From NCBI RefSeq assembly GCF_900143265.1, contig NZ_FRDJ01000001.1, positions 1 to 64,000 on the forward strand: a DNA stretch of 64,000 nucleotides, written 5' to 3'. Origin of the DNA: Fervidobacterium gondwanense DSM 13020. GTDB lineage: Bacteria > Thermotogota > Thermotogae > Thermotogales > Fervidobacteriaceae. Position 1 is the stretch's first letter. Every line of letters begins with the position of its first letter. Below the pieces are notes generated by a model. It worked only from the letters and a program-made list of their open reading frames with translations. It made no database searches and was not told the origin of the DNA. The translations under genes and the position numbers were made by a program. This document shows, piece after piece, positions 1 to 64,000 of this stretch.

Positions 1-259
1 AAACCTTCCAATAATGCCCTGATGGTTCCATGCCTAAGATTACGTTGTTTAACCCTTCCTTTTGCTTAATAATTCTTATTTTTTCCTCTAACATTTTAAT
101 ACCATCTATGGTATTATTAATCTTGAAAGGGCTAATCAAATCAATTCCACGATAATCAGTCATCCTAACCCAATGATTTCTTTTAGCAACATCAATACCG
201 ACAATTAGAGTGTCTTGAGAAATTCTTGAAACTTTTGGATTAACATACTTTTGTTCCAT
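1..259 (-). CDS. IS110-family transposase, N-terminal part (runs off window start)
   Basis: Reading leftwards from an ATG at 259, an open frame runs to the window edge and gives about 86 residues. It shows the IS110 DEDD signature VGIDVAKRNHW near residues 20-30 (first catalytic Asp) and GMEPSGHYWK near residue 80 (the conserved Glu). IS110 enzymes are RuvC-like recombinases that insert the element without terminal inverted repeats, guided by a structured RNA from the element's non-coding end. The ribosome binding site AGGAGG lies 7 nt before the ATG, inside a strong hairpin (see next entry). The C-terminal half is outside the window, so whether the element is intact cannot be told. Confidence 0.9.
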   Translation of the reverse strand, partial: MEQKYVNPKVSRISQDTLIVGIDVAKRNHWVRMTDYRGIDLISPFKINNTIDGIKMLEEKIRIIKQKEGLNNVILGMEPSGHYWKV

Positions 260-260
260 G

Positions 261-317
261 GTATCGCCTCCTGATTTTAGTGTGATGGGGTAATTATATA
301 TTATCAGGAGGCGATAC
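261..317 (-). promoter_or_regulatory. Hairpin sequestering the transposase ribosome binding site
   Basis: Positions 261-275 and 303-317 are perfect 15-nt inverted copies around a 27-nt loop. In the transposase mRNA the 3' arm contains the AGGAGG Shine-Dalgarno and ends directly before the ATG. When the transcript starts outside the hairpin, the stem should hide the ribosome binding site. This arrangement is known from other insertion sequences (IS10, IS200) as protection from read-through activation. Its use here is inferred. Confidence 0.75.
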
Positions 318-373
318 TTTTTTCAAAATCTATTTTTCCTTACAGGAATGCTATTATTAAGGATATCATAAAC

Positions 374-464
374 ACTATACTACAACCACAAGCTTAGAGA
401 AAACTTAGAAAAATCCAGAATAATATTCTAAGGATTTTCTAAGAATATGGGTGTAGAATATAGT
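374..464. repeat. Nested imperfect inverted repeat between IS110 end and SHOCT gene
   Basis: An inner stem pairs 404-416 (CTTAGAAAAATCC) with 432-443 (GGATTTTCTAAG), one base bulged, and extends inwards through AGAAT/ATTCT. An outer stem pairs 374-387 (ACTATACTACAACC) with 449-464 with small mismatches. The whole could fold as one long hairpin on either strand. It could be part of the IS110 non-coding end, where guide RNAs of this family are encoded, or a structured leader of the SHOCT gene. No promoter was firmly placed. Confidence 0.5.
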
Positions 465-490
465 TGTGATTCTGAACGGAGGTGATAAAT

Positions 491-760
491 ATGATGCGTT
501 GGTGGTATGGATTTCCCGCTTTTGGTGCAGGTTGTGGTGGTTGGTTTGGAGCACTTTGGTGGTTGAAGCCTATAATTTCTTTCGGGCTTTTCATATTGGC
601 TGTATACATAATTTACAGATTATTCTTTGCTAAGGGAGTGTTTTTGAGACATAAGTCAGAAGCAATCCAAATCTTAGACGAAAGATTCGCAAGAGGAGAA
701 ATCACAGAAGAAGAGTACAGGAAAATGAAATCGCTTTTGGAAGAAAATAACCACAGATAA
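491..760 (+). CDS. Small SHOCT-domain membrane protein
   Basis: Short protein (about 89 residues) with an aromatic, glycine-rich N-terminus (MRWWYGFP, WFGALWW). One or two hydrophobic segments follow at about residues 25-50, then a C-terminal SHOCT motif (ILDERFARGEITEEEYRKMKSLL). SHOCT is a short helical oligomerisation domain often found at the C-terminus of small membrane proteins; its role is poorly defined. The ribosome binding site GGAGGTGAT at 479-486 favours the ATG at 491 (or the next codon at 494). An upstream in-frame GTG at 482 lies inside the ribosome binding site and is rejected. It is followed by a terminator and has no operon partner. No specific function can be assigned. Confidence 0.8.
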   Translation: MMRWWYGFPAFGAGCGGWFGALWWLKPIISFGLFILAVYIIYRLFFAKGVFLRHKSEAIQILDERFARGEITEEEYRKMKSLLEENNHR

Positions 761-839
761 AATTACAACTGAGACAATGCAGAACCGCCCCCCAGTACCC
801 CTTTTACTTTCCCCTCCCAGTGGAAAAGAAAGAAAAGAT

Positions 840-870
840 GCCCCCAGCGCAAACATGGGGGCGTTTTTGT
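840..870 (+). terminator. Rho-independent terminator after SHOCT gene
   Basis: The stem GCCCCCA (840-846) / TGGGGGC (856-862) has a 9-nt loop and is followed by GTTTTTGT. An A-rich stretch lies before it, so it may also act for the converging minus-strand operon that ends at 889. Confidence 0.85.
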
Positions 871-888
871 ATTCAAAAACTTTTTTCA

Positions 889-2085
889 TTAACGCTCTGC
901 TTTCTTGAAACCAATTAAATCAAGCCCTTTTTGAACATATTTGTTCTTCATGACTATATCCCAAATCATACCGGTTTTGTAGTTCTCAATCATCAAGATC
1001 TCTATTCCCTTATCGATGCCTATATACATCTTAGAAACCCAACTTTTGTCGAGATTGTATGCGTCTTTAAAACCATACTCTCCCCATAGTTCAGGAACGT
1101 TGTCGAAGTAGTATTTGGCCGTGTCTTCAACGATTTCAGGTGTAAATATTATTGAACCGATTGCACCACACGGTGGAACTGTTCCATCCGTTTTGTGCTG
1201 GGTGTTGTTGTTTGCTGATGGTGGTGCACCGAAATCTCCCCTGTAACCTTGCGGTGAATCGCAAGCTGTCAACCCCCACGACTTTTCATGCAAGGTCTTG
1301 TAATGATCGTGCATGTCTTTACAGAATTCCCAGTTGGCGAGCGTTGCCTTCACCGAATTTTCAAACCAATTTACACCATCTTTGTCTGCGATTTCCTTGA
1401 AATCGATCCATGCGTGCGAGAATTGATAAGTGAAGAGAGAGCCAGTGTACGTGTAGATGAGTTCATAATCTTTGTACCTTCCGATTTTTCTTTCGAACGA
1501 ATAGTACACAGATGGGTCGATCGAGTGAGTCGGTGAAGCTACTCCGAGGATATACATAATCAACTGCTCGGCGTATCCATCCCAATTCCCGAAAAATCCC
1601 CTCTCGTAAGTGTAGCCCATATAGTATTGGTTCTTCTTGATGTCAATATACCATGGAAAATCTACACGCGCGTATATATCCTCAAAAGTACTGTAAACAC
1701 TTCCTCCGAAATATTCTCCGACCGTTAAAGCTCCCATCAAAAATAGTGCGGTATCGATGACGGATATTTCGGATTTCCACGCCCTCTTACCATCTTTCAT
1801 GTTTACGAAGTGGATAAAGAAACCATTTTTCTGCTCAACTCTATCTCTAAACGTTTCGAGAGTTTTTAAAGCTCGTTGATAACCATCATTCTTCGAAATC
1901 CAACCACGTTCAACAGCAATTGGTATAGCGCTCAATCCAAATCCAACTGAAGCGATGCTTGATACAGACTTTTCTAAGGTGTTGTCCAGTATGAGCCCGT
2001 AACCTTCATCTGTCTGAGATACTTCATTCCAGAAAAAGTTGAACGATAATCTCTGCTCTAACTCAAGTATTTCGTTTTGTTTCAT
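889..2085 (-). CDS. GH144-type (PF10091 glycoamylase-like) glucanase, cytoplasmic
   Basis: Paralogue of the adjacent secreted enzyme, about 398 residues, with no signal peptide. It carries the PF10091 signatures: SEISVIDTALFLMGAL near residue 120, an aromatic-rich middle (YTGSLFTYQFSHAWIDF), and NNNTQHKTDGTVPPCGAIGSI followed by FTPE near residues 295-315. Characterised members of this fold are GH144 endo-beta-1,2-glucanases and sophorohydrolases; older annotation says glucoamylase. Lacking a signal, it probably trims imported oligosaccharides in the cytoplasm. GGGAGG 11 nt upstream favours ATG at 2085. A TTG at 2112 would overlap the upstream stop by 4 nt and is the alternative. It is the last gene of the operon. 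Substrate is inferred. Confidence 0.75.
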   Translation of the reverse strand: MKQNEILELEQRLSFNFFWNEVSQTDEGYGLILDNTLEKSVSSIASVGFGLSAIPIAVERGWISKNDGYQRALKTLETFRDRVEQKNGFFIHFVNMKDGKRAWKSEISVIDTALFLMGALTVGEYFGGSVYSTFEDIYARVDFPWYIDIKKNQYYMGYTYERGFFGNWDGYAEQLIMYILGVASPTHSIDPSVYYSFERKIGRYKDYELIYTYTGSLFTYQFSHAWIDFKEIADKDGVNWFENSVKATLANWEFCKDMHDHYKTLHEKSWGLTACDSPQGYRGDFGAPPSANNNTQHKTDGTVPPCGAIGSIIFTPEIVEDTAKYYFDNVPELWGEYGFKDAYNLDKSWVSKMYIGIDKGIEILMIENYKTGMIWDIVMKNKYVQKGLDLIGFKKAER

Positions 2086-2108
2086 CGTCGAAATGTCCTC
2101 CCATTCCT

Positions 2109-3383
2109 TCAATTTTTCTTATAAACAAATCCCAAATTTTTCAGACCTTCCTTAACATATTGAATATCCATAAAAACCTTCCAAACAATTTCGTCTTTGT
2201 AATTTGCAATCATTACTAACGTGATCCCTTTATCTATGCCTATGTAATCCGTTGCGTACCAGTTTAAATCCAAGTTGAACGCATCCTTCAGTCCGTATTT
2301 TCCAACGAGATTCGGCAGTTTGTAGTAGTTTTCTACAGCCCAAAGGGTTTCCTTTGGCGTAAAGACGATCGAACCGAGCGCTCCAGCCGGCGCTAACGTT
2401 CCGTCTATCTGGTGCACCGTGTTGTTGTTTCCAGAAGGGGGGGTTCCAAGAAGCCCGTTGTAACCTCTATTTGTATCGCACGCAGTGACGCCCCAACCGA
2501 TTGTAAAGCTTTTGAACTTTTCTGAGTTATCAATACAGTAATTGTAATTTGCAAGGCTTGCTTTGACAGAATTTTCGTACCAATTTACTCCAAGTTTATC
2601 ATACCAGTTCCTGAAGTCTATCCATGCGTGGGAATATTGATATGTGAAAAGTGAACCGAACCAAGAGTGTATGAACTTTTCGCCCTTGTAGCTACCGTAA
2701 TTTCTTTTAAATGAGTAATAAACAGCTGGATCTATTCGGTACTTCTCATTCGGAGTTCCAGCTCCAAGTATGTAGAGCATCAGCTGTTCAGCATAGAAAT
2801 CCCAATGTCCTTCAAAACCTTTTTCCGGATAGTACGCCATGTAGAAATAGTTTTTCACAGGATGAACCATCTTGTTCCAGTTTATGCGTTCATAAAGTTG
2901 TCTTGCCTTATCCCAAACTTGTCCTCCAAAGTATCTTCCCGCTGTGAGCACACCACACATCAGTATCGCGGTATCTATCGTCGATACCTCACTGTTCCAA
3001 GCACGTTTTCCAGTGTTGATGTCTAAGAAGTGATAGAAGAAGCCATTGAAGTGCTCAAGTTTGAGTAGTGTCTCTAAAGTTCCTAAAGCCTTTTTGTATC
3101 CATCTTCCTTCGTTATCCATCCTTCCTCCACGCCGATTACAAGCGCTGTCAATCCAAATCCCGTTGAAGCGATGCTTGCAATCGTTGGGTTACCTGGGTA
3201 CCTATCGCGCACCAAACCGTAACTAGGACTCTTTTCATTCCAGTTCGTTTGCTCAAGGAAGTACATGAACGAGCCTTTGTACTCTTGCAGCAGTACATCA
3301 GGCAGAACATTCCGAGCAAACGTTGATAAGCTCAGAATTACTAAAAAGAAAACAAGAGTGCTTTTAATCTTAGAAGCCGACAT
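2109..3383 (-). CDS. GH144-type (PF10091) glucanase, secreted
   Basis: About 424 residues with an N-terminal signal peptide (basic start, hydrophobic stretch to about residue 23, ending STFA). The body shows PF10091 motifs: SPSYGLVRDRYPGNPTIASIASTGFGL near residue 55-80 (split here across two strands of the fold), WNSEVSTIDTAILMCGVL near 130, and NNNTVHQIDGTLAPAGALGS near 330. GH144 enzymes cut beta-1,2-glucan internally or release sophorose. Export suggests it depolymerises glucan outside the membrane for the ABC importers encoded upstream. GGGTG(AGG) places the start at ATG 3383; the GTG at 3392 lies within the ribosome binding site. It is followed immediately by the cytoplasmic paralogue. 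Confidence 0.78.
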   Translation of the reverse strand: MSASKIKSTLVFFLVILSLSTFARNVLPDVLLQEYKGSFMYFLEQTNWNEKSPSYGLVRDRYPGNPTIASIASTGFGLTALVIGVEEGWITKEDGYKKALGTLETLLKLEHFNGFFYHFLDINTGKRAWNSEVSTIDTAILMCGVLTAGRYFGGQVWDKARQLYERINWNKMVHPVKNYFYMAYYPEKGFEGHWDFYAEQLMLYILGAGTPNEKYRIDPAVYYSFKRNYGSYKGEKFIHSWFGSLFTYQYSHAWIDFRNWYDKLGVNWYENSVKASLANYNYCIDNSEKFKSFTIGWGVTACDTNRGYNGLLGTPPSGNNNTVHQIDGTLAPAGALGSIVFTPKETLWAVENYYKLPNLVGKYGLKDAFNLDLNWYATDYIGIDKGITLVMIANYKDEIVWKVFMDIQYVKEGLKNLGFVYKKN

Positions 3384-3443
3384 TTTCCTCACCCGCTTTC
3401 AATTAGCATCTAACTCTTCTATCTATATCTTACTCACGACATC

Positions 3444-4367
3444 TCACTCACCAGTTATTCCAGTCCTGTCTATACTTTCAACAAACCAGTCTTGAGCGAA
3501 GAAATAAATCAGGAGCAGAGGTACGATGCTCAAGAGCGTGCCCGCCATGACAACTGCCTCATTTATTGTTCTGCCTGTAGCAACGCCGGGCGTTGCTTGA
3601 TATATCCTTCTGAACGTATCTTCGAATCTTTGAAGTTGCAGCGGCAGAGTCGTCCACTTTTCGCCCAAGTACAGCGCCGTAATAACCGTATCGTTCCAGT
3701 ACCACACAAGCGAGAACAAAAACGATATCAGATATGCCGGCACAGCGGAAGGTGCGACGACTTTGTAGAAAACGGTGAAGGTTGATGCACCATCGATTTT
3801 GGCTGCCTCCTCAAGCGATTTTGGGAACATGTTGAAGAATTGGTAGAAAATAAGAATGAATATTGCACTCCTGATTCCTTGCGCAAACGTTGCGGGCAAG
3901 ACCAACGACCATATCGTGCCGAGAAGATTCAAATCCTTAAACATGAGGAACTGAGGAATCATAGTTACTTGTGGCGGTAATATGAAAGTGGCAATAGCTA
4001 TCGCAAGAAGGATATTCTTTCCTGGAAATTTGAATCTCGAGAATCCGTACCCCACTAACGATGCTGAGAACGTTTGGAGTACAGACGGCACTACTGATAC
4101 AATTATCGTTTGAATAAGCACGTTTGCATAGTCTAAAACCTTAGCCGCATCTTTGAAATTGCCTGTGTACAATTTGGTAGGAATCCACTTCACTAAGGGG
4201 TTAACTAAATCTGAAACATCCATAAAACTGTAAGAGAGCATGTATATAACCGGATATACGAAGACGAATCCGATGAGAAGCAACAGAAAATATGTACTCG
4301 CAAGCTGAACTGAATTGACAGCTCTCTTCTTAATCAAGAGCAGTTCGTACTTGTTTGTCTTGCTCAT
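3444..4367 (-). CDS. Sugar ABC transporter permease, MalG type (pair B)
   Basis: 307 residues, six hydrophobic segments, starting with an amphipathic cytoplasmic stretch before TM1 (residues 22-45). The coupling-helix EAA loop reads [26 protein letters not shown] near residue 185 (key residues E, A, G and the P of the VxP turn). It is the inner-membrane half of a CUT1-type carbohydrate importer. It overlaps the upstream permease by 4 nt (ATGA), so the two are translationally coupled and form the heterodimer. It lies after the DUF5696-type gene and before the secreted glucanase. No ATPase gene is nearby, so a shared ATPase is expected. Confidence 0.88.
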   Translation of the reverse strand: MSKTNKYELLLIKKRAVNSVQLASTYFLLLLIGFVFVYPVIYMLSYSFMDVSDLVNPLVKWIPTKLYTGNFKDAAKVLDYANVLIQTIIVSVVPSVLQTFSASLVGYGFSRFKFPGKNILLAIAIATFILPPQVTMIPQFLMFKDLNLLGTIWSLVLPATFAQGIRSAIFILIFYQFFNMFPKSLEEAAKIDGASTFTVFYKVVAPSAVPAYLISFLFSLVWYWNDTVITALYLGEKWTTLPLQLQRFEDTFRRIYQATPGVATGRTINEAVVMAGTLLSIVPLLLIYFFAQDWFVESIDRTGITGE

Positions 4368-5230
4368 GACACCCTAACCCTCTTTCTGTATATAGACGCT
4401 ATCAACACAAAGGCACCGATTACTATCAGAATTGCGATGAAGTAAATCCAAGAAAGTGCTGATGCGTAGCCCAACCCTCTTTCCGGTCTGTACATATCTA
4501 CAAGTATTTTTTGTATTATAGGGCTTGTTGCGAATGTTGATACAGTAACGATAGTGTAGATTATGTTAACGAGCGTAAAAGACGCAAGAACTGGCATAGT
4601 TATTTTCCAGAGCATCTGCCAGCTTGACGCACCGTCGATCTTTGCCGCTTCGTACATGCTCCTGTCTATCTTCTGCAAACCTGCAAGGTAGATGAGAATC
4701 TGTACACCAGAGTACCAGAGTATCATTATAAATCCTGAAATAAACATTCCAACTACCCTTGCAAACGCAGGTGGAAGGCTTGATTGCAGATCCCGTATAA
4801 ACTGGAAATTAGCCAAACCAGAGAACGTCATCGCACCTTTATCCATAAGTTTACTAAAAACAGGACCGCTTGATATTACAACTGGTAGGAAATAAATCGT
4901 TCTGAAAAATCCCCTGCCCTTTATTTTCATGTTCAAAAGCAAAGATGTGACAAGTGCAAAAGATACGATGATCGGCACAAAAACAAACATCTGCATGAAA
5001 TAATCTATAAGAAGCTGTGGATAATTTACGTCCGTCAAAAACGCATCTTTAAAGTTTTTTAATCCGACGAAAAACGTCCTCACACCCTCGGCTGTCACTT
5101 TCACCTCGTTGAGGCTGTAATAGAAAGTTCGTATCAGCGGTATTAAAGTAAAAATCAAGAAACCTACGATCCAAGGCGAAACAAAAATTAATCCCTTTAT
5201 AGCTTCGCGCGTGCTGAGTTTCAATTTCAC
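4364..5230 (-). CDS. Sugar ABC transporter permease, MalF type (pair B)
   Basis: 288 residues. First TM is at about residues 15-35 (FVSPWIVGFLIFTLIPLI) and the EAA loop [21 protein letters not shown] is near residue 190. It starts with GTG at 5230 behind GAGG. It is the MalF-type partner of the permease that overlaps its stop codon. It follows the DUF5696-type gene by 15 bp. The second permease pair in the same operon (9422-11214) suggests either two importers or two substrate chain-length ranges. Confidence 0.87.
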   Translation of the reverse strand: MKLKLSTREAIKGLIFVSPWIVGFLIFTLIPLIRTFYYSLNEVKVTAEGVRTFFVGLKNFKDAFLTDVNYPQLLIDYFMQMFVFVPIIVSFALVTSLLLNMKIKGRGFFRTIYFLPVVISSGPVFSKLMDKGAMTFSGLANFQFIRDLQSSLPPAFARVVGMFISGFIMILWYSGVQILIYLAGLQKIDRSMYEAAKIDGASSWQMLWKITMPVLASFTLVNIIYTIVTVSTFATSPIIQKILVDMYRPERGLGYASALSWIYFIAILIVIGAFVLIASIYRKRVRVS

Positions 5231-5245
5231 AGAACCACCTCTTCC

Positions 5246-7390
5246 TCACTGCTTATTAATTACCGCAAAGGACATAGGTTCTACGGTAATTCCATCTACA
5301 TTTATAACCTTGTCCGTGTAATTGAAGACTACAACAGTTTCATTTTCATAGGTGACCTTATATACGCCTTTCGAAATCTCCTGCCTGTGCCTTGGAACAG
5401 ATAAGAAAAATCCAAGCGCTTTGCTGTACAACTCTCGAGCTTCTTTGATCTTCTCGTACCAGTCAGTAAACTTAGTCGATATTAAATCTCTTGATTGCGT
5501 TTCAACAAGCTTTTCAGAATTCTCCCAAGTCAGGTAGAACGACGGAAGAACGCCGTATTCTATACATTTCAAAAGCTCGTAATTGTAATCTGAGGACAAA
5601 TTAAGCGGTTTTGAAAACACAGGACCGAAATGCCTGAGAATATACGGAACAATCGGAAATTCTTCATCCTCAATTTCGTACATGGAATTGGAAAGGGGAG
5701 CATCGGATATCATACCTGCAACTTTTGTTACATACCAGTTTGTCCCATATACGATAGCCTTTGACATCTTCGAAAAAGCCTCGCTCAATACCTCGAAGAC
5801 ATCTTGCCGGTTATCGGTGTAAGTGGAGTACATAAGCTTACCAAAGGTTCCAATCGCAAAATTGCTTATACCGTACTCTGAAAACTCCGCCAATTCCTCA
5901 TCTAAAATTCTTTTCACTGCGTACGGTGAGATTATGTAAGTATTTTCATACTCCATAAGCTGTTCTAATCTATTCTGTGCTATGTAGTTCTTTCGAACGC
6001 TTTTAGACTCTTTCGAAACACTGATATATTCAACGTAGAAATAATCTTTTGAAAGGTTATTTGCGTTATTCATAACTTTTTTCTCGAACGGAATATGGAT
6101 AGGAGAATTAATCGACAAACCGCCCTTCGAATAACCGCGCAAAACAAAAATGTTTTCTTTCGATATTCTGTTCAACATCTCTTTCATCTTCGTTAAATCT
6201 TCTTCCGTCGTCATTTCGACCAAAGAGTATCCAAAAGTGGATTTTTTAGCCTCAGACATTAGGATGTCGAACTTAAACATTGGTGCTCTTGATTCTACAG
6301 CAGTTTTTTCCTCTACGTACTCTTCAACAAATCGTCTAAGTAAAGAATACTCAAGAGAGTATTCAGACGGCTGACTTATGAAGAAATATCGGACTGAAAA
6401 ACTTGTCGTATTGATTTCCTCTTGAGGTATAGTTATACCTTCCCCAGCTTTGTTGAGCAACTTCTTGTGCATATCTCTCAAGACTATTCGCGGGGATATC
6501 CAGTTAAAAGGTGTAACAATACCTGATCTATACGCATTTATCTCTGCATAAAAGTCGCCTTTTTCGATAACACCCAAAAGCCCTTTCGAATTCTGGCCCT
6601 CGTTGTATATAATCCCATAAATTGGCAGAGCGTAGTTCTCGGGTGATTTTACGTTCTTGAAGTACTTGTAAGGGATAACTTCTTGGAACCCGATATCTTC
6701 ACCATACATCCTCATCTTCAATGGAGCGGTAGCGGTAGTTGTTTTTGAAAGGTCAATCTTTGCCCCGACACCGTCCGCTACTAAGAAACTTCCAGCTACT
6801 GTTCCTTTTGACGCTCCAATGTATGGATATACGTAAATTCCCAAAATCTTGTATTCGCTTTCTTTGATATTATTCACGGAAATCCTTAGAGAATCATCTA
6901 CGAGTTCGTAAATAACATCGAATGAGATCCCGACATTTCCGAATCTTACATGAGCTGTCAGCGATGAATCAGCATAAGAATATTTAGAAACCTCGCCATC
7001 TCTTGTCAAATACGCTCTCCTAACATTTTTAGAAGAGTCGTAAAATTCTACGCTGATACTTGAATTGAAGAACAGATTCCAAGTTTGGTTCAGTTCGCTA
7101 TCTTCATTCGGCATAACGGACTTCCAGATAGCACCATTTCGTTTGTCCTCGACTATGAACGCGAGTGATCTTGGATCGATACCAACACTTAGAATGTTAT
7201 TTTCGAGTTTCAGCAAATAATCCGGAACATGAAATCTGTAAGGTGCCTCCTCAAAGGTCTTTTGAGTGACCTGAGTAACAACCTCTGGTCCACTCTTAAC
7301 CAAGAGTGCTATGAGCACTATTGTTAAGAACACCAAAACGCTTTTAAAGGCAATTCTTCTTATCGCAGAATACTTATCTGACTTTAGCAC
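5246..7390 (-). CDS. DUF5696-type membrane-anchored protein of unknown function
   Basis: 714 residues. A single N-terminal hydrophobic segment (about residues 13-31, after basic residues) anchors or exports it. The rest is a large beta-rich extracellular region with motifs such as NGAIWKSVMPNEDSELNQTW and later a mixed alpha/beta part containing VLRGYSKGGLSINSP. It resembles the DUF5696 proteins found beside sugar ABC permeases and YIP1-type proteins in Firmicutes such as Paenibacillus; this is recognition by memory and no domain search was run. The start is GTG at 7390, overlapping the upstream gene by 17 nt. It may bind or process glucan at the cell surface, but no catalytic residues were recognised. 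Confidence 0.55.
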   Translation of the reverse strand: MLKSDKYSAIRRIAFKSVLVFLTIVLIALLVKSGPEVVTQVTQKTFEEAPYRFHVPDYLLKLENNILSVGIDPRSLAFIVEDKRNGAIWKSVMPNEDSELNQTWNLFFNSSISVEFYDSSKNVRRAYLTRDGEVSKYSYADSSLTAHVRFGNVGISFDVIYELVDDSLRISVNNIKESEYKILGIYVYPYIGASKGTVAGSFLVADGVGAKIDLSKTTTATAPLKMRMYGEDIGFQEVIPYKYFKNVKSPENYALPIYGIIYNEGQNSKGLLGVIEKGDFYAEINAYRSGIVTPFNWISPRIVLRDMHKKLLNKAGEGITIPQEEINTTSFSVRYFFISQPSEYSLEYSLLRRFVEEYVEEKTAVESRAPMFKFDILMSEAKKSTFGYSLVEMTTEEDLTKMKEMLNRISKENIFVLRGYSKGGLSINSPIHIPFEKKVMNNANNLSKDYFYVEYISVSKESKSVRKNYIAQNRLEQLMEYENTYIISPYAVKRILDEELAEFSEYGISNFAIGTFGKLMYSTYTDNRQDVFEVLSEAFSKMSKAIVYGTNWYVTKVAGMISDAPLSNSMYEIEDEEFPIVPYILRHFGPVFSKPLNLSSDYNYELLKCIEYGVLPSFYLTWENSEKLVETQSRDLISTKFTDWYEKIKEARELYSKALGFFLSVPRHRQEISKGVYKVTYENETVVVFNYTDKVINVDGITVEPMSFAVINKQ

Positions 7391-9392
7391 GGAAGATCAA
7401 CTCCTCGAAGACAGAGGTGAAGAAAGAAATCTCTTCTCTCACTAATATCGAAACTATGGCTATCAAGATAGTTATCAGTATCATCGCGAAGATCGTAAGC
7501 AAAATGTTCTTAACTGTCTCACCAAATGAGAAGTTGTGTATCTGCGCTATTACGATGAAGAGTAATATGAGCGACCAACCCCAGATTACTTGCATAGAGA
7601 ATGTGTAGATGAAAGACTCATTCAGTGTAAGTATGTTTGTGATTAAAGCTATAGGAACTGAGAATAGGATATACGGTAAGAACGATACTATAGTACCGAT
7701 GAAGATATCCTTGAATCGCCCCTCACCTTCTGATATTTCACTCACGAGGAAGTTTCCAAGAACGAAAAGGAAGAAGAGCCTGTAAGTATCAACAAAGAGA
7801 TTCAAGAAATCTATCCTCTTAGCTCCAAATCCAAAGAACAAAGGCGAACCTATGAGTCTGATAAGTATATTTTCCAAGTAAAGTATTAGATACAGGATAA
7901 TCCCGGTTACAAAGGAAATGCTGTTATGTTTTTTCAATTCGTAAACGCCATCGAATGGATTTTTCAAGAATAAAATAGTGTATTTAATTTGCCTCAGTAT
8001 CCAGTTGTCTTTCAATTTCTTTCTGCGTTCGCCTTTTTGTATTATCCCCTGTCTAATCAAAACCGTTCTTATCAAATCAAACAATGCGATTGCCACTACT
8101 AACACGAAAATTGGTCCAACTATTCTTTGAATCCACTGATTGCGTATGTACCAAAATGCGTCGGAATAGCCCTTTGAATCTTGTGCCAATCTGAAATATT
8201 CGAACGCTGTTGAATAATTCTCTTTCTTGAACTCTACATTTCCAAGCACCCTGTATGTAAGTGCGAATGCTGAGTTCATCTGTTTTATTTCTCGCCATAT
8301 CTGTTCGCTTTCCATATACATTCCCTGGTTGTAGTAATGCACGCCTTTTAACACAAGACTGCCAAATTTCGTCGGTCTGAGTACGACAACGCTTCCATCC
8401 TCCTTATCCAGAACGAATATCTTTCCATCTTCGGAAACGGTAATGGCGGCTGGTGTTCTGAATAACCCCAACCGGTTCTCGTAGAAACTCTGCCCACCGA
8501 AGGCAAAAATTAAATTTCCAAGCAAGTCGTAAGTGTAGATCATCCCATTTGTCGAGAGCGCATAAACATTCCCGAGGCTATCAAGTGCGATATCAATGAA
8601 GTTTACGTCTGATACAGCCAGAGACGGATAGACATTCACACCGGCCACGTTGAATCTCTTAATTGCATCTTCAAATAACCCCTGTGTCACTGTCCAAACC
8701 GAATTGACCGAATCTATTGCCAAACTCGTTGGCGAAGGAGGTCTTATCCTCAGCAGCTGGGCTTTTTGAGATTCTGTAAAGACGAGCCTTTGGAGTACCA
8801 TCCTGAGCGTAACCTTTGGCGTGTTTGCACCAAAAAAGCTTAGGAATCTACCTTCGCTATTGAAAACTGCAAGCCCGTTCGTCACGCCCTGACATACGAC
8901 GTATATGTTCCCCCTCTTGTCAGCTGCAACTTTTAGAGGTATGAAATCGTTCGACTTTCCGTATATTGGAGACTCGGGTTTTGTAATCGTGAGCAACAAT
9001 TCCCCATCATTTGAAAACTTGTAGACACTCTGTCCCCAGGAATCTGCAACGTAGACGTTGCCGTTATCGTCTACGTATATCCCCTCAGGGTTCAACAACT
9101 GTCCTTCCCCGATGTACGAATAAGTTCTGCTCCCCATATCGAACACTACAACTACAGCATTCTGAGTATCCGCAAGGTAAAGTTTGCCAAATTTCCAGAA
9201 TATATCAGAAACTGAACTTGTATCGAAAATCAGCTTTTCGAAAGGTTCAAATGCGTCCTGTATGCGAACTATATTGTTACCCACACCGAGTGTGTAGGTA
9301 TAATACGGCGTATTAGCAAAGAGTGTTAATGTAAAGAGTAATGAAAAGAGAAAACAAAAGATCAAGACAAATCTCATAGCTGACAACTTCAT
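7374..9392 (-). CDS. NHL-repeat/TPR protein with C-terminal YIP1-type membrane domain
   Basis: 672 residues in three parts. A signal peptide (residues 1-26) leads into a beta-propeller with NHL-type repeats to about residue 330 (LNPEGIYVDDNGNVYVADS, FRTPAAITVSEDGKIFVLDKEDG). A short TPR-like helical stretch follows (about 340-400, YYNQGMYMESEQIWREI). The C-terminus is a membrane domain with about six helices (420-672) of YIP1 type. This architecture puts a sensor- or scaffold-like propeller outside and a channel-like domain in the membrane. It sits between permease pair A and the DUF5696-type gene. A transport accessory role is likely from context, but the mechanism is unknown. Confidence 0.7.
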   Translation of the reverse strand: MKLSAMRFVLIFCFLFSLLFTLTLFANTPYYTYTLGVGNNIVRIQDAFEPFEKLIFDTSSVSDIFWKFGKLYLADTQNAVVVVFDMGSRTYSYIGEGQLLNPEGIYVDDNGNVYVADSWGQSVYKFSNDGELLLTITKPESPIYGKSNDFIPLKVAADKRGNIYVVCQGVTNGLAVFNSEGRFLSFFGANTPKVTLRMVLQRLVFTESQKAQLLRIRPPSPTSLAIDSVNSVWTVTQGLFEDAIKRFNVAGVNVYPSLAVSDVNFIDIALDSLGNVYALSTNGMIYTYDLLGNLIFAFGGQSFYENRLGLFRTPAAITVSEDGKIFVLDKEDGSVVVLRPTKFGSLVLKGVHYYNQGMYMESEQIWREIKQMNSAFALTYRVLGNVEFKKENYSTAFEYFRLAQDSKGYSDAFWYIRNQWIQRIVGPIFVLVVAIALFDLIRTVLIRQGIIQKGERRKKLKDNWILRQIKYTILFLKNPFDGVYELKKHNSISFVTGIILYLILYLENILIRLIGSPLFFGFGAKRIDFLNLFVDTYRLFFLFVLGNFLVSEISEGEGRFKDIFIGTIVSFLPYILFSVPIALITNILTLNESFIYTFSMQVIWGWSLILLFIVIAQIHNFSFGETVKNILLTIFAMILITILIAIVSILVREEISFFTSVFEELIFRAKVR

Positions 9393-9421
9393 ATTCTTGT
9401 CTCCTTCGTGATGGGTGATTA

Positions 9422-10291
9422 TTATTTAATACCTGAGTGCGCCATAGTGTTCATTACTTTGCTCTGCGTGAATATGAATATTATCAAATTGGGCAAGAAC
9501 ATTATAGAAGCGGCTGCAGCTGCAATACCTGCACCGGCAACCGTACCGGCACTTCCACTTAGCGTCGACATGTAATACGCAAAATTCTTTAAACTCTCGT
9601 TGTTTATGTATATAAGTGATGCTTCTGTTGAATTCCACGCAGTCTGGAACGACAGAATCGCTACAGTGGCGACTGCGGGTCTTGTAAGTGGAAGAATAAC
9701 CTTCAAATATATATACCAATCGCTCGCACCGTCGATCTTCGCAGCTTCGATCAACGAATCTGGAATTTGATCAATGAATTGCTTTACTAAAAACAATCCA
9801 ACGGGCATTGCGAGGTTTGGCAGGATGTGAGCAAGGAAGTTATCGATGAGTCCGAGCCTCGCAATAATAACGTACCTTGGAATAGAGACTGCGATTGGGA
9901 CAAACATAAGTGCTAACGTATTGATTTCAAATAATAATTTCTTTAGTCTAAAATTCTTCTTAGAGAGTATATATCCAGCCATCGTGCTGATGAGAATCGA
10001 TAAAAACACTACGGCAATCGATATTAAAAAGCTGTTGAAAAGATACCGGCTGACAGGTATGCCGGACTGTGTCATCGAGCTGAACAAAAGCCTGAAGTTC
10101 TGCAGAGTCGGGTTCCTCACAAATATCCGTGGTGGAAATGCGAAGAGTTCACTGTACGGTTTGAATGCGTTTGAAAAGATGAAAACAAGGGGAATCGCCA
10201 TAAAAATGGCGAGTGGTATCAAGAATACGTAAAATTTTATTTGACTCTTATCGAACCTCTCTGGATTTATCTTAGTACCTTTAAATGCCAT
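9422..10291 (-). CDS. Sugar ABC transporter permease, MalG type (pair A)
   Basis: 289 residues, six hydrophobic segments. The EAA loop ([22 protein letters not shown]) is near residue 190 and the NTMAHSGIK tail is typical of MalG-type permeases. The start ATG at 10291 follows AAGGGGTG. It partners the MalF-type permease 35 bp upstream and lies directly after the carbohydrate-binding/solute-binding fusion gene, so it probably belongs to that binding protein. Confidence 0.88.
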
Positions 10292-10326
10292 CTACATCAC
10301 CCCTTGAACAAGAAAAGCGAACCTTG

Positions 10327-11214
10327 TCAATCCTTCTCTAAAAACAGTGCCCAGACGAATTTTGAACTTACCCAAATCATGATTAAGAGGACGACGGAAA
10401 TCGCAGCAGCGTACCCCATTTCGTACCTCATAAATCCGAAATCTTCGATGTGGTTCACTATGAGCTGACCGGAGTACTGAGGCGTCGGATTCGATCCTGA
10501 GAGCATGACTCCAATATAACCAGCCTGAAACGTCGAAACAACTGACATAACTGCACCGAATAGCATTTGCGGTTTCATCATTGGTATCGTGAGATAGAAG
10601 ATTTCTTGCCACCTTTTCGATATCCCATCGACATAGCCAGCTTCGTATATCTGCGGGTCTGTGTTCAACACGCCTGCGAGCATCGCTAAGAAACCAACCC
10701 CCATACTGCTCCACAAAGTTACTATAACCATAGTGGTAAAAAGGTACTTTGGCGACTGCAGCCATTGGACGGGCTGATCAATCAGTCCAAGCCTTAACAA
10801 AAAGCTATTCAGATATCCAGACTTATCACCGCTAAAAATCGTCAACCATATAACCTGCATCGCAACGCCAACGGTCATTGATGGTGAGTATATTATTAGA
10901 GAAAGGATAGTTCTCGGCACCCTTGGAATCTGGGCTAACATCCATGCAAGGAAGAATGCCAAGAAATAACCCAACGGACCTACGATGATAGCGAATTTTA
11001 TCGTATTCGGAAGAACGTACTGCATAAAGACACTGTCGGTCGTAAAAAGAGAAATATAGTTCTTCACGCCAATGAATCTTGGAAATTGTATAGTGTTGAA
11101 ATTTGTGAACGACAGCAAAACAGCGAGTATCGTTGGAAGAATTATAAATATGCTGAAGAGCAAGATATAAGGAGAAAGGAATGTAATTATCCATTTGCGA
11201 TCGTATTTTTTCAT
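10327..11214 (-). CDS. Sugar ABC transporter permease, MalF type (pair A)
   Basis: 295 residues with TM1 at about 10-33 ([21 protein letters not shown]). The EAA loop is divergent: [24 protein letters not shown], where the usual AAKIDGAS reads AGYVDGIS. That makes it clearly distinct from pair B. It starts ATG 11214 behind AAGGTGG, 13 bp after the stop of the fusion binding protein. It is the inner-membrane subunit of a CUT1-type importer. Confidence 0.88.
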
Positions 11215-11227
11215 TCAACCACCTTCT

Positions 11228-14074
11228 CTATTTATACCAAGTGAGAATATCTTCCAGTTCGTAAATCTTGAACGGTCTAACCGGTTTACCGTTTTCGTAA
11301 TATCCGAATTCTTCAAGCTTCCTTGCGAACTCTTTGTTAACAACATTGATGCCGTCGTCTACAGCAACCCTCAACGGTTTACCTTCGAGAACAACCTTGT
11401 TCCAGATATTACTGATTTCCCTCTCCAAGATATAGCTTGCCGGCATCTTTGGAACTTCCTGCAACCACTCAAACTGTGACTTTATAACTGACAAATCTGA
11501 CTGTCTTATTGGCAACCAACTTACAGCATTCCTATTTGCAGGAATCATTAAAAACTCTATACCGTAAGTGCTCACTACTTGATTTATAAATTGCCTTTGG
11601 GTTTCTTCTGAAAGCCACCATTTTACAAATTCCCACGATTCCATAGGATATTTCGTGTCATTAAATATCGCAACCGCTTGAGCAGAACCAGTCTGCCATC
11701 TTTCGATCACACCGTTCCACTCAACACCCGGCGACGGCACTATCGACCACATGCCTTTCAATTCAGGAGCTGCGATGGTTAACTGGACATACGTTCCGAG
11801 GTTGCCAACACCGATCGGAATTTCACCTTTTCTAAAGCTTTCGAAGAAATTGGCTACTTGAGTTGGAATACCGTACATGGTGAAGAGTTCTGTCATCTCT
11901 TTTAACGCCCTTAAAGTTTTACTATCGCCTATCGCTGTTTTCAAACCATCATCTGTAAAGAGTTTACCGTGGTACTGATAGATGAACGGTGCGGTTGTCA
12001 TCCAAGCTTTGAACGAAGTCGAGCCACCCAATGGTAAATAAAAATTCATCCCGTTCCTCTGAAGCTCTGGAAGTATAGTCTTTACATCTTCCCACGTGTT
12101 TGGTATCGGTATCTTCAAGTAATTAATAATATCTGTCCTGTAGAATAACACATAGAAATCGAGTGTTTCGGGCAACCCATAGCAATGTTCCTCGTACAAG
12201 TACGGAAGAAGTGATCCCGGATAGAAATTCTTTGAGTATTCCACAAAATCCGAGAACCTTCTCAAATCAAGTGCAGCTCCCCTTATTCCCATCTCAAAAG
12301 GAATCCAGTTGCTTATTCCAAGTGCGATGTCCGGTGATTTCTTCGCAGCATTCGCCAGGATCAACTTCCCTTCGTCCCGCATTATCGACAGGTCAACGTA
12401 TATTCCCGTTTTAGGAGTGAACTCCTTGTCCACAAGTTGTTGGAGAATATCCACGTACTGTCTTGGCCTGTTCACCCAGACTTCCAACACCACTTTTGAT
12501 TCAGCAGTTTCAGTGTACGATTTTTGCCTGATAAACGAATGTACGAACCGCTTCAAACCTTCCAAAAAGATCTTAAAAAACGAAACCTTCACAGTCCGGT
12601 CAATATCTTTCCCTTGGTAGATATAAATCTGATCGATCGTAAGTGGCATCTGCTGGAGTCCGTTGTACGCATTTGAAAGCTCTGACAATACCGACCCGGT
12701 ACTTCCAACAAGCATCTCTATCCTGTTTGGAATCTTGTTTGGGTCCTTTCTCAAACGTTCCAAGAACATTTCAACTATATTCAAAGACACGTATTCGGTA
12801 TTCGATGTATTTTTATTTATTTGAGCAATCTCTTTCTTTAGCTCTCTTGTCTTTGAAATCAAATATGCGAGTTTTTCATCTATATCTGGGAAATAATCTC
12901 TTATCTCCCACTCAATATTCCTATCTGTCTGCCCCCCGGATATGTATTTCACTTTTAAGGCGAGATCATTTATATAATCAATCATTGATTTCAAATCGTT
13001 TAGAACGTTCGAATAGACAGAAGCGTTAACTTCGAAAGAAACTGTATGGATCCCCTTCTTTAAATAGAAATACAATGGTTCTCCATTTCTTGCGTTCAAA
13101 GTTTCTATTTTCCAATTTGTCGTATACTTAAACGGTAAGTAAATCATATCTTCATAAAGAACTTTTCCATCGATATAAACGGTTCTAAAGCTTGTGAAGT
13201 CTGGTTTCGAATTCTGTAGATACTTCACAGCTAATTTATAATATCCATCCTGTGGCACTTCAAAAGAATACGTGACAATTTGCCCCGGCTGTTTCCAGTT
13301 ATCTCCACCGAATGCGTTGAGAAGCAAGTTGTATGTGGTGTACGGAACTACCTCCGGCGTTCTTATCGATATCGCATTCGTCGAAGGATCACTCTTCATC
13401 TGTGGGCGCTCTGCCTCGATTATTACCTTACTATCTCCCGTGTTCTCTCTTGCACCTTTCGGTAATGTATAAGCCTGTGGCTTCACTGGCCTTTCCAAGA
13501 CCACTCGTTTTAGATTTATACTCCCGCTTTTGAGAGTTATCTTAAGCCTCGTAATCGGCGGATCTACTTTGAAGAAAAGTGGTTCTTTCTCAATTCCCGT
13601 AGGGCTTTTCAAGTAATAAGAAAATACTTCACGAACGATATATTGGTTCGGTAAAACTTCATCGTTGTACCTGTTCTTTGGGAATTTACCTTCTTCGTAT
13701 TTCCAAAATTGGATCAGCGGAATGCCTTGCGCTTCTATAAAAGGTACGCTGTCGTTTAAAGTTACAGAGATTTCTGGAGGTAATATCTGCTTTGATGTTA
13801 CAACATAATCCAGTCGGATGTTCCAAACTCCGGAATTTTGACAAGGTATTTCAAACTCAATTGAACCACCGGCTTGCATATCAACAGATAACTGGGGAGA
13901 ACCCCAAAGGGTTTCCCCAGTTACGAGAGGGGTCGTGAAGAATCTTGAGAGTGCTTTGTGATATGTCATATAGTTATCTATGTCACTTGCTTTTTCATAA
14001 TCTTGTGCATATGTCGTTGTGAAAAAGATTATGGAAAACACTATCACTATTGCGATTAATACTTTTCTAATTAT
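11228..14074 (-). CDS. Solute-binding protein fused to N-terminal carbohydrate-binding modules
   Basis: About 948 residues. After a signal peptide (ending TYAQ) come beta-sandwich modules; one begins near residue 205 with VIIEAERP and continues with TYSFEVPQDGYYKLAVKYL, typical of CBM6/CBM35-like folds. A helical linker spans about 345-480. A family-1 extracellular solute-binding domain fills the rest (GLPETLDFYVLFYRTDIINYLKIPIPNTW, WSIVPSPG). It is probably a surface receptor for long glucans feeding permease pair A. No ATG, GTG or TTG lies at the right distance from AGGAGGGA (14081-14088). An in-frame ATA at 14074 is 6 nt away and restores a proper basic signal start (IRKVLIAIV). The first conventional start, GTG 14047, would lack the basic residues. 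Confidence 0.8.
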   Translation of the reverse strand: MIRKVLIAIVIVFSIIFFTTTYAQDYEKASDIDNYMTYHKALSRFFTTPLVTGETLWGSPQLSVDMQAGGSIEFEIPCQNSGVWNIRLDYVVTSKQILPPEISVTLNDSVPFIEAQGIPLIQFWKYEEGKFPKNRYNDEVLPNQYIVREVFSYYLKSPTGIEKEPLFFKVDPPITRLKITLKSGSINLKRVVLERPVKPQAYTLPKGARENTGDSKVIIEAERPQMKSDPSTNAISIRTPEVVPYTTYNLLLNAFGGDNWKQPGQIVTYSFEVPQDGYYKLAVKYLQNSKPDFTSFRTVYIDGKVLYEDMIYLPFKYTTNWKIETLNARNGEPLYFYLKKGIHTVSFEVNASVYSNVLNDLKSMIDYINDLALKVKYISGGQTDRNIEWEIRDYFPDIDEKLAYLISKTRELKKEIAQINKNTSNTEYVSLNIVEMFLERLRKDPNKIPNRIEMLVGSTGSVLSELSNAYNGLQQMPLTIDQIYIYQGKDIDRTVKVSFFKIFLEGLKRFVHSFIRQKSYTETAESKVVLEVWVNRPRQYVDILQQLVDKEFTPKTGIYVDLSIMRDEGKLILANAAKKSPDIALGISNWIPFEMGIRGAALDLRRFSDFVEYSKNFYPGSLLPYLYEEHCYGLPETLDFYVLFYRTDIINYLKIPIPNTWEDVKTILPELQRNGMNFYLPLGGSTSFKAWMTTAPFIYQYHGKLFTDDGLKTAIGDSKTLRALKEMTELFTMYGIPTQVANFFESFRKGEIPIGVGNLGTYVQLTIAAPELKGMWSIVPSPGVEWNGVIERWQTGSAQAVAIFNDTKYPMESWEFVKWWLSEETQRQFINQVVSTYGIEFLMIPANRNAVSWLPIRQSDLSVIKSQFEWLQEVPKMPASYILEREISNIWNKVVLEGKPLRVAVDDGINVVNKEFARKLEEFGYYENGKPVRPFKIYELEDILTWYK

Positions 14075-14130
14075 TTCAGTTCCCTCCTAAAAACTAAAGT
14101 CTGACAAATAGCTGTATGAATCGCCTGAGC

Positions 14131-15435
14131 TTACTTCGTCATCACAGCAATTTTCTTAACTGCATTTTGATACTGTTCGTTGGCTATTTTGTTGAGTTGT
14201 TTCACGTAATCTGCGATGTTGACGCTACCTCTCATTGCGTTCCAAATCACATCTCCGATGTTTGCATTTGGATTGTCTCCCACTTTGATACCCGTTGGTG
14301 CAGTCCATCTTGATTGGATGTAACCCGGAACGATTTTGACGCCCTCGATGATTCCAGTTCCAATCTTTGCATACGCTTCGTCAAGACCCGGGAAGAGCTT
14401 CTTCACTGCGAAGTACTTATCGAGTACGGCCTTTTCCGTTGTGAGGGGCAACGAAGACCACTGATTTTTCTTGTCTATTTCAAGTCTCTTGAGGATACCA
14501 TCTCTTCCGAACGTTACGAATTTTGCGAACAAGAACGCTTCTTTTGGGTTCTTAGTTGTCTTTGATATAACGAAGAAGTCGCCGACAACCGGCGTTCTAC
14601 CGCCGGGAACACCTATGAATCTGCTCTTGAAAGGCAGTGTTGCAAAGAATGTTGTATCCCATGTTCCAGACCATCTGATGGCTATCTTTCCCTGATTCCA
14701 AACATCGCCGTACCAACCTGCGTTGTACTGTTTCTTCTGCTCTTCCGGCAGAGCGTCGTAAACGTACTTACCTTGCCAGAGTTGCTTTGCAATGTTTACA
14801 GCTTCAAGGAACGACGGGTCATCCAAGTTGTACTGTTTTCCATCCCATGTGTACCATCCGAGCCTCAAGTTCTTCATCGCTGGATACCATTCAGGAATCT
14901 GTACTTCTTCGGCAAGACCGATGATTCCATCTTTTGGAATGGTGAGTTTCTTTACCGCATTCAAGAATTCTGCCCACGACGGTGCGAATTTCAATGGTTT
15001 GACGTTGTACTTCTCGAAGAGTTCGTCGTTTACAAAATATCCCATGAAGTAAAGACCTGCTGGCACACCGTAGATCTTGTTGTTGTAAACGGTAGCGTTT
15101 CTAAGAGGCGCTGGGATGTTCTTCCATTCTGGGTCAGCCAATGCCATTTTCGTGAGGTCAAGTGCCCAGTCGTTCGTCAACGCCATCGGTATGTTTGGAA
15201 TCATTATCACATCTGGTAATTTACCAGCAGCCGCTTGAGCAATGAGCCAGTCTTCGTAGTTGCCTTCCGCTGTTACAATCTTCACTTCGATGTCTGGATA
15301 GAGCTTCATGAATTCCTGGACCATGTCCCTTTCGATATCAAGACCGAGGTTCCAGTTGACGTAAGTAATCGTTACTTTTCCAAACGATACTACGGCAAGA
15401 ACTAAGAGTAAACCCGCCAAAAACACCTTTTTCAT
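14131..15435 (-). CDS. Extracellular sugar-binding protein (family 1), ABC importer
   Basis: About 434 residues. A signal peptide (MKKVFLAGLLLVLAVVSFG) without a lipobox is followed by a mature region of the family-1 solute-binding fold (VNWNLGLDIERDMVQEFMKLYPDIEV, GKLPDVIMIPNIP, YGVPAGLYFMGYFVNDELFEKY). It binds sugar in the periplasm-like space and delivers it to a permease pair. GGGAGGG 8 nt before ATG 15435 fixes the start. It lies 37 bp after the GH94 gene and before the fusion binding protein. Two binding proteins for two permease pairs fits the operon layout, but the pairing is not proven. Confidence 0.87.
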   Translation of the reverse strand: MKKVFLAGLLLVLAVVSFGKVTITYVNWNLGLDIERDMVQEFMKLYPDIEVKIVTAEGNYEDWLIAQAAAGKLPDVIMIPNIPMALTNDWALDLTKMALADPEWKNIPAPLRNATVYNNKIYGVPAGLYFMGYFVNDELFEKYNVKPLKFAPSWAEFLNAVKKLTIPKDGIIGLAEEVQIPEWYPAMKNLRLGWYTWDGKQYNLDDPSFLEAVNIAKQLWQGKYVYDALPEEQKKQYNAGWYGDVWNQGKIAIRWSGTWDTTFFATLPFKSRFIGVPGGRTPVVGDFFVISKTTKNPKEAFLFAKFVTFGRDGILKRLEIDKKNQWSSLPLTTEKAVLDKYFAVKKLFPGLDEAYAKIGTGIIEGVKIVPGYIQSRWTAPTGIKVGDNPNANIGDVIWNAMRGSVNIADYVKQLNKIANEQYQNAVKKIAVMTK

Positions 15436-15472
15436 ACAGCTTCCCTCCCTTTCATAAGGTAGTTGAAGGTAA

Positions 15473-17842
15473 TTAACCGAGGATAACCTCAACCGTATGC
15501 TCTCTACCATCTTTAAGTATTGGAACTTTCTCAACTTCTTCTCCGTCTAATAAAAGCTTCTTAACTCCATAACTCACATTATTTGGGTTCTTCACTAAAA
15601 CAGTGTAAAGCGTATTGCCAAAATAGCGCTTGTAAGTGAATCCAGACCAATTCGATGGAATGACGGGATCTATATCGAGATATCCATAGTTTGGCCTTAT
15701 ACCGAGAATCCAGTGAGTAGCTACTCTGTGCAACCACTGTGCAGAGCCTGTGTACCACGTCCAGCCCCCACGACCGTAGTGTGGAGATATCGGTCCGTCG
15801 GAATTGCCACACGTGACGTAGGGTTCTGCCCAGTATTTATCGATGTCCTCACTTCTGTAAGGCGGACATATACCTCTGTACGCTTTGTACATCGCCTCAA
15901 CATCTCTCATCAAAGCAAACGCCCAGACAGCCCATGTTGCAGCGTGAGTATAAACTCCACCGTTTTCTCGCAATCCAGGTGCGTATCTTGTTATGTAACC
16001 TATATCGCTCCTTGGCTTCGTATAAGCTGGATATAGAAGTAGTGCACCGTAATCTTTGAGAAGATATTTCTTCACTGACTCCATAGCACGTATCTTTCTC
16101 TCTTCATCTGTAATATCGCTTATTACCGCCCATGTTTGCGCATTCAGGAAGATGAAACCTTCTTCGTTCTTCTTCGAACCTATCTCCTCCCCGTCGTCTT
16201 TCGTTGCCCTTATGAACCATTCACCATCCCATGCGTATCTATTGACCGATTCCTTTAAAACTTCCAATGTATCTTTGCATTTCGCTGCGAATCTCAAATC
16301 GCCTTTGAGTTCGATCAACGGTATGAATTCTTTAAGCAGCAAGTACATGAAGTGAGCGAGCCAGACACTCTCGCCTTTCCAGTCGGTACCAACGGCGTTC
16401 ATCCCGTCGTTCCAATCGTTCTCTCCTATCAGCGGTAATCCCCTCGGTGAAAATCTTTTGAACGCTTTCTCTATTGCCCTCTTGCAGTGTTCATACAAAG
16501 TACCTTTTCCGCCATCAACGTAAGGTACAACTTCGTCGAGAATAGAATAATCCATCGTTTCCTTTATGTACTCTTGCGTGATGAATGGCAACCACAACAA
16601 GTCGTCCGAACAGTGAGTTCTTGGTCCGCCACCTCTGATAGTGAACCACCAGTGTAGTACATCACCCTCTTGGAATTGGTGCTCGGCATGTAAGAGTATC
16701 TGCTTTTTTGCGAGTTCAGGGTTAAGCGAGAAGAAAATCTGAGAGTCTTGAAGTTGGTCTCTAAAGCCATACCCTGCTGAAACTTGGTAATATCCCGACT
16801 TTGCCCATATTCTCCCAGAAATCGCTTGATACTTCACCCAATAATTCGTCATTATGTTAAGACCCTCGTCCGGTGTCTCGACCAATTCCTTTTCGAGCAA
16901 ATCCAGCCAGAACTTTCTCACATTCTCGAATTCTTCCCTCGCTCTCTCCACATTTGTGTATCTTTTTGACAGTTCTTCAGCATCTTCTTCACCGATCTTA
17001 GCTGCTCCGACTGTGAAGACTATTTCTATTTCTTCCGTTGGTTCAAGCGTAAGTTCTACCTGCAAAGATGCACACGCATCGCCAAATCTATCGCACTTGT
17101 TGTCGAGCTTTTCGATCGTCATTGCAATTGGGAATTTTTCATCTTTGTACATACCAACAAAAGATTCCTTGTCGCACGTGAACGACTTTACAGGGAGGCT
17201 GACGCTGTGGAATGCTACATGGTCCCAATTCGTATTGTTCCATCTGCCCTTTTCATCGGGGAACTGACCCAAATACTTGCGCACGTATATCGTATTACCC
17301 TTGAACTCGGGGACTATAAAGAGCTTGTGAAACTCTCGATGTTCGTCTGGGAAGTTGCCAAGTACCCATTCAAAATAGGATGTAACGTCCAATCTTCGCG
17401 TCTTACTGCTGTCGTTTCTCAATCTTAGATGGATTATTTCAACTGGATCTTTAACGGTCACGAAGACTTTCATCTCTGAATAGATATCTTCTACCTTGTG
17501 TCGATAAACCGTATAGCCGATGCCGTGTGTTACTTCGTAAAGTTGATAATCCGACATGACTGGCTTCCATGCGGCGGACCAGTATTTTCCACTCTCAAGA
17601 TCTCTGATGTAGAAATACTTTCCCCAGTTATCTTTTACGAGATCTTGGTAAAGTCTCGTGATCCTATTCTGACCAGCATTTCCTCTCCAAGAATATCCAC
17701 TCCCCGTGTGCGAAGCTATGATGGAGTAGTCACCGTTACTTATCACATTCACCCAGGGTCGCGGTGTACGCGGGTTGGTTATAACATATTCCTTTCCATC
17801 TTCAGTGAAATACCCGTACTTACTCTCAAATAGCTTTCCCAC
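15473..17842 (-). CDS. GH94 disaccharide/oligosaccharide phosphorylase
   Basis: 789 residues, usual length for GH94. Order: N-terminal beta-sandwich (residues 1-270), helical linker, (alpha/alpha)6 barrel (about 310-720), C-terminal jelly roll. The catalytic-acid region reads LPLIGENDWNDGMNAVG (near 470-484). The acceptor-side motif GYGFRDQLQDSQ is near 357-368 and the phosphate-site region GGWTWYTGSAQW is in the C-terminal part of the barrel. GH94 enzymes split beta-glucosidic bonds with phosphate to give glucose 1-phosphate. The DWNDGMN...GESVWL pattern is closer to the GH94 part of cyclic beta-1,2-glucan synthases than to the DWNDCLN of classical cellobiose phosphorylases. The start is GTG 17842 behind AGGGAG. 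Substrate is inferred: sophoro-oligosaccharides. Confidence 0.85.
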   Translation of the reverse strand: MGKLFESKYGYFTEDGKEYVITNPRTPRPWVNVISNGDYSIIASHTGSGYSWRGNAGQNRITRLYQDLVKDNWGKYFYIRDLESGKYWSAAWKPVMSDYQLYEVTHGIGYTVYRHKVEDIYSEMKVFVTVKDPVEIIHLRLRNDSSKTRRLDVTSYFEWVLGNFPDEHREFHKLFIVPEFKGNTIYVRKYLGQFPDEKGRWNNTNWDHVAFHSVSLPVKSFTCDKESFVGMYKDEKFPIAMTIEKLDNKCDRFGDACASLQVELTLEPTEEIEIVFTVGAAKIGEEDAEELSKRYTNVERAREEFENVRKFWLDLLEKELVETPDEGLNIMTNYWVKYQAISGRIWAKSGYYQVSAGYGFRDQLQDSQIFFSLNPELAKKQILLHAEHQFQEGDVLHWWFTIRGGGPRTHCSDDLLWLPFITQEYIKETMDYSILDEVVPYVDGGKGTLYEHCKRAIEKAFKRFSPRGLPLIGENDWNDGMNAVGTDWKGESVWLAHFMYLLLKEFIPLIELKGDLRFAAKCKDTLEVLKESVNRYAWDGEWFIRATKDDGEEIGSKKNEEGFIFLNAQTWAVISDITDEERKIRAMESVKKYLLKDYGALLLYPAYTKPRSDIGYITRYAPGLRENGGVYTHAATWAVWAFALMRDVEAMYKAYRGICPPYRSEDIDKYWAEPYVTCGNSDGPISPHYGRGGWTWYTGSAQWLHRVATHWILGIRPNYGYLDIDPVIPSNWSGFTYKRYFGNTLYTVLVKNPNNVSYGVKKLLLDGEEVEKVPILKDGREHTVEVILG

Positions 17843-17905
17843 ACCAATCCAGCTCCCTTCGTTATCTTAGTTATTTATTCGCTATCCCCGTCTCAATCTT
17901 CTCTC

Positions 17906-20005
17906 TTAGTCCAAGTCAAGTGATATGATCTCCCCACTTCTTGCCTTTGACCTTACCTTCACATTCTGTCCATTAATCGAAACGATAGCATCTTTGTCAT
18001 ATTCATCGTAGTTATTTACAAATATGAAGCATTTACTGTCGCTCCTTCGAACGTACACATCCACAAAATCTTGACATTCAACCTCGAAGCTTCTTTCTAT
18101 ATTAAGCATTTCACAAACTCTTCTCACGACACCCAACTTGTATTCCCGTTCAAGTTCCAAACCAAATCCCAAGATAACAGCCTTCCCCTTCCCTATTTCT
18201 TTTGCAAATCCACAAACTTTTGAATCTTCATTGTGTGCAAAAGCAGTGTATTCACCTGAGAGTTTATACGTATCTACATGGAACGCGTTGATTTCTATAC
18301 CGAAAGACTGAACCATATTCCATCCAGATTTTGCAATCTCTTCTATTTCAAGCACATCCATAAGCACTCTACATTCATTACCGAATTCATCCTCTACTGG
18401 AATCTCAGGAAAGATTACGAGCCTACCGCCGTGTATTATGTAATCTACGAGAGATTTTTGGATACGCAGTGGCATTCTTTTGTATGAAAATACCCAAAGG
18501 CTTTTAACCGAAGACGGATCTAACACACTTGCTGTATTACTTAAGTTAATCCCACCGAAGTTGTAATTTAACAACTTCAATCCCCTTATAACTCCATCGA
18601 ATATGGACACATCCCTTTTAAATTCCAAATCAGAAATATCGAAGCCGTGTTCTTTAAAATGTTCTGTCGAATAATACTCTGGTATGAATCCAAAATAAGT
18701 ATCAAAAACAGGGTTTGATTTCGCAATATCGGGCTCGAATTGCCGCACCTTAGCAATCAAATTCTTGAGAACAAAATACCCTCTTCTAAGTTCTCCGTTC
18801 AAGGATATAGGTGCTTGCCAATCGTGGTAACTTCCCATCAATGCAGAGCCTTCTGGATTAGTCCCACCAACGAACATGTAGTAATTAACCCCATTCATGC
18901 CGTTACCGATGCACTGCAACGATGTCAGTTCAAGGGTAGATGGCAAGAGCTTAGGCTTGTCCAGCTGAAACCCACTTTGGAACTCCGCTGAGAAAAGAGG
19001 CTGATTCCTATCTTGAACAGCGTACATAATGGCATTCGCTATAGCCAAATCACTGAAATTCTCATGAACTACATTCCCGATATAATAATCTCCTGATAGA
19101 AGGACGTTTTCTGACACGCCACACGAATAGAGCTGTGATACGCCGATTGGATACCTCTTGCCCCTTTTGGCGTACTCTACCATATCGAACCCGTGGATAT
19201 TTACGATAACTGGCAAATCGATTCCGGATTCTTCCAGATACCGCTTAAGCGTTTCGAGGTATTCCTTGTAATACTGCCTGATAAAGACATGATACTCAAT
19301 CATAAGCCTCTGTGAAAAAGCCTTGCCATAAGACCAGTTATCTATCTCATATACACATTCAACTAATCCTTTTTCTTCAAGATAATCACGAAATTTTCGA
19401 ATAGTATTCTCATTGTAATCGCCATGTGTTGTGATCCACTGCAACATCCCGACCTCGTTGTCGACCTGCACTAACCAGACATTATTGAAAGCTCTTATAA
19501 TCTCTGCAACGTTCTTGTACCATCTTTCAACAAATCTCAAGTAATCTGGATGGAGATATGAAAAGACTTTCGTCGGATGCTGTTTACCATCCATAGTTCT
19601 TGCAATAGCCTGCGGGACAGCATTGTAGATCCAAAATGGGAGGCCTTCGTTTTTAAGTTCCGACATTATATATGGTCCTGGCTTGAAGATTAAACCCAAA
19701 TCGTATTTTTCTAACAATCGAAGAAAGCCGATTAAATTCCTTCTTGGATCAGTAACACCTGAAAAATCGAACCTTCTCTCTTCGTATTCATGCCAAAACC
19801 AAGGAACATAAGAACTTACGCTGTCAAATCCTGCGTCCTTTATCTTAATCACTCTATCTTCCCATTCTGATGGATTTACCCTAAAATAGTGGAGTTCAGC
19901 TGAGAAGAATACCCTTTCTTTCCCGTCGAGTACAAACTTTGCACCTTTAACTTCTAATCTTCGAGTTCTAACCTCTCCCAATTTTCTCAATGCTATCCAC
20001 CCCAT
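17906..20005 (-). CDS. GH35-type glycosidase or glucosyltransferase
   Basis: 699 residues. A TIM barrel spans about 20-360. The acid/base Glu is in VQVDNEVGM (E184) and the nucleophile Glu in SAEFQSG (E341), as in GH35. A Rossmann-like domain (VFSYKRMPLRIQKSLVDYIIHGGRLVIFPE) and a small beta domain follow. Most GH35 enzymes are beta-galactosidases, but a GH35 member from an Ignavibacterium gene cluster with GH144 genes transfers beta-1,2-linked glucose, which fits this operon better. No signal peptide, so cytoplasmic. It is the first gene of the operon. The start is uncertain: ATG 20005 has a weak ribosome binding site; TTG 19990 behind GGGGTGG is an alternative. Confidence 0.78.
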   Translation of the reverse strand: MGWIALRKLGEVRTRRLEVKGAKFVLDGKERVFFSAELHYFRVNPSEWEDRVIKIKDAGFDSVSSYVPWFWHEYEERRFDFSGVTDPRRNLIGFLRLLEKYDLGLIFKPGPYIMSELKNEGLPFWIYNAVPQAIARTMDGKQHPTKVFSYLHPDYLRFVERWYKNVAEIIRAFNNVWLVQVDNEVGMLQWITTHGDYNENTIRKFRDYLEEKGLVECVYEIDNWSYGKAFSQRLMIEYHVFIRQYYKEYLETLKRYLEESGIDLPVIVNIHGFDMVEYAKRGKRYPIGVSQLYSCGVSENVLLSGDYYIGNVVHENFSDLAIANAIMYAVQDRNQPLFSAEFQSGFQLDKPKLLPSTLELTSLQCIGNGMNGVNYYMFVGGTNPEGSALMGSYHDWQAPISLNGELRRGYFVLKNLIAKVRQFEPDIAKSNPVFDTYFGFIPEYYSTEHFKEHGFDISDLEFKRDVSIFDGVIRGLKLLNYNFGGINLSNTASVLDPSSVKSLWVFSYKRMPLRIQKSLVDYIIHGGRLVIFPEIPVEDEFGNECRVLMDVLEIEEIAKSGWNMVQSFGIEINAFHVDTYKLSGEYTAFAHNEDSKVCGFAKEIGKGKAVILGFGLELEREYKLGVVRRVCEMLNIERSFEVECQDFVDVYVRRSDSKCFIFVNNYDEYDKDAIVSINGQNVKVRSKARSGEIISLDLD

Positions 20006-20045
20006 AGGCTAACCGCATGTTCAAATTGTTGAATTGAAATATCGA

Positions 20046-20057
20046 TTAAACGTTTCA
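20046..20057. promoter_or_regulatory. LacI-type operator before the 19-kb minus-strand operon
   Basis: The sequence TTAAACGTTTCA has a palindromic AAACGTTT core (20048-20055). It lies about 40 bp upstream of the first gene of the minus operon, downstream of an AT-rich promoter-like stretch (20070-20100). The same core recurs at 21224-21231 before the LacI gene itself, which supports a regulator binding site. Binding is inferred. Confidence 0.65.
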
Positions 20058-20189
20058 CCATATTTCACTAAGATATAATAACACAATCCTTTTTATGAGC
20101 GAAAAGCAAATAGTCACTTCTGGAAAAGAATAAAGACTCGGACACTAATTATTCACCTTTTTTCTATTTTTTGCTACGATTTTCTACAC

Positions 20190-21194
20190 TTATCCTCCTA
20201 TCTTCTTTGTTGAATCTCTTATAACGAGGCTGACATCAAGGACAACGTTCGATATATCAGCTTCCTTATTTTGAATCACACTAAGAAGCATGTGGGCGGC
20301 AAATGATCCAAGCTGGTACATAGGTCTTCTGACTGTTGTTAGCGAAGGGATCACGTAAGATGCGAGCTCTATGTCATCAAATCCTACAATAGACACTTCG
20401 TCTGGTATCTTTAATCCATTCTCTTTAAGTGCTTGCATTGCCCCGATTGCCATCTCATCGTTTGAACAGAAAAACGCAGTTGGTAAGTCCTTTCTTTTCC
20501 TACTTGAAAGGTATTCAAGCATCGCTGAATAGCCAGATTCCTCTGTGAAATCACCCTCAAGCACATCGCTATCTCTTATCTCAAGCTTCAGCTCATTCAT
20601 AGCCCGAACAAATCCTTTATACCTTTCCTTTGCATCCAAAGAATCCTTTGCACCTTTTATAAATCCTATCCTTCTATGTCCGCTTGAATAGAGATACTTC
20701 ACAACCTCGTAAGCACCTTTTTCGTTGTCAACCCTCACACTCTTTACATTCTTTTCTTTAAGTGCCCTATCAAGTGTCACAATGCTGATTTCTTTGGACC
20801 ACTTTACAATGTCCTCGTTCTTCACAGCAGGCGTCATCACCAGCAAACCGCCTACAATACCGGTTCTGAGAAACTTGTCGACATCTTGGCGCCTGTTTTC
20901 CAAAGTACAGTAAATCAAGAGGTTGTATCCAAACGAATGGAGCACGTCCTGTATGCCACGGACAAGTGCATCGTAAAAAGGACCCTTTATCTCATGAACG
21001 ACAAGTGCAACCAAATCATACTGCTGTTTTTTGAGATGCTTTGCAAATTTGTTCGGTACATAATTCAGTTCTTCAATTGCTCTTAGAACCTTCTGCCGAG
21101 TCTCTTCACTTATTTTTCCCGTGTTGTTCAACACGTACGAGACTGTTGAAATCGAAACCCCCGCTCGTTTTGCCACGTCTTTTATGGTTGCCAT
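20190..21194 (-). CDS. LacI-family transcriptional regulator
   Basis: 334 residues. The N-terminal helix-turn-helix reads ATIKDVAKRAGVSISTVSYVLN (split here by one turn), with the hinge helix NYVPNKFAKHLKKQ at about 45-60. A periplasmic-binding-like effector domain follows (GIVGGLLVMTPAV, SSGHRRIGFIKG, CSNDEMAIGAMQALKENGLKIPDEVSIVGFDD). It lies between the minus operon and the divergent GH35 gene and is flanked by three matching palindromes. It is therefore very likely the local, self-repressing regulator, with a sugar or glucan breakdown product as inducer. ATG 21194 follows GGGGAGG. Confidence 0.92.
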   Translation of the reverse strand: MATIKDVAKRAGVSISTVSYVLNNTGKISEETRQKVLRAIEELNYVPNKFAKHLKKQQYDLVALVVHEIKGPFYDALVRGIQDVLHSFGYNLLIYCTLENRRQDVDKFLRTGIVGGLLVMTPAVKNEDIVKWSKEISIVTLDRALKEKNVKSVRVDNEKGAYEVVKYLYSSGHRRIGFIKGAKDSLDAKERYKGFVRAMNELKLEIRDSDVLEGDFTEESGYSAMLEYLSSRKRKDLPTAFFCSNDEMAIGAMQALKENGLKIPDEVSIVGFDDIELASYVIPSLTTVRRPMYQLGSFAAHMLLSVIQNKEADISNVVLDVSLVIRDSTKKIGG

Positions 21195-21220
21195 ACCTAA
21201 TCCTCCCCACTGTTTTTTTC

Positions 21221-21243
21221 ATTAAACGTTTCACTTAATTTTA
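21221..21243 (-). promoter_or_regulatory. Promoter and operator of the LacI gene
   Basis: On the minus strand an extended -10 (TGG then TAAAAT, 21243-21238) is followed within 4 bp by an operator-like ATTAAACGTTTCAC (21221-21234, plus-strand reading), which shares the AAACGTTT core with the site at 20046. The position just downstream of the -10 suggests autorepression. Confidence 0.65.
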
Positions 21244-21319
21244 CCACATTGATTTGAAAAAGATTCAACAGAATTCTCATTTTCAAAAACATCCAATTCC
21301 GAAGTTTTGTAGTAGAATA

Positions 21320-21370
21320 TGGTAAAATATATTACGAGCGGACTTAAGGAACTTCATTGAAATGTTTCAA
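21320..21370 (+). promoter_or_regulatory. Promoter and operator of the divergent GH35 unit
   Basis: An extended -10 (TGG TAAAAT, 21320-21328) has no good -35. About 30 bp downstream lies a perfect 6+2+6 palindrome, TTGAAATGTTTCAA (21357-21370), related to the two AAACGTTT sites of the same regulator region. A weaker TTGAA/TTCAA pair is at 21254-21268. The leader to the gene start is about 75 nt. Confidence 0.55.
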
Positions 21371-21445
21371 CAAACAATGTTCGAGGTTAAAACCAAATGC
21401 GAAGTTTATTAGAAATCATTAGAAAATTGGAAAAGAGGTGTGGAG

Positions 21446-23563
21446 ATGATTAATAGGCAACAGAGGATATTGGGTGAGGAACTTATCGTATCGGCGGAGA
21501 TTCATTACTTCCGCTTAGCACAAGAAGAGTGGGAAAAGAGGATAGAGCTTGCAAAAGACGCAGGTTGCAACACAATTGCATCTTACATTCCTTGGCTTGT
21601 TCACGAACAAAAGAGAGGTTCGTTCGACTTTTCTGGAAATTACGATGTAGCTAAATTCATAGACCTCGTGGCAAATTACGGCATGTATTTCATAGCGAGG
21701 CCAGGACCTTTCGTAATGGCGGAATTGAAAAACGAAGGTATACCGTACTGGATATACGAAGAGAAGCCTCACTTAATACCAGTTAGCTGGAATTCAAAGA
21801 AGGTTGAAAGTGCGATTCTTGTCTACAATCATCCCGACTTCATCTCTGAAGTTGAGAGATGGTACGCCGAGTTGTCAAAAATCATCAAGCCAAGATTGAT
21901 ACAAAATTGCGGCAATATAATAGCGATTCAGCTTGACAACGAGATAGGAATGTTGCACTGGGTGAACAACTCACCTGACCTTTCGGACTTCACGCTCGAT
22001 AGGTTCATAGATTGGCTCACAGAAAAGTACCACGACAAGCTTAGATACGGTTTTGAACTTGAAAAGGATGATCACGTCTATTCTTTACTTAGGAGTCCTT
22101 CTCAAGAATATTCGGAAAAGTTCGTTGAAGATTATTCGATTTTCATTAGGCAGGAATATGCAATTTACGTGGAGAAACTGAAGAGCATCTTCGAAAATCT
22201 TGGAATCGATACTAACTTCATCGTAAACATTCATGGAACATCGGGTGGTCGTGGTCATACTTTTCCTATCGGCATATCACAACTAAAAGAAACATTCCCA
22301 CTGTCTAATGTTTTTCCATCGACCGACATTTATCTTGGCGAGTACTCTCTACACAACTTCCACGACTTGTGGAACATAAACGAGATGATGAATGCTACCT
22401 CAGATAAGGTATACGGGAGTATGGAGTTTGAATGCGGCAGCGGTGACTACGGCGACAACTTCGGTCAGAGGATTGACCCGAATTCTACAATACAAAAGGC
22501 AGCTTTGTGCTATATTCAAGGTAACAGATTTCTGAATTATTACCTTTTCAGTGGAGGAACGAACTGGAAACTTGACACAGAACCTTTCGATGGAAATGGT
22601 AGGATAGCGTTCACAGGAGAATTGCATGGCTTTGCCGCTCCTGTATCTCCAGATGGCACACCAGACTATCCATACGAATACATCAAATTAGCAAACGAAC
22701 CTTTGAAAAACATTGAGAAGCAGACAGCCGGCAATTTTAAATTGGTATACGATGACATTTACGTGGCATACTTGGACGAATATTACAGAACTGAGTACAC
22801 GTTCCATAACAAAAAAAGACCGAACATAGAAATCAGAAGAGGTTACAACTTCTGGGACAGTTTCCTAAAATCTTTGTTGATTATGGGTTATAGGTACAGA
22901 TTCATCGACTTAGAGAAAAAAGAACCCATAGGCGATGCACTCTTAATCATCCCTGCAGCAAGATACATGTCTTTTTCAATTCAAAAAAAGATTGTTGACT
23001 TTGTGAATAAAGGCGGCAAAGTACTCCTTTATGGTGATCTCCCGCTGTATTCTTCAGACGGTTCACCTTGCACATATTTGATCAACAATCTTGAAATATC
23101 TCCCGGCGAAGAATATAATGCTTCTCACAAGTTCTTCCTGTCGGTATATTCTCCTAAGGGGATTTTTAAAGAATTCAGAACATATTGGGCTAGAGAATTG
23201 AAATTTGAACCTACCGATAATGAAACTGAGAAACTTGCATGTATTTCACAGATTGAAAAGCCATGCGCAGTGAGAAAGGGAAACATAACAGTAATATCGA
23301 CCGAATTCAATGGAAATTTGAAATTCTTCGAGTATATCTTACACAGTCTCGGATTTTATAGTAAAATAAAGCTAACAGGCACTCGAAAAGATGTTATAGG
23401 GACATTCCCGTTCTTGTTGGAGAATGAAAATAATAAGTTTTTAGTAGTCCTCAACAATGACAATTACGAGAAGAATGTTGAGATTTTGTTCGAAGGTAAA
23501 AATATAGGAAATTACAGAATCAAGCCAAAGGAAATCGTTTTTCGAGAGATCGCATTGAGGTGA
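21446..23563 (+). CDS. GH35-type glycosidase or glucosyltransferase, second copy
   Basis: About 705 residues, a distant paralogue of the GH35-type gene at 17906. The barrel starts with AEIHYFRLAQEEWEKRI. Acid/base Glu is E166 in IQLDNEIGM and nucleophile Glu is E327 in SMEFECGSG. A Rossmann-like domain (LLIIPAARYMSFSIQKKIVDFVNKGGKVLLYGDLP, split by a turn) and a C-terminal beta domain follow. There is no signal peptide. AGAGGTG 5 nt before ATG 21446 fixes the start; GTG 21440 overlaps it. The differences around the nucleophile (FECGSG versus FQSG) suggest different substrates or linkages. Cotranscribed with the alpha/beta hydrolase that follows. Beta-galactosidase activity is possible but not favoured by context. 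Confidence 0.76.
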   Translation: MINRQQRILGEELIVSAEIHYFRLAQEEWEKRIELAKDAGCNTIASYIPWLVHEQKRGSFDFSGNYDVAKFIDLVANYGMYFIARPGPFVMAELKNEGIPYWIYEEKPHLIPVSWNSKKVESAILVYNHPDFISEVERWYAELSKIIKPRLIQNCGNIIAIQLDNEIGMLHWVNNSPDLSDFTLDRFIDWLTEKYHDKLRYGFELEKDDHVYSLLRSPSQEYSEKFVEDYSIFIRQEYAIYVEKLKSIFENLGIDTNFIVNIHGTSGGRGHTFPIGISQLKETFPLSNVFPSTDIYLGEYSLHNFHDLWNINEMMNATSDKVYGSMEFECGSGDYGDNFGQRIDPNSTIQKAALCYIQGNRFLNYYLFSGGTNWKLDTEPFDGNGRIAFTGELHGFAAPVSPDGTPDYPYEYIKLANEPLKNIEKQTAGNFKLVYDDIYVAYLDEYYRTEYTFHNKKRPNIEIRRGYNFWDSFLKSLLIMGYRYRFIDLEKKEPIGDALLIIPAARYMSFSIQKKIVDFVNKGGKVLLYGDLPLYSSDGSPCTYLINNLEISPGEEYNASHKFFLSVYSPKGIFKEFRTYWARELKFEPTDNETEKLACISQIEKPCAVRKGNITVISTEFNGNLKFFEYILHSLGFYSKIKLTGTRKDVIGTFPFLLENENNKFLVVLNNDNYEKNVEILFEGKNIGNYRIKPKEIVFREIALR

Positions 23564-23568
23564 AGAGG

Positions 23569-24291
23569 ATGAACAAATACGGTTCTTTAATAAGTTGGTT
23601 GATTTTACTTCTTTCAATTCCATTGTTTGTGTTCATAACATGGGCTTACAGTCCTATGAAGGCACTACCAGAAGTCAGCGAGTATTTAAAATCATCAAAT
23701 ATGGTTGATGTCTTGGTCGATAAACATATTTACTTTATCCCTAAGACCGATGCACCTGAGGTAGGGGTTATAATCTATCCTGGTGGGCATGTTGAAAATA
23801 GAGCTTACACGCCAATCGGGTACAGATTAGCTGAGAAAGGTATAATTGCAGTTGTACTCGAAGCTCCGATGAACTTCGCCATATTTGACACAGAGGCCGC
23901 ATCTGATGTGATAATGAAATTCCCTGATATAAAATGGTACGTGGCAGGGCATTCCTTAGGTGGCGTTGCTGCATCAGAATTTGTGTACAAGTACAAAGAT
24001 GATGTTGCTGGGCTGATACTGATGGCATCCTATCCAGCGAAAGACGTTTCGAAACTGGACTTGAAAGTATTATCGATATACGCGTCAGAGGACGGACTTG
24101 CTACACCACAGAAAATAAAGGAAAAAAAGCCATTGCATCCAAGCATTACGAAGTATGTACTGATTGACGGTGGAAACCATTCTCAGTTTGGATATTACGG
24201 CTTCCAAAAAGGAGATAAACAAGCTAAAATAACAAAAGAAGAACAGATGAGCATTATTGTAAAGTCAATAATTGACTTTATAAAAGAATAA
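23569..24291 (+). CDS. Membrane-anchored alpha/beta hydrolase
   Basis: About 240 residues. A hydrophobic segment at 9-27 acts as signal anchor. The hydrolase triad is visible: nucleophile S129 in GHSLGG, acid D175 in ASEDGLA, base H204 in GGNHSQFG. The oxyanion-side motif YPGGHVENRAY is near residue 70. It resembles alpha/beta hydrolase family 5 (dienelactone-hydrolase-like). AGGTGA 5 nt before ATG 23569 fixes the start, only 5 bp after the GH35 stop, so it is in the same operon. It may remove acyl substituents from the imported glycan, but this is inference. No terminator was recognised after it. Confidence 0.8.
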   Translation: MNKYGSLISWLILLLSIPLFVFITWAYSPMKALPEVSEYLKSSNMVDVLVDKHIYFIPKTDAPEVGVIIYPGGHVENRAYTPIGYRLAEKGIIAVVLEAPMNFAIFDTEAASDVIMKFPDIKWYVAGHSLGGVAASEFVYKYKDDVAGLILMASYPAKDVSKLDLKVLSIYASEDGLATPQKIKEKKPLHPSITKYVLIDGGNHSQFGYYGFQKGDKQAKITKEEQMSIIVKSIIDFIKE

Positions 24292-24300
24292 CCACCAATA

Positions 24301-24328
24301 TTGTATTTTTTTCATTCTATGCTATAAT
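24301..24328 (+). promoter_or_regulatory. Promoter of the phosphate transport operon
   Basis: -35 TTGTAT (24301-24306), 16-bp spacer, extended -10 TGC TATAAT (24320-24328). It lies about 50 bp before the DUF47 gene start. Confidence 0.65.
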
Positions 24329-24378
24329 TTACGAGGTTTTCGAAAGAAAGCGAAAAAGACTTGGAAAGGGGTGTTCGA

Positions 24379-25053
24379 ATGGCAAATATATTCAAAAAGC
24401 TGATACCCTATCAGTCACCTTTAGAAATGCTTAGTGAACACGCTGTGTTGTGCTCTCAAGCTTCTCAGATAATGAAAGATGCGTTGGGTAAATATCTCGA
24501 TTTTCAGACTGTAGATGAAGAATCAAAAAGAATAGATGAGTTAGAGGATAAAGCTGATCATATCAAGGTTCAGGTTCGGGAAATATACGGAAAGCTCAAG
24601 TGGACTTATTTTAACAAATCGGATTTCTTAGATATTCTTCACAATGTTGATACAATCATAGATTTGACGGACGATATTGTGAAGATGCTTACGATGAATC
24701 GGGTTGAAAACGTTTCAGAAGAAATAAAAAATGATATTTTAAGGCTCGCAGATGTGGTTGACAAGAGTGTTGAGCACATGTCTGAAACCGTTAAAAGGCT
24801 CAGGACTATAGTTGAATCTGCATTTTCGCAAAAGGAAATAAAGCTTGAGGATGAAAGTGTTGCAGTCGTTGAAAGCGAAGAACATTCGTCTGATGAGCTT
24901 GGTTTATTGATTGGCAAGAAACTCTTTGCAAAGAAGAACGAAATGAATGCGGTGGACATAATGTTCTTGAATAGCGTCGTCATACTACTCATGAGAATAG
25001 AAGATAGGGCTAAGAATGCTGTCGAAAGGATAAGGATGATAACGCATTCTTGA
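24379..25053 (+). CDS. DUF47/PhoU-like phosphate transport accessory protein
   Basis: About 224 residues, all helical, with the DUF47 pattern: a start like MANIFKKLIPYQSP, then heptad-rich helices (EESKRIDELEDKADHIKVQV) that resemble PhoU repeats and could bind metal. Members sit beside Pit-type transporters and are thought to regulate them. That is the case here: pit follows after about 120 bp. AAGGGGTG 5 nt before ATG 24379 fixes the start. Cytoplasmic. Confidence 0.88.
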   Translation: MANIFKKLIPYQSPLEMLSEHAVLCSQASQIMKDALGKYLDFQTVDEESKRIDELEDKADHIKVQVREIYGKLKWTYFNKSDFLDILHNVDTIIDLTDDIVKMLTMNRVENVSEEIKNDILRLADVVDKSVEHMSETVKRLRTIVESAFSQKEIKLEDESVAVVESEEHSSDELGLLIGKKLFAKKNEMNAVDIMFLNSVVILLMRIEDRAKNAVERIRMITHS

Positions 25054-25172
25054 CACTCTTGATTATCTTCATGAACATCTTGATGAAAGTTTCTGAAATG
25101 TGAAAAAATCACTTTGCCCCCTCAAACGATTAGGTATATAAACATATAAAAACCCATAGGAGGTAAAGCAAA

Positions 25173-26381
25173 ATGATAACATTCATTGCGATTCTCGTTG
25201 GGATGTTTATGGCTTTCGCAATAGGTGCGAACGATGTCGCTAATGGTATGGCAACTGCTGTTGGCGCAAAGGCTATAACGCCCAAGCAAGCTGCGTTCAT
25301 GGCTTCCTTCCTTGAGTTCCTCGGCGCTGTTATGTTCGGTGCGGCTGTTACGAAGACAATAGCAAGCGGCATAGTCGCAATTGATCACCTTCAAGACCCA
25401 AAGCTCGTTATATACGGTGCTATATCAGCTCTATTTGCTGCTGGTATCTGGGTTATGTTCGCAACCGTTTACGGTATGCCCGTTTCGACGACACATTCGA
25501 TAATCGGTGGTATGATCGGTTTCGGTTTGGCAAGTGGTGGAATGAAAGTTGTTTACTGGTCAAAGCTCCTTAAAATCGTCCTCTCTTGGTTCATATCCCC
25601 TGTTGTTGGTGGAATTCTTGCCTATCTCGTATTCAAAATCATAGTTGTGAGCATATTACACAGGAAAAGTCCACTGGAAGCCGCAAAAACTGTTGCCCCG
25701 ATTATGATTGGATTTACCTTCTTCTTCATTTCCTTACTGTTCATAATAAAGACCCTGAAACAAACATACTCAGTTGCGTTCGTTTATTCGACAATTTTAT
25801 TTGTTCTCTCGTTCGCAGTTTCTCTTGTCTTGATAAGGCGCTATATCAAGAAAAACTCATCCGATGAATACGATGCCGTCGAGAATATCTTCAAGAAGGT
25901 TCAAGTCATGACATCTGCGTACGTCTGTTTCTCTCACGGTGCAAACGACGTTGCTAACGCGGTTGGTCCAATCGCCCTCATATTCATGCTCGAGAAAGCG
26001 GAAATTACAAACATCCAAAGCGTCGAGATACCAAAATACATACTCTTCATTGGTGGGCTCGGTATAGCTCTTGGCGTGCTTCTTTACGGATACAAAGTCA
26101 TGGAGACGATAGGGCATAATATAACCGAACTCAACAATACAAGAGGATTCTCTGTTGACTACGGTACAGCGACAACAGTGCTTCTCTCATCAATATTCGG
26201 CTTCCCAATCAGTACTACACACACCGTCGTCGGTGCTGTTACGGGCGTTGGACTTGCAAGAGGTATAGAAGTCGTTAACTTCGGTGTTCTTAAAGAAATT
26301 ATCATATCTTGGTTCATCACCGTCCCATTCGCAGCAGGAGTAAGTGCGATAATTTACCTTACACTTTCAACGTTCTTCTAA
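25173..26381 (+). CDS. pit: Inorganic phosphate transporter, PiT family
   Basis: 402 residues, about ten membrane segments. It carries the two inverted PiT signatures: GANDVANGMATAVGAKAITPKQA near residue 17 (N-terminal half; split into GANDVANG and the following helix) and HGANDVANAVGPIA near 252. The SxxGGMIGFG and STTHTVVGAVTGVG motifs mark the ends of each half. It imports phosphate using a proton or sodium gradient. GGAGG lies before ATG 25173. It probably shares a promoter with the DUF47 gene and is followed by a terminator. Confidence 0.93.
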   Translation: MITFIAILVGMFMAFAIGANDVANGMATAVGAKAITPKQAAFMASFLEFLGAVMFGAAVTKTIASGIVAIDHLQDPKLVIYGAISALFAAGIWVMFATVYGMPVSTTHSIIGGMIGFGLASGGMKVVYWSKLLKIVLSWFISPVVGGILAYLVFKIIVVSILHRKSPLEAAKTVAPIMIGFTFFFISLLFIIKTLKQTYSVAFVYSTILFVLSFAVSLVLIRRYIKKNSSDEYDAVENIFKKVQVMTSAYVCFSHGANDVANAVGPIALIFMLEKAEITNIQSVEIPKYILFIGGLGIALGVLLYGYKVMETIGHNITELNNTRGFSVDYGTATTVLLSSIFGFPISTTHTVVGAVTGVGLARGIEVVNFGVLKEIIISWFITVPFAAGVSAIIYLTLSTFF

Positions 26382-26443
26382 GTTCTAAACCACCTTTTAA
26401 CACACAATTCAGTAAAGAACTTATACTTAATTAGAAAAATCGA

Positions 26444-26475
26444 GGTCCCTCGCAAAAACGCAGGGACCATTTTTA
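26444..26475 (+). terminator. Rho-independent terminator after pit
   Basis: Stem GGTCCCT (26444-26450) / AGGGACC (26462-26468), 11-nt loop, then ATTTTTAA. Confidence 0.85.
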
Positions 26476-26488
26476 ACATGCTAATGTA

Positions 26489-26517
26489 CGTATACTACTC
26501 GTATACTATGGTATAAT
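26489..26517 (+). promoter_or_regulatory. Promoter with 11-bp tandem repeat before the dehydrogenase gene
   Basis: Extended -10 TGG TATAAT (26509-26517). Immediately upstream CGTATACTA occurs twice with an 11-bp period (26489-26497 and 26500-26508), each holding the palindrome GTATAC. One-helical-turn spacing suggests a protein binding site on one DNA face, in place of a clear -35. Confidence 0.55.
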
Positions 26518-26558
26518 AATCAAAGAACAGATAACAACTTCGTGCAAGGGGGAAGCAT

Positions 26559-27539
26559 ATGAAAATACTATTTCTTACCAAAATGCTTGATTACTTCAAA
26601 GAGCGGGTGATGGACCTCAAATCTGAATTTCCAAACGACGAATTTGTCATCCCAAAAGATAGGGAAGAAGCTGAGAAACACATCGAGGATGCTCATGTGA
26701 TAGTAACCGGTTCACTTTCAAGAGAACAAGTCGAAAAAGCGAAGAATCTCAGATTTGTCCTCGTTCCATGGGCTGGTGTCAACGGGCTTCCGCTGGAGCT
26801 ATTGAACGATCGAGGTATAATCGTAGCGAATAACCACGGAAACGGGAAGATAGTGGCTGAAAGGGCTGTTGCACTTGCACTTGCATTGCTCGGAAGGATT
26901 GTTGAGTTTCACAACGACCTGGCTGAAGGTGTTTGGCACGGATACGAGGCCGGTTCTCATCCTGAAGATTTTTGGTTTTCGCTCCAAGGCAAGAAAGTTT
27001 CAATTCTCGGGCTTGGAGCTATTGGAAGGAACATTGCAAAGCTGTTGTCCGGCTTTGACTGCCAGATTATGGGGTACAAGAAAACGGTTGAGCCCGTTGA
27101 GAATGTGCATTATGTGACGAACAACCTCGATGAAGCTATTAGCTTTGGAAAGATCATATTCGTTGCCCTACCGCTGACGAAGGAAACCTATGGACTGATA
27201 AACAAAGAACGTATTGAAATGATGCATGGAAAATTCTTAATAAATGTAGGCAGAGGACAAATTATAGACGAACACGCTCTGTATTACGGCTTGAAGAATG
27301 GAATTTTGGCAGGTGCTGGCATAGATACATGGTATCTCTACCCAGATGCTGTTCACACTGTTCAACTCCCATCTCACTACCCAATCCACAGATTTAAAAA
27401 CGTGGTTATATCACCGCATGTAGGAGGATTTACAATAGAAGGGCAAGTTGGAAGGATAGATGAGACGGTAGAAAACATCCGGCTTATTCTCTCAGGTGGT
27501 CTTCCAAAGAATATCATAGACCCGAAAAGCGGGTACTGA
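26559..27539 (+). CDS. NAD-dependent 2-hydroxyacid dehydrogenase (SerA-like)
   Basis: 326 residues. The catalytic domain ends bracket a Rossmann domain with GLGAIGRNIAKLLSGFD near 152. Arg in NVGRGQIIDEHAL is near 228, and the catalytic His in SPHVGGFT is near 292. It oxidises or reduces a 2-hydroxy/2-oxo acid pair with NAD(H). It lacks the ACT domain of regulated 3-phosphoglycerate dehydrogenases, so D-lactate-, glyoxylate- or phosphoglycerate-type substrates all remain possible. GGGGGAAG precedes ATG 26559. It has its own promoter and is followed by rqcH and uvrB at short distance. Confidence 0.87.
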   Translation: MKILFLTKMLDYFKERVMDLKSEFPNDEFVIPKDREEAEKHIEDAHVIVTGSLSREQVEKAKNLRFVLVPWAGVNGLPLELLNDRGIIVANNHGNGKIVAERAVALALALLGRIVEFHNDLAEGVWHGYEAGSHPEDFWFSLQGKKVSILGLGAIGRNIAKLLSGFDCQIMGYKKTVEPVENVHYVTNNLDEAISFGKIIFVALPLTKETYGLINKERIEMMHGKFLINVGRGQIIDEHALYYGLKNGILAGAGIDTWYLYPDAVHTVQLPSHYPIHRFKNVVISPHVGGFTIEGQVGRIDETVENIRLILSGGLPKNIIDPKSGY

Positions 27540-27572
27540 TGCACAAGTTAACTCTAAGAGAGGAGTACTTCG

Positions 27573-29246
27573 ATGGCATTTGACGGCTTTGTCATGAGAA
27601 TCACCGCTGGAAAGATTGAAGAACACATAAACGGACTGAACTTAAGAAACATATATTTAGAAGACAAAGTTCTCTACTTTTCATTTGACGCTGGTGATTT
27701 GAAGATTTCGTTGAATCCGAATTTTGCACACATCTCTTTCACAGAACATATAGTAAAAGAACCCGAAAAACAGACATTTGTAGACTTCTTGCGAAGCAGA
27801 ATCAGAGGAGCAAAAGTTTCCAAATTCTCATCAATCGGATATGACCGAACGGTTGTTCTTGAATTAAAGAAGACTGACGAAATAGGTCAGAAGCACGAAT
27901 ATAAGCTCTACATAGACATCATGGGGAAACATTCAAATGTTATCTTAGTGGAGAACGGTGTTATATTAGACGCATACAAAAGAATTGAGACGCGATTTAG
28001 AAATATCAACCCTGGTGAGAAGTTTGTCCTCTTTGCGTCCAATAAGATGAATATAGAAGAGGTAACTGCTGATAGCCTTAGCGTTGCGTTAGAGCATTTT
28101 CCGAAACAGAAGGCAATTTCTGAGTTTATCTATTCTACCATCCAAGGCTTTTCGAGACTTACAGCTGAGGAGCTGCTTTTCAGAGCAGATTTGGATGATA
28201 TGGCGCTAAGTCAGATAAGCGACGAGCATTTAAATGCACTCCTTGAAGCCATAGCCTCGATTAGACGGGAGCTCAGCGAAAACCAGCTGTATGTGTATTA
28301 CGAAAACGACATGCCAATCGATATATCCGTTTTCAGATTGCACAAGTACACAGATTTCAAAAGATGCGAGAATCCCGTTGAGTGTGTAAACGAATATTTT
28401 GAATTCGTTGAGAAGAAAGATAAATTGACTCAAAAAAAGAACCAGCTGCTGAGTATAGTGAATAGCAAAATTGAAGCATACGAAAAGTTAATAGATAGCA
28501 TCGAGAAGGAAGTCGAAGAGTGTAAGAATGCTGAAAAATACAGAAAATTCGGCGAGCTGCTCAAAGCGTACAGCTATCAAATAGGACACGGGCTTGAAGA
28601 AGTTACTCTCACCGATTGGGAGACGAACGAAGAAGTTAGAATACCGCTTGAAAAACACCTTTCAGCGATAGAAAACAGCGTAAAATACTTCAAGATGTAC
28701 AACAAGCTGAAAAAGAAACTCGAAGGACTCAGCGAGAGAAAGGAAATACTCGAGCGTGAGCTTTCGTATTTGAGACAGCTTCAAAATACGATAGAGAACG
28801 CTGAGACACTTGACGATTTGCTCGATATCGAGGAAGAAATGGTTGAAGGTGAATTGATAAAGAAGCACAAAGGCAAGAAAAATACAAAGGTTGTGACGCA
28901 TTCAGAACCAAGAAGGTATACATTCAATGGATTTACGATATTTGTCGGCAGAAACAACAGACAGAACGATGAACTCGTTAGGAAGGCGAGCGAACACGAT
29001 TTGTGGCTACACGTCCAAGGCATGCCCGGTGCTCACGTAGTTGTAAAGACTAATGGAAAGCCCATTGATGATGAAACACTGCAGTACGCCGCAAAACTGG
29101 CCGCATACTACAGCAAAGGCAAATACTCGACCAAAGTACCTGTCGATTACACGCAGGTGAAGTACGTAAAAAAACCAAGAGGCTTTAAACCCGGACTCGT
29201 GCTGTACTCGAACTTCAAAACTCTCTTCGTCACTCCCACTGAATAA
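27573..29246 (+). CDS. rqcH: Ribosome quality control protein RqcH (NFACT family)
   Basis: 557 residues. NFACT-N domain (1-180) contains the D91-R92 pair (GYDRTVVLEL), equivalent to the Asp-Arg needed by B. subtilis RqcH for alanine tailing. A helix-hairpin-helix region (about 180-230), long coiled coils (270-440) and an NFACT-R domain (FVGRNNRQNDELVRKA, DLWLHVQGMPGAHVVVK) near 455-500 follow. It binds stalled 50S subunits with peptidyl-tRNA and adds alanine tails for degradation. Older names are fibronectin-binding protein A or FbpA. GAGAGGAG precedes ATG 27573. It is followed closely by uvrB. Confidence 0.92.
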   Translation: MAFDGFVMRITAGKIEEHINGLNLRNIYLEDKVLYFSFDAGDLKISLNPNFAHISFTEHIVKEPEKQTFVDFLRSRIRGAKVSKFSSIGYDRTVVLELKKTDEIGQKHEYKLYIDIMGKHSNVILVENGVILDAYKRIETRFRNINPGEKFVLFASNKMNIEEVTADSLSVALEHFPKQKAISEFIYSTIQGFSRLTAEELLFRADLDDMALSQISDEHLNALLEAIASIRRELSENQLYVYYENDMPIDISVFRLHKYTDFKRCENPVECVNEYFEFVEKKDKLTQKKNQLLSIVNSKIEAYEKLIDSIEKEVEECKNAEKYRKFGELLKAYSYQIGHGLEEVTLTDWETNEEVRIPLEKHLSAIENSVKYFKMYNKLKKKLEGLSERKEILERELSYLRQLQNTIENAETLDDLLDIEEEMVEGELIKKHKGKKNTKVVTHSEPRRYTFNGFTIFVGRNNRQNDELVRKASEHDLWLHVQGMPGAHVVVKTNGKPIDDETLQYAAKLAAYYSKGKYSTKVPVDYTQVKYVKKPRGFKPGLVLYSNFKTLFVTPTE

Positions 29247-29282
29247 TTGCCTGAATTAATCGAAACCAAAGAAGGTGGAAGT

Positions 29283-31271
29283 ATGTTATACGAATTAGTG
29301 AGCGATTACAAACCTTCCGGTGACCAGCCTCAAGCGATAGAGAAGCTTGTTGAAGGCTTACGAAGAGGTCACAGATTCCAAACGCTCATAGGCGTGACTG
29401 GAAGCGGTAAAACATTTACAATGGCGAATGTGATAAAGGAGATAGAACGACCCGTCCTTGTTATTTCGCCAAACAAGACACTCGCAGCGCAGCTCTACAC
29501 AGAGTTCAAATCGTTTTTCCCAAACAACAAAGTAGAATTCTTCATAAGCTATTACGACTACTACCAACCAGAAGCGTATGTACCAACGAAAGATTTGTAC
29601 ATCGAAAAGAGCGCAGATATAAATGACGTTATTGCAAGGATGAGAATGAGCGCGATTAAATCAATAATGACGAGAAGGGACGTAGTCGTTGTAGCGAGCG
29701 TCTCCGCAATCTATGCCTGCGGTGACCCGCGCGATTTCAACAAGCTCAACGTAAAGCTTTCCGTAGGTGAGCGCGTTAACCTCAACGAACTGCTCAAACA
29801 CCTTGTAAGGATAGGGTACGAGCGTAAAGAAGACGTCGGACTTACGGGGAGCTTCAGAATCAGGGGCGATACGCTCGAAATCTTCCCAACTTATCAGGAC
29901 GAAGGCATACACATTGAACTTTTTGGCGACGAAGTCGACAGGATTTATACATTCGATAGGTTGAACAGGGAAGTGCTCGAACGCCTCGACAGAATAACGA
30001 TATATCCAACAAAAGAATACGTGACGACCGAAGAGAAGATTGCCGTTGCTGTGAAGAACATAGAAGAAGAGCTCCAAGAACGCATTGCAGAGTTAAGAAG
30101 GCAAGGAAAAGAACTTGAAGCTCAGAGGCTCTATCAAAGAACGATGAACGACATAGAGCTCCTCTCCACACTTGGGTACTGCACGGGTATAGAGAACTAT
30201 TCGAGACACTTTGACGGAAGAAAACCTGGCGAGCCACCGTATTCGCTACTCGATTACTACGATGAAGACTATCTTGTAATAATCGATGAATCACACATAA
30301 CGATACCACAGCTCAGAGCGATGTATCACGGGGAGATGTCACGAAAGAAGAGCTTAGTTGACTACGGGTTCAGACTCCCTTGCGCATACGACAACAGGCC
30401 TTTGAAATTCGAAGAGTTTCTGAGCAAAGTCAACCAGGTGATATTCGTATCCGCAACGCCGGGACCATTTGAAATGGAAGTCTCAGAACAGGTTGTGGAG
30501 CAGATAATACGCCCAACCGGATTGATAGATCCTCTCGTTGAAGTGAGACCAACAAGATATCAAGTCGACGACCTTGTGAAAGAAATAGTAGAAGTCAAGA
30601 AGCGTGGAGAGAGGGCGCTCGTAACGGTGCTTACGAAAAAGACCGCGGAGATGCTTGCAGAGTACCTTGTTGAATTCAACATACGCGCTCTCTATTTGCA
30701 TTCAGAGCTCGATGCGATAAAACGCGTTGAGGTTCTTAAGAAGTTGCGTTCAGGTGAAATCGACGTTGTAGTGGGTGTTAATTTGCTCAGGGAAGGTTTG
30801 GACCTGCCGGAAGTTTCACTCGTGGCGATACTTGATGCTGATACAGAAGGCTTCTTGCGAAGCGAAACTACACTGATACAGATAATAGGTAGGACCGCTA
30901 GAAATGAAAATGGAAAGGTTCTGATGTACGCAGACAGAATCACACAGGCAATGCAAAAAGCTATAGACGAGACGAACAGGCGAAGAAAGATCCAGATGGA
31001 GTACAACGAAAAATACGGCATAAAACCGCAGACCATAATAAAACCGATGATGGAAGACATCTTTGCGCCGTTCAAAGACAAAGAAGAAGAGTACTACAAA
31101 GTTTACGAAGACAGCGTTTTCAGACTCAGAGAATCGCTTTCCTTGGAAGACTACGCTGCACTCTTAGAAGAAGAGATGTACAAGGCAGCATCGGAACTCA
31201 GATACGAAGACGCGGCTAAAATCAGAGATGAACTTTTTAAAGTGAAAGAGGAACTGAAGAACAAAAAATAA
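29283..31271 (+). CDS. uvrB: Excinuclease ABC subunit B
   Basis: About 662 residues, full length. Walker A GVTGSGKT (37-44), beta-hairpin region [12 protein letters not shown] near 92-103, DESH helicase motif near 338-341 and C-terminal helicase domain ([21 protein letters not shown]) are all present. The last 35 residues are a UVR motif that binds UvrC. It verifies damage in nucleotide excision repair with UvrA and UvrC. GAAGGTGG before ATG 29283 fixes the start; an upstream in-frame TTG at 29247 directly follows the rqcH stop. It ends in a terminator. Confidence 0.96.
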
Positions 31272-31272
31272 A

Positions 31273-31294
31273 AAGGGGCGAACGCCCCTTTATT
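31273..31294. terminator. Bidirectional terminator between uvrB and the lipoamide dehydrogenase gene
   Basis: Tight stem AAGGGGCG (31273-31280) / CGCCCCTT (31283-31290) with a two-base loop, T-rich on the right and A-rich on the left. It can serve both converging genes. Confidence 0.8.
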
Positions 31295-31303
31295 CATTCT
31301 CAA

Positions 31304-32671
31304 TCACATATGTATCGGTTTGTCTGTTACGCCTTCAAGTGCGCCCAAGAGTGTCTCACTCAGCGTTGGATGCGGGTGGATCGACTCTTCCAGCTGGTGT
31401 GCTTTCAATTTATTTCTCACTGCTATTACGCCTTCCATGATGAGTTCAGTTGCAACAGGCGAAACGATGGACATGCCCAGTACTGTTTCATCGTCTTTAT
31501 CTGCAATCACTTTTACAAATCCTATATTTTCAAGCATAGTTCTTGCCCTTCCGTTCGCTGAGAGCGGGAATTTGTACACCTTTACCTTATCTTTGTCAAC
31601 ATCTTTCTCTCTTAAACCCGTCGAGGCAATTTCCGGATTCGTGAAGATAATCGATGGAATCGCCGAATAATCCATCTCTGCTTCAATTCCAGCGATATTT
31701 TTTGCAGCAACAACACCTTCGTACATTGCGACGTGTGCGAGCATAACTTGTCCGCGAATGTCACCTATCGCATAAACACCATCTATGTTAGTTCTCATGG
31801 CTAAGTCAGTTTTAACTCCCCTCTCGATTTCAACCCCGAGGTTCTTCACATCTTCCGGGATATTTGGCCTTCTGCCAATTGCAACGAGGACTCTGTCGAC
31901 GGTGGAAATTTCTTCCTTACCCTCGCTATCAACAATAGTTACTTCGTAACCGTTGTCTACCTTCCTCACGCTTGTCACTTTCGACTTTTCTTTAATCTCA
32001 ACGCCTCTTCTTGCGAACGACTTCTTAATCTCGTCTGCTACGTCGTCATCTTCGTAAGGTAGGATATGGTCTGCCAATTCAACTATTTTAACTTTGACTT
32101 CCAATGAGCTAAAGAACGTTGCAAACTCGACACCGATAACGCCACCACCGACTATCAACAGTGAATTTGGGAGTTCCTTCATCAAGAACACATCGTTGCT
32201 TGTCCATATCCCCTCAACATCACTGAATGGTGGGAATATCGTTGGCATAGAACCGTGTGCAAGGACGAGATTTTCTCCCTCTATCTCTTCGCCGGTTTCC
32301 TTAATCCTTACCTTGTTCTTATTTACAACCTCAGCAGTACCCTTTACAACAGTGATGCTATTTTTCTTCATCAAAAACTCGATACCCTTTCTCGACAGTG
32401 TGATGCTCTTATTCGCATGTGCCATAATTTGTGAAAGGTCGAATCCTTCAACGTTAATCTTTAGCCCCAACTTACTTGCTTTCTCTTTCGATTCATCGAG
32501 TAAATGTGTTGCTGTCAAAAGAGCCTTTGTAGGAATACAGCCCCAGTTTGTACAAGTTCCGCCGAGATTTTCCTTCTCGATGAGTGCCACTTTTTTACCA
32601 TACTGTGCGAGCTTTATCGCACAGACATAACCGCCCGGTCCACCACCGATTACAATTGCATCGAAAGACAT
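31304..32671 (-). CDS. lpdA: Dihydrolipoyl dehydrogenase
   Basis: About 455 residues. FAD-binding GGGPGG at 9-14, redox-active disulfide C40/C45 in GGTCTNWGC, NAD-binding VGGGVIGVE near 172, second FAD motif TNIDGVYAIGD near 290, and active-site HPHPTLSE with the catalytic His near 435. It reoxidises the lipoyl arm of 2-oxoacid dehydrogenase or glycine cleavage complexes. No E1, E2 or gcv genes are nearby, so its partner is unclear. GAAGGAG precedes ATG 32671; the longer frame to 32713 has no ribosome binding site. Confidence 0.92.
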   Translation of the reverse strand: MSFDAIVIGGGPGGYVCAIKLAQYGKKVALIEKENLGGTCTNWGCIPTKALLTATHLLDESKEKASKLGLKINVEGFDLSQIMAHANKSITLSRKGIEFLMKKNSITVVKGTAEVVNKNKVRIKETGEEIEGENLVLAHGSMPTIFPPFSDVEGIWTSNDVFLMKELPNSLLIVGGGVIGVEFATFFSSLEVKVKIVELADHILPYEDDDVADEIKKSFARRGVEIKEKSKVTSVRKVDNGYEVTIVDSEGKEEISTVDRVLVAIGRRPNIPEDVKNLGVEIERGVKTDLAMRTNIDGVYAIGDIRGQVMLAHVAMYEGVVAAKNIAGIEAEMDYSAIPSIIFTNPEIASTGLREKDVDKDKVKVYKFPLSANGRARTMLENIGFVKVIADKDDETVLGMSIVSPVATELIMEGVIAVRNKLKAHQLEESIHPHPTLSETLLGALEGVTDKPIHM

Positions 32672-32717
32672 ATAGCTCACTCCTTCTATTTCTAATATTT
32701 TTGCATACCACAAAATG

Positions 32718-32746
32718 ATTATAACTTAGATGCCGGAAGTTTTCAA
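32718..32746 (-). promoter_or_regulatory. Promoter of lpdA
   Basis: On the minus strand, -35 TTGAAA (32746-32741), 17-bp spacer, -10 TATAAT (32723-32718). The transcript starts about 40 nt before the ATG. Confidence 0.75.
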
Positions 32747-32804
32747 ATTGTAAGATTTCTTAAATATCGGTACTTGCTTATAACAGAATTAACAAAACGT
32801 ATTG

Positions 32805-32810
32805 TATAAT
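32805..32810 (+). promoter_or_regulatory. -10 element of the MFS transporter gene
   Basis: Consensus TATAAT 48 bp upstream of the gene start. No good -35 at 16-18 bp was seen. Confidence 0.45.
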
Positions 32811-32857
32811 AGATTTAGTTCGGTGATTTCATTTTTTTAAAGATAGGGGGGAGGCAA

Positions 32858-34144
32858 GTGAAATTCTCATTTAAAAGGTTATTGTTATTAGGTTTTGGGT
32901 TTTTCGGTATCAGCCTGCTCTGGCCGCTGTACAACTCGTACGTACCGATATTTCTCAAGGATTTCAACTTATCATCGACGGTTATAGGCTTTATTATGAC
33001 TATCGACAATATCTTTGCGATCGTCATGTTGCCACTCTTGGGTGTACTCAGCGACCAGACGAGAACAAGACTCGGAAGGCGCATGCCATACATCTTCGTT
33101 GGTGCTCCGCTTGCAGCAATCACATTTTCGCTCATACCTTTGACGAGGTCCTGGCAACTGCTGTGGTTGATGATGCTCAACATCATTTTCATGAACTTCT
33201 TCATGGCACTGTTCAGATCTCCCGTCATAGCACTCATGCCAGACATAACCCCATCTGAGTACAGAAGCCAAGCGAACGGAGTTATAAACTTCATGGGCGG
33301 AATTGGCGCATTACTTGCATTTTTCGCAGGAAAACCTCTTTATGACAAAAACTACGCACTCCCGTTCTACGTTGGTGCTATCGTCATGGTCTTTTCGCAG
33401 ATGTTTGTTGTGCTATTCATAAAAGAAGATGAAAAATACAGAATCAAAACGGGTGAGAAGATAAAATTCGAGAACGTTTACAAAAAGACGATGATTGAAT
33501 TATCTGAGAATTTGAAAGACGTTTTCAAATCGAAAGAAAAGAGTCTTTTAATGATGCTCTTATCGATTCTGCTCTGGTTCATCGGCTACAATGGATTGGA
33601 AACTTTCTTTACAAGCTATGCGAAATTCCAAATGGGCATAAAAGAAAGCACGGGCGCTCTCGTGCTCGGGTTCTTCTCGCTAACGTTTATGCTCTTTGCA
33701 ATTCCAGCTGGGTTCATAGGCTCAAAGATTGGCAGGAAGAAGACGATGACGATAGGCTTAATTGTTGTTCTTGCTATACTCGTCGGTGTTTTTGCTTCAT
33801 CGTTAGTTATAAGAGATCCAGGAATGCTCACCAAGGTCTTTTTCGTCCTCTTTGCGCTCGGTGGTTTCGGCTGGGCTATGGTTAACGTGAATTCATTGCC
33901 CACGATTGTTGATATGACAGTAGAAGAAAAAGTTGGCGGATACACCGGGCTTTACTATTTCTTCTCAATGGCTGCGAATATAATAGCGCCGCCGCTTGCG
34001 GGTTTCTTCATAGACAAAGTCGGTTACAATACCTTGATTGCGTTCACTATAACATTCTTTGTATTGGCAACAATAACGCTGCAGTTTGTGAGAAGAGGGG
34101 ATGTAAAGCAAAGTGGTACATACAGCACAAAAGAAACACGATAA
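32858..34144 (+). CDS. MFS transporter, SLC45/sugar-cation type
   Basis: 428 residues, 12 membrane helices. The loop 2-3 motif reads LSDQTRTRLGRRMPYI (near 63-78) with the repeat-half equivalent IGSKIGRKKTMTIG. This RTRxGRRxP form is typical of the SLC45/GPH-like branch that moves sugars or glycosides with cations. The start is GTG 32858 behind GGGGGAGG. A single gene with its own promoter and terminator; the substrate cannot be read from the sequence. Confidence 0.82.
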   Translation: MKFSFKRLLLLGFGFFGISLLWPLYNSYVPIFLKDFNLSSTVIGFIMTIDNIFAIVMLPLLGVLSDQTRTRLGRRMPYIFVGAPLAAITFSLIPLTRSWQLLWLMMLNIIFMNFFMALFRSPVIALMPDITPSEYRSQANGVINFMGGIGALLAFFAGKPLYDKNYALPFYVGAIVMVFSQMFVVLFIKEDEKYRIKTGEKIKFENVYKKTMIELSENLKDVFKSKEKSLLMMLLSILLWFIGYNGLETFFTSYAKFQMGIKESTGALVLGFFSLTFMLFAIPAGFIGSKIGRKKTMTIGLIVVLAILVGVFASSLVIRDPGMLTKVFFVLFALGGFGWAMVNVNSLPTIVDMTVEEKVGGYTGLYYFFSMAANIIAPPLAGFFIDKVGYNTLIAFTITFFVLATITLQFVRRGDVKQSGTYSTKETR

Positions 34145-34150
34145 AATGTC

Positions 34151-34181
34151 AAGAGGCGGTATTTTCAACCGCCTCTTTTCT
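34151..34181 (+). terminator. Terminator after the MFS gene
   Basis: Stem AAGAGGCGGT (34151-34160) / ACCGCCTCTT (34168-34177), 7-nt loop, then TTCTTATTT. It can also work for the converging operon ending at 34208. Confidence 0.85.
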
Positions 34182-34207
34182 TATTTAGAAATTGATATTC
34201 TCAATTC

Positions 34208-34531
34208 TCACTCTTTCTTCCTCAACTTCACCGCAGTACCGTAAGCCAAAATCTCGGCAGCGCTCTGCATCACCGACGAAGAACCGAACCTCAGGCCGAT
34301 TACGGCATCCGCCCCGAGCCTTTCAGCCTCACTTATCATCCTTTTAAGCGCAATATTTCTGCTCTCTATTAACAAGTCAGTATAGCTCTTTATTTCCCCA
34401 CCCGCAAGTGTTTTAAATGCTGCGGCTATATCTTTCCCAACGTGTTTTGAATTGACTATGCTTCCTGTAACTATTCCCAAGGTCTCAACAATCTCATAGC
34501 CGGGCACAAAATCTGTCGTTACAACCATCAT
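34208..34531 (-). CDS. UPF0145 (YbjQ-like) protein
   Basis: 107 residues, the whole UPF0145/DUF74 fold: VVTTDFVPGYEIVETLGIV at the start, then SRNIALKRMISEAERLGADAVIGLRF (spanning about 60-85), then ILAYGTAVKL. The fold forms pentameric rings and has been called heavy-metal binding, but function is not established. It is the last gene of the GntR-ABC operon, 17 bp after the permease, so it may be coregulated. GGGAGG precedes ATG 34531. Confidence 0.87.
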   Translation of the reverse strand: MMVVTTDFVPGYEIVETLGIVTGSIVNSKHVGKDIAAAFKTLAGGEIKSYTDLLIESRNIALKRMISEAERLGADAVIGLRFGSSSVMQSAAEILAYGTAVKLRKKE

Positions 34532-34548
34532 TTTCTACGCCTCCCTTT

Positions 34549-35310
34549 TCAAATTTCCTTCTTATCGAATATAAGATATCCGAAGAAAATGAACACTGCA
34601 CTCAAGATAACTATTCCTATCGTGTACTTTATATCAACTTTGTCGTGGTTGAAAATGCTCATTCCAAGAGTGTAGCTGAACGTATTAAGGAATTTCAACG
34701 ACTTTATCAAACCAGCTGTCGTCGTCAAAGCAAGAAGCCCGAGCGAAGAGAGTAACGGTTTAACTTGGTCATTGAAAAGTACGGAAAAAATCACACTTAA
34801 AGTATACCATATCAACGCGCCGAAGATGTTATGAATTAGAAACTTTGGAACTACTGAGTATTCGTAAGACTTTTGTGCAATTGATGAAAAGATGGCAGGA
34901 AGAATCCCTCCTATCAATACAAGCAAGACTGTACCCACTAATCCCATAAACACCTTTGTTGAGTAAATCTCCTTTCTACTCCTTCTCACCAAAAGGAAAG
35001 CGATCGTTCCGTTTTCGTATTCACGAGCAAAGAGCGGAAATGCCATCAGTATGCCTATAATCGGAATGATCTGACCAAAATTCTTTCCGTACCATTGGGT
35101 GTTGATGTAGAAATTCCATTCTTTTAGCCTTTCAATCATAGAACCCGGCAGGAATTTTTCGACCTGCGGATTGCCCATATATCCTTCAAGCATCGAAACC
35201 GTGAATTTTTGGAAAGGTGCAAGTATGAAGAAAAGTCCGAGTATAACTATAAGAGTACCGAAGAACCTTACTTTCATATCGTTGAATTCTTTCCTAATCC
35301 CTTTAATCAT
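34549..35310 (-). CDS. ABC-2 type transporter permease
   Basis: About 253 residues, six hydrophobic segments (first at 18-36). The ABC-2 family feature PLFAREYENGTIAFLLVRRSRKEI lies between TM2 and TM3. It has no recognised substrate. It is the membrane partner of the ATPase gene just upstream (32 bp gap) and is regulated by the YtrA-type GntR. AAGGTGGTG precedes ATG 35310. Such operons often respond to cell-envelope antibiotics. Confidence 0.82.
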   Translation of the reverse strand: MIKGIRKEFNDMKVRFFGTLIVILGLFFILAPFQKFTVSMLEGYMGNPQVEKFLPGSMIERLKEWNFYINTQWYGKNFGQIIPIIGILMAFPLFAREYENGTIAFLLVRRSRKEIYSTKVFMGLVGTVLLVLIGGILPAIFSSIAQKSYEYSVVPKFLIHNIFGALIWYTLSVIFSVLFNDQVKPLLSSLGLLALTTTAGLIKSLKFLNTFSYTLGMSIFNHDKVDIKYTIGIVILSAVFIFFGYLIFDKKEI

Positions 35311-35342
35311 AGCCAAACACCACCTTACTTATTCTGCGCTCT

Positions 35343-36179
35343 CTACTCTTTACTCAAATTAATATCGTTAAGCACTAGAGCCTCAAAAATTGCCTCAAAA
35401 GTTACTGGTGAACATTCGAAATTATTCGCCAGAGCGTATTCTTTATTAACTATATAAATATCTTCACTCTCAGTAGATTTGTATCTATATCCACTGATGC
35501 CTTGGAATTCTGTACTTGAAGGTACGCTTATAGCACAGTATCTTTCCTTTATATCGTCGAGATACCCAACTTCGAGGATCTTTCCTCTGTTCATAATCGC
35601 AACTTTATCAGCGACTTTTTCAACCTCACCAAGTATGTGACTTGTGTAAAGCACGCTTGCCCCTGCAATAGGAATTTCCCTTATCATGTCGAGTACCTGA
35701 TTTCTCACTATCGGGTCGAGCCCCCAGGTTGGTTCATCGAAGATATAAAGCTCTGCTCTCTGTGAAAGAACTAACGCAAGGTACAGCTGAGTTGTCTGTC
35801 CGTTCGACAAGTTTGACACCTTCTCGTTGAGCGGAATTTGGAATTTATCGATATATGCACAGCATTTCTCTTTGTCGAACTCATCTGTCACATCTGCGGT
35901 GACTTCTATCATCTTCTTGACTGTATAGCTTCCATAGAGCTCTTTACCCTCAGGAACGTATGCAACGCTGCCTCGCAAGTTTATAGTCCCCTCGTCCTTT
36001 CTTCTAAGTCCAAGAATACACTTGATTGTCGTGGTCTTACCTGCACCGTTTGGACCAAGCAGTGCGAATATCTCGCCTTTTTCAACCTCAAAAGATATAC
36101 CATCAACTGCATGAATGTTTCCATAATACTTTTTCAAATTCTTGATCTCCAAGACATTCTTACTTTCTAACTTCTCCAT
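35343..36179 (-). CDS. ABC transporter ATP-binding protein
   Basis: About 278 residues. Walker A GPNGAGKTT (near 43), Q-loop region YVPEGKELYGSYTV, signature LSNGQ (G to N at the third position of LSGGQ), Walker B LYIFDEPTWGLDP near 150, and H-loop TSHILGEV. It pairs with the ABC-2 permease downstream. GAGAGG just before ATG 36179 sets the start, and the coding region overlaps the end of the GntR gene by 20 nt, so translation is coupled. Confidence 0.88.
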   Translation of the reverse strand: MEKLESKNVLEIKNLKKYYGNIHAVDGISFEVEKGEIFALLGPNGAGKTTTIKCILGLRRKDEGTINLRGSVAYVPEGKELYGSYTVKKMIEVTADVTDEFDKEKCCAYIDKFQIPLNEKVSNLSNGQTTQLYLALVLSQRAELYIFDEPTWGLDPIVRNQVLDMIREIPIAGASVLYTSHILGEVEKVADKVAIMNRGKILEVGYLDDIKERYCAISVPSSTEFQGISGYRYKSTESEDIYIVNKEYALANNFECSPVTFEAIFEALVLNDINLSKE

Positions 36180-36564
36180 CCTCTCCACCTTCCTTACTTT
36201 CCATAGAAACTTCGTACACAGTATTGAGAATATCAATTATCTCTTTCCTTGTGATTCCAATATCTTTGCATTTGTGGAGCATATTCTCAAGTTCTCTTAG
36301 TTTTTCCGATTTCAATTTCTCGCTGTGCACCCCAACGACGATGTATCCTTCACCTCGTTCCGGCTTTATAATCCCTTCTGCTTCAAGCTCTCTGTACGCA
36401 CGCGCTACGGTGTTCACATTAACACCTATATCTTTTGAGAGAACTCTTATCGAAGGCAGAAAATCGTTCTCTTTAAACTTCCCGCTCACTATTAGCTTTT
36501 TGATATTGTCTTTTATCTGGACATAAACTGGAACGTGTGAATGAAAATCAATAGCAAACCACAT
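36160..36564 (-). CDS. GntR-family regulator, YtrA subfamily
   Basis: 134 residues. The winged helix has the GntR pattern VYVQIKDNIKKLIVSGKFKENDFLPS (split by the first turn), IGVNVNTVARAYRELEAEGI and ERGEGYIVV. A short helical tail of about 50 residues replaces a large effector domain, typical of YtrA-type repressors. It heads the operon with the ATPase, permease and UPF0145 genes and likely represses it. The effector is unknown; in relatives it is linked to cell-wall antibiotic stress. Confidence 0.88.
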   Translation of the reverse strand: MWFAIDFHSHVPVYVQIKDNIKKLIVSGKFKENDFLPSIRVLSKDIGVNVNTVARAYRELEAEGIIKPERGEGYIVVGVHSEKLKSEKLRELENMLHKCKDIGITRKEIIDILNTVYEVSMESKEGGEDGEVRK

Positions 36565-36676
36565 CCATACCTCTCCTCTTCTTCGTATTCAAGTCGAAAG
36601 GGCTGTATCCTTTATCTACTGTAATATTGTACTATTACAGTTAACACTTGTCAATATCCTTAGTTAAAAAAATAAA

Positions 36677-36699
36677 AAGGGCAGATAAAATCTGCCCTT
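36677..36699 (-). terminator. Terminator of the FtsX-type permease gene
   Basis: Stem AAGGGCAGA (36677-36685) / TCTGCCCTT (36691-36699), 5-nt loop. In the minus direction it is followed by TTTATTTTTTTAAC. Nearly the same stem and tail recur at 51294-51319. Confidence 0.85.
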
Positions 36700-36743
36700 C
36701 CGAACAATTTTAAAAGAGTTCCTGTCTTAATTTCTTCTGGTGA

Positions 36744-39392
36744 TTAATCGAAAACTCGTAGTGCTTCTGAAGGTGGAATTTTCTGCGAGACATTTGCCGG
36801 TATCGATACGAATATCGTTGTTATAGCAAAAACACCCAAAAGCGTTGCGAGTACTTTCCAAACAGGAACTACGATTTTGAAAGACTGGAGCAGTGGTTCA
36901 ATGAATGCGGAGAAATCTCTTACCACAAACACGCTTGCCAATATCGCAACGACTGTTGCCATAGATACTATCGCCAGTGCTTCGTAAATGAACATCCTGT
37001 AGACCACGCTACCTTCTGCTCCAACCGCTTTAAGCATACCAATTTCTTTTTTTCTCGCATACACGTTCCTGAAGGTTATTATCGCCAAGCCTGCAAATCC
37101 CGCCACAAATCCGAGCTGGAAGAGTTGGAGTGAAAGGTTAACAAGGTTGTTTATCGACGCGTAAATCTTTTCTATTTCGCCGGTTATGTAGAACGCCCCA
37201 TCGAGTTTTCTCGTAACAAATTCTTGTGCTTCCAAGGCTTTCTTCGGATCCCTCACAACGCCAACATATCCGTTTATAGCTCCAAAAAATTTCTTGTTGC
37301 GCCATATGAGTACGCCATCCATGGGCAACAAAGCTTCTGTCGGATCGTATACATCTCTAATGAACAACGTTTCTACAGTTTTTGGCGAAATACCTGGTAG
37401 TACACCCTTAAGAACCATCGTTACTTCTTTTCCCGACTCTTTGACTATCTTATCAGAAAGGTACAACGATTTATCTGGAATGTTTTGTGCACTTTCTTTT
37501 CTAAGCTTTGCCATCAACTTCTCGTTTGGTAAAACAAGGTTTGCAAAAACCCGCTCGTCTGAGACTATAAACGTGTATTTCTCTTTCTTGTCTAAGAACG
37601 ATGCCTCAACAAGCTGTACAGGAACAAGATTCTCAAAATAAGCCGTGAAAGATGCATCGTTGAGATATTTATAAGACCCAAAGAATGTCTTTATCGGATT
37701 TTCGATTATTATGAAGTTGTAACCAAAAGCTCCTTCTTCCTTTTTCGAAGCGATGTATTCTGAAATGCTTGTTGGAACAATTGCGCTGATCAGAATGAGT
37801 ATAAGTGTGACGGAATATATGACAAACATCGTAAAATTCCTCATTTTGTGCCTGTCGATGTAGGATAAAGCAAGGACAACGGGTACACTTTTCATGCTCT
37901 CAAACAATCCTTTAATATATGGTATGAACGCAAAGATAGAATAAATACTTCCAGCAAGGATCAACCCGGCTCTCAAAAGCAGTTCTCGTGCACCACCTGT
38001 ACCCAGCAGTGGATAAACGCCTGCAAGTATAGAAACGCCATAGACGAACACAACAAGATTCGTCACCGATTTTCTCAGCAACAAAGGTAATAGAGCGAGA
38101 ATAACAAGCAGTGCATAAGAATAAGATATCCTTGATGTCAATCCGAGTATAATCAGTATCCCAATTATGAATAAAACTGTCTTGAATGTTATTCTCTTTC
38201 CTTTCTGTAACTTCGAACTCACATCTTCCTGACTTCTTCCAGTGTACAAGACCGATGCAGACGTCCTTGCAAAGTCCAAACTCCTGTAGATAAGGATAAT
38301 CACCGGCACTATCATAGCGATAATTATCCCGATGATTATACTCCTGAAACTTATATCGAACGGTATCCTATCTTGCACAAATGCGAATAAGTCGTCTTCA
38401 CGTCTGAAGCTGTTTATCTTATAAAGCAGATACCTGCCGAAGAATATCCCGGCGCCAGCACCTACTATTTCAGACGAGATTAAATACATAAATCCTTCTA
38501 TGAAAAGTACGGAGAACATCTGTAAAGAGTTGTATCCGAGAGCTCTGAGAACACCAAGCGTGCGCTTTCGTTCCTCAACGATGATACCGAAGAAGGAAGA
38601 AACGAATAGGAAGCTTGATATAACGGTGAATCCGGAAAAACCAATAAACAAGTAACCTATTATCTTATTCAGCGGTGAAGTAAAAAGTCTGTATTTGCCT
38701 GCTACTACGCGCACACTACCTTCTTTTGCCAGTTTTTGTGCAAATTCTGCGTGTTTCTCAACAGGCAAATTAGATGCTATAAAAATAGCGTTCGCCTCTT
38801 TAAGCGGGTAAACACCGTATTCTTCGAACATACTTTCCGGAAGGAAGATAGTACCGTTTGCAGACGCTGTCTCACCGCGGAAATTCAGTAATCCTGTGCC
38901 GAGTGCTTGAATCTTCACTTTGAACGTTGTCTTTGCAGTTATTATCTCTATCTCTTCGCCAACATCAATTCCAAAACTCTTCGCTGTGTCAGAACTGATT
39001 GTAATTCCATCTATCCTCTTGCCAATGAATTTTTCAAGCTCATCCGTTGTTGCTATCGCAAATAAATCAACATATTTACCGTTTATCTTTGCGGTTACCG
39101 AGGCAAGTTTAACAGCTACAAATTTCTTGATCTCGGGATAATTCTTGAGAAATTCAGTAACTCGCTCCAAATCGAGAGCCTTAGGCAAGAAGATCGTATC
39201 CGCCTTGTCTTTCAGTATGAAATCAACCTCACCGAAGTTCTTGTTTATCTTCTCTTCCAAATAGCTACTGACCGAGTCATTCAAAGAAAGGCCACCGACT
39301 AAGAGCATGGTGGCCACCATCGTTCCAAGAATTGCCAATAATCCTATTTTCCAATGTTTAACAAAATTTCTAAAAGAGATTGTCCATATCAT
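36744..39392 (-). CDS. FtsX-type ABC permease, two-domain
   Basis: About 882 residues. TM1 at 18-38 precedes an extracellular MacB-like domain (40-230). A first FtsX block (about 245-390, EERKRTLGVLRALGY) follows, then several extra helices (400-520). A second extracellular domain comes next, and the last FtsX block has ARKKEIGMLKAVGAEGS near 785. This is the layout of large LolC/MacB-like permeases that move lipids or peptides or work mechanically. No ATPase gene sits beside it. GAGGA before ATG 39392 is preferred over GTG 39410, which is 17 bp after the rpoD stop. Confidence 0.83.
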   Translation of the reverse strand: MIWTISFRNFVKHWKIGLLAILGTMVATMLLVGGLSLNDSVSSYLEEKINKNFGEVDFILKDKADTIFLPKALDLERVTEFLKNYPEIKKFVAVKLASVTAKINGKYVDLFAIATTDELEKFIGKRIDGITISSDTAKSFGIDVGEEIEIITAKTTFKVKIQALGTGLLNFRGETASANGTIFLPESMFEEYGVYPLKEANAIFIASNLPVEKHAEFAQKLAKEGSVRVVAGKYRLFTSPLNKIIGYLFIGFSGFTVISSFLFVSSFFGIIVEERKRTLGVLRALGYNSLQMFSVLFIEGFMYLISSEIVGAGAGIFFGRYLLYKINSFRREDDLFAFVQDRIPFDISFRSIIIGIIIAMIVPVIILIYRSLDFARTSASVLYTGRSQEDVSSKLQKGKRITFKTVLFIIGILIILGLTSRISYSYALLVILALLPLLLRKSVTNLVVFVYGVSILAGVYPLLGTGGARELLLRAGLILAGSIYSIFAFIPYIKGLFESMKSVPVVLALSYIDRHKMRNFTMFVIYSVTLILILISAIVPTSISEYIASKKEEGAFGYNFIIIENPIKTFFGSYKYLNDASFTAYFENLVPVQLVEASFLDKKEKYTFIVSDERVFANLVLPNEKLMAKLRKESAQNIPDKSLYLSDKIVKESGKEVTMVLKGVLPGISPKTVETLFIRDVYDPTEALLPMDGVLIWRNKKFFGAINGYVGVVRDPKKALEAQEFVTRKLDGAFYITGEIEKIYASINNLVNLSLQLFQLGFVAGFAGLAIITFRNVYARKKEIGMLKAVGAEGSVVYRMFIYEALAIVSMATVVAILASVFVVRDFSAFIEPLLQSFKIVVPVWKVLATLLGVFAITTIFVSIPANVSQKIPPSEALRVFD

Positions 39393-39426
39393 ATTTTCAG
39401 TCCTCTTCACGCTATCAAATTCTTTC

Positions 39427-40545
39427 TCAATCTTCTTCCGTAAGTTTCTGCAACAACCTCAAGTACCTGCTTCTTGATGGATGTCTCAGTTTTCTCAACG
39501 CCTTAACCTCTATCTGCCTGATTCTCTCGCGCGTAACGCCGAAGTACTGACCGACTTCTTCCAACGTTTTCGACTTACCATCCAAAAGTCCGTATCTCAT
39601 CTTTATTACCATTTTTTCCCTATCGTTGAGGGTTTCGAGCAGTTTGCTAATTTCTTCGTTCATCAACGTTCTGATTGCCTCTTTTTTTGGCGATGCGATG
39701 CTTTCGTCAGCTACGAAATCCGCCATCGAAGAATCGTCTTCTTCACCAACTGGTGTTTCCAATGATAAAGTCTCCGGTGTTGCCTGCAATATCTCTTCTA
39801 TCTTCTCGACAGGTTTTCCAACCTGTTCAGCTAAGTATTCGATAGGTGGTTCTTCACCATGTTCTTGCATGTACTCTCTTTTTATCTTCTGTATCTTGTT
39901 GATCGTTTCAACCATGTGGACTGGCACCCTGATCGTCCTTGCTTGGTCTGCGATAGCTCTTGTGATAGCTTGTCTTATCCACCAAGTAGCATACGTAGAG
40001 AACTTGTAACCCTTCGACCAATCGAACTTTTCAACGGCCTTTATCAATCCCAAGCTACCTTCTTGAATGAGATCTAAGAACGAAAGCCCCTTACCGAGGT
40101 ATCTCTTCGCCATGCTGACAACCAATCTTAAGTTCGAAATGATGAGCTCTTCTTTCGCCCTCTTATCGCCTTTTTGAGCTCTTTGTGCGAGCTTTCTTTC
40201 CTCAGACGGTGTTAACAATCTGATCTTTCCTATATCTCTCAAGTACATTTTGATCAAATCTTTTGGCTCGGTGCTATCGAATATCTCAGGTCCTTCGCTC
40301 AGATAAGCCTTAACCTCTTCTTCGATATTAGAAAAATCGCTCGTATCGCGAATTTCAATCCTATTCTTTTCAAGCGTTTCATAAACAACGTCTAAGACAT
40401 TGCTTTCGGTCATATCTAGTTCCCCCGGTGGGAACGTGCGGTCGATATCATCGTAAGTTATATAACCCTTCCTCTTCCCAAGCTCCACCAATTTCTCGAG
40501 CTTCTTTTGAAGTTCCAAATCATCCTTAGAGAGAGTTTTAGACAC
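39427..40545 (-). CDS. rpoD: Primary RNA polymerase sigma factor RpoD
   Basis: About 372 residues. Short region 1.1-like start, region 1.2 ([21 protein letters not shown]), region 2 with the -10 recognition helix ([20 protein letters not shown]), region 3, and region 4 HTH ([29 protein letters not shown]). This is the housekeeping sigma factor; it lacks the large non-conserved insert of E. coli sigma 70. AGGAGG with 8-nt spacing selects GTG 40545; GTG 40554 overlaps the ribosome binding site. It lies 16 bp after dnaG, the classic dnaG-rpoD pairing. Confidence 0.95.
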
Positions 40546-40561
40546 CAAAAACACCTCCTCT

Positions 40562-42286
40562 TTATTTTGAGGACCTTTTCAATTTCTGCACTTGTTTGAC
40601 TAATTCCATCCTTGCTTTCAAAAGCACCCTTTTCTCATCTTCACTCTTAGATGCAGAGATGAGATTGTCTATTTCTGCTATTCTCTTTTCAAGACGTTTC
40701 TCCTCTAAATTCCTCTTTATGTACTCCAAAACTTTATCATCAACTTCTATTTCGATCTTTTCAAATGCATCTTTGACAAAAGCTACCATATCTTTAGACA
40801 GTCCATCTAAAGAAACGTTCAAATCTTTTGCGATTAAAAAGAATTCTCTCGCTTTTCCTTCAAGTATGTCCGGCGAAAAATCAATCTGTTTGAAGAGCTC
40901 TGGGTAGTTGAAATATATGTAAACAAGATAATCTTCGGTTGTCGGTAGTTTCTTAGTTGATTTTCGTTCATTGAAGTGAGTTTGTTTATCGTATCGCGTT
41001 CCGACTTGAACACTTCTTTGAACATTCTGCTGTCCGCTTTTGCCTGATGATTCATTTCTAAGTATATCTTTAATTTGCTCACTTCTCATCCCCGAGACGT
41101 TCGAAATTTGTTCATAGAATGTTTCTAAACTCTTTGGGTTGTTAGAGAACAATTTCTCCCAGCTCTTCAGCGATTTAAAAAAGAGGTTGAATCCGCTTGG
41201 GTTCTTCAAATCGAATTGCTTGGATAGGCTTTGGACAACGAAAGTCTCAGAATTTATCGCACTTTCCAACACACTAACAAGCCCAGACGTTCCGAATTTT
41301 GAATACGTTTCGTCAGCATCTTTTGCATCTTTGAACTGCGCAACAGCAACGTTGAATCCTTCTGGAATCAGCATCTCTATGCTTCTAAACGCCGCCTTTA
41401 TACCTGCACTATCGGAATCAAACGCGAGCACGATGTTTGTCGTGTGACGCTTGATTTTGAACATGTGTGAGCGCGTAAGAGCTGTCCCAAGCGTAGCTAC
41501 AACGTTCTTTATACCTGCTCTGTGGAATGCGAGTGCATCGAAATACCCTTCACATATCACTGCGTAGTCCACTTCTTTGATGTGCTCCTTCGCATAGTTG
41601 TACATGAAGAATGTTGTGGATTTTTTGAAAACGAGCGTATCTTGCGAATTGAGATACTTCGGCACGCCTTCTCCTATCAACCTTCCACCGAATGCTATTA
41701 CTCGTCCGTAATCGTCCTTTATTGGTATTATTATTCTTCCAGCGAACGGGTCAGTGCCGTAGAATCCGAACTTTTCGAGCTCTTCTTTTGAAATGCCAAG
41801 GCGTTGGGCAATAGATTGTGGAAGTTTAGAATTAGCTGGAGAAAAACCGAATTCGTATAGCAAAATCTCCCTGAGTGAGAAACCTCGATTTTTCAAATAA
41901 TCGAGTGCTATCTGGCTTTTATTCAATTCAGACTTGTAAAGCTCGTGTAGAGATTTATAAAAATTGTAGTACTTATTTCTTTCCTCATCTTCCTCGGTGA
42001 AAGAAACGGCTATACCTACTCGCTCGCCAAGTTTTCTGATGGCCTCTACGTATGAGATATTCTCAATCTCCTGGACGAATTTTATCACATCGCCTGACGC
42101 TCCACACCCGAAGCAGTGATATATCTTTTTCGCAGGGCTTACGTAAAAAGACGGGGAAGTTTCGATATGGAACGGGCACAGACCACGATAATTCGAACCT
42201 ACTTTTTGTAGGCTCACATATTCTGAAATGACATCAACAATGTCATTTTTATCTCTAATCTTTTCGACAGTATCCTTTGGGATCAT
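40562..42286 (-). CDS. dnaG: DNA primase
   Basis: About 574 residues. N-terminal zinc finger C37-x2-H40 ... C58-x2-C61, then the catalytic TOPRIM core with [17 protein letters not shown] (near 245) and [14 protein letters not shown] (near 290), and a C-terminal helicase-binding domain. It synthesises RNA primers at the replication fork. GGGAG 8 nt before ATG 42286 decides the start. It is transcribed with rpoD. Confidence 0.95.
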
Positions 42287-42440
42287 GCATATTACTCCCA
42301 ACACCTCATCTTCGCTGTCTCATCTTAGATGAGGTTTAATTTAAACAAAAGAGTGGGATTAAGACATGTACTTGGACTGAATTGTTGAACTCTGAGGTGA
42401 GGAGGTTGATATCTTAAAGTAACAATGAAAGATAATAAAA

Positions 42441-42470
42441 GGTAGCAGATGGAAACGACCATCCGCCACC
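42441..42470 (-). terminator. Terminator after rpsI
   Basis: The 12-bp arms 42441-42452 and 42459-42470 pair fully when G-U pairs are allowed in the minus-strand RNA, around a 6-nt loop. TTTTATTATC follows in the minus direction. Confidence 0.75.
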
Positions 42471-42498
42471 TCGCGTTTGGATAATATTTGAAGACAGA

Positions 42499-42897
42499 TT
42501 AACGTTTGGAGAATTGTGGTGCCCTTCTTGCTTTCTTAAGACCGTATTTCTTCCTTTCGACCATTCTTGGGTCTCTTGTGAGGAATCCTTTGTCTCTGAG
42601 AGTCTTCCTGAGGTCTGGGTTAAACGCGACGAGCGCTCTTGCCAAACCCAACCTAACTGCTCCTGCTTGTCCGTTCTTTCCACCACCCTCGACTCTGATC
42701 TGAACATCGAATGAACCTTCGAGACCAGTTACTTTGAGTGGTTCAATTGCATGCATTGTCCAAACTTTATTCTCAAAGTACTCATTGAAATCGTTGTAAA
42801 CTTTGTCGTTTATCTCTATCTTTCCTGAGCCAGGTCTAAGGTAAACTCTGGCAGTTGACGTCTTTCTTCTACCTGTTCCCATGTAAATCTCTGCCAT
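42499..42897 (-). CDS. rpsI: 30S ribosomal protein S9
   Basis: 132 residues, full length. Start [15 protein letters not shown], core [19 protein letters not shown] (near 73-91), and the basic C-terminus ending FSKR whose last Arg reaches the P-site tRNA. GGGAGGG precedes ATG 42897. It is cotranscribed after rplM with a 15-bp gap, the usual bacterial order. Confidence 0.97.
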
Positions 42898-42912
42898 TTA
42901 TTTCCCTCCCCA

Positions 42913-43356
42913 TTAGAGAAGTTCTACCTTCTCAGGTTTTTGTGCTTCGTGTGGATGGTTCTCTCCAGCGTAAACTTTCAATCTCTTGAATTGGTGCGTA
43001 CCAACTACCGTTTTTGGAAGCATTCTCTTAACTGCAAGTTCAATAACTCTTTCTGGGTGTTTCTCAAGAAGTTGCCTTGCAGTCTGTGCCTTCAAACCAC
43101 CTGGGTAACCTGAGTGGTGATAGTAAACCTTTTGATTGACTTTCTTACCTGTTAATTTAACCTTATCTGCGTTTATAACAACAACGTAATTGCCGTTGTC
43201 GAGATGAGGTGCCCATGTTGGTTCATTTTTCCCTTGGAGTAAGAGAGCAATCCTTGTCGCAAGCCTTCCAAGAGGCTTGTCTGCCGCGTCAACAAGGTAC
43301 CATTTTCTCTCTACTTTTGGAAAAGCGGTTTTTTGTATAGGTAATGGCCTTGCCAT
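42913..43356 (-). CDS. rplM: 50S ribosomal protein L13
   Basis: 147 residues. Typical motifs are [19 protein letters not shown] (residues 19-37), [27 protein letters not shown] and AVKRMLPK. An early assembly protein of the large subunit. GGGAGG precedes ATG 43356, and it forms the rplM-rpsI pair. Confidence 0.97.
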
Positions 43357-43395
43357 TTTCTTTCCTCCCTTCGCTTCTTTACTTATTCAATTCTA

Positions 43396-43917
43396 TCAAT
43401 TTTCGAATATCTTCGATATTCTCTCTCTTATTAACCCATTTACAACTGAATCGATCGAGAATTTGATTGCATTAAATCCAGCTATGTATGGTAAAAGTTT
43501 CACCGTTTCGCTCATCGGAATCTTCCAGTATAGCGGAACGACAAGCATGTTGAGGACCGTCATGATTCCAGTTACCGATAAGACTCCGACAACGTAACCC
43601 ATGATCTCAAATACCCTATTTTTGCGTATTTTATAAATATATACAGCTGGAAGTAAAAAAGAAACGCCTGCTGCAAAGTTCATCGCTATTCCAACTATGT
43701 CGCCCGATTTTAGCAAGTAAAAGAGCAAATCTTTTATTAACAAAACGAGTATACCATCAAGTGGACCAAATATAAAACCAGAGAGTAGTGGAAGTATATC
43801 GCTTGGATCGAATTTTAAGAAATTTGCTGCCGGGAAAATTGGGAATTCTAAGAACATCAAGCCCGTTGCGAGTGCTGACATTATTCCGATCGTTGCTATC
43901 CTTGTTGCTTTTTTCAT
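43396..43917 (-). CDS. ECF transporter S component, RibU-like (riboflavin)
   Basis: About 173 residues, six membrane helices, with the N-terminal basic MKKATRIATIGIMSALATG and the RibU-like signature FLKFDPSDILPLLSGF near residues 37-52. S components bind a vitamin and join a shared ECF module (EcfAA'T), which is not in this window. Riboflavin is the likely substrate from the motif. No FMN riboswitch fits in the 50-bp gap upstream. AAGGGGGTG precedes ATG 43917. It sits after rpmA. Confidence 0.78.
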   Translation of the reverse strand: MKKATRIATIGIMSALATGLMFLEFPIFPAANFLKFDPSDILPLLSGFIFGPLDGILVLLIKDLLFYLLKSGDIVGIAMNFAAGVSFLLPAVYIYKIRKNRVFEIMGYVVGVLSVTGIMTVLNMLVVPLYWKIPMSETVKLLPYIAGFNAIKFSIDSVVNGLIRERISKIFEN

Positions 43918-43967
43918 AGCTACACCCCCTTGGTCCACTTTCGATACCCATTAGAGATCCTCAAAGG

Positions 43968-44237
43968 TTACTCCTCAACGACTGTAACGTATCTTCTGTT
44001 GTTCTTTGCTACTATTTTGACTACACCATCTTTAAGAGCAAAGAGTGTGAAGTCTCTACCCATTCCAACGTTTTGACCAGGCCAGAACTTTGTACCCCTC
44101 TGTCTGAGAATTATATTTCCAGCTACTACTTGCTGTCCATCGTACTTCTTGAATCCCAAGTACTTTGGATTGCTGTCTCTTCCGTTTCTTCCTGCGCCGC
44201 TTGCCTTTGCAAACAATTGTATATTAATGCGCATCAT
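43968..44237 (-). CDS. rpmA: 50S ribosomal protein L27 with cleavable N-terminus
   Basis: 89 residues. The start [19 protein letters not shown] carries the extension (INIQLFA) that Firmicutes, Fusobacteria and Thermotogota-type L27 proteins must lose before the tail can reach the peptidyl transferase centre. The body has [17 protein letters not shown] and [15 protein letters not shown]. The protease that does this, Prp, is encoded immediately upstream, overlapping by 14 nt. Either ATG (44237 or 44234) behind GGAGGTG could be the start. Confidence 0.96.
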
Positions 44238-44547
44238 CGCTCACCTCCACTCTTACATCCACCTTCACGTACCTTGGGTACTGTTCTTCGATATCTTTAA
44301 GCGTAACAACCAATTCTTCAACGAATCGCTGTGAAATTTCATTTTTCGAAATCCTCTCAACTCTTAAATACCCTTCCTCTATCTTAACTACTGCTCCTTC
44401 TACTTCTAAAACCCTTGCCGTATGCTGAGAAACACTACTCACCGCTGCACAGACTATATCTTTTCCTTTTTTCGCATATAATGCATGTCCGCTTATTTCG
44501 AATGATTTGTAGAGATTATCTTCCTTCACAAACTTGCAGCTTATCAT
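44224..44547 (-). CDS. prp: Ribosomal-processing cysteine protease Prp
   Basis: About 107 residues. The catalytic signature [20 protein letters not shown] holds His (in GHA) and Cys (in IVCAA) spaced as in Prp. It removes the N-terminal extension of L27. It lies between rplU and rpmA as in other genomes with extended L27. ATG 44547 gives the usual family start MISCKF; the in-frame TTG at 44556 directly after the rplU stop is the alternative. Confidence 0.93.
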
Positions 44548-44556
44548 CTCAGTCAA

Positions 44557-44874
44557 TTACTTTACTTCAATTTTTTCAATCTTAACGGTGGTGTACCATT
44601 GCCTGTGGCCCTTTATAGTCTTGTGGCCCTTTCTTGGAATGAACTGACCAACAAGAACTTTTCTTGCTCTTGCGTGTTCAACCACTGTTCCTGTGATCGT
44701 TACATTCGTCAAGTACGGCTTGCCGACGAGCACTTTCCCATCGTCCGTCTTAACCATGACTACTTTGTCGAGTGTGACAGTTGCTCCCTGTTCTGCGTTG
44801 AGCTTTTCTGTGTGCAAGAGTTGTCCAACTTCTACCTTGTACTGCTTTCCACCGTTTTCCACGATAGCGTACAC
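44557..44874 (-). CDS. rplU: 50S ribosomal protein L21
   Basis: About 105 residues. [18 protein letters not shown] at the start, [16 protein letters not shown]-like core ([20 protein letters not shown]) and [10 protein letters not shown] at the end. Binds 23S rRNA. GGAGGTG lies before GTG 44874; the GTG at 44883 is inside the ribosome binding site. It is the first gene of rplU-prp-rpmA, with a structured leader upstream. Confidence 0.96.
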
Positions 44875-44901
44875 AAACTTCACCTCCCTGAATGATTTAC
44901 A

Positions 44902-44990
44902 GGCACTAAAACAACGTAGGTTGGAGACGTGCGGGGTATCCCCAACCGTTTACGACGCGTTTTATGTGCCAATTCGTCTTACAATAAGAC
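44902..44990 (-). ncRNA. Structured 5' leader of the rplU operon
   Basis: In the minus-strand transcript an outer stem closes the element (GGCAC/GTGCC, 44966-44970 with 44902-44906, continued by AAAAC/GTTTT). Inside lies GGTTGG/CCAACC (44942-44947 with 44919-44924) and a competing GGGG-CCCC hairpin (44933-44943). A separate GTCTTA/TAAGAC hairpin is at 44976-44990. Ribosomal protein L21 leaders are known in Firmicutes and bind L21 for autoregulation. This one is probably an analogue. Confidence 0.65.
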
Positions 44991-44996
44991 AATAAA

Positions 44997-45024
44997 TTTT
45001 TACCACTTATTCTGAATTTGTCAA
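44997..45024 (-). promoter_or_regulatory. Promoter of the rplU-prp-rpmA operon
   Basis: Consensus -35 TTGACA on the minus strand (45024-45019) with an AT-rich -10 (TAAAAA-like) about 16 bp downstream. It starts a transcript just before the structured leader. Confidence 0.55.
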
Positions 45025-45090
45025 ATAATTTTTTGTTAATCTATTTTTACTGTTCGTAACATTCAGTACCATAACATTAGACTTGAAAAT

Positions 45091-45119
45091 TTGATTTTTC
45101 AAAAAATATGTGGTAAAAT
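45091..45119 (+). promoter_or_regulatory. Promoter of spoVS
   Basis: -35 TTGATT (45091-45096), 17-bp spacer, extended -10 TGG TAAAAT (45111-45119). It gives a leader of about 55 nt. Confidence 0.6.
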
Positions 45120-45180
45120 ATATTTGAGAATTACCTTCAATGCTATCATATCACTTCATAGTACAAGGAGGATAGGTCTT

Positions 45181-45444
45181 ATGGAAATTCTAAAAGTCAG
45201 CTCGAAGTCAAGCCCAAACAAAGTTGCGGGCGCTATCGTCGGTTCATTGAAAAAGAACGAAAAAGTTGAGATTCAAGCGATAGGTGCAGGGGCAGTTAAT
45301 CAGGCATCTAAGTCCTTAGCGATCGCAAGAAGGTTTTTGGAGCAAGAAGGTTTGGACCTTTACGCAGTGCCAGCATTCATCGAAATCCAAATTGGAAACG
45401 AAACAAGGACAGGTATATCGTTCAAAGTCTTCTTGAAGAAGTAA
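45181..45444 (+). CDS. spoVS: SpoVS-family (Alba-like) protein
   Basis: 87 residues matching the whole SpoVS family: MEILKVSSKSSPNKVAGAIVG at the start, IQAIGAGAVNQASKSLAIARRFL in the middle, and FIEIQIGNETRTGISFKVFLKK at the end (each is part of one continuous domain). The fold is Alba-like and may bind nucleic acid. In Bacillus it affects sporulation; here, in a lineage that does not sporulate, it must do something else. AGGAGG precedes ATG 45181. It is followed by a small unknown gene. Confidence 0.93.
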   Translation: MEILKVSSKSSPNKVAGAIVGSLKKNEKVEIQAIGAGAVNQASKSLAIARRFLEQEGLDLYAVPAFIEIQIGNETRTGISFKVFLKK

Positions 45445-45458
45445 TCAACAAATGAAGG

Positions 45459-45728
45459 ATGAGTGAACGTTTGGAGGAACTAAAAATCATCGCACAAACT
45501 TGTACAAACGACGAGAGAATATATGAAATCGTATCTTCCGTAGCACAGATGTCAGACGATGAATTATCACAATTTCGCACAAAGGTTATAAGCTATTTTA
45601 TGACGAAGAATTCTCCGGAAGACAAGGAAGCTTACAGATTCTACAGGATCTTGCTTGAAGACCAGAACGCAAAGAAGGTTCTGGAATTTTATGAGGAGAT
45701 AAAAAACAATAGCAATAATTCGATATAG
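45459..45728 (+). CDS. Small helical protein of unknown function
   Basis: 89 residues, acidic and predicted almost fully helical (SERLEELKIIAQTCTNDERIYEIVSS, then EDKEAYRFYRILLEDQNAKKVLEFYEEI; quoted as parts). No membrane segment and no recognised family. GAAGG directly precedes ATG 45459. It lies 14 bp after spoVS, so the two form an operon, and it ends at a terminator. It could be a partner of SpoVS, but that is only context. Confidence 0.75.
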   Translation: MSERLEELKIIAQTCTNDERIYEIVSSVAQMSDDELSQFRTKVISYFMTKNSPEDKEAYRFYRILLEDQNAKKVLEFYEEIKNNSNNSI

Positions 45729-45749
45729 GTGCCTTTCGGCACCTTTTTT
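45728..45749 (+). terminator. Terminator after the spoVS operon
   Basis: Stem GGTGCC (45728-45733) / GGCACC (45738-45743) with a TTTC loop and a T run (45744-45749). It overlaps the last base of the stop codon. Confidence 0.85.
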
Positions 45750-45790
45750 CAACAGATTTTTTTATATCGATGTTAAAGAAGGTGAAAAGG

Positions 45791-46714
45791 ATGAAAGTCG
45801 GTGGCCAAGCGGTAATTGATGGTGTTTTGATGATGGGTAAGAGAGTTGTTGTCGCTGTCAGAAAGTCAGACGGCAGCATCGATGTTAAAGAACTCGGCTA
45901 TCCAAAGACGAACAGCAAATGGTTTAAAATCCCGTTCGTTAGAGGATTTATAAGTCTGTTCTATTCACTTTACTTTGGCATAAAGGCATTAAATCTAAGT
46001 GCTGAAATGTCAACAGGAGAGGAAATGAAGAAGGGAGAATCTTTTTTTTCTATCCTTACAGCTTTGACGTTGGCAATAGGTTTATTTATAGTGTTGCCAG
46101 CTTATCTGACAAAATGGCTCGGATTTAGAGATAACGAATTTATGTTTTCTTTTGTGGATGGTCTCATCAGACTTGCTTTCTTCTTGATATACGTTTACGT
46201 AATATCTTTGTTTGAAGACGTCAAGACCGTCTTCAGATACCACGGTGCAGAACACAAGGCTGTACACACGTTCGAGAACAACGAAGAATTAACTATCGAG
46301 AATGCAAGAAAATACTCGACAATCCATCCAAGGTGCGGAACAAACTTCGTAATGATATTCTTAATCATAGCTATCATTATCCACAGCCTTTTCGGCATAT
46401 TTGGTCCATTGAATATGCTTTCGAGGATACTCCTGAGGATTTTAGTGTTGCCTGTAGTCGCAGGTGTGTCATATGAGCTTTTGAGAGCGTTTGACAAGTA
46501 CCCAAAACTCAGACTTCTTGCATTACCGGGAATGATACTCCAAAAACTCACAACAGCTGAGCCAAACGATTCACAACTTGAGGTCGCTCTCGTCTCGCTC
46601 AGACACGCTCTCAACCTTGTCGAGGTTCCTGAACTTTCTGATACTCTTAATTTGGAAGGCGAAAATCAGAAGGGATATAGCAACGTAGAAAACCAGCCCG
46701 AATTCCTTGGATGA
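45791..46714 (+). CDS. DUF1385 (YqhQ-like) membrane protein
   Basis: About 307 residues. The start MKVGGQAVIDGVLMMGKR is the family signature. The conserved central motif FRYHGAEHKAVHTFEN (near 150) and RCGTNFVM contain His and Cys that could bind metal. Four or five membrane helices. Function unknown; present in many Firmicutes and Thermotogota. GAAGGTGAAAAGG precedes ATG 45791 (alternative ATG 45770). Its last 144 bases overlap, tail to tail, the end of the WecA-like gene on the other strand; the tail after SLRHAL is probably not conserved. Confidence 0.85.
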   Translation: MKVGGQAVIDGVLMMGKRVVVAVRKSDGSIDVKELGYPKTNSKWFKIPFVRGFISLFYSLYFGIKALNLSAEMSTGEEMKKGESFFSILTALTLAIGLFIVLPAYLTKWLGFRDNEFMFSFVDGLIRLAFFLIYVYVISLFEDVKTVFRYHGAEHKAVHTFENNEELTIENARKYSTIHPRCGTNFVMIFLIIAIIIHSLFGIFGPLNMLSRILLRILVLPVVAGVSYELLRAFDKYPKLRLLALPGMILQKLTTAEPNDSQLEVALVSLRHALNLVEVPELSDTLNLEGENQKGYSNVENQPEFLG

Positions 46715-47494
46715 CAACCTGCAAAAGCCAATGGTCAAGAATGCCGCGATAATCAAGAAATACGTGTGTCCAAAAAGTTTGGAACCTATGTGATGCAGAT
46801 GAAACCTGTCGGGCTTAAATGGGTTTTGTTTAAATACAAGCCTCCTCAGAAATGAGGAGGCTATTTCATATAGCGGGTAACCGAAAAATACACCGATCTT
46901 AATTGCTTCATTTGGTAATCTATCGCTCGAAAGTAGCAGATAAGCTATCAAAAATGCTCCCGAATCGCCCATGAAGAGTTTTTCCGCCATGTTGAAGAGT
47001 AGTAGTATAAAGAGTATTTGAAGCATTGAAAAATTAAGAGTAAAGGCAAAGTATATCAGGGAAAGAGCTAACAACAAACCATTTATTCCATCTACCAAAT
47101 TAAATGCGTTCATCAATGCTATGAACAGCAGGAAGGTTATTACCTTATCGAAAGCTACATTTCCAAATAGAACAAAGTGAGTTGATTGGATAAAAAGCAA
47201 ACCAAGGAGGAACTGAAAGAGCAGTTTGGCATAGTAGTGTATCTCTAACAGATCATCTATTAATCCGATAGCAAAGGCTATATGTATCGGGAGGCTTTCT
47301 ACCAAATTCCAGTTATTGATATTCTTGTAGATAACCCAAGTGTAAAGTACCAAACCTCCGACGAGCGGAACCGGTTTACTGTGGTTCTTTCTTTTGTCGG
47401 GGTATTCAAGTAATATTTTCGTTTTCTTGGAAAACATTATGAAGAAGATGGTTACTACTATAGCAAAGAAAAAATCAAACAGTATTCTGTCCAT
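46571..47494 (-). CDS. Undecaprenyl-phosphate sugar-1-phosphate transferase (WecA/TagO/MraY family)
   Basis: 307 residues, about ten membrane helices. Family motifs: KNHSKPVPLVGGL (near 37-49), GLIDDLLEIHYYAKLLFQF (DD of the Mg site), MNAFNLVDGINGL (NxxDGxNG) near 130, FMGDSGAF near 173 and the loop HLHHIG near 233. It moves a sugar phosphate from a UDP-sugar onto undecaprenyl phosphate, starting a surface glycan. The HxHH loop is of the WecA/TagO type, not MraY. It overlaps DUF1385 at its end and follows mraY by 19 bp. Confidence 0.85.
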   Translation of the reverse strand: MDRILFDFFFAIVVTIFFIMFSKKTKILLEYPDKRKNHSKPVPLVGGLVLYTWVIYKNINNWNLVESLPIHIAFAIGLIDDLLEIHYYAKLLFQFLLGLLFIQSTHFVLFGNVAFDKVITFLLFIALMNAFNLVDGINGLLLALSLIYFAFTLNFSMLQILFILLLFNMAEKLFMGDSGAFLIAYLLLSSDRLPNEAIKIGVFFGYPLYEIASSFLRRLVFKQNPFKPDRFHLHHIGSKLFGHTYFLIIAAFLTIGFCRLSSKEFGLVFYVAISLLIFAFQIKSIRKFRNLDKVESVSERDESDLKL

Positions 47495-47513
47495 CCCATC
47501 CCTCTGAAAACGA

Positions 47514-48434
47514 TTAAAACGTTAAGAAACTTGCAATGTAAAGTATTGCTATCGCCAAATTCCAAGCACTGAAGACTCCAACTATCTTCTCTTCTTTCCA
47601 CCCGAGCAGTTCGAAATGGTGGTGAATAGGCGCCATTCTGAAAATTCTTTTATTTCTGAGCTTGAAAGAGCTTACCTGCAAGATAACGCTTATCGTTTCA
47701 AGGAGGAATATCGAAGTGAAGAACAACAGTGCAAGCTCATTGCTTGTCATGAGCGCGTAAGTTGAGATATAGGCGCCAAGTGCGAGCGATCCTGTATCGC
47801 CCATAAATACTCTTGCAGGTCTTGTGTTGTATACCAAAAATGCAAGAACTGGCATAACGAGTACGAATATAGCTCCAAGCTCAATTCTATTCTTTGCAAA
47901 GAGTGCGAAAGGTAGAGCGCTCGTTACAAAAACCCAACCTGCAAGTCCGTCGATACCATCTGTTAGGTTGGTGGCGTTAGAATAGCCGGAAATGAGGAGC
48001 ATCGTGAATATGTAAAAAACCCACTTTGGCACGTCTATCCCAAAAATCGTACTTTCCCTATACTGCAAAACGCTGTATGCGACCCAGACTGAAAAAAGCA
48101 TCTGCAATCCGAGTTTTTGCCATGCCTTTAATCCAAGCGACCTTTTTTTCACTATGCTCACAAAATCATCGAGAAATCCTATGAACCCGTAGAATATGAG
48201 CGTTAAGATAAGTTCCTTGGGTAAACCGAGCAAGAAACTCGTTATAATCGCAATTGAGAGGAAAACGATGCCGCCTGCAGTCGGTGTGCCTTCTTTGTAG
48301 TTGTGCAGATCCGGACCTTCCTGTCTTATGTACTGCCCGAGCTTTAGTTTTTTCATGTACTCGATGAATTTTGGATAAACTAAGAGCCCGACGATAAATT
48401 CAATAAAGAAGATTATGCTGTAAAGGACTACCAT
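47514..48434 (-). CDS. mraY: Phospho-N-acetylmuramoyl-pentapeptide transferase
   Basis: 306 residues, ten membrane helices. MraY motifs: EGTPTAGGIVFL (near 49-60), GFIGFLDDFVSIVKKRSLGL (Mg-binding DD), NATNLTDGIDGLAG near 155, FMGDTGSLALG near 210 and APIHHHFELLGW near 270. It makes lipid I, the first membrane step of peptidoglycan synthesis. GGGAGG precedes ATG 48434, which lies 2 bp after the murF stop. Fewer residues than E. coli MraY, as in other Gram-positive-type enzymes. Confidence 0.95.
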   Translation of the reverse strand: MVVLYSIIFFIEFIVGLLVYPKFIEYMKKLKLGQYIRQEGPDLHNYKEGTPTAGGIVFLSIAIITSFLLGLPKELILTLIFYGFIGFLDDFVSIVKKRSLGLKAWQKLGLQMLFSVWVAYSVLQYRESTIFGIDVPKWVFYIFTMLLISGYSNATNLTDGIDGLAGWVFVTSALPFALFAKNRIELGAIFVLVMPVLAFLVYNTRPARVFMGDTGSLALGAYISTYALMTSNELALLFFTSIFLLETISVILQVSSFKLRNKRIFRMAPIHHHFELLGWKEEKIVGVFSAWNLAIAILYIASFLTF

Positions 48435-48436
48435 CC

Positions 48437-49711
48437 TTATTGCCTCCCCATTATATTTTCAACGACCTTATCAAGCTCCACTGCCCGAGATGCTTTGAAG
48501 TATACTGTTCCAGCGAAATCACTACGTAGGATCTTTTCCTCGATGAACCTTACAACTTCGTCGAAGCTTGTACTTCTAAATGTAAGGTTAGAAGGTGTAA
48601 TATCTTTCGATTCTTCCTCTTTATCGTAAACTATAACACCGTCCATCCTTTCTAACAATTCTGATAGCATTTTATGATATTGCTTTGAAAATTCGCCAAG
48701 CTCTTTCATGGCACCGACCACAGCATAAATAGGTTTTGGAAAATTCTCAACCAATTCTTCAATCGCTATCTTGAAAGACTCATAGCTTGCATTGTATGTG
48801 TCGTCGATAAGATATCCATTTTGATAACGGTGGACGTTGAACCTACCCTTCAACGGTTTGAAACCGTACAGTGCAGTAGGATTGAAGAAGATATCCAGCA
48901 TATCAGCAACGGAGAAGGCAACAAGAACAGACAGAGCCATAGCCTTTGTCCAGTAGCCTTTCAAAGAATAATAGAACTCACCCTCTGAAGTTTCAAATGT
49001 TAGAATTGTGGAATCGCCATCAAACTTCTTGTCTTTAAGGATGTAATCACCGCCAGAGGTTCCGAAATATCTGCACTTTTCACATCTCATTCGCTCGTCA
49101 TCGTAATTCACCAAACTCTGCTTTGAATTCTCAACTATCTGCCATTTGCCTTTGAAGATGTTCTCTAAACTACCCGCAACACCAACGTGTGCACTACCAA
49201 CATTGAGAAGCACCCCAATATCCGGTGGAAAGAGCTTACAAAGGTATTCAATATCACCAACAACTCTTTGAGCCATCTCAAGAACGAGCAGCGGCTCGCC
49301 TTTGTAATTATTTATTATCGCAAGAGGCAATCCTATCTCGGAATTAAGATTTCCCTCGTTTTTGAATGTTGGAACTTCCGCACCAAGAACTGCAGCAACA
49401 ATTTCCTTAGTTGTTGTTTTTCCGTTCGAGCCCGTGATACCTACAATTCTGGGCTTAAAATTCTCTACAATCTTGCTCGCGTATTGTCCTAAGAATTCTA
49501 CTGTATTTGGGACTACAACCTGATTTTCAAGTCCAACATCCCGTTCAACGACAACTGCAAATGCACCGGCATCGACTGCTTGCTTTGCAAAATCATGCCC
49601 GTCAACTCGGTTGCCTTTTATAGCGATGAAAACATCTCCTGGCTTAACTTCTCGGGAATCTATAACAAATCTGTGACCAACGAGTTCTTTGAGACTTATC
49701 ATCTTTCTCAA
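48437..49711 (-). CDS. murF: UDP-MurNAc-tripeptide-D-alanyl-D-alanine ligase
   Basis: 424 residues. N-terminal substrate domain (IDSREVKPGDVFIAIKG), ATP loop GITGSNGKTTTKE near 95, NEGNLNSEIGLPLAI, and C-terminal ligase domain with FNVHRYQNGYLIDDTYNAS. It adds D-Ala-D-Ala to the muropeptide. It overlaps the murE stop by 4 nt if TTG 49711 is the start; ATG 49702 is equally possible. Cytoplasmic. Confidence 0.94.
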   Translation of the reverse strand: MRKMISLKELVGHRFVIDSREVKPGDVFIAIKGNRVDGHDFAKQAVDAGAFAVVVERDVGLENQVVVPNTVEFLGQYASKIVENFKPRIVGITGSNGKTTTKEIVAAVLGAEVPTFKNEGNLNSEIGLPLAIINNYKGEPLLVLEMAQRVVGDIEYLCKLFPPDIGVLLNVGSAHVGVAGSLENIFKGKWQIVENSKQSLVNYDDERMRCEKCRYFGTSGGDYILKDKKFDGDSTILTFETSEGEFYYSLKGYWTKAMALSVLVAFSVADMLDIFFNPTALYGFKPLKGRFNVHRYQNGYLIDDTYNASYESFKIAIEELVENFPKPIYAVVGAMKELGEFSKQYHKMLSELLERMDGVIVYDKEEESKDITPSNLTFRSTSFDEVVRFIEEKILRSDFAGTVYFKASRAVELDKVVENIMGRQ

Positions 49712-51210
49712 CTATCCCTTCCGTGATTTTTGTTGATTTTTGAAAGTATTATATCGAGCGTTACATCCCTATCCTTAAACGGTATCTTGAGCGTATCTGT
49801 GAAGATCTGATACGGCTCGTGGCCTCTACCGGTTATCAGGACTATATCTCCACGCGTTGCGAGAGTTATGGCAGTATCTATTGCCTCTCGCCTATCCATA
49901 ACGGTTAAAGATAGTGAGTTCGGTTGAACTCCCTTTTCAACCTCTTTTATAATTTGCTCTGGATCCTCGCCGCGTGGGTCATCCGTTGTCAGAATTGCTA
50001 TGTCTGCGAGTTTCGTGACGACCTCTGCCATCATGGGTCTTTTACCTCTATCAGCCTGTCCACCTGCACCGTATACTACTATTACCCTTCCCTTTGCAAG
50101 TTTACGAGCACTAAGAATTACCTTCTCCAGAGCATCTGGTGAGTGAGCAAAATCTATTATCACGTCAATTCCGAGTTTCTTAGCTTCAGGGACGGGTTCA
50201 AATCGCCCGTCGACCCCTCTGAAAGTCGAGATATAGCTTATTATTTCATCTATTTCATAGCCCATTTCAACCAATCCAGCAAGAACCAAGGTTACATTAT
50301 AAGCATTGTACTCGCCAATCATCTGGGTGTAGACTTTTTTCGTGCCAAACGGGGAACTTAGCATGAAAGTCGTACCGTTTAGCGATGTTGTTACATCTGA
50401 AATCCTGTACTTAGCTTTTTCGCTCGTACCGAATGTTACGAGTCGCGGAACTGTCTTGGAAGCAGCCAAAGATGCGTAATCTTCGTTCACAACTGCTATT
50501 CCATCTTTTTTTAAGAGATCAAAAAGGTGCAGTTTCGCATTGACATAGTGCTCAAAAGTCGGGTGATAATCGAGATGGTCTCGAGTTATATTCGTCAAAC
50601 CCGCAACATCGAATCTGATAGTTTCAACTCTCGCTTGATCAAGCGAATGCGAAGATACTTCCATTGAGTAATAACTCCCGCCGTTTTTCGCTGTTCTAAC
50701 CATATTCTCCATGATCGTTAGTGCATCAGGAGTTGTGTTGTGTATGTAGAATTTATCCCCCATTATATCGTTAATCACAGTGCCAGAAAGGCTTCCAGTC
50801 AAGCCAAGTTGTTGCATCACGTGGTGGAAGAGGTGTGCACACGTCGTTTTGCCATTAGTTCCTGTTACACCAAAAACAATGAGTTTGTTGTACGGATGTT
50901 CGTAGAACGTATCGGCCAAGTAGGCCTCGGCAAGCCTCGAATCGTAAACCTGGACGTATGGAAATCTCGAATCTATCTCTTTCTCGGTAACAAAAGCCAG
51001 CACGCCGTTTTCACGATATATCGTATCAACAATCGTGTGCGAATCAAAAGACCTTCCCTGCCTACAAATAAAAAGTGAGCCAGGTTTTGCCTTAGTCGAG
51101 TTGTTGTAAATGCCCGTAACTTCAACGTTTTTAAGCTCTTCAGGAATATTCTCAAATACTATGAACTTACCTATCGATTTTAAAAGGTGCCCTAATTTCA
51201 AACTCCTCAC
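49708..51210 (-). CDS. murE: UDP-MurNAc-dipeptide--amino acid ligase
   Basis: 500 residues. ATP loop GVTGTNGKTTCAH near 114, substrate region HNTTPDALTIM, carbamylated-Lys region, and C-terminal VYGAGGQADRGKRPMM. It adds the third stem residue. The specificity motif reads DDPRGEDPEQI near 415; meso-diaminopimelate enzymes have DNPR. Thermotoga maritima MurE, which adds both L- and D-lysine, is the likely model, so lysine is inferred. GTG 51210 lies within the ribosome binding site; TTG 51201 is a good alternative. It heads the minus-strand cell-wall operon. Confidence 0.94.
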   Translation of the reverse strand: MRSLKLGHLLKSIGKFIVFENIPEELKNVEVTGIYNNSTKAKPGSLFICRQGRSFDSHTIVDTIYRENGVLAFVTEKEIDSRFPYVQVYDSRLAEAYLADTFYEHPYNKLIVFGVTGTNGKTTCAHLFHHVMQQLGLTGSLSGTVINDIMGDKFYIHNTTPDALTIMENMVRTAKNGGSYYSMEVSSHSLDQARVETIRFDVAGLTNITRDHLDYHPTFEHYVNAKLHLFDLLKKDGIAVVNEDYASLAASKTVPRLVTFGTSEKAKYRISDVTTSLNGTTFMLSSPFGTKKVYTQMIGEYNAYNVTLVLAGLVEMGYEIDEIISYISTFRGVDGRFEPVPEAKKLGIDVIIDFAHSPDALEKVILSARKLAKGRVIVVYGAGGQADRGKRPMMAEVVTKLADIAILTTDDPRGEDPEQIIKEVEKGVQPNSLSLTVMDRREAIDTAITLATRGDIVLITGRGHEPYQIFTDTLKIPFKDRDVTLDIILSKINKNHGRDS

Positions 51211-51293
51211 CTCTTTGAAATACCGAGTAGTAGCTTACTCTAATATTTTATCATCCATGCTTTAATAATTCAACCAAGCTGTTGTAAAAATAA

Positions 51294-51319
51294 AAAGGGC
51301 AGAAAGTGTTCTGCCCTTT
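51294..51319 (-). terminator. Terminator after the GT4 gene
   Basis: Stem AAAGGGCAGAA (51294-51304) / TTCTGCCCTTT (51309-51319), 4-nt loop, then TTATTTTTAC in the minus direction. Confidence 0.85.
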
Positions 51320-51347
51320 CTTAAAGAATATTATTCTTTTAAATACC

Positions 51348-52754
51348 CTATATGCACTTGATTATCTCAAAAAATCTTTTTATGTCGCCCTCATCTATCG
51401 ATGTTCGTTTGTTTTCAAGAGCCTTTTGGATGTTTTCTAAATACCCGAGAGCAGTATTTTTCCAGCTGTACTTTCTTGCAGTTTCTAATGATTTTTGCGC
51501 ATCGAACTGAGTTAAAGCTACATATATTTTGTGTCCGATATCGTGAGTATCTTCCGGATCTATAAGCAACCCCTCACCATTAGCGAATATTTCAGATGGA
51601 CCTCCGTTCTTTGTAGCAACAACTTTAAGCCCACAGGCGGCAGCCTCGATTATTGCAAGCCCGAATGGCTCATATATCGCCGGAAGTACGAAAACAGAAC
51701 CCCTCTGTGCGGTGGTTCTGTAAAGCCCTGCTAAGTTTCTTTGATCAGATATGTTCGCAAAAAATACACTAATACCTACTTCATTTCCTGCAACATTTAA
51801 TATTTCCCTTAGGATCTCTGCTTCTTCGGTGCTGTGTGTGTCTACAAATTTAAAGGCATCGTCAACTCCTCGAACAACTATCAGCAAATTTGCGGAACCT
51901 CTGAGTTCTTCATTTTTCATAAACGCCTTCACGACAGCGATATGGTTCTTCTTTCTGTCCAACCTGCTTGACATGATTATAAAAGGCAATTTTTGCCTCT
52001 TTACAGGAGCCCTTGCAATTATACCATCTAAATACTTTTTCACATACTCGTCCTCTTGTTTGCTCTCAGTGTTGAATATAGAGCTATTAATCCCAGGAGG
52101 AATAACTTTAAACTTATCGCTGTACGGATCAGTATTATAAGCTTTGTGCGAATACTGGACGTATCGTTCCTGACTTGTGCTGCAAACAACGAAAGAAGCA
52201 TACTTGATAGAGAGATTTTCTGCCAAGAGCCTTACAGAAAACCTGTATTTCTTCTCCGCCTCTTCAACAGAGACGCCGGAAGATAAGATTTTATCCATCT
52301 TCCAAGCGCCGAGCGAATGACCTGTAAACGAAAATGGAATGCCAGATTTTTCTAAGAACAACACTCCACTTATACCACCGTCACCGTAGTGTGTTGTCAC
52401 AAAATCCGGAAATTTCCCTTCAGACTTGTAGAATTCGTATATCTTTTCAACATAGTCAGGCAAGAATTTCCACAAGTCTTCCTTCCTTAAGAACTTTTCA
52501 CCGCCAAAAGGTATCCTCACAATTCGCACGTTCGGTGCATCCGGGTAGTAATCATACGGTTCTGAAAACTCTGGCCAATCTGGATCGATTATCTGCCTCG
52601 TTATGATATCCACTTCGATTCCAATGTCACCCATCGCTTTGGCAACTTCTTTTACGTATACCAGTTGTCCCCCGAAATCCGGGTGTTCGGTAAGGTGGCT
52701 GTCGTTTCTATCGAAATTACCTTGTGGATTAAAAAAAGCAACCTTCTTAATCAT
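51348..52754 (-). CDS. GT4 glycosyltransferase, sucrose-phosphate-synthase-like
   Basis: About 468 residues. The N-terminal motif DFGGQLVYVKEVAKAMGDIG (near 26-45) and HYGDGGISGVLFLEKSG, then TGHSLGAWKMDKIL, are typical of sucrose-phosphate synthase and mannosylfructose-phosphate synthase. The C-terminal donor site shows SSRLDRKKNH and the E-x7-E motif EPFGLAIIEAA. It transfers a sugar from a nucleotide sugar, likely to a phosphorylated hexose. A PfkB sugar kinase gene directly upstream (30 bp) could make the acceptor. No matching phosphatase gene is adjacent. AAGGGG precedes ATG 52754. Confidence 0.8.
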   Translation of the reverse strand: MIKKVAFFNPQGNFDRNDSHLTEHPDFGGQLVYVKEVAKAMGDIGIEVDIITRQIIDPDWPEFSEPYDYYPDAPNVRIVRIPFGGEKFLRKEDLWKFLPDYVEKIYEFYKSEGKFPDFVTTHYGDGGISGVLFLEKSGIPFSFTGHSLGAWKMDKILSSGVSVEEAEKKYRFSVRLLAENLSIKYASFVVCSTSQERYVQYSHKAYNTDPYSDKFKVIPPGINSSIFNTESKQEDEYVKKYLDGIIARAPVKRQKLPFIIMSSRLDRKKNHIAVVKAFMKNEELRGSANLLIVVRGVDDAFKFVDTHSTEEAEILREILNVAGNEVGISVFFANISDQRNLAGLYRTTAQRGSVFVLPAIYEPFGLAIIEAAACGLKVVATKNGGPSEIFANGEGLLIDPEDTHDIGHKIYVALTQFDAQKSLETARKYSWKNTALGYLENIQKALENKRTSIDEGDIKRFFEIIKCI

Positions 52755-52783
52755 ACTCAAACCCCTTTTCATGATAGTCCTTA

Positions 52784-53704
52784 TCACTCGACCTTGAATT
52801 CATTCAAAGGCACATCTGCTCCTACAAATCCGACTATATGACCTGCTACCTTACTTCCAAATTCACAAGCCTTGAAAAAATCGTACCCTTTTGTTAAAGC
52901 GTAGTACATACCTGCCCAAAAACCATCACCAGCGCCCGTTGCATCAATAACCTTTTTTGCGGAAGGCGGTATATGAATAATCGTGTTTCCATCTGACGCG
53001 TAAGCTCCCATCTTGCCTGCGGTTAAAACAACATATTTCACACCTAACTGATGAAATCGCTCTATATAATATTTGACTTCGTTTTCAACAGGAGAGTTCA
53101 CACTCAATTCACTCTTGAAAATCGCAATCGCATCATCAAGCGAAGGTTTTGAATATGTTGTGTACCGAAGCATATTCATTACCTTTTCGCTATCAATTTT
53201 CCCACATTCAAAAAGCTTATCACGGCAGTTTGGATCAAAACTTACCGATATCCCCTTTTCAAAAGCTGCTTTGACAATTCTCATCGTAAGCTCGTACAAA
53301 TTGCACCTCGACAGCATCCAACAACTAAAATGCACTATCTTTACTCCTTCAAGGATCTTTTCGATTTCATCATTAGCCAACTCAAGATGTTGATCCGCAC
53401 CACGAATAACGAAAAAGTCCGGACTGTCAGGCGTCTTCTGAACGAACACCAAAGTAGTTCCGTGGATATTATCTTCTTGAACAAAAGACACATCCACCCC
53501 GGACTCTGCGAGCCTTTTCAGAATTCTTCCTCCGATCGGGTCATTTCCCACCCTCGAAAGCATCCTTGAAGGTACGCCGAGTTGTGCACTGTATCGCGCT
53601 ATATTCCCCGGAGAACCACCAATCTTCAAAACAAAATTCTCCGCATTTTGAAATCGCTCTTCCGTGATAAGGTCCGCAAGCAATTCACCGACAAATAGTA
53701 CCAT
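52784..53704 (-). CDS. PfkB-family sugar kinase (fructokinase-like)
   Basis: About 306 residues. N-terminal GGSPGNIARYSAQLG motif (near 29-43), middle region FDPNCRDKLF typical of fructokinases, and the catalytic anion hole DATGAGDGFWAGMYYAL near 255. It phosphorylates a sugar, with fructose the best guess from FDPNCR. It lies between the ABC permease and the GT4 gene, 45 bp after the permease. GGGGG precedes ATG 53704. Confidence 0.87.
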   Translation of the reverse strand: MVLFVGELLADLITEERFQNAENFVLKIGGSPGNIARYSAQLGVPSRMLSRVGNDPIGGRILKRLAESGVDVSFVQEDNIHGTTLVFVQKTPDSPDFFVIRGADQHLELANDEIEKILEGVKIVHFSCWMLSRCNLYELTMRIVKAAFEKGISVSFDPNCRDKLFECGKIDSEKVMNMLRYTTYSKPSLDDAIAIFKSELSVNSPVENEVKYYIERFHQLGVKYVVLTAGKMGAYASDGNTIIHIPPSAKKVIDATGAGDGFWAGMYYALTKGYDFFKACEFGSKVAGHIVGFVGADVPLNEFKVE

Positions 53705-53749
53705 CAACAATCCCCCAGACTTAATCAACTCAATGTTCAACAATAGATT

Positions 53750-54595
53750 TTATCCTTTCACCGCACCCGAACTAAGACCGGCGATAATTCTGTTCTGGAA
53801 TATAAGCACGAGTGCTACGAGCGGTACAGTGACGATAACAGCCGCAGCCATGAGCTGTCCCCACGGTTGCTCGTACTGACTTCTACCAGCGAACATCGCT
53901 ATTGCGACAGGTACTGTATAAAAGTCAGGCTTTTGCATAAAGGTGAATGCAAAGAGGAACTCATTCCAAGCGGTTATAAACGTCAAAAGCCCAGTTGCAA
54001 CAAGACCCGGAGCTGACATTGGAAACACAATCTGAAAGAGAGTGCGAAGTCTTGAACAACCATCTATAGCTGCAGCTTCTTCGATCTCTTTCGGAAGGTC
54101 TCTAAAGAAATTCTGCAATATCCAAGTTGTGAGCGGGAGTGTGATAGCCACATACGGCAATATCAAGCCTTGATATGTGTTTATAAACCCAAGCTTTCTC
54201 AAAATAACAAACAACGAACCGAGGATAGAAATCTGCGGGAACATACTGACTGCGAGGATCAAAGCCATTACTACAGCTTTCCCTCTCATGTGCAAACGTG
54301 CGATCGCATATCCTGCGAATGAGCCAAAGATAAGCGTCGTCAGTGTCGTTATACCTGATACAACAATGCTGTTCCATATGTTCTCGTGGAACGGTCTCTC
54401 TTGGAAGACCTTAACGTAATTAGAAAACGTTGGATTTCTTGGGAGAAACGTCGGATTAGGGTCGAAAAGCTCTATATTTGGCTTAAGTGATGAAATAATA
54501 GCCCAGTAAAACGGGAAGATACACCAGACTAAGATAAAAACAACTGATAGTATAAGCAAGAAATTCATGATATTTCTCTTTGCTTTAGTTGTCAT
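53750..54595 (-). CDS. Sugar ABC transporter permease, MalG type
   Basis: About 281 residues, six membrane segments. EAA loop IEEAAAIDGCSRLRTLFQIVFP near 175-195 and tail NRIIAGLSSGAVKG, typical of trehalose/maltose MalG homologues. It pairs with the MalF-type permease upstream (27-bp gap). GAGAGGTGATC precedes ATG 54595. The locus also has a binding protein and a divergent trehalose synthase gene, so trehalose or a related disaccharide is the likely substrate. Confidence 0.88.
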   Translation of the reverse strand: MTTKAKRNIMNFLLILSVVFILVWCIFPFYWAIISSLKPNIELFDPNPTFLPRNPTFSNYVKVFQERPFHENIWNSIVVSGITTLTTLIFGSFAGYAIARLHMRGKAVVMALILAVSMFPQISILGSLFVILRKLGFINTYQGLILPYVAITLPLTTWILQNFFRDLPKEIEEAAAIDGCSRLRTLFQIVFPMSAPGLVATGLLTFITAWNEFLFAFTFMQKPDFYTVPVAIAMFAGRSQYEQPWGQLMAAAVIVTVPLVALVLIFQNRIIAGLSSGAVKG

Positions 54596-54622
54596 TTTGA
54601 TCACCTCTCGAATGCAAACCAA

Positions 54623-55510
54623 TTAATCGAGCTTAAGCTTTAAAGATTTTATATATATTATTGCGAATATTGAAATCAGTAGGAATATAACCACAGAGAG
54701 TGCGGAACCGTAGCCAAACCACGCGCCAGTGAACGCCCTATCCATAAGCAGAACCCTGTTGTAGACAGCTAAGGTCTCAGTTCCGACGCTTCCGCGCGTC
54801 ATTATGAACACAACATCGAATACTCTCAGAGCATCAAGCGTTCTGAATATCAGAGCAACCGCTATCGTTGAACTGAGCATTGGCAAAGTTATCTTTGTAA
54901 ACCTCTGCCACAAATTCGCTCCATCGATTCTTGCCGCTTCGTAAAGCTCTTCTGGTATCAATTGTAGACCGGCTAAGATCAAAAGTGCCATGAACGGTGT
55001 TGTCTTCCACACGTCGACTGCTATTATCGCCCAAAGTGCAGTATCCGGCGAACCCAAAATCGGGAATCCGGGTTCTATTATTCGCAACGTTTCAAGCAAT
55101 TTGGTCATAATGCCACCCTGGTCGTTAAACATCCACTTCCACATTTGCGAAGAAATCGCAGTAGGAATAGCCCATGGAATAAGCATTGCAGCTCTAACTG
55201 CACCTCTAAACTTGAAAGGTTGGTTAACCACGACAGCTATCAGCAACCCAAACAGAGTCTCAAGTGCAACAGAAACAACAGTAAAAACAATTGTTGTTTT
55301 CAATGCTGCTAAAAACCTATCATCGTGAAATAAATCCGCGTAATTTTTTAAACCAACAAACTCCTTCTCTATATCAGGCCTCAAACTAAATTCATAGAAA
55401 CTATCGTAAAAAGTTTTAAAAAGTGGAAAAAATGCGATCACAGATATGACTATCAAAGCTGGCAGCACCATCCACCAAGCTACTACGGTTTCCTTAGTTT
55501 TGACCTTCAA
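54623..55510 (-). CDS. Sugar ABC transporter permease, MalF type
   Basis: 295 residues. TM1 at about 10-32 (WWMVLPALIVISVIAFFPL) and the EAA loop YEAARIDGANLWQRFTKITLP near 188-208. TTG start at 55510 behind GGGAGGTGG. It is separated from the binding protein gene by a strong stem-loop, a common way to make less permease than binding protein. Confidence 0.88.
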   Translation of the reverse strand: MKVKTKETVVAWWMVLPALIVISVIAFFPLFKTFYDSFYEFSLRPDIEKEFVGLKNYADLFHDDRFLAALKTTIVFTVVSVALETLFGLLIAVVVNQPFKFRGAVRAAMLIPWAIPTAISSQMWKWMFNDQGGIMTKLLETLRIIEPGFPILGSPDTALWAIIAVDVWKTTPFMALLILAGLQLIPEELYEAARIDGANLWQRFTKITLPMLSSTIAVALIFRTLDALRVFDVVFIMTRGSVGTETLAVYNRVLLMDRAFTGAWFGYGSALSVVIFLLISIFAIIYIKSLKLKLD

Positions 55511-55555
55511 AGAGATCCACCTCCCGGATTTAGAACAAAAGAACTTTTTTTGAAA

Positions 55556-55577
55556 AACCGGGGGTATTCCCCCGGTT
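55556..55577 (-). terminator. Stem-loop between binding-protein and permease genes
   Basis: Stem AACCGGGGG (55556-55564) / CCCCCGGTT (55569-55577), 4-nt loop, followed in the minus direction by TTTTTCAAAAAAAG. It may be a partial terminator or an mRNA stabiliser that limits permease expression. Confidence 0.7.
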
Positions 55578-55644
55578 ATATTTTAGCACTCTTAAAGCTT
55601 TTTTTTGCAAGACTATTTAGGAAGATGTAGGATATGAGACTATC

Positions 55645-56889
55645 TTATTTTCCAAGCACCTTGTTAAGCTCTTTTGCCATGTCTTCAATTGCTTTTTGTG
55701 GGGTTGTCTGTTTTGTAAGTGCTGCGTGTACGTATTTCTGGATTACATCGGAAATTTCGCTGTATTTCGCTGTTCTTGGTCTTGGAGCTGCGTTAATGAA
55801 CATACCGTACAATTCAACCATGAATGGAGCTGCTTTCTTGAGTGATGCGTCTTTGTAAACATCCATCATCGTTGGGTTCTGACCTGCGTTGACTGCCTTG
55901 TAGAGCTGTTGATCGTATCCTGTGAGGAACTTTACAAGTTTCTTTGCAGCTGCTTTTTCTTCTGGTGTTGCATTCTTGTTGATACCGAGCATCCAACCAC
56001 CGAGCGTTGCAGCTGACTTTCCAGATGGACCTGCTGGAAGTGGAGCTACGCCGACTTTACCTGCAACTTTTGATTCTTTTGGATCGTTGAGGAGTGCCCA
56101 TGCGTATGGCCAGTTTCTCATAAAGACTGCTTGACCGTTCTGGAATGCCCTTCTTGCTTCTTCTTCCATGTATGTTGTGACTGCTTGTGGAGAGACTTTG
56201 TGTGTGTAAATCAAATCGACCATGAACTGGAGAGCCTTTACAGCTGCTGGGCTGTTGACTATAACGTTTCCTGCATCGTCAAGGACATCTCCGCCAAAGG
56301 AAATCAAGTATTCCATAAAGTCACAGACTAAACCTTCGTATCTTGCACCCTGCCATACAAATCCTTGAATGTTCTTTTCCTTCGCTGTTATTGTCTTTGC
56401 AATAGTTACGAGTTCGTCCCATGTTTTTGGAGGATTCTTGAATCCATACTTCTCAAGTAAATCCTTTCTGTAGTAAAGCATACCAGCATCTGTGAACCAT
56501 GGAACTGCGACGATCTTTCCGCCGACTGTTGCTGCCTTAACTGTTCCGGGGAGGAATTTACCAAGCTCGAAGTAATCCTTGTCTGCTGATAAATCTTCAA
56601 GGTATGGTGCAAACTCTGCTGGCCAGATAACGTCAAGCATAAGTATCGTTGGTTCCTTTTCACCAGAAGCTAAGTACGTGACATAAAGGTCGTGTCTTTC
56701 CGTTGATGAGTTTGGCATTGGCATGACTGAAACTTTAATATCTGGGTTCTGCCTCATGAAAGTATCGAGCTGAGCGTACAATACCTCAAGCTCCTTACCT
56801 ACCGCACCCGCTGTCATTGTTATGGTTACTCTCGAAAACGCTACCACAGACAGTACCAATAGTAAAGCTACCAATAAAAACTTCTTCAT
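55645..56889 (-). CDS. Extracellular sugar-binding protein (family 1), trehalose/maltose type
   Basis: About 414 residues. Signal peptide MKKFLLVALLLVLSVVAFS without lipobox, then the family-1 binding fold: EPTILMLDVIWPAEFAPYLEDL, VAVPWFTDAGMLYYRKDLLEKYGF, and AFQNGQAVFMRNWPYAWAL (separate parts). These match maltose/trehalose-binding proteins. It delivers sugar to the two permeases downstream. GGGAGGTG precedes ATG 56889. Divergent from the treT gene, with shared control region 56890-57192. Confidence 0.88.
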   Translation of the reverse strand: MKKFLLVALLLVLSVVAFSRVTITMTAGAVGKELEVLYAQLDTFMRQNPDIKVSVMPMPNSSTERHDLYVTYLASGEKEPTILMLDVIWPAEFAPYLEDLSADKDYFELGKFLPGTVKAATVGGKIVAVPWFTDAGMLYYRKDLLEKYGFKNPPKTWDELVTIAKTITAKEKNIQGFVWQGARYEGLVCDFMEYLISFGGDVLDDAGNVIVNSPAAVKALQFMVDLIYTHKVSPQAVTTYMEEEARRAFQNGQAVFMRNWPYAWALLNDPKESKVAGKVGVAPLPAGPSGKSAATLGGWMLGINKNATPEEKAAAKKLVKFLTGYDQQLYKAVNAGQNPTMMDVYKDASLKKAAPFMVELYGMFINAAPRPRTAKYSEISDVIQKYVHAALTKQTTPQKAIEDMAKELNKVLGK

Positions 56890-57192
56890 ACGTACACCTC
56901 CCAAAATGTGATGTGGGTAAATTCGAAATTCAAACTCAGTATATCACAGCCAATCTTGAATAACAAAATATTGCTTTTGTGAGAACGAAAAAACATTTAA
57001 AAGATTGGAAAAGATTTGTATCCTTATAGATAGTTATAAGAATTTTTTAGCCAATTTTCATCAAAATTAACCATCGATAATTTATACTAATGTGCGGTAA
57101 AATAAGATGAAAATAATATTCGAATTTCGAATATAATATGGAATATTTGAAATAATTTCCAATCTAATCACAAACAGAAGGAGGTAAGGCAT
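56890..57192. promoter_or_regulatory. Divergent control region of the ABC operon and treT
   Basis: About 300 bp without a gene. A 9+1+9 palindrome, ATATTCGAA T TTCGAATAT (57116-57134), overlaps a TATAAT at 57132-57137 that would drive treT. The region is otherwise AT-rich with further A/T tracts. No promoter for the minus operon was firmly placed. A ROK regulator encoded nearby (58482) is a candidate binder. Confidence 0.55.
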
Positions 57193-58413
57193 ATGACGGT
57201 AGAACTGCCTATTAAGAAGCTTTCAGACTACAGTATTTTTGCTAAAGAAGACGTTGATGCAATATTCGAACTTGGAAAAGAACTCAAAGGGCTCAAAGTT
57301 GTGCACGTAAACGCTACCGCATACGGCGGTGGAGTAGCAGAATTGCTCATGACGATCGTTCCGTTGATGAGAGATGCAGGAATAGATGCTACTTGGGAAG
57401 TATTGGAAGCACCTATGGAATTTTTTAACGTCACGAAGAAGTTTCACAACACATTGCAGGGCGCAGATATCGAAATAACCGATGAAGAGTGGGCGCTATA
57501 TGAAAAAGTCAACGAAGAAAACGCTAAAAAACTCAATCTCGACGCTGACGTAGTGATAATTCACGACCCACAGCCAGCGTATGTACCGCTCTACAGAAAT
57601 TCACCAAACACAAAATACATCTGGCGCTGTCACATTGACACAAGCACGCCGAATCTGAAGGTATGGGACAGGCTCACTTCGAAGATGACCATCTACCAAA
57701 AGGCACTCTTCCATATAATGGACTATGTAAGGGCTCCGTTCGACAAGATAGCCGTAGAATTCCCACCAAGCATCGACCCACTTAGCCCGAAAAATAGAGA
57801 GATGAGCCATGGAGAGATGATGGAGGTTGCTGACAGGTACAACATCAACACATCGAAGCCACTTATAACAGTCGTTGCAAGGTTCGACCCCTGGAAAGAC
57901 CTTTTCTCATCCATCGACGTTTACAGAAAGGTCAAAGAGAAACACGATGTCCAGCTTGCAATCGTGTCTGCGATGGCAAAGGACGATCCAGAAGGATGGT
58001 TGTTCTTCGAGGATGTTCTCAGGTACGCTGGTACGGATAAAGATATACTCTTCTTAACTGACCTCAAAGGCGTGAGCCACCTTGAAGTCAACGCTATCCA
58101 AAGGCTCTCAACCATTGGCTTGCACACAGCAACGAGGGAAGGCTTTGGACTTGTAATCAGCGAAATGATGTGGAAAGAACACCCAGTCGTTGCAAGACCC
58201 GTTGGCGGAGTGAAAATACAGATAGATGACGGTGTCAACGGATACCTCAGAACCGAAGTGAACGACTTGGCGGACGCCATTTCGGAACTTTTGGAAAATA
58301 AAACGAAACTTGACGAATTTGGAAAGAAAGCGAAAGAAAAGGTCAGAAGAACATATCTGTCAACTGCCCACGTGAGGAGGTATTTGGAAGTTATAAAGTC
58401 TGTTGTTAAATGA
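57193..58413 (+). CDS. treT: Trehalose glycosyltransferring synthase TreT
   Basis: 406 residues, GT4 fold. The donor-side signature is NATAYGGGVAELLMTIVPL (near 37-55), with VIIHDPQPAYVPL and WRCHIDTSTPN as in archaeal and Thermotoga TreT. The C-terminal half shows VVARFDPWKD and the E-x7-E motif EGFGLVISEMMW. TreT joins NDP-glucose and glucose into trehalose and can also run backwards, so next to an importer it may feed trehalose into metabolism. GGAGG precedes ATG 57193. It is divergent from the ABC operon and followed by a ROK regulator after about 70 bp. Confidence 0.9.
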   Translation: MTVELPIKKLSDYSIFAKEDVDAIFELGKELKGLKVVHVNATAYGGGVAELLMTIVPLMRDAGIDATWEVLEAPMEFFNVTKKFHNTLQGADIEITDEEWALYEKVNEENAKKLNLDADVVIIHDPQPAYVPLYRNSPNTKYIWRCHIDTSTPNLKVWDRLTSKMTIYQKALFHIMDYVRAPFDKIAVEFPPSIDPLSPKNREMSHGEMMEVADRYNINTSKPLITVVARFDPWKDLFSSIDVYRKVKEKHDVQLAIVSAMAKDDPEGWLFFEDVLRYAGTDKDILFLTDLKGVSHLEVNAIQRLSTIGLHTATREGFGLVISEMMWKEHPVVARPVGGVKIQIDDGVNGYLRTEVNDLADAISELLENKTKLDEFGKKAKEKVRRTYLSTAHVRRYLEVIKSVVK

Positions 58414-58481
58414 AAAATATGATGTATAATAAACACAGCAGAAAATGAAGCAAAGTTTGTTCAAAACATATTGGAGGTATT

Positions 58482-59600
58482 TTGTTGAAAAACGAAGCCA
58501 AGATACTGCTGCAAATCTTGAGACACAAAAAAATAAGGCGCAAGGAGCTTGAGAAAATAATAGGTGTGAACCCCTCCACTATGACTTATCTTCTCGACAA
58601 ATTGCAAGGATATATAGATATTGAGGAGGAGCTCCCTACTATAGGGAAGCCTCCTCAATTTGTTTCAATATCCAAAAACGCTTGGACTATACTTGCCGTC
58701 AGCGTAGGTAGAGAAAAGATTCGAGCAGTTGTCTACAATGGAAAAGGTGAAGAACTCGAAAGTGCTGAATATAGAGTTAAGAGTGAACACTTGAACAATG
58801 AAGCAATGAGTGAATTGCTAAAGAGAACAATAGAGAAATTCTACGACTTCGACAGTGTAGGCATCGCATTTTCTGGAAACGTTGTGGATGGAAAAGTGGA
58901 ATCGCGGATACTAAAATTGAAGAATTACGACCCGGTTAAGTCACTGAAATTAAAATCACTTGGCATACCGTATGTTATAATCTCAGACGTAGAAGCCATC
59001 GCAGCGTACGAATCAAAAACCTCAGGCAAGGAAAGAGTCTTTGTTCTGAATTACGGAACGGGCATAGGTGCTTGTTACTACGAATATCATGCGCTCTTCA
59101 GCCGCGACGAGTTCAAAAACATACCGCTTGGCCACCTGTACTACGGCGGAAATGAAAAGTGCTATTGCGGAGCGGTCGGTTGTCTTGAAACTGTTGCTTC
59201 TGACTACGCGGTATTTAAGAAATTTACGAAACAAGACATTCGCTTCGTTGATTTCATAGAGCATGAGGAAGATTACTGGACAGAATTGAAGCAGATAAGA
59301 AACATTACTAAGAACGGTGATGAAAGCGCGATAGCAATTTATAGGAATCTATATAAAGAGGTTGTTGAAAAATTAGCATACGTGCTCGGCAACGCATCGA
59401 TGCTTTTGGAAGTAGACGAAATTGCAATCTACGGAGAAGGCAGTTCTCCTCTTCTGGCTGAAGCGTTAGAAGAGAAGATTAATAGCCTTTCACCGAACTT
59501 CAACGTATCAGTAAGGCATGGTAGTGTTTCAGACGCTGTTGAAAGAGGCATATCCTTAGAAGCAGCGGTCAATCTCGTTAGACGGAAATTCTCAAAATAG
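58482..59600 (+). CDS. ROK-family transcriptional regulator
   Basis: 372 residues. N-terminal winged helix (KILLQILRHKKIRRKELEKI, then NPSTMTYLLDKLQGY), sugar-kinase-like ROK domain with VLNYGTGIGACYY near 190, and zinc motif GHLYYGGNEKCYCGAVGCLE with the Cys set of ROK regulators. It likely senses a sugar of this locus and controls treT and/or the ABC operon. TTG start at 58482 or 58485 behind GGAGG. Downstream udk follows after about 30 bp. Confidence 0.88.
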   Translation: MLKNEAKILLQILRHKKIRRKELEKIIGVNPSTMTYLLDKLQGYIDIEEELPTIGKPPQFVSISKNAWTILAVSVGREKIRAVVYNGKGEELESAEYRVKSEHLNNEAMSELLKRTIEKFYDFDSVGIAFSGNVVDGKVESRILKLKNYDPVKSLKLKSLGIPYVIISDVEAIAAYESKTSGKERVFVLNYGTGIGACYYEYHALFSRDEFKNIPLGHLYYGGNEKCYCGAVGCLETVASDYAVFKKFTKQDIRFVDFIEHEEDYWTELKQIRNITKNGDESAIAIYRNLYKEVVEKLAYVLGNASMLLEVDEIAIYGEGSSPLLAEALEEKINSLSPNFNVSVRHGSVSDAVERGISLEAAVNLVRRKFSK

Positions 59601-59629
59601 AGACTTTGAAAGAATTTGGAGGTTTTGTT

Positions 59630-60235
59630 ATGTACATCATCTTGGTTGGTGGCGGTACTGGTTCTGGTAAGACGACAGTTGCAAAACGCATAATGGAATC
59701 GATAGGTTCTGACAAATGCGTAATGCTCCCTATGGATAATTACTACAAAGACATGTCGCACCTTCCGTTGGAAGAAAGAAAAAAATACAACTACGACCAC
59801 CCGGACATGATCGAGCATACGCTCATCGTAAAGCACGTAAAAGAACTGCTGACAGGCAAGTCAGTGGACCTTCCGGACTACGACTTCGCACAGTACACAA
59901 GAACGGAAAACAACATCAAAGTAGATCCGAAACCTATCCTTTTAATCGAAGGTATCTTCGCACTTTATTACGACGAACTACGTGCACTTGCAGACCTCAA
60001 AATATACGTCGACACTGAAGGTGACGAAAGATTCATCAGAAGACTGCAAAGAGATATCTTCGAAAGGGGAAGAACGATAGAATCCGTAATCAACCAATAC
60101 TTGAACACCGTAAAACCCATGCACGATGCTTACGTTGAACCTACGAAGAAACATGCAGACATAATAATTCCACGCGGTGGTTACAACGACAAAGCGATTG
60201 AGGTAGTCGTCGAGTACATACAAAATCTCATCTGA
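59630..60235 (+). CDS. udk: Uridine kinase
   Basis: About 201 residues. P-loop GGTGSGKTTVAKRI (near 8-21), YYKDMSHLPLEERKKYNYDHP and D-rich region FDQYT-like FAQYTRTE near 87, then RDIFERGRTIESVINQY near 145. It phosphorylates uridine and cytidine in pyrimidine salvage. GGAGG precedes ATG 59630; the longer frame from 59606 has no ribosome binding site. Ends at a terminator. Confidence 0.93.
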   Translation: MYIILVGGGTGSGKTTVAKRIMESIGSDKCVMLPMDNYYKDMSHLPLEERKKYNYDHPDMIEHTLIVKHVKELLTGKSVDLPDYDFAQYTRTENNIKVDPKPILLIEGIFALYYDELRALADLKIYVDTEGDERFIRRLQRDIFERGRTIESVINQYLNTVKPMHDAYVEPTKKHADIIIPRGGYNDKAIEVVVEYIQNLI

Positions 60236-60258
60236 TATATAAACTAACGAAAACGAAT

Positions 60259-60286
60259 GTGGGCAGGTTACCCTGCCCACTTTTTT
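60259..60286 (+). terminator. Terminator after udk
   Basis: Stem GTGGGCAGG (60259-60267) / CCTGCCCAC (60272-60280), 4-nt loop, then TTTTTTCTTT. Confidence 0.9.
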
Positions 60287-60402
60287 CTTTAATTTATCTA
60301 TTCTTATTAATCTCTTAACTTGGTAAATCATTGAAATTCGTTCGCAATTAGGCTATAATTACTTTGATAAATTGGGAGAAGTATAACGCGAGGAGGTCTT
60401 GC

Positions 60403-61698
60403 ATGAAAGTACATATCTTCACCTACGGTTGCCAGATGAACGAAAACGACACGGAAATCGCAAAGCAATTGCTTCTAAATGAAGGTTTTGAAATAACAGA
60501 CAGCGAAGACGACGCCGATGTTGTTATCCTCAATACATGTGCGGTTAGGAAGAAATCGGAAGAAAAGGTATATAGCCACATAGGCAAACTGAAGAAGAAG
60601 GGCAAGAAAATAGGAATAATGGGATGCGTTGCGGAGAAGGAAAAAGAGAACCTCTTCAAAAGAGGCGTCTCTTTCGTTCTCGGAACGCGCGCATTGGCTG
60701 AGATTCCGCAGGCAGTCCAAAATGCTAAGAATGGTAGTAGACACGCATACTTTGACGATACGTTGAGCGAAATAGAGTACCACAAAGTCGAAACGAGGAG
60801 CTCAAAACACCACGCGTGGATAACAATAATCTATGGCTGTGATAGATTCTGCACTTATTGTATAGTCCCATACACAAGAAGCAGGGAAAAATCAAGAACG
60901 TTAGAGAGTGTTTTGACAGAAGTTCGAGCACTGGTAGATAAGGGATACAAAGAATTCACATTCCTTGGCCAAAACGTAGATGCTTACGGAAAAGATTTGG
61001 GCGATGGAACATCACTTGCCAAATTGTTGAGAGAGGCTTCAAAGATAGAACGTATTAAAAGACTCTGGTTCCTCACATCATACCCGACGGACTTTTCACT
61101 CGAAATACCACAAGCCATGCTTGAGAGCGAAAAAATAGCAAGGTCAGTGCACTTGCCAGTCCAACACGGCAGCAACAAGATACTTAAGGCAATGAACAGG
61201 AGATACACCAGAGAAGAATACATACAACTTATCCAGGATATAAGGAAAATAGTTCCTGATGCCTCAATTTCGAGTGATATAATTGTAGGATTTCCGGGAG
61301 AAACCGACGAAGACTTCGAAGACACTGTTAACCTTGTGAAAGAACTAAAATTCGAAAGGCTCAACCTCGCAGTCTACTCTCCACGCGAGGGCACGGTTGC
61401 GTGGAAGTACTACAAAGACAATGTACCTTACAAAACAAAAGTTAGAAGGATGTCTTACCTTCTAAACTTGCAAAAATTCATCAACAAAGAGCTCAATGAG
61501 GCGTACAAAGATAAAACGGTGGAAGTGATTGTAGAAGCCCAAGCAAAGAACGGGCTTTTCTACGGACGAGATATCAGGAATAAAATCATCTCATTCGAAG
61601 GAAGTAATGAACTGATAGGGAAAAGTGTATTAGTGAAGGTAAACAAGATAACCGCAGGTCCTCTGTACGGCACTATCGAAAAAGTTTTGGATTTCTAA
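60403..61698 (+). CDS. miaB: tRNA-2-methylthio-N6-dimethylallyladenosine synthase MiaB
   Basis: About 431 residues. N-terminal MTTase domain with three cluster Cys (C10, C46, C75), radical-SAM cluster C146-x3-C150-x2-C153 in [10 protein letters not shown], and a C-terminal TRAM domain (ending [11 protein letters not shown]). It adds the methylthio group to i6A37 of tRNAs. AGGAGG precedes ATG 60403, so the longer frame starting at 60364 is not used. The next gene begins 46 bp after its stop, so they may be cotranscribed. Confidence 0.94.
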
Positions 61699-61744
61699 GC
61701 ATTTTCTAAGTTTGTTGGTGTATCATATCTGCGGAGGTGGTAAT

Positions 61745-62383
61745 ATGCGAAAATACATCTTAAAACTCTTCCTACTACTGAACGTTCTCTTAGTTACTTC
61801 CGTATTCTTCGGTGCAGAATACGTTGCCCGCATCGGCGAAATGGAGCTTGGCAGAATCAAGACCCAGCTAACGAAGAATGGATGGGTAAGCGTTAGCGAA
61901 ATACAGTACGGCGAGACGTACTTAGTTGAGACGCGAACGCTTTACGGTGCAAACGGAATGTTCCAAATCTACGAAGCTACTTTCAAAACAGGTGGAGAAA
62001 TTGTTGCGAAGATACTCGCAACTCAAAAGATGATGAAGACTACAATAACGCTTTACGCTTACTATGATCCGAAGAACCCGTCGGTTAAAACGTTCAGCTT
62101 TTCGGAGCCTAATTTGGTGATCCTTGACAACAACTTCATAATACCGCACTTCGAGATGATGCTGAAAATGCCTCATCCGAAGTTCCAGATCCTCATCCCG
62201 CAAGCTCTCTTCAATCCATCGAAAACTGAGAAGGCTTCGGGCATCGCTGAACTCAAACGGTTGGAAAAAGATATTTACGTGCTGAGCTACGAAGGTACTG
62301 ATATAAAGATAATAACTGATAAAGATGGCATAGTGAAGATGGAATATTCCAACGGCATCACTGTTGAAAGGGTGAAGAAATAA
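61745..62383 (+). CDS. Secreted protein of unknown function
   Basis: About 212 residues with a signal peptide (RKYILKLFLLLNVLLVTSVFF, part of it) cleaved near FFGAEY. The mature part is beta-rich with repeated short strands and may resemble LolA/outer-membrane lipoprotein-sorting folds, but no motif is decisive. GGAGGTGG precedes ATG 61745. It lies between miaB and ksgA; the ksgA start abuts its stop codon. No function is assigned. Confidence 0.7.
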   Translation: MRKYILKLFLLLNVLLVTSVFFGAEYVARIGEMELGRIKTQLTKNGWVSVSEIQYGETYLVETRTLYGANGMFQIYEATFKTGGEIVAKILATQKMMKTTITLYAYYDPKNPSVKTFSFSEPNLVILDNNFIIPHFEMMLKMPHPKFQILIPQALFNPSKTEKASGIAELKRLEKDIYVLSYEGTDIKIITDKDGIVKMEYSNGITVERVKK

Positions 62384-63196
62384 CTGAAAACATCTGACTA
62401 CTTGAAAAAGTACGGAGTAACGCTTAAAAAATCGCTCGGGCAAAACTTCTTGTCGAACGAAACATTCGCCGAAAAGATCGTTCAGCTGTCGGAAATCGAG
62501 AAAACGGATACCGTCCTTGAAATAGGAGCTGGAGCTGGAACATTAACGGTTGCACTTGCACAAACAGGTGCAACTATTTTTGCTATTGAAATAGATGAGA
62601 GGATGCGACCAATACTCCAAGAAAGATTACTCACATACGAAAACGTCCACCTCATATTTTCAGACTTTCTCGCGTTAGATACATCTTTCTTGCCTGATGG
62701 CTATAAATGCGTCTCGAACATCCCGTACTACATTACAGCGCCGATACTCAAAAAATTACTCTTCACAAATTTCAAATTCCTCACAATCATGATGCAAAAA
62801 GAAGTTGGCGAGAGATTGCTTGAAAAACCCGGTAGCTCAAACCGCGGATTTCTAACTGTCGTGCTCCAAACCGTCGCAAACGTACAAAAGGTGCTTACAG
62901 TTCCAAAGAGCGCTTTTGTGCCGAATCCAGATGTCGACAGCGTTGTACTGAAAATGACAAGAAAAGAACAGTTACCATTTTCAGACAATTATGAACTTGA
63001 ATCTTACTGGAATTTAGTTTCGAACGCATTCTCTCAGAAAAGAAAGACAATCTACAATAATCTAAAGACGTTTATTGACGATAAACAAAAGATAGAGGAA
63101 ATACTCTTAAAAGCAGGTGTTCAGCCGAACGAAAGACCGGAAGGACTGACTGAAGAACAGTTCGTAGCGCTGTGGAGAGAATGGAAAAGAATATAG
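62384..63196 (+). CDS. ksgA: 16S rRNA dimethyladenosine transferase RsmA/KsgA
   Basis: About 270 residues. SAM-binding motif LEIGAGAGTLTVAL (near 46-59), substrate motif NIPYYITAPIL near 107-117 (NxPY), and C-terminal helical domain. It dimethylates two adenines in helix 45 of 16S rRNA. The family start reads KTSDYLKKYG; this requires a CTG codon at 62384, directly after the previous stop and 9 nt after AGGGTG. TTG 62402 would lose six conserved residues and has no ribosome binding site. Confidence 0.93.
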   Translation: MKTSDYLKKYGVTLKKSLGQNFLSNETFAEKIVQLSEIEKTDTVLEIGAGAGTLTVALAQTGATIFAIEIDERMRPILQERLLTYENVHLIFSDFLALDTSFLPDGYKCVSNIPYYITAPILKKLLFTNFKFLTIMMQKEVGERLLEKPGSSNRGFLTVVLQTVANVQKVLTVPKSAFVPNPDVDSVVLKMTRKEQLPFSDNYELESYWNLVSNAFSQKRKTIYNNLKTFIDDKQKIEEILLKAGVQPNERPEGLTEEQFVALWREWKRI

Positions 63197-63221
63197 GTGA
63201 AAATTTTTGGAGGGAAGCAGA

Positions 63222-64000
63222 TTGAAAAGAACATTTGTCTTCGACTTAGACGGCACAGTGCTGAATTCAAAGAACGAATTTCCTCAAGAAACGAAGCGAA
63301 TAGTTTTGAACATACTGGAAAACGGGGATAATGTTGTATTCGCAACTGGAAGAATGCACATCTCCGCAAAAAAACTCTTAGAAAACGTATTTGGAAAAGA
63401 CATTTTCCCCATAATCTCATACAACGGAGCAGTAATATATCTTCCTGAAAAGGGATTTATATTTGAAAAAACGCTCGACATGGAAACCTCATACAGAGTC
63501 ATCGATTTTCTCAGAGAAAGAAACACTCACGTTCAAACCTACGTTGATGACCTGCTGTACAGCGAAAAGGACGATGACGAAATAAAGCTCTACTCAAAAC
63601 ACGCGGATGTACCGTATTACGTGGTCGACGATTTGAAAGCTCTTCCACACCCTCCGATCAAAATATTGGCAGTTGGCGAGGCTGAGAAGCTTGACTTGAT
63701 GATAGAACCACTGAAATCGATAGTCGATGGCAGAGCAAACGTATTCAAGAGCTTTTCCATATTCCTCGACATAGTACCGTCCGATGCTAACAAAGGTATA
63801 GCTTTGCAATTCTTGGCTGAGCATCTCAATTTCGATTTGTCGAAAACAATAGTCTTTGGTGACAATGAAAACGACATATACATGTTCAACGTAGCGGGCA
63901 TGAAGATAGCGGTTGAAAATGCAGTTGAAAAATTGAAAGAGGTGGCTGATTTTGTCAGCAAGTCGAATGAAGAGAACGGTGTTCTTCACGCTTTTAATAC
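63222..64000 (+). CDS. HAD-superfamily phosphatase, Cof type (runs off window end)
   Basis: Frame open from TTG 63222 (behind GGAGGG) to the window end, about 259 residues. HAD motif I FDLDGTVLNS (near 6-15), motif II region VVFATGRM, and motifs III/IV around KGIALQFLAEHL and VFGDNENDIYMF near 210. Cof-type (HAD-IIB) phosphatases act on sugar phosphates or flavin nucleotides. The 3' end is missing from the window. It follows ksgA by 25 bp. Confidence 0.88.
   Translation, partial: MKRTFVFDLDGTVLNSKNEFPQETKRIVLNILENGDNVVFATGRMHISAKKLLENVFGKDIFPIISYNGAVIYLPEKGFIFEKTLDMETSYRVIDFLRERNTHVQTYVDDLLYSEKDDDEIKLYSKHADVPYYVVDDLKALPHPPIKILAVGEAEKLDLMIEPLKSIVDGRANVFKSFSIFLDIVPSDANKGIALQFLAEHLNFDLSKTIVFGDNENDIYMFNVAGMKIAVENAVEKLKEVADFVSKSNEENGVLHAFN

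What the first reader, a model, noticed from the sequence alone, without database searches (positions are those of the whole stretch)
889..24291. Candidate beta-1,2-glucan uptake and phosphorolysis locus with a 19-kb, eleven-gene operon
Seen: eleven minus-strand genes with gaps of at most 63 bp, plus LacI and a divergent pair. Contents are two PF10091/GH144-type glucanases (one secreted, one not), GH94 with an NdvB-like DWNDGMN motif, two GH35-type enzymes, two binding proteins and two permease pairs. Known: GH144 enzymes cut beta-1,2-glucan, and a GH35 from an Ignavibacterium GH144 cluster transfers beta-1,2-linked glucose. Inference: extracellular depolymerisation, import of sophoro-oligosaccharides, then intracellular trimming and phosphorolysis. 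I know of no characterised Thermotogota system of this kind.
Basis: partly seen in the sequence, partly recalled or inferred. Interest (0 to 1): 0.82.

Follow-up and report, generated by a model that had tools for sequence, protein, structure and literature searches.

The report
Thermotogota beta-1,2-glucan locus with double importer
This DNA encodes the enzymes a heat-loving bacterium would need to eat beta-1,2-glucan, joined to an undescribed eight-gene uptake module of fixed gene order that related bacteria reuse for other beta-glucan linkages.

Summary
The minus-strand operon (889-20005) has twelve genes, not eleven, plus lacI and a divergent GH35/hydrolase pair. Both PF10091 proteins match solved GH144 enzymes over full length and keep the diagnostic residues; one is secreted, one cytosolic. 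[quoted passage not shown] GH35a's nearest solved relative is the Ignavibacterium beta-1,2-glucosyltransferase. A 14-bp LacI-type operator occurs exactly twice in the 2.15-Mb genome, on both sides of lacI. A beta-1,2-glucan catabolic locus is therefore well supported, but as a relative of the known Ignavibacterium cluster.

The transport genes, with two unmentioned genes (DUF5696; NHL/Yip1 membrane protein), form one cassette whose seven core genes keep the same order in 27 loci, including Paenibacillus and Butyrivibrio. In Thermotogota it comes with GH144/GH94/GH35, with GH16/GH3/(often) a GH149/161-like phosphorylase, or with GH30/GH3, and the cassette tree follows these enzyme sets. DUF5696 looks GH129/GH101-like. 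I found no paper on it in the library searched. Substrates, complex formation and the roles of DUF5696 and Yip1 remain inferred.

The parts
889..2112 (-). GH144c: cytosolic GH144 endo-beta-1,2-glucanase homologue (no signal peptide; true start probably the ATG at codon 10)
   Evidence: PF10091 262 bits; 8xul XcSGL 215 bits; E182, D120, F227, Y290 match CpSGL E211, E142, F268, Y330
2109..3392 (-). GH144s: secreted GH144 endo-beta-1,2-glucanase homologue
   Evidence: PF10091 208 bits; 8xul 210 bits; hydrophobic N-terminus conserved in orthologues, same four residues kept
3444..4367 (-). permG1: ABC permease of the second pair, EAA motif EAAKIDGAS
   Evidence: PF00528 59 bits; motif and class identities
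4364..5230 (-). permF1: ABC permease of the second pair, EAA motif EAAKIDGAS
   Evidence: PF00528 36 bits
5246..7390 (-). DUF5696 protein: N-terminal TM helix, then a GH129/GH101-like extracytoplasmic body; probably non-catalytic
   Evidence: PF18952 341 bits; profile vs PDB 8rzg/5opq E 2e-4; Foldseek 5opq E 4e-11 from a low-confidence model; acidic-residue conservation
7374..9392 (-). NHL-repeat (beta-propeller) extracytoplasmic part fused to a Yip1-like membrane domain
   Evidence: NHL 47 bits, Yip1 E 1e-4; Bacillota orthologues hit Yip1 at 38-50 bits, and in Butyrivibrio the two parts are separate genes
9422..10291 (-). permG2: ABC permease of the core pair
   Evidence: PF00528 52 bits; mean 61-64% identical to the other linkage classes in Thermotogota
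10327..11214 (-). permF2: ABC permease of the core pair; cassette hallmark
   Evidence: 29 phylum places at 62% identity or more, next best 37%; 57% to Paenibacillus
11228..14047 (-). Large SBP: beta-sandwich/CBM35-like N-terminal half plus C-terminal SBP domain (about 516-939); real start probably ATT near 14071
   Evidence: PF01547 73 bits at 533-817; hit to 5x7g at 249-343 and weak Lin1841 (5ysb) hit
14131..15534 (-). Second solute-binding protein (real start ATG near 15435)
   Evidence: PF01547 81 bits; nearest solved 22hh, 256 bits, ligand not visible here
15473..17842 (-). [quoted passage not shown]
   Evidence: 29 vs 4 diagnostic positions with CGS vs cellobiose-phosphorylase type; tree
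17906..20005 (-). GH35a: IaSGT-like beta-1,2-glucosyltransferase or glucosidase, cytosolic
   Evidence: 7vkx IaSGT 324 bits over 24-669; E102, E176, E343 equivalents kept, R349 position is Q
20045..20058 (+). LacI-type operator ATTAAACGTTTCAC upstream of the operon
   Evidence: only two copies in the 2.15-Mb genome; related TGAAACGTTTCA or AGAAACGTTTCA sites near lacI in orthologous loci
20190..21194 (-). LacI-family regulator
   Evidence: PF00356 and PF13377
21221..21234 (+). Second copy of the operator, in the lacI/GH35b divergent promoter region
21440..23563 (+). GH35b: second, more distant IaSGT-like GH35, cytosolic
   Evidence: 7vkx 143 bits over 15-679; catalytic Glu equivalents kept, R349 position is D
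23560..24291 (+). Membrane-anchored alpha/beta hydrolase, role unknown (possibly de-esterification)
   Evidence: PF12695 182 bits; 4-bp overlap with GH35b
840..862 (-). GCCCCC...GGGGGC inverted repeat just after the last gene, followed on the minus strand by a T-rich tract: probable terminator
   Evidence: read from the sequence printed; the scanner allows only short loops and does not list it

Best explanation
A LacI-controlled beta-1,2-glucan utilisation island. Proposed steps: GH144s is secreted and cuts beta-1,2-glucan; an eight-gene cassette (SBP, large CBM-bearing SBP, permF2/G2, NHL/Yip1, DUF5696, permF1/G1) captures the products and imports them with an ATPase encoded elsewhere; in the cytosol GH144c shortens long (or opens cyclic) chains, GH94 phosphorolyses them to glucose 1-phosphate down to sophorose, and GH35a/b (in some relatives also a GH3) deal with sophorose. 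The cassette is one conserved functional unit whose sequence class follows the linkage of the glucan. Shown here: family identities, active-site residues, secreted/cytosolic pairing, operator sites, conserved gene order, class/enzyme co-segregation. Inferred: substrates, direction of flux, assembly of the cassette proteins into one complex, and a non-enzymatic glycan-handling role for DUF5696.
For: GH144 identity and residues. GH94 with the CGS group, 29 vs 4 diagnostic positions, clade 100/100. GH35a closest to IaSGT. The GH94 search gives one GH94 in this genome and the PF10091 search two proteins, all in this locus, so no cyclic-glucan synthase was found: catabolic rather than biosynthetic. 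Operator twice in the genome, both here, with similar sites in orthologous loci. Nine intact syntenic loci across three family groups of the phylum. The seven-gene order is intact in 27 loci in two phyla. All 28 permF2 orthologues examined sit with DUF5696; next homologue only 37% identical. The cassette tree splits by enzyme set. All four permeases carry EAA-type ATPase-contact motifs. UgpC/MsmK-like ATPase elsewhere in the genome, 54% to the one beside the Paenibacillus cassette. The Ignavibacterium cluster has the same enzyme set (PMC8861115).
Against: No enzyme of this clade is known to me to be characterised. GH35 acceptor-site Arg349 is replaced. The large SBP's best solved relative, sophoro-oligosaccharide-binding Lin1841, scores only 50 bits against 45 for the next; the ligand of 22hh is unknown to me. 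Tree support for the beta-1,2 cassette clade is 92 SH-aLRT, under the method's 95 star, from a quick run. Bacillota cassettes lie beside a GH43 or no glycosidase, so the cassette is not restricted to beta-glucans. The DUF5696 and large-SBP models are low confidence (pLDDT 43 and 46).
Confidence: 0.75

Rival explanations
1. The transport genes are two independent CUT1 importers (large SBP with permF2/G2, and SBP with permF1/G1) for different oligosaccharide lengths, co-transcribed for convenience; DUF5696 and NHL/Yip1 are accessory or sensory proteins of one of them.
For: Each pair could have its own binding protein and both carry EAA-type motifs; the pairs evolve at different rates (permF2/G2 61-64% to the beta-1,3 class, permF1/G1 42-44%); in Bacillota other SBPs lie after permG1.
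Against: The order is fixed in 27 loci, DUF5696 and NHL/Yip1 always stand between the two pairs, and no cassette-type permF2 was found outside a cassette in 103 genomes (28 of 29 places examined).
Confidence: 0.4
2. The locus serves another beta-glucan (beta-1,4 or beta-1,3), with GH94 a cellobiose phosphorylase and GH35 enzymes beta-galactosidases or exo-glucosaminidases.
For: Pfam labels are generic; NCBIfam exo-beta-D-glucosaminidase is the top GH35 model (220 bits).
Against: That model's cut-off is 1500 bits; GH94 is on the CGS side, away from Thermotoga cellobiose-phosphorylase-type sequences; the GH144 enzymes described act on beta-1,2-glucan (PMC12102758, PMC11842490); beta-1,3 and beta-1,6-type cassettes exist separately, the former in the same genome, with GH16 or GH30.
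Confidence: 0.07
3. The enzymes remodel a self-made or cyclic beta-1,2-glucan (osmoregulated glucan turnover) rather than scavenging an external one.
For: A cytosolic GH144 next to a phosphorolytic GH94 resembles the CGS module set (PMC10901819).
Against: No CGS-type protein found: PF10091 finds only these two proteins and GH94 only this one in the genome; dedicated importer and secreted GH144s; LacI control.
Confidence: 0.08

Closest known systems
Ignavibacterium album IALB_1177-1187 beta-1,2-glucan cluster (IaSGT cluster; PMC8861115)
   Same: Two GH144, CGS-type GH94, GH35 IaSGT, a sophoro-oligosaccharide-binding-protein homologue
   Different: As described it relies on a TonB-dependent transporter plus ABC importer; the passages read do not mention a double permease set, DUF5696 or NHL/Yip1, and its GH144 enzymes are placed outside the cytoplasm
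Listeria innocua lin1839-1841 (SOGP, GH3 beta-glucosidase, SO-binding protein; PMC12369401 and PMC8861115)
   Same: Import of sophoro-oligosaccharides, phosphorolysis, ATPase encoded elsewhere
   Different: Different GH94 branch (LpSOGP 5h3z scores only 30 bits); single importer; no endo-glucanase in the described cluster
GH161 beta-1,3-glucan phosphorylase clusters (PMC6484121)
   Same: Endo-glucanase plus importer without ATPase gene plus cytosolic phosphorylase plus GH3; like the beta-1,3-type cassettes seen here
   Different: Different linkage; neither DUF5696 nor the double permease arrangement came up in the passages I read
GH129 (ZgGH129, 5opq/8rzk) and GH101
   Same: Weak co-linear profile similarity and best Foldseek match of DUF5696
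   Different: 12% identity; no strictly conserved Asp/Glu pair in the barrel across DUF5696 proteins examined; N-terminal membrane anchor

Membership tests
GH144 (endo-beta-1,2-glucanase, clan GH-S) | Full-length similarity to characterised GH144 enzymes | tested here: met
   XcSGL 8xul 215 and 210 bits, CpSGL 5gzh 159 and 136 bits
GH144 (endo-beta-1,2-glucanase, clan GH-S) | Clan residues E (acid), F, Y and an acidic general-base candidate | tested here: met
   All four positions kept in both window proteins and, where covered, in all 29 homologues aligned (residue roles from PMC12102758)
GH144 (endo-beta-1,2-glucanase, clan GH-S) | Hydrolysis specific to beta-1,2-glucan | not testable with these tools
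   needs enzyme assay; dbCAN/CAZy not available
GH94, CGS-type 1,2-beta-oligoglucan phosphorylase | GH94 catalytic domain with the DWND catalytic Asp motif | tested here: met
   PF17167 409 bits; DWNDGMN
GH94, CGS-type 1,2-beta-oligoglucan phosphorylase | Groups with CGS domains rather than cellobiose phosphorylases | tested here: met
   29 vs 4 diagnostic positions; 100/100 split. Only three broad groups, unrooted; the cellobiose-phosphorylase label rests on the Thermotoga-type clade, not on assays
GH35 beta-1,2-glucosyltransferase (IaSGT) | Catalytic Glu176/Glu343 and Glu102 | tested here: met
   kept in GH35a and GH35b
GH35 beta-1,2-glucosyltransferase (IaSGT) | Subsite +1 Arg349 | tested here: not met
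   Q in GH35a, D in GH35b; PMC8861115 says it varies among homologues, so membership in GH35 stands but identical acceptor use is not claimed
CUT1 carbohydrate ABC importer | Two permeases with EAA-type motif, SBP, shared MsmK/UgpC-type ATPase | tested here: met
   four permeases with the motif, two SBPs, ATPase at G000:C7:86442-87533
GH129/GH101-like glycosidase (DUF5696) | Fold and co-linear profile similarity | tested here: inconclusive
   E 2e-4 profile match; Foldseek E 4e-11 but pLDDT 43 and TM 0.24
GH129/GH101-like glycosidase (DUF5696) | Strictly conserved catalytic Asp/Glu pair in the barrel | tested here: inconclusive
   one position always acidic but mixed D/E (380), E574 not universal; residues of ZgGH129 could not be mapped exactly

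The most novel reading that the evidence does not exclude
The eight-gene cassette is a single double-barrelled ABC importer for long or cyclic glucans: four permeases, two binding proteins, an NHL/Yip1 membrane scaffold and DUF5696 as a catalytically dead GH129-like glycan-holding subunit, swapped as a whole to change linkage specificity. In the beta-1,2 class it takes in chains or rings too large for phosphorolysis alone, which the cytosolic endo-acting GH144c opens. Only the beta-1,2 class keeps a cytosolic endo-enzyme; the GH16 and GH30 enzymes of the other classes are nearly all predicted secreted.
Probability: 0.25. Interest if true: 0.83.

Novelty: new variant of a known kind. Interest (0 to 1): 0.64.

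Why it matters
It gives three families (DUF5696, the NHL/Yip1 protein, the CBM-bearing large SBP) a shared and testable role in glycan import, and shows an importer layout that stays fixed across two phyla while its sequence class follows the linkage of the glucan. It also adds a thermophilic beta-1,2-glucan pathway with probably thermostable GH144, GH94 and GH35 candidates, and a clear question: why import needs two permease pairs and a cytosolic endo-glucanase.

Tried and rejected
The genome-contig scan with the broad DUF5696 alignment could not run and the narrower one found four Thermotogota loci only. A viral-contig scan found nothing. Weak DUF5696 hits in many Thermotogota genomes (E 1e-4 to 1e-9): the two opened (L028, L029) read by eye as alpha-amylase-type enzymes and were set aside. 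Cellobiose phosphorylase identity for GH94 was tested and rejected. Rfam search of the window gave nothing. Paper searches for DUF5696 and for Yip1/NHL with ABC transporters found no description of the cassette.
Full report
Observation. Genes overlap or lie within tens of bases of each other. A GC-rich inverted repeat with a T-rich tail follows the last gene at 840-862 (sequence; not listed by the scanner).

Enzymes. Both PF10091 proteins are GH144-like over full length; the nearest solved relative of both is XcSGL (8xul), then other GH144 structures. XcSGL is classed as GH144 in PMC12102758, which defines the clan by a Glu, a Phe and a Tyr and proposes an acidic general base. All four positions are kept in both window proteins and, where the sequence covers them, in all homologues aligned. 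In each of nine relatives that carry the pair complete, and in the window, one copy has a strongly hydrophobic N-terminus and the other does not; a divergent further locus (G071) has one secreted and one apparently cytosolic GH144 in the same cluster. [quoted passage not shown] Against three CGS-type domains and nine Thermotoga cellobiose-phosphorylase-type proteins, the locus GH94s share 29 diagnostic positions with CGS and 4 with the latter, and the tree separates them at 100/100 (three broad groups, unrooted). GH35a is nearest to IaSGT, a beta-1,2-glucosyltransferase (324 bits); GH35b is a more distant relative (143 bits). The catalytic Glu residues are kept, the acceptor-site Arg349 is not.

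Regulation. ATTAAACGTTTCAC occurs exactly twice in the 2.15-Mb genome, in the two intergenic regions beside lacI (20045, 21221), with no reversed-pattern control match. Related TGAAACGTTTCA or AGAAACGTTTCA sites lie near lacI in most orthologous loci examined (L133-L138), not in the beta-1,3-type loci tested. This ties operon, regulator and GH35b into one predicted regulon.

The cassette. Comparison with 103 Thermotogota genomes showed that the permeases, the large SBP and the two genes absent from the finding (DUF5696 and NHL/Yip1) form a block of fixed order: large SBP, permF2, permG2, NHL/Yip1, DUF5696, permF1, permG1, usually preceded in Thermotogota by a second SBP. I count 27 loci with the seven genes in that order: nine with GH144 and GH94 (GH35 in most), thirteen with GH16 and/or GH3 and often a GH149/161-like phosphorylase, two with GH30/GH3, one without visible enzymes, and two in Bacillota, Paenibacillus cellulosilyticus and Butyrivibrio fibrisolvens. 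In G067 a mobile HNH/RRXRR gene is inserted between DUF5696 and permF1; in Butyrivibrio the NHL and Yip1 parts are separate genes. permF2 is a sharp marker: 29 places at 62-100% identity, then a drop to 37%; 28 of the 29 were examined and all lie in cassettes. One cassette copy in G069 is truncated (L078).

Linkage classes. The concatenated tree of six cassette proteins puts the GH144-linked cassettes on one side (SH-aLRT 92), the GH30-linked ones together with L142 (100) and the GH16/GH3-linked ones together with L085, whose contig ends (100). Several genomes, including the window's, carry both a beta-1,2-type and a beta-1,3-type cassette, so the split is by substrate class rather than by species. 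Between the beta-1,2 and beta-1,3 classes the permF2/G2 pair stays 61-64% identical while the SBP falls to about 26% and DUF5696 to about 23%, as expected if permF2/G2 are a common core and SBP and DUF5696 meet the glycan. That last reading is inference.

DUF5696 and NHL/Yip1. A profile of 16 DUF5696 proteins finds only GH129-type entries in the PDB set (8rzg/8rzk, 5opq; E 2e-4, three co-linear stretches). Foldseek of a low-confidence model also ranks ZgGH129 first, with GH38 and GH101 enzymes following. Only D206, D232 and an acidic D/E at 380 are always acidic; the mixture at 380 and the loss of E574 in some members suggest that it is not a working glycosidase, but I could not map the ZgGH129 catalytic residues exactly. 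A membrane-anchored, GH-derived glycan-handling subunit is the most economical guess. NHL/Yip1 has an extracytoplasmic propeller and a membrane domain.

Energy and completeness. The locus encodes no ATPase. A UgpC/MsmK-type ATPase 54% identical to the one beside the Paenibacillus cassette lies at G000:C7:86442-87533; ATPases encoded elsewhere are also described for the Listeria beta-1,2-glucan importer and GH161 clusters (PMC6484121). The genome shows no cyclic-glucan synthase: GH94 occurs once and PF10091 twice, all here. Some relatives add a GH3 to the beta-1,2 island (G067 inside the operon, G023/G025 beside lacI), consistent with sophorose as an end product.

Cytosolic endo-enzyme. Only the beta-1,2 islands keep a cytosolic endo-glucanase; GH16 and GH30 in the other classes nearly all have hydrophobic N-termini (L075's GH16 start is unclear, and one GH30 is cut by the locus end). 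Since the GH94 phosphorylase works from chain ends, a cytosolic GH144 suggests that large or cyclic beta-1,2-glucans enter the cell. This is a hypothesis.

Known versus new. The enzyme set matches the Ignavibacterium album cluster (PMC8861115), so the beta-1,2-glucan pathway is a new member of a known kind. The fixed double-permease cassette with DUF5696 and NHL/Yip1, and its co-segregation with linkage, I did not find described: no paper in the library mentions DUF5696, and Yip1/NHL/ABC searches gave nothing relevant. The library is partial, so absence there is not proof of novelty.

Noticed in passing
G000:C2:1-19999 (L075): A second cassette in the same genome, with GH3, a GH149/161-like phosphorylase, GH16 and lacI: probably the beta-1,3-glucan version.
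   Followed up: partly
G000:C23:1-7556 (L077) and G000:C19:10000-21646 (L076): Probably two halves of a third cassette (GH16/GH3 type), broken at contig ends inside DUF5696.
   Followed up: partly
L067:10770-12140 (G067): An RRXRR/HNH mobile gene inserted between DUF5696 and permF1 of an otherwise intact beta-1,2 cassette.
   Followed up: no
L074 (G068), L071 (G069), L134 (G070): Decay of the island within the same genus: G068 keeps only a GH144 fragment next to GH35b/hydrolase/PhoU, G069 keeps a GH144 pair with one copy truncated, G070 has a truncated GH35b.
   Followed up: partly
L129, L130, L132 (G037, G021, G089): A second type of Thermotogota GH144 locus: a large GH144 protein (with CBM9 in the related copy L047) next to GH94 and lacI, with an ordinary importer and no cassette.
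   Followed up: partly
window 24361-26381: PhoU-like and PiT phosphate transporter genes directly after the GH35b/hydrolase pair; the PhoU-like gene is also there in G067, G068 and G070 but not in G074. A link to phosphorolysis is unproven.
   Followed up: no
window 14047-14077: The large SBP has no canonical start giving a full signal peptide; an ATT codon at 14071 behind AGGAGG is the likely start.
   Followed up: partly
window 14131-15534: Nearest solved relative is PDB 22hh (five entries of one sequence), whose ligand could not be read here and would test the substrate directly.
   Followed up: no
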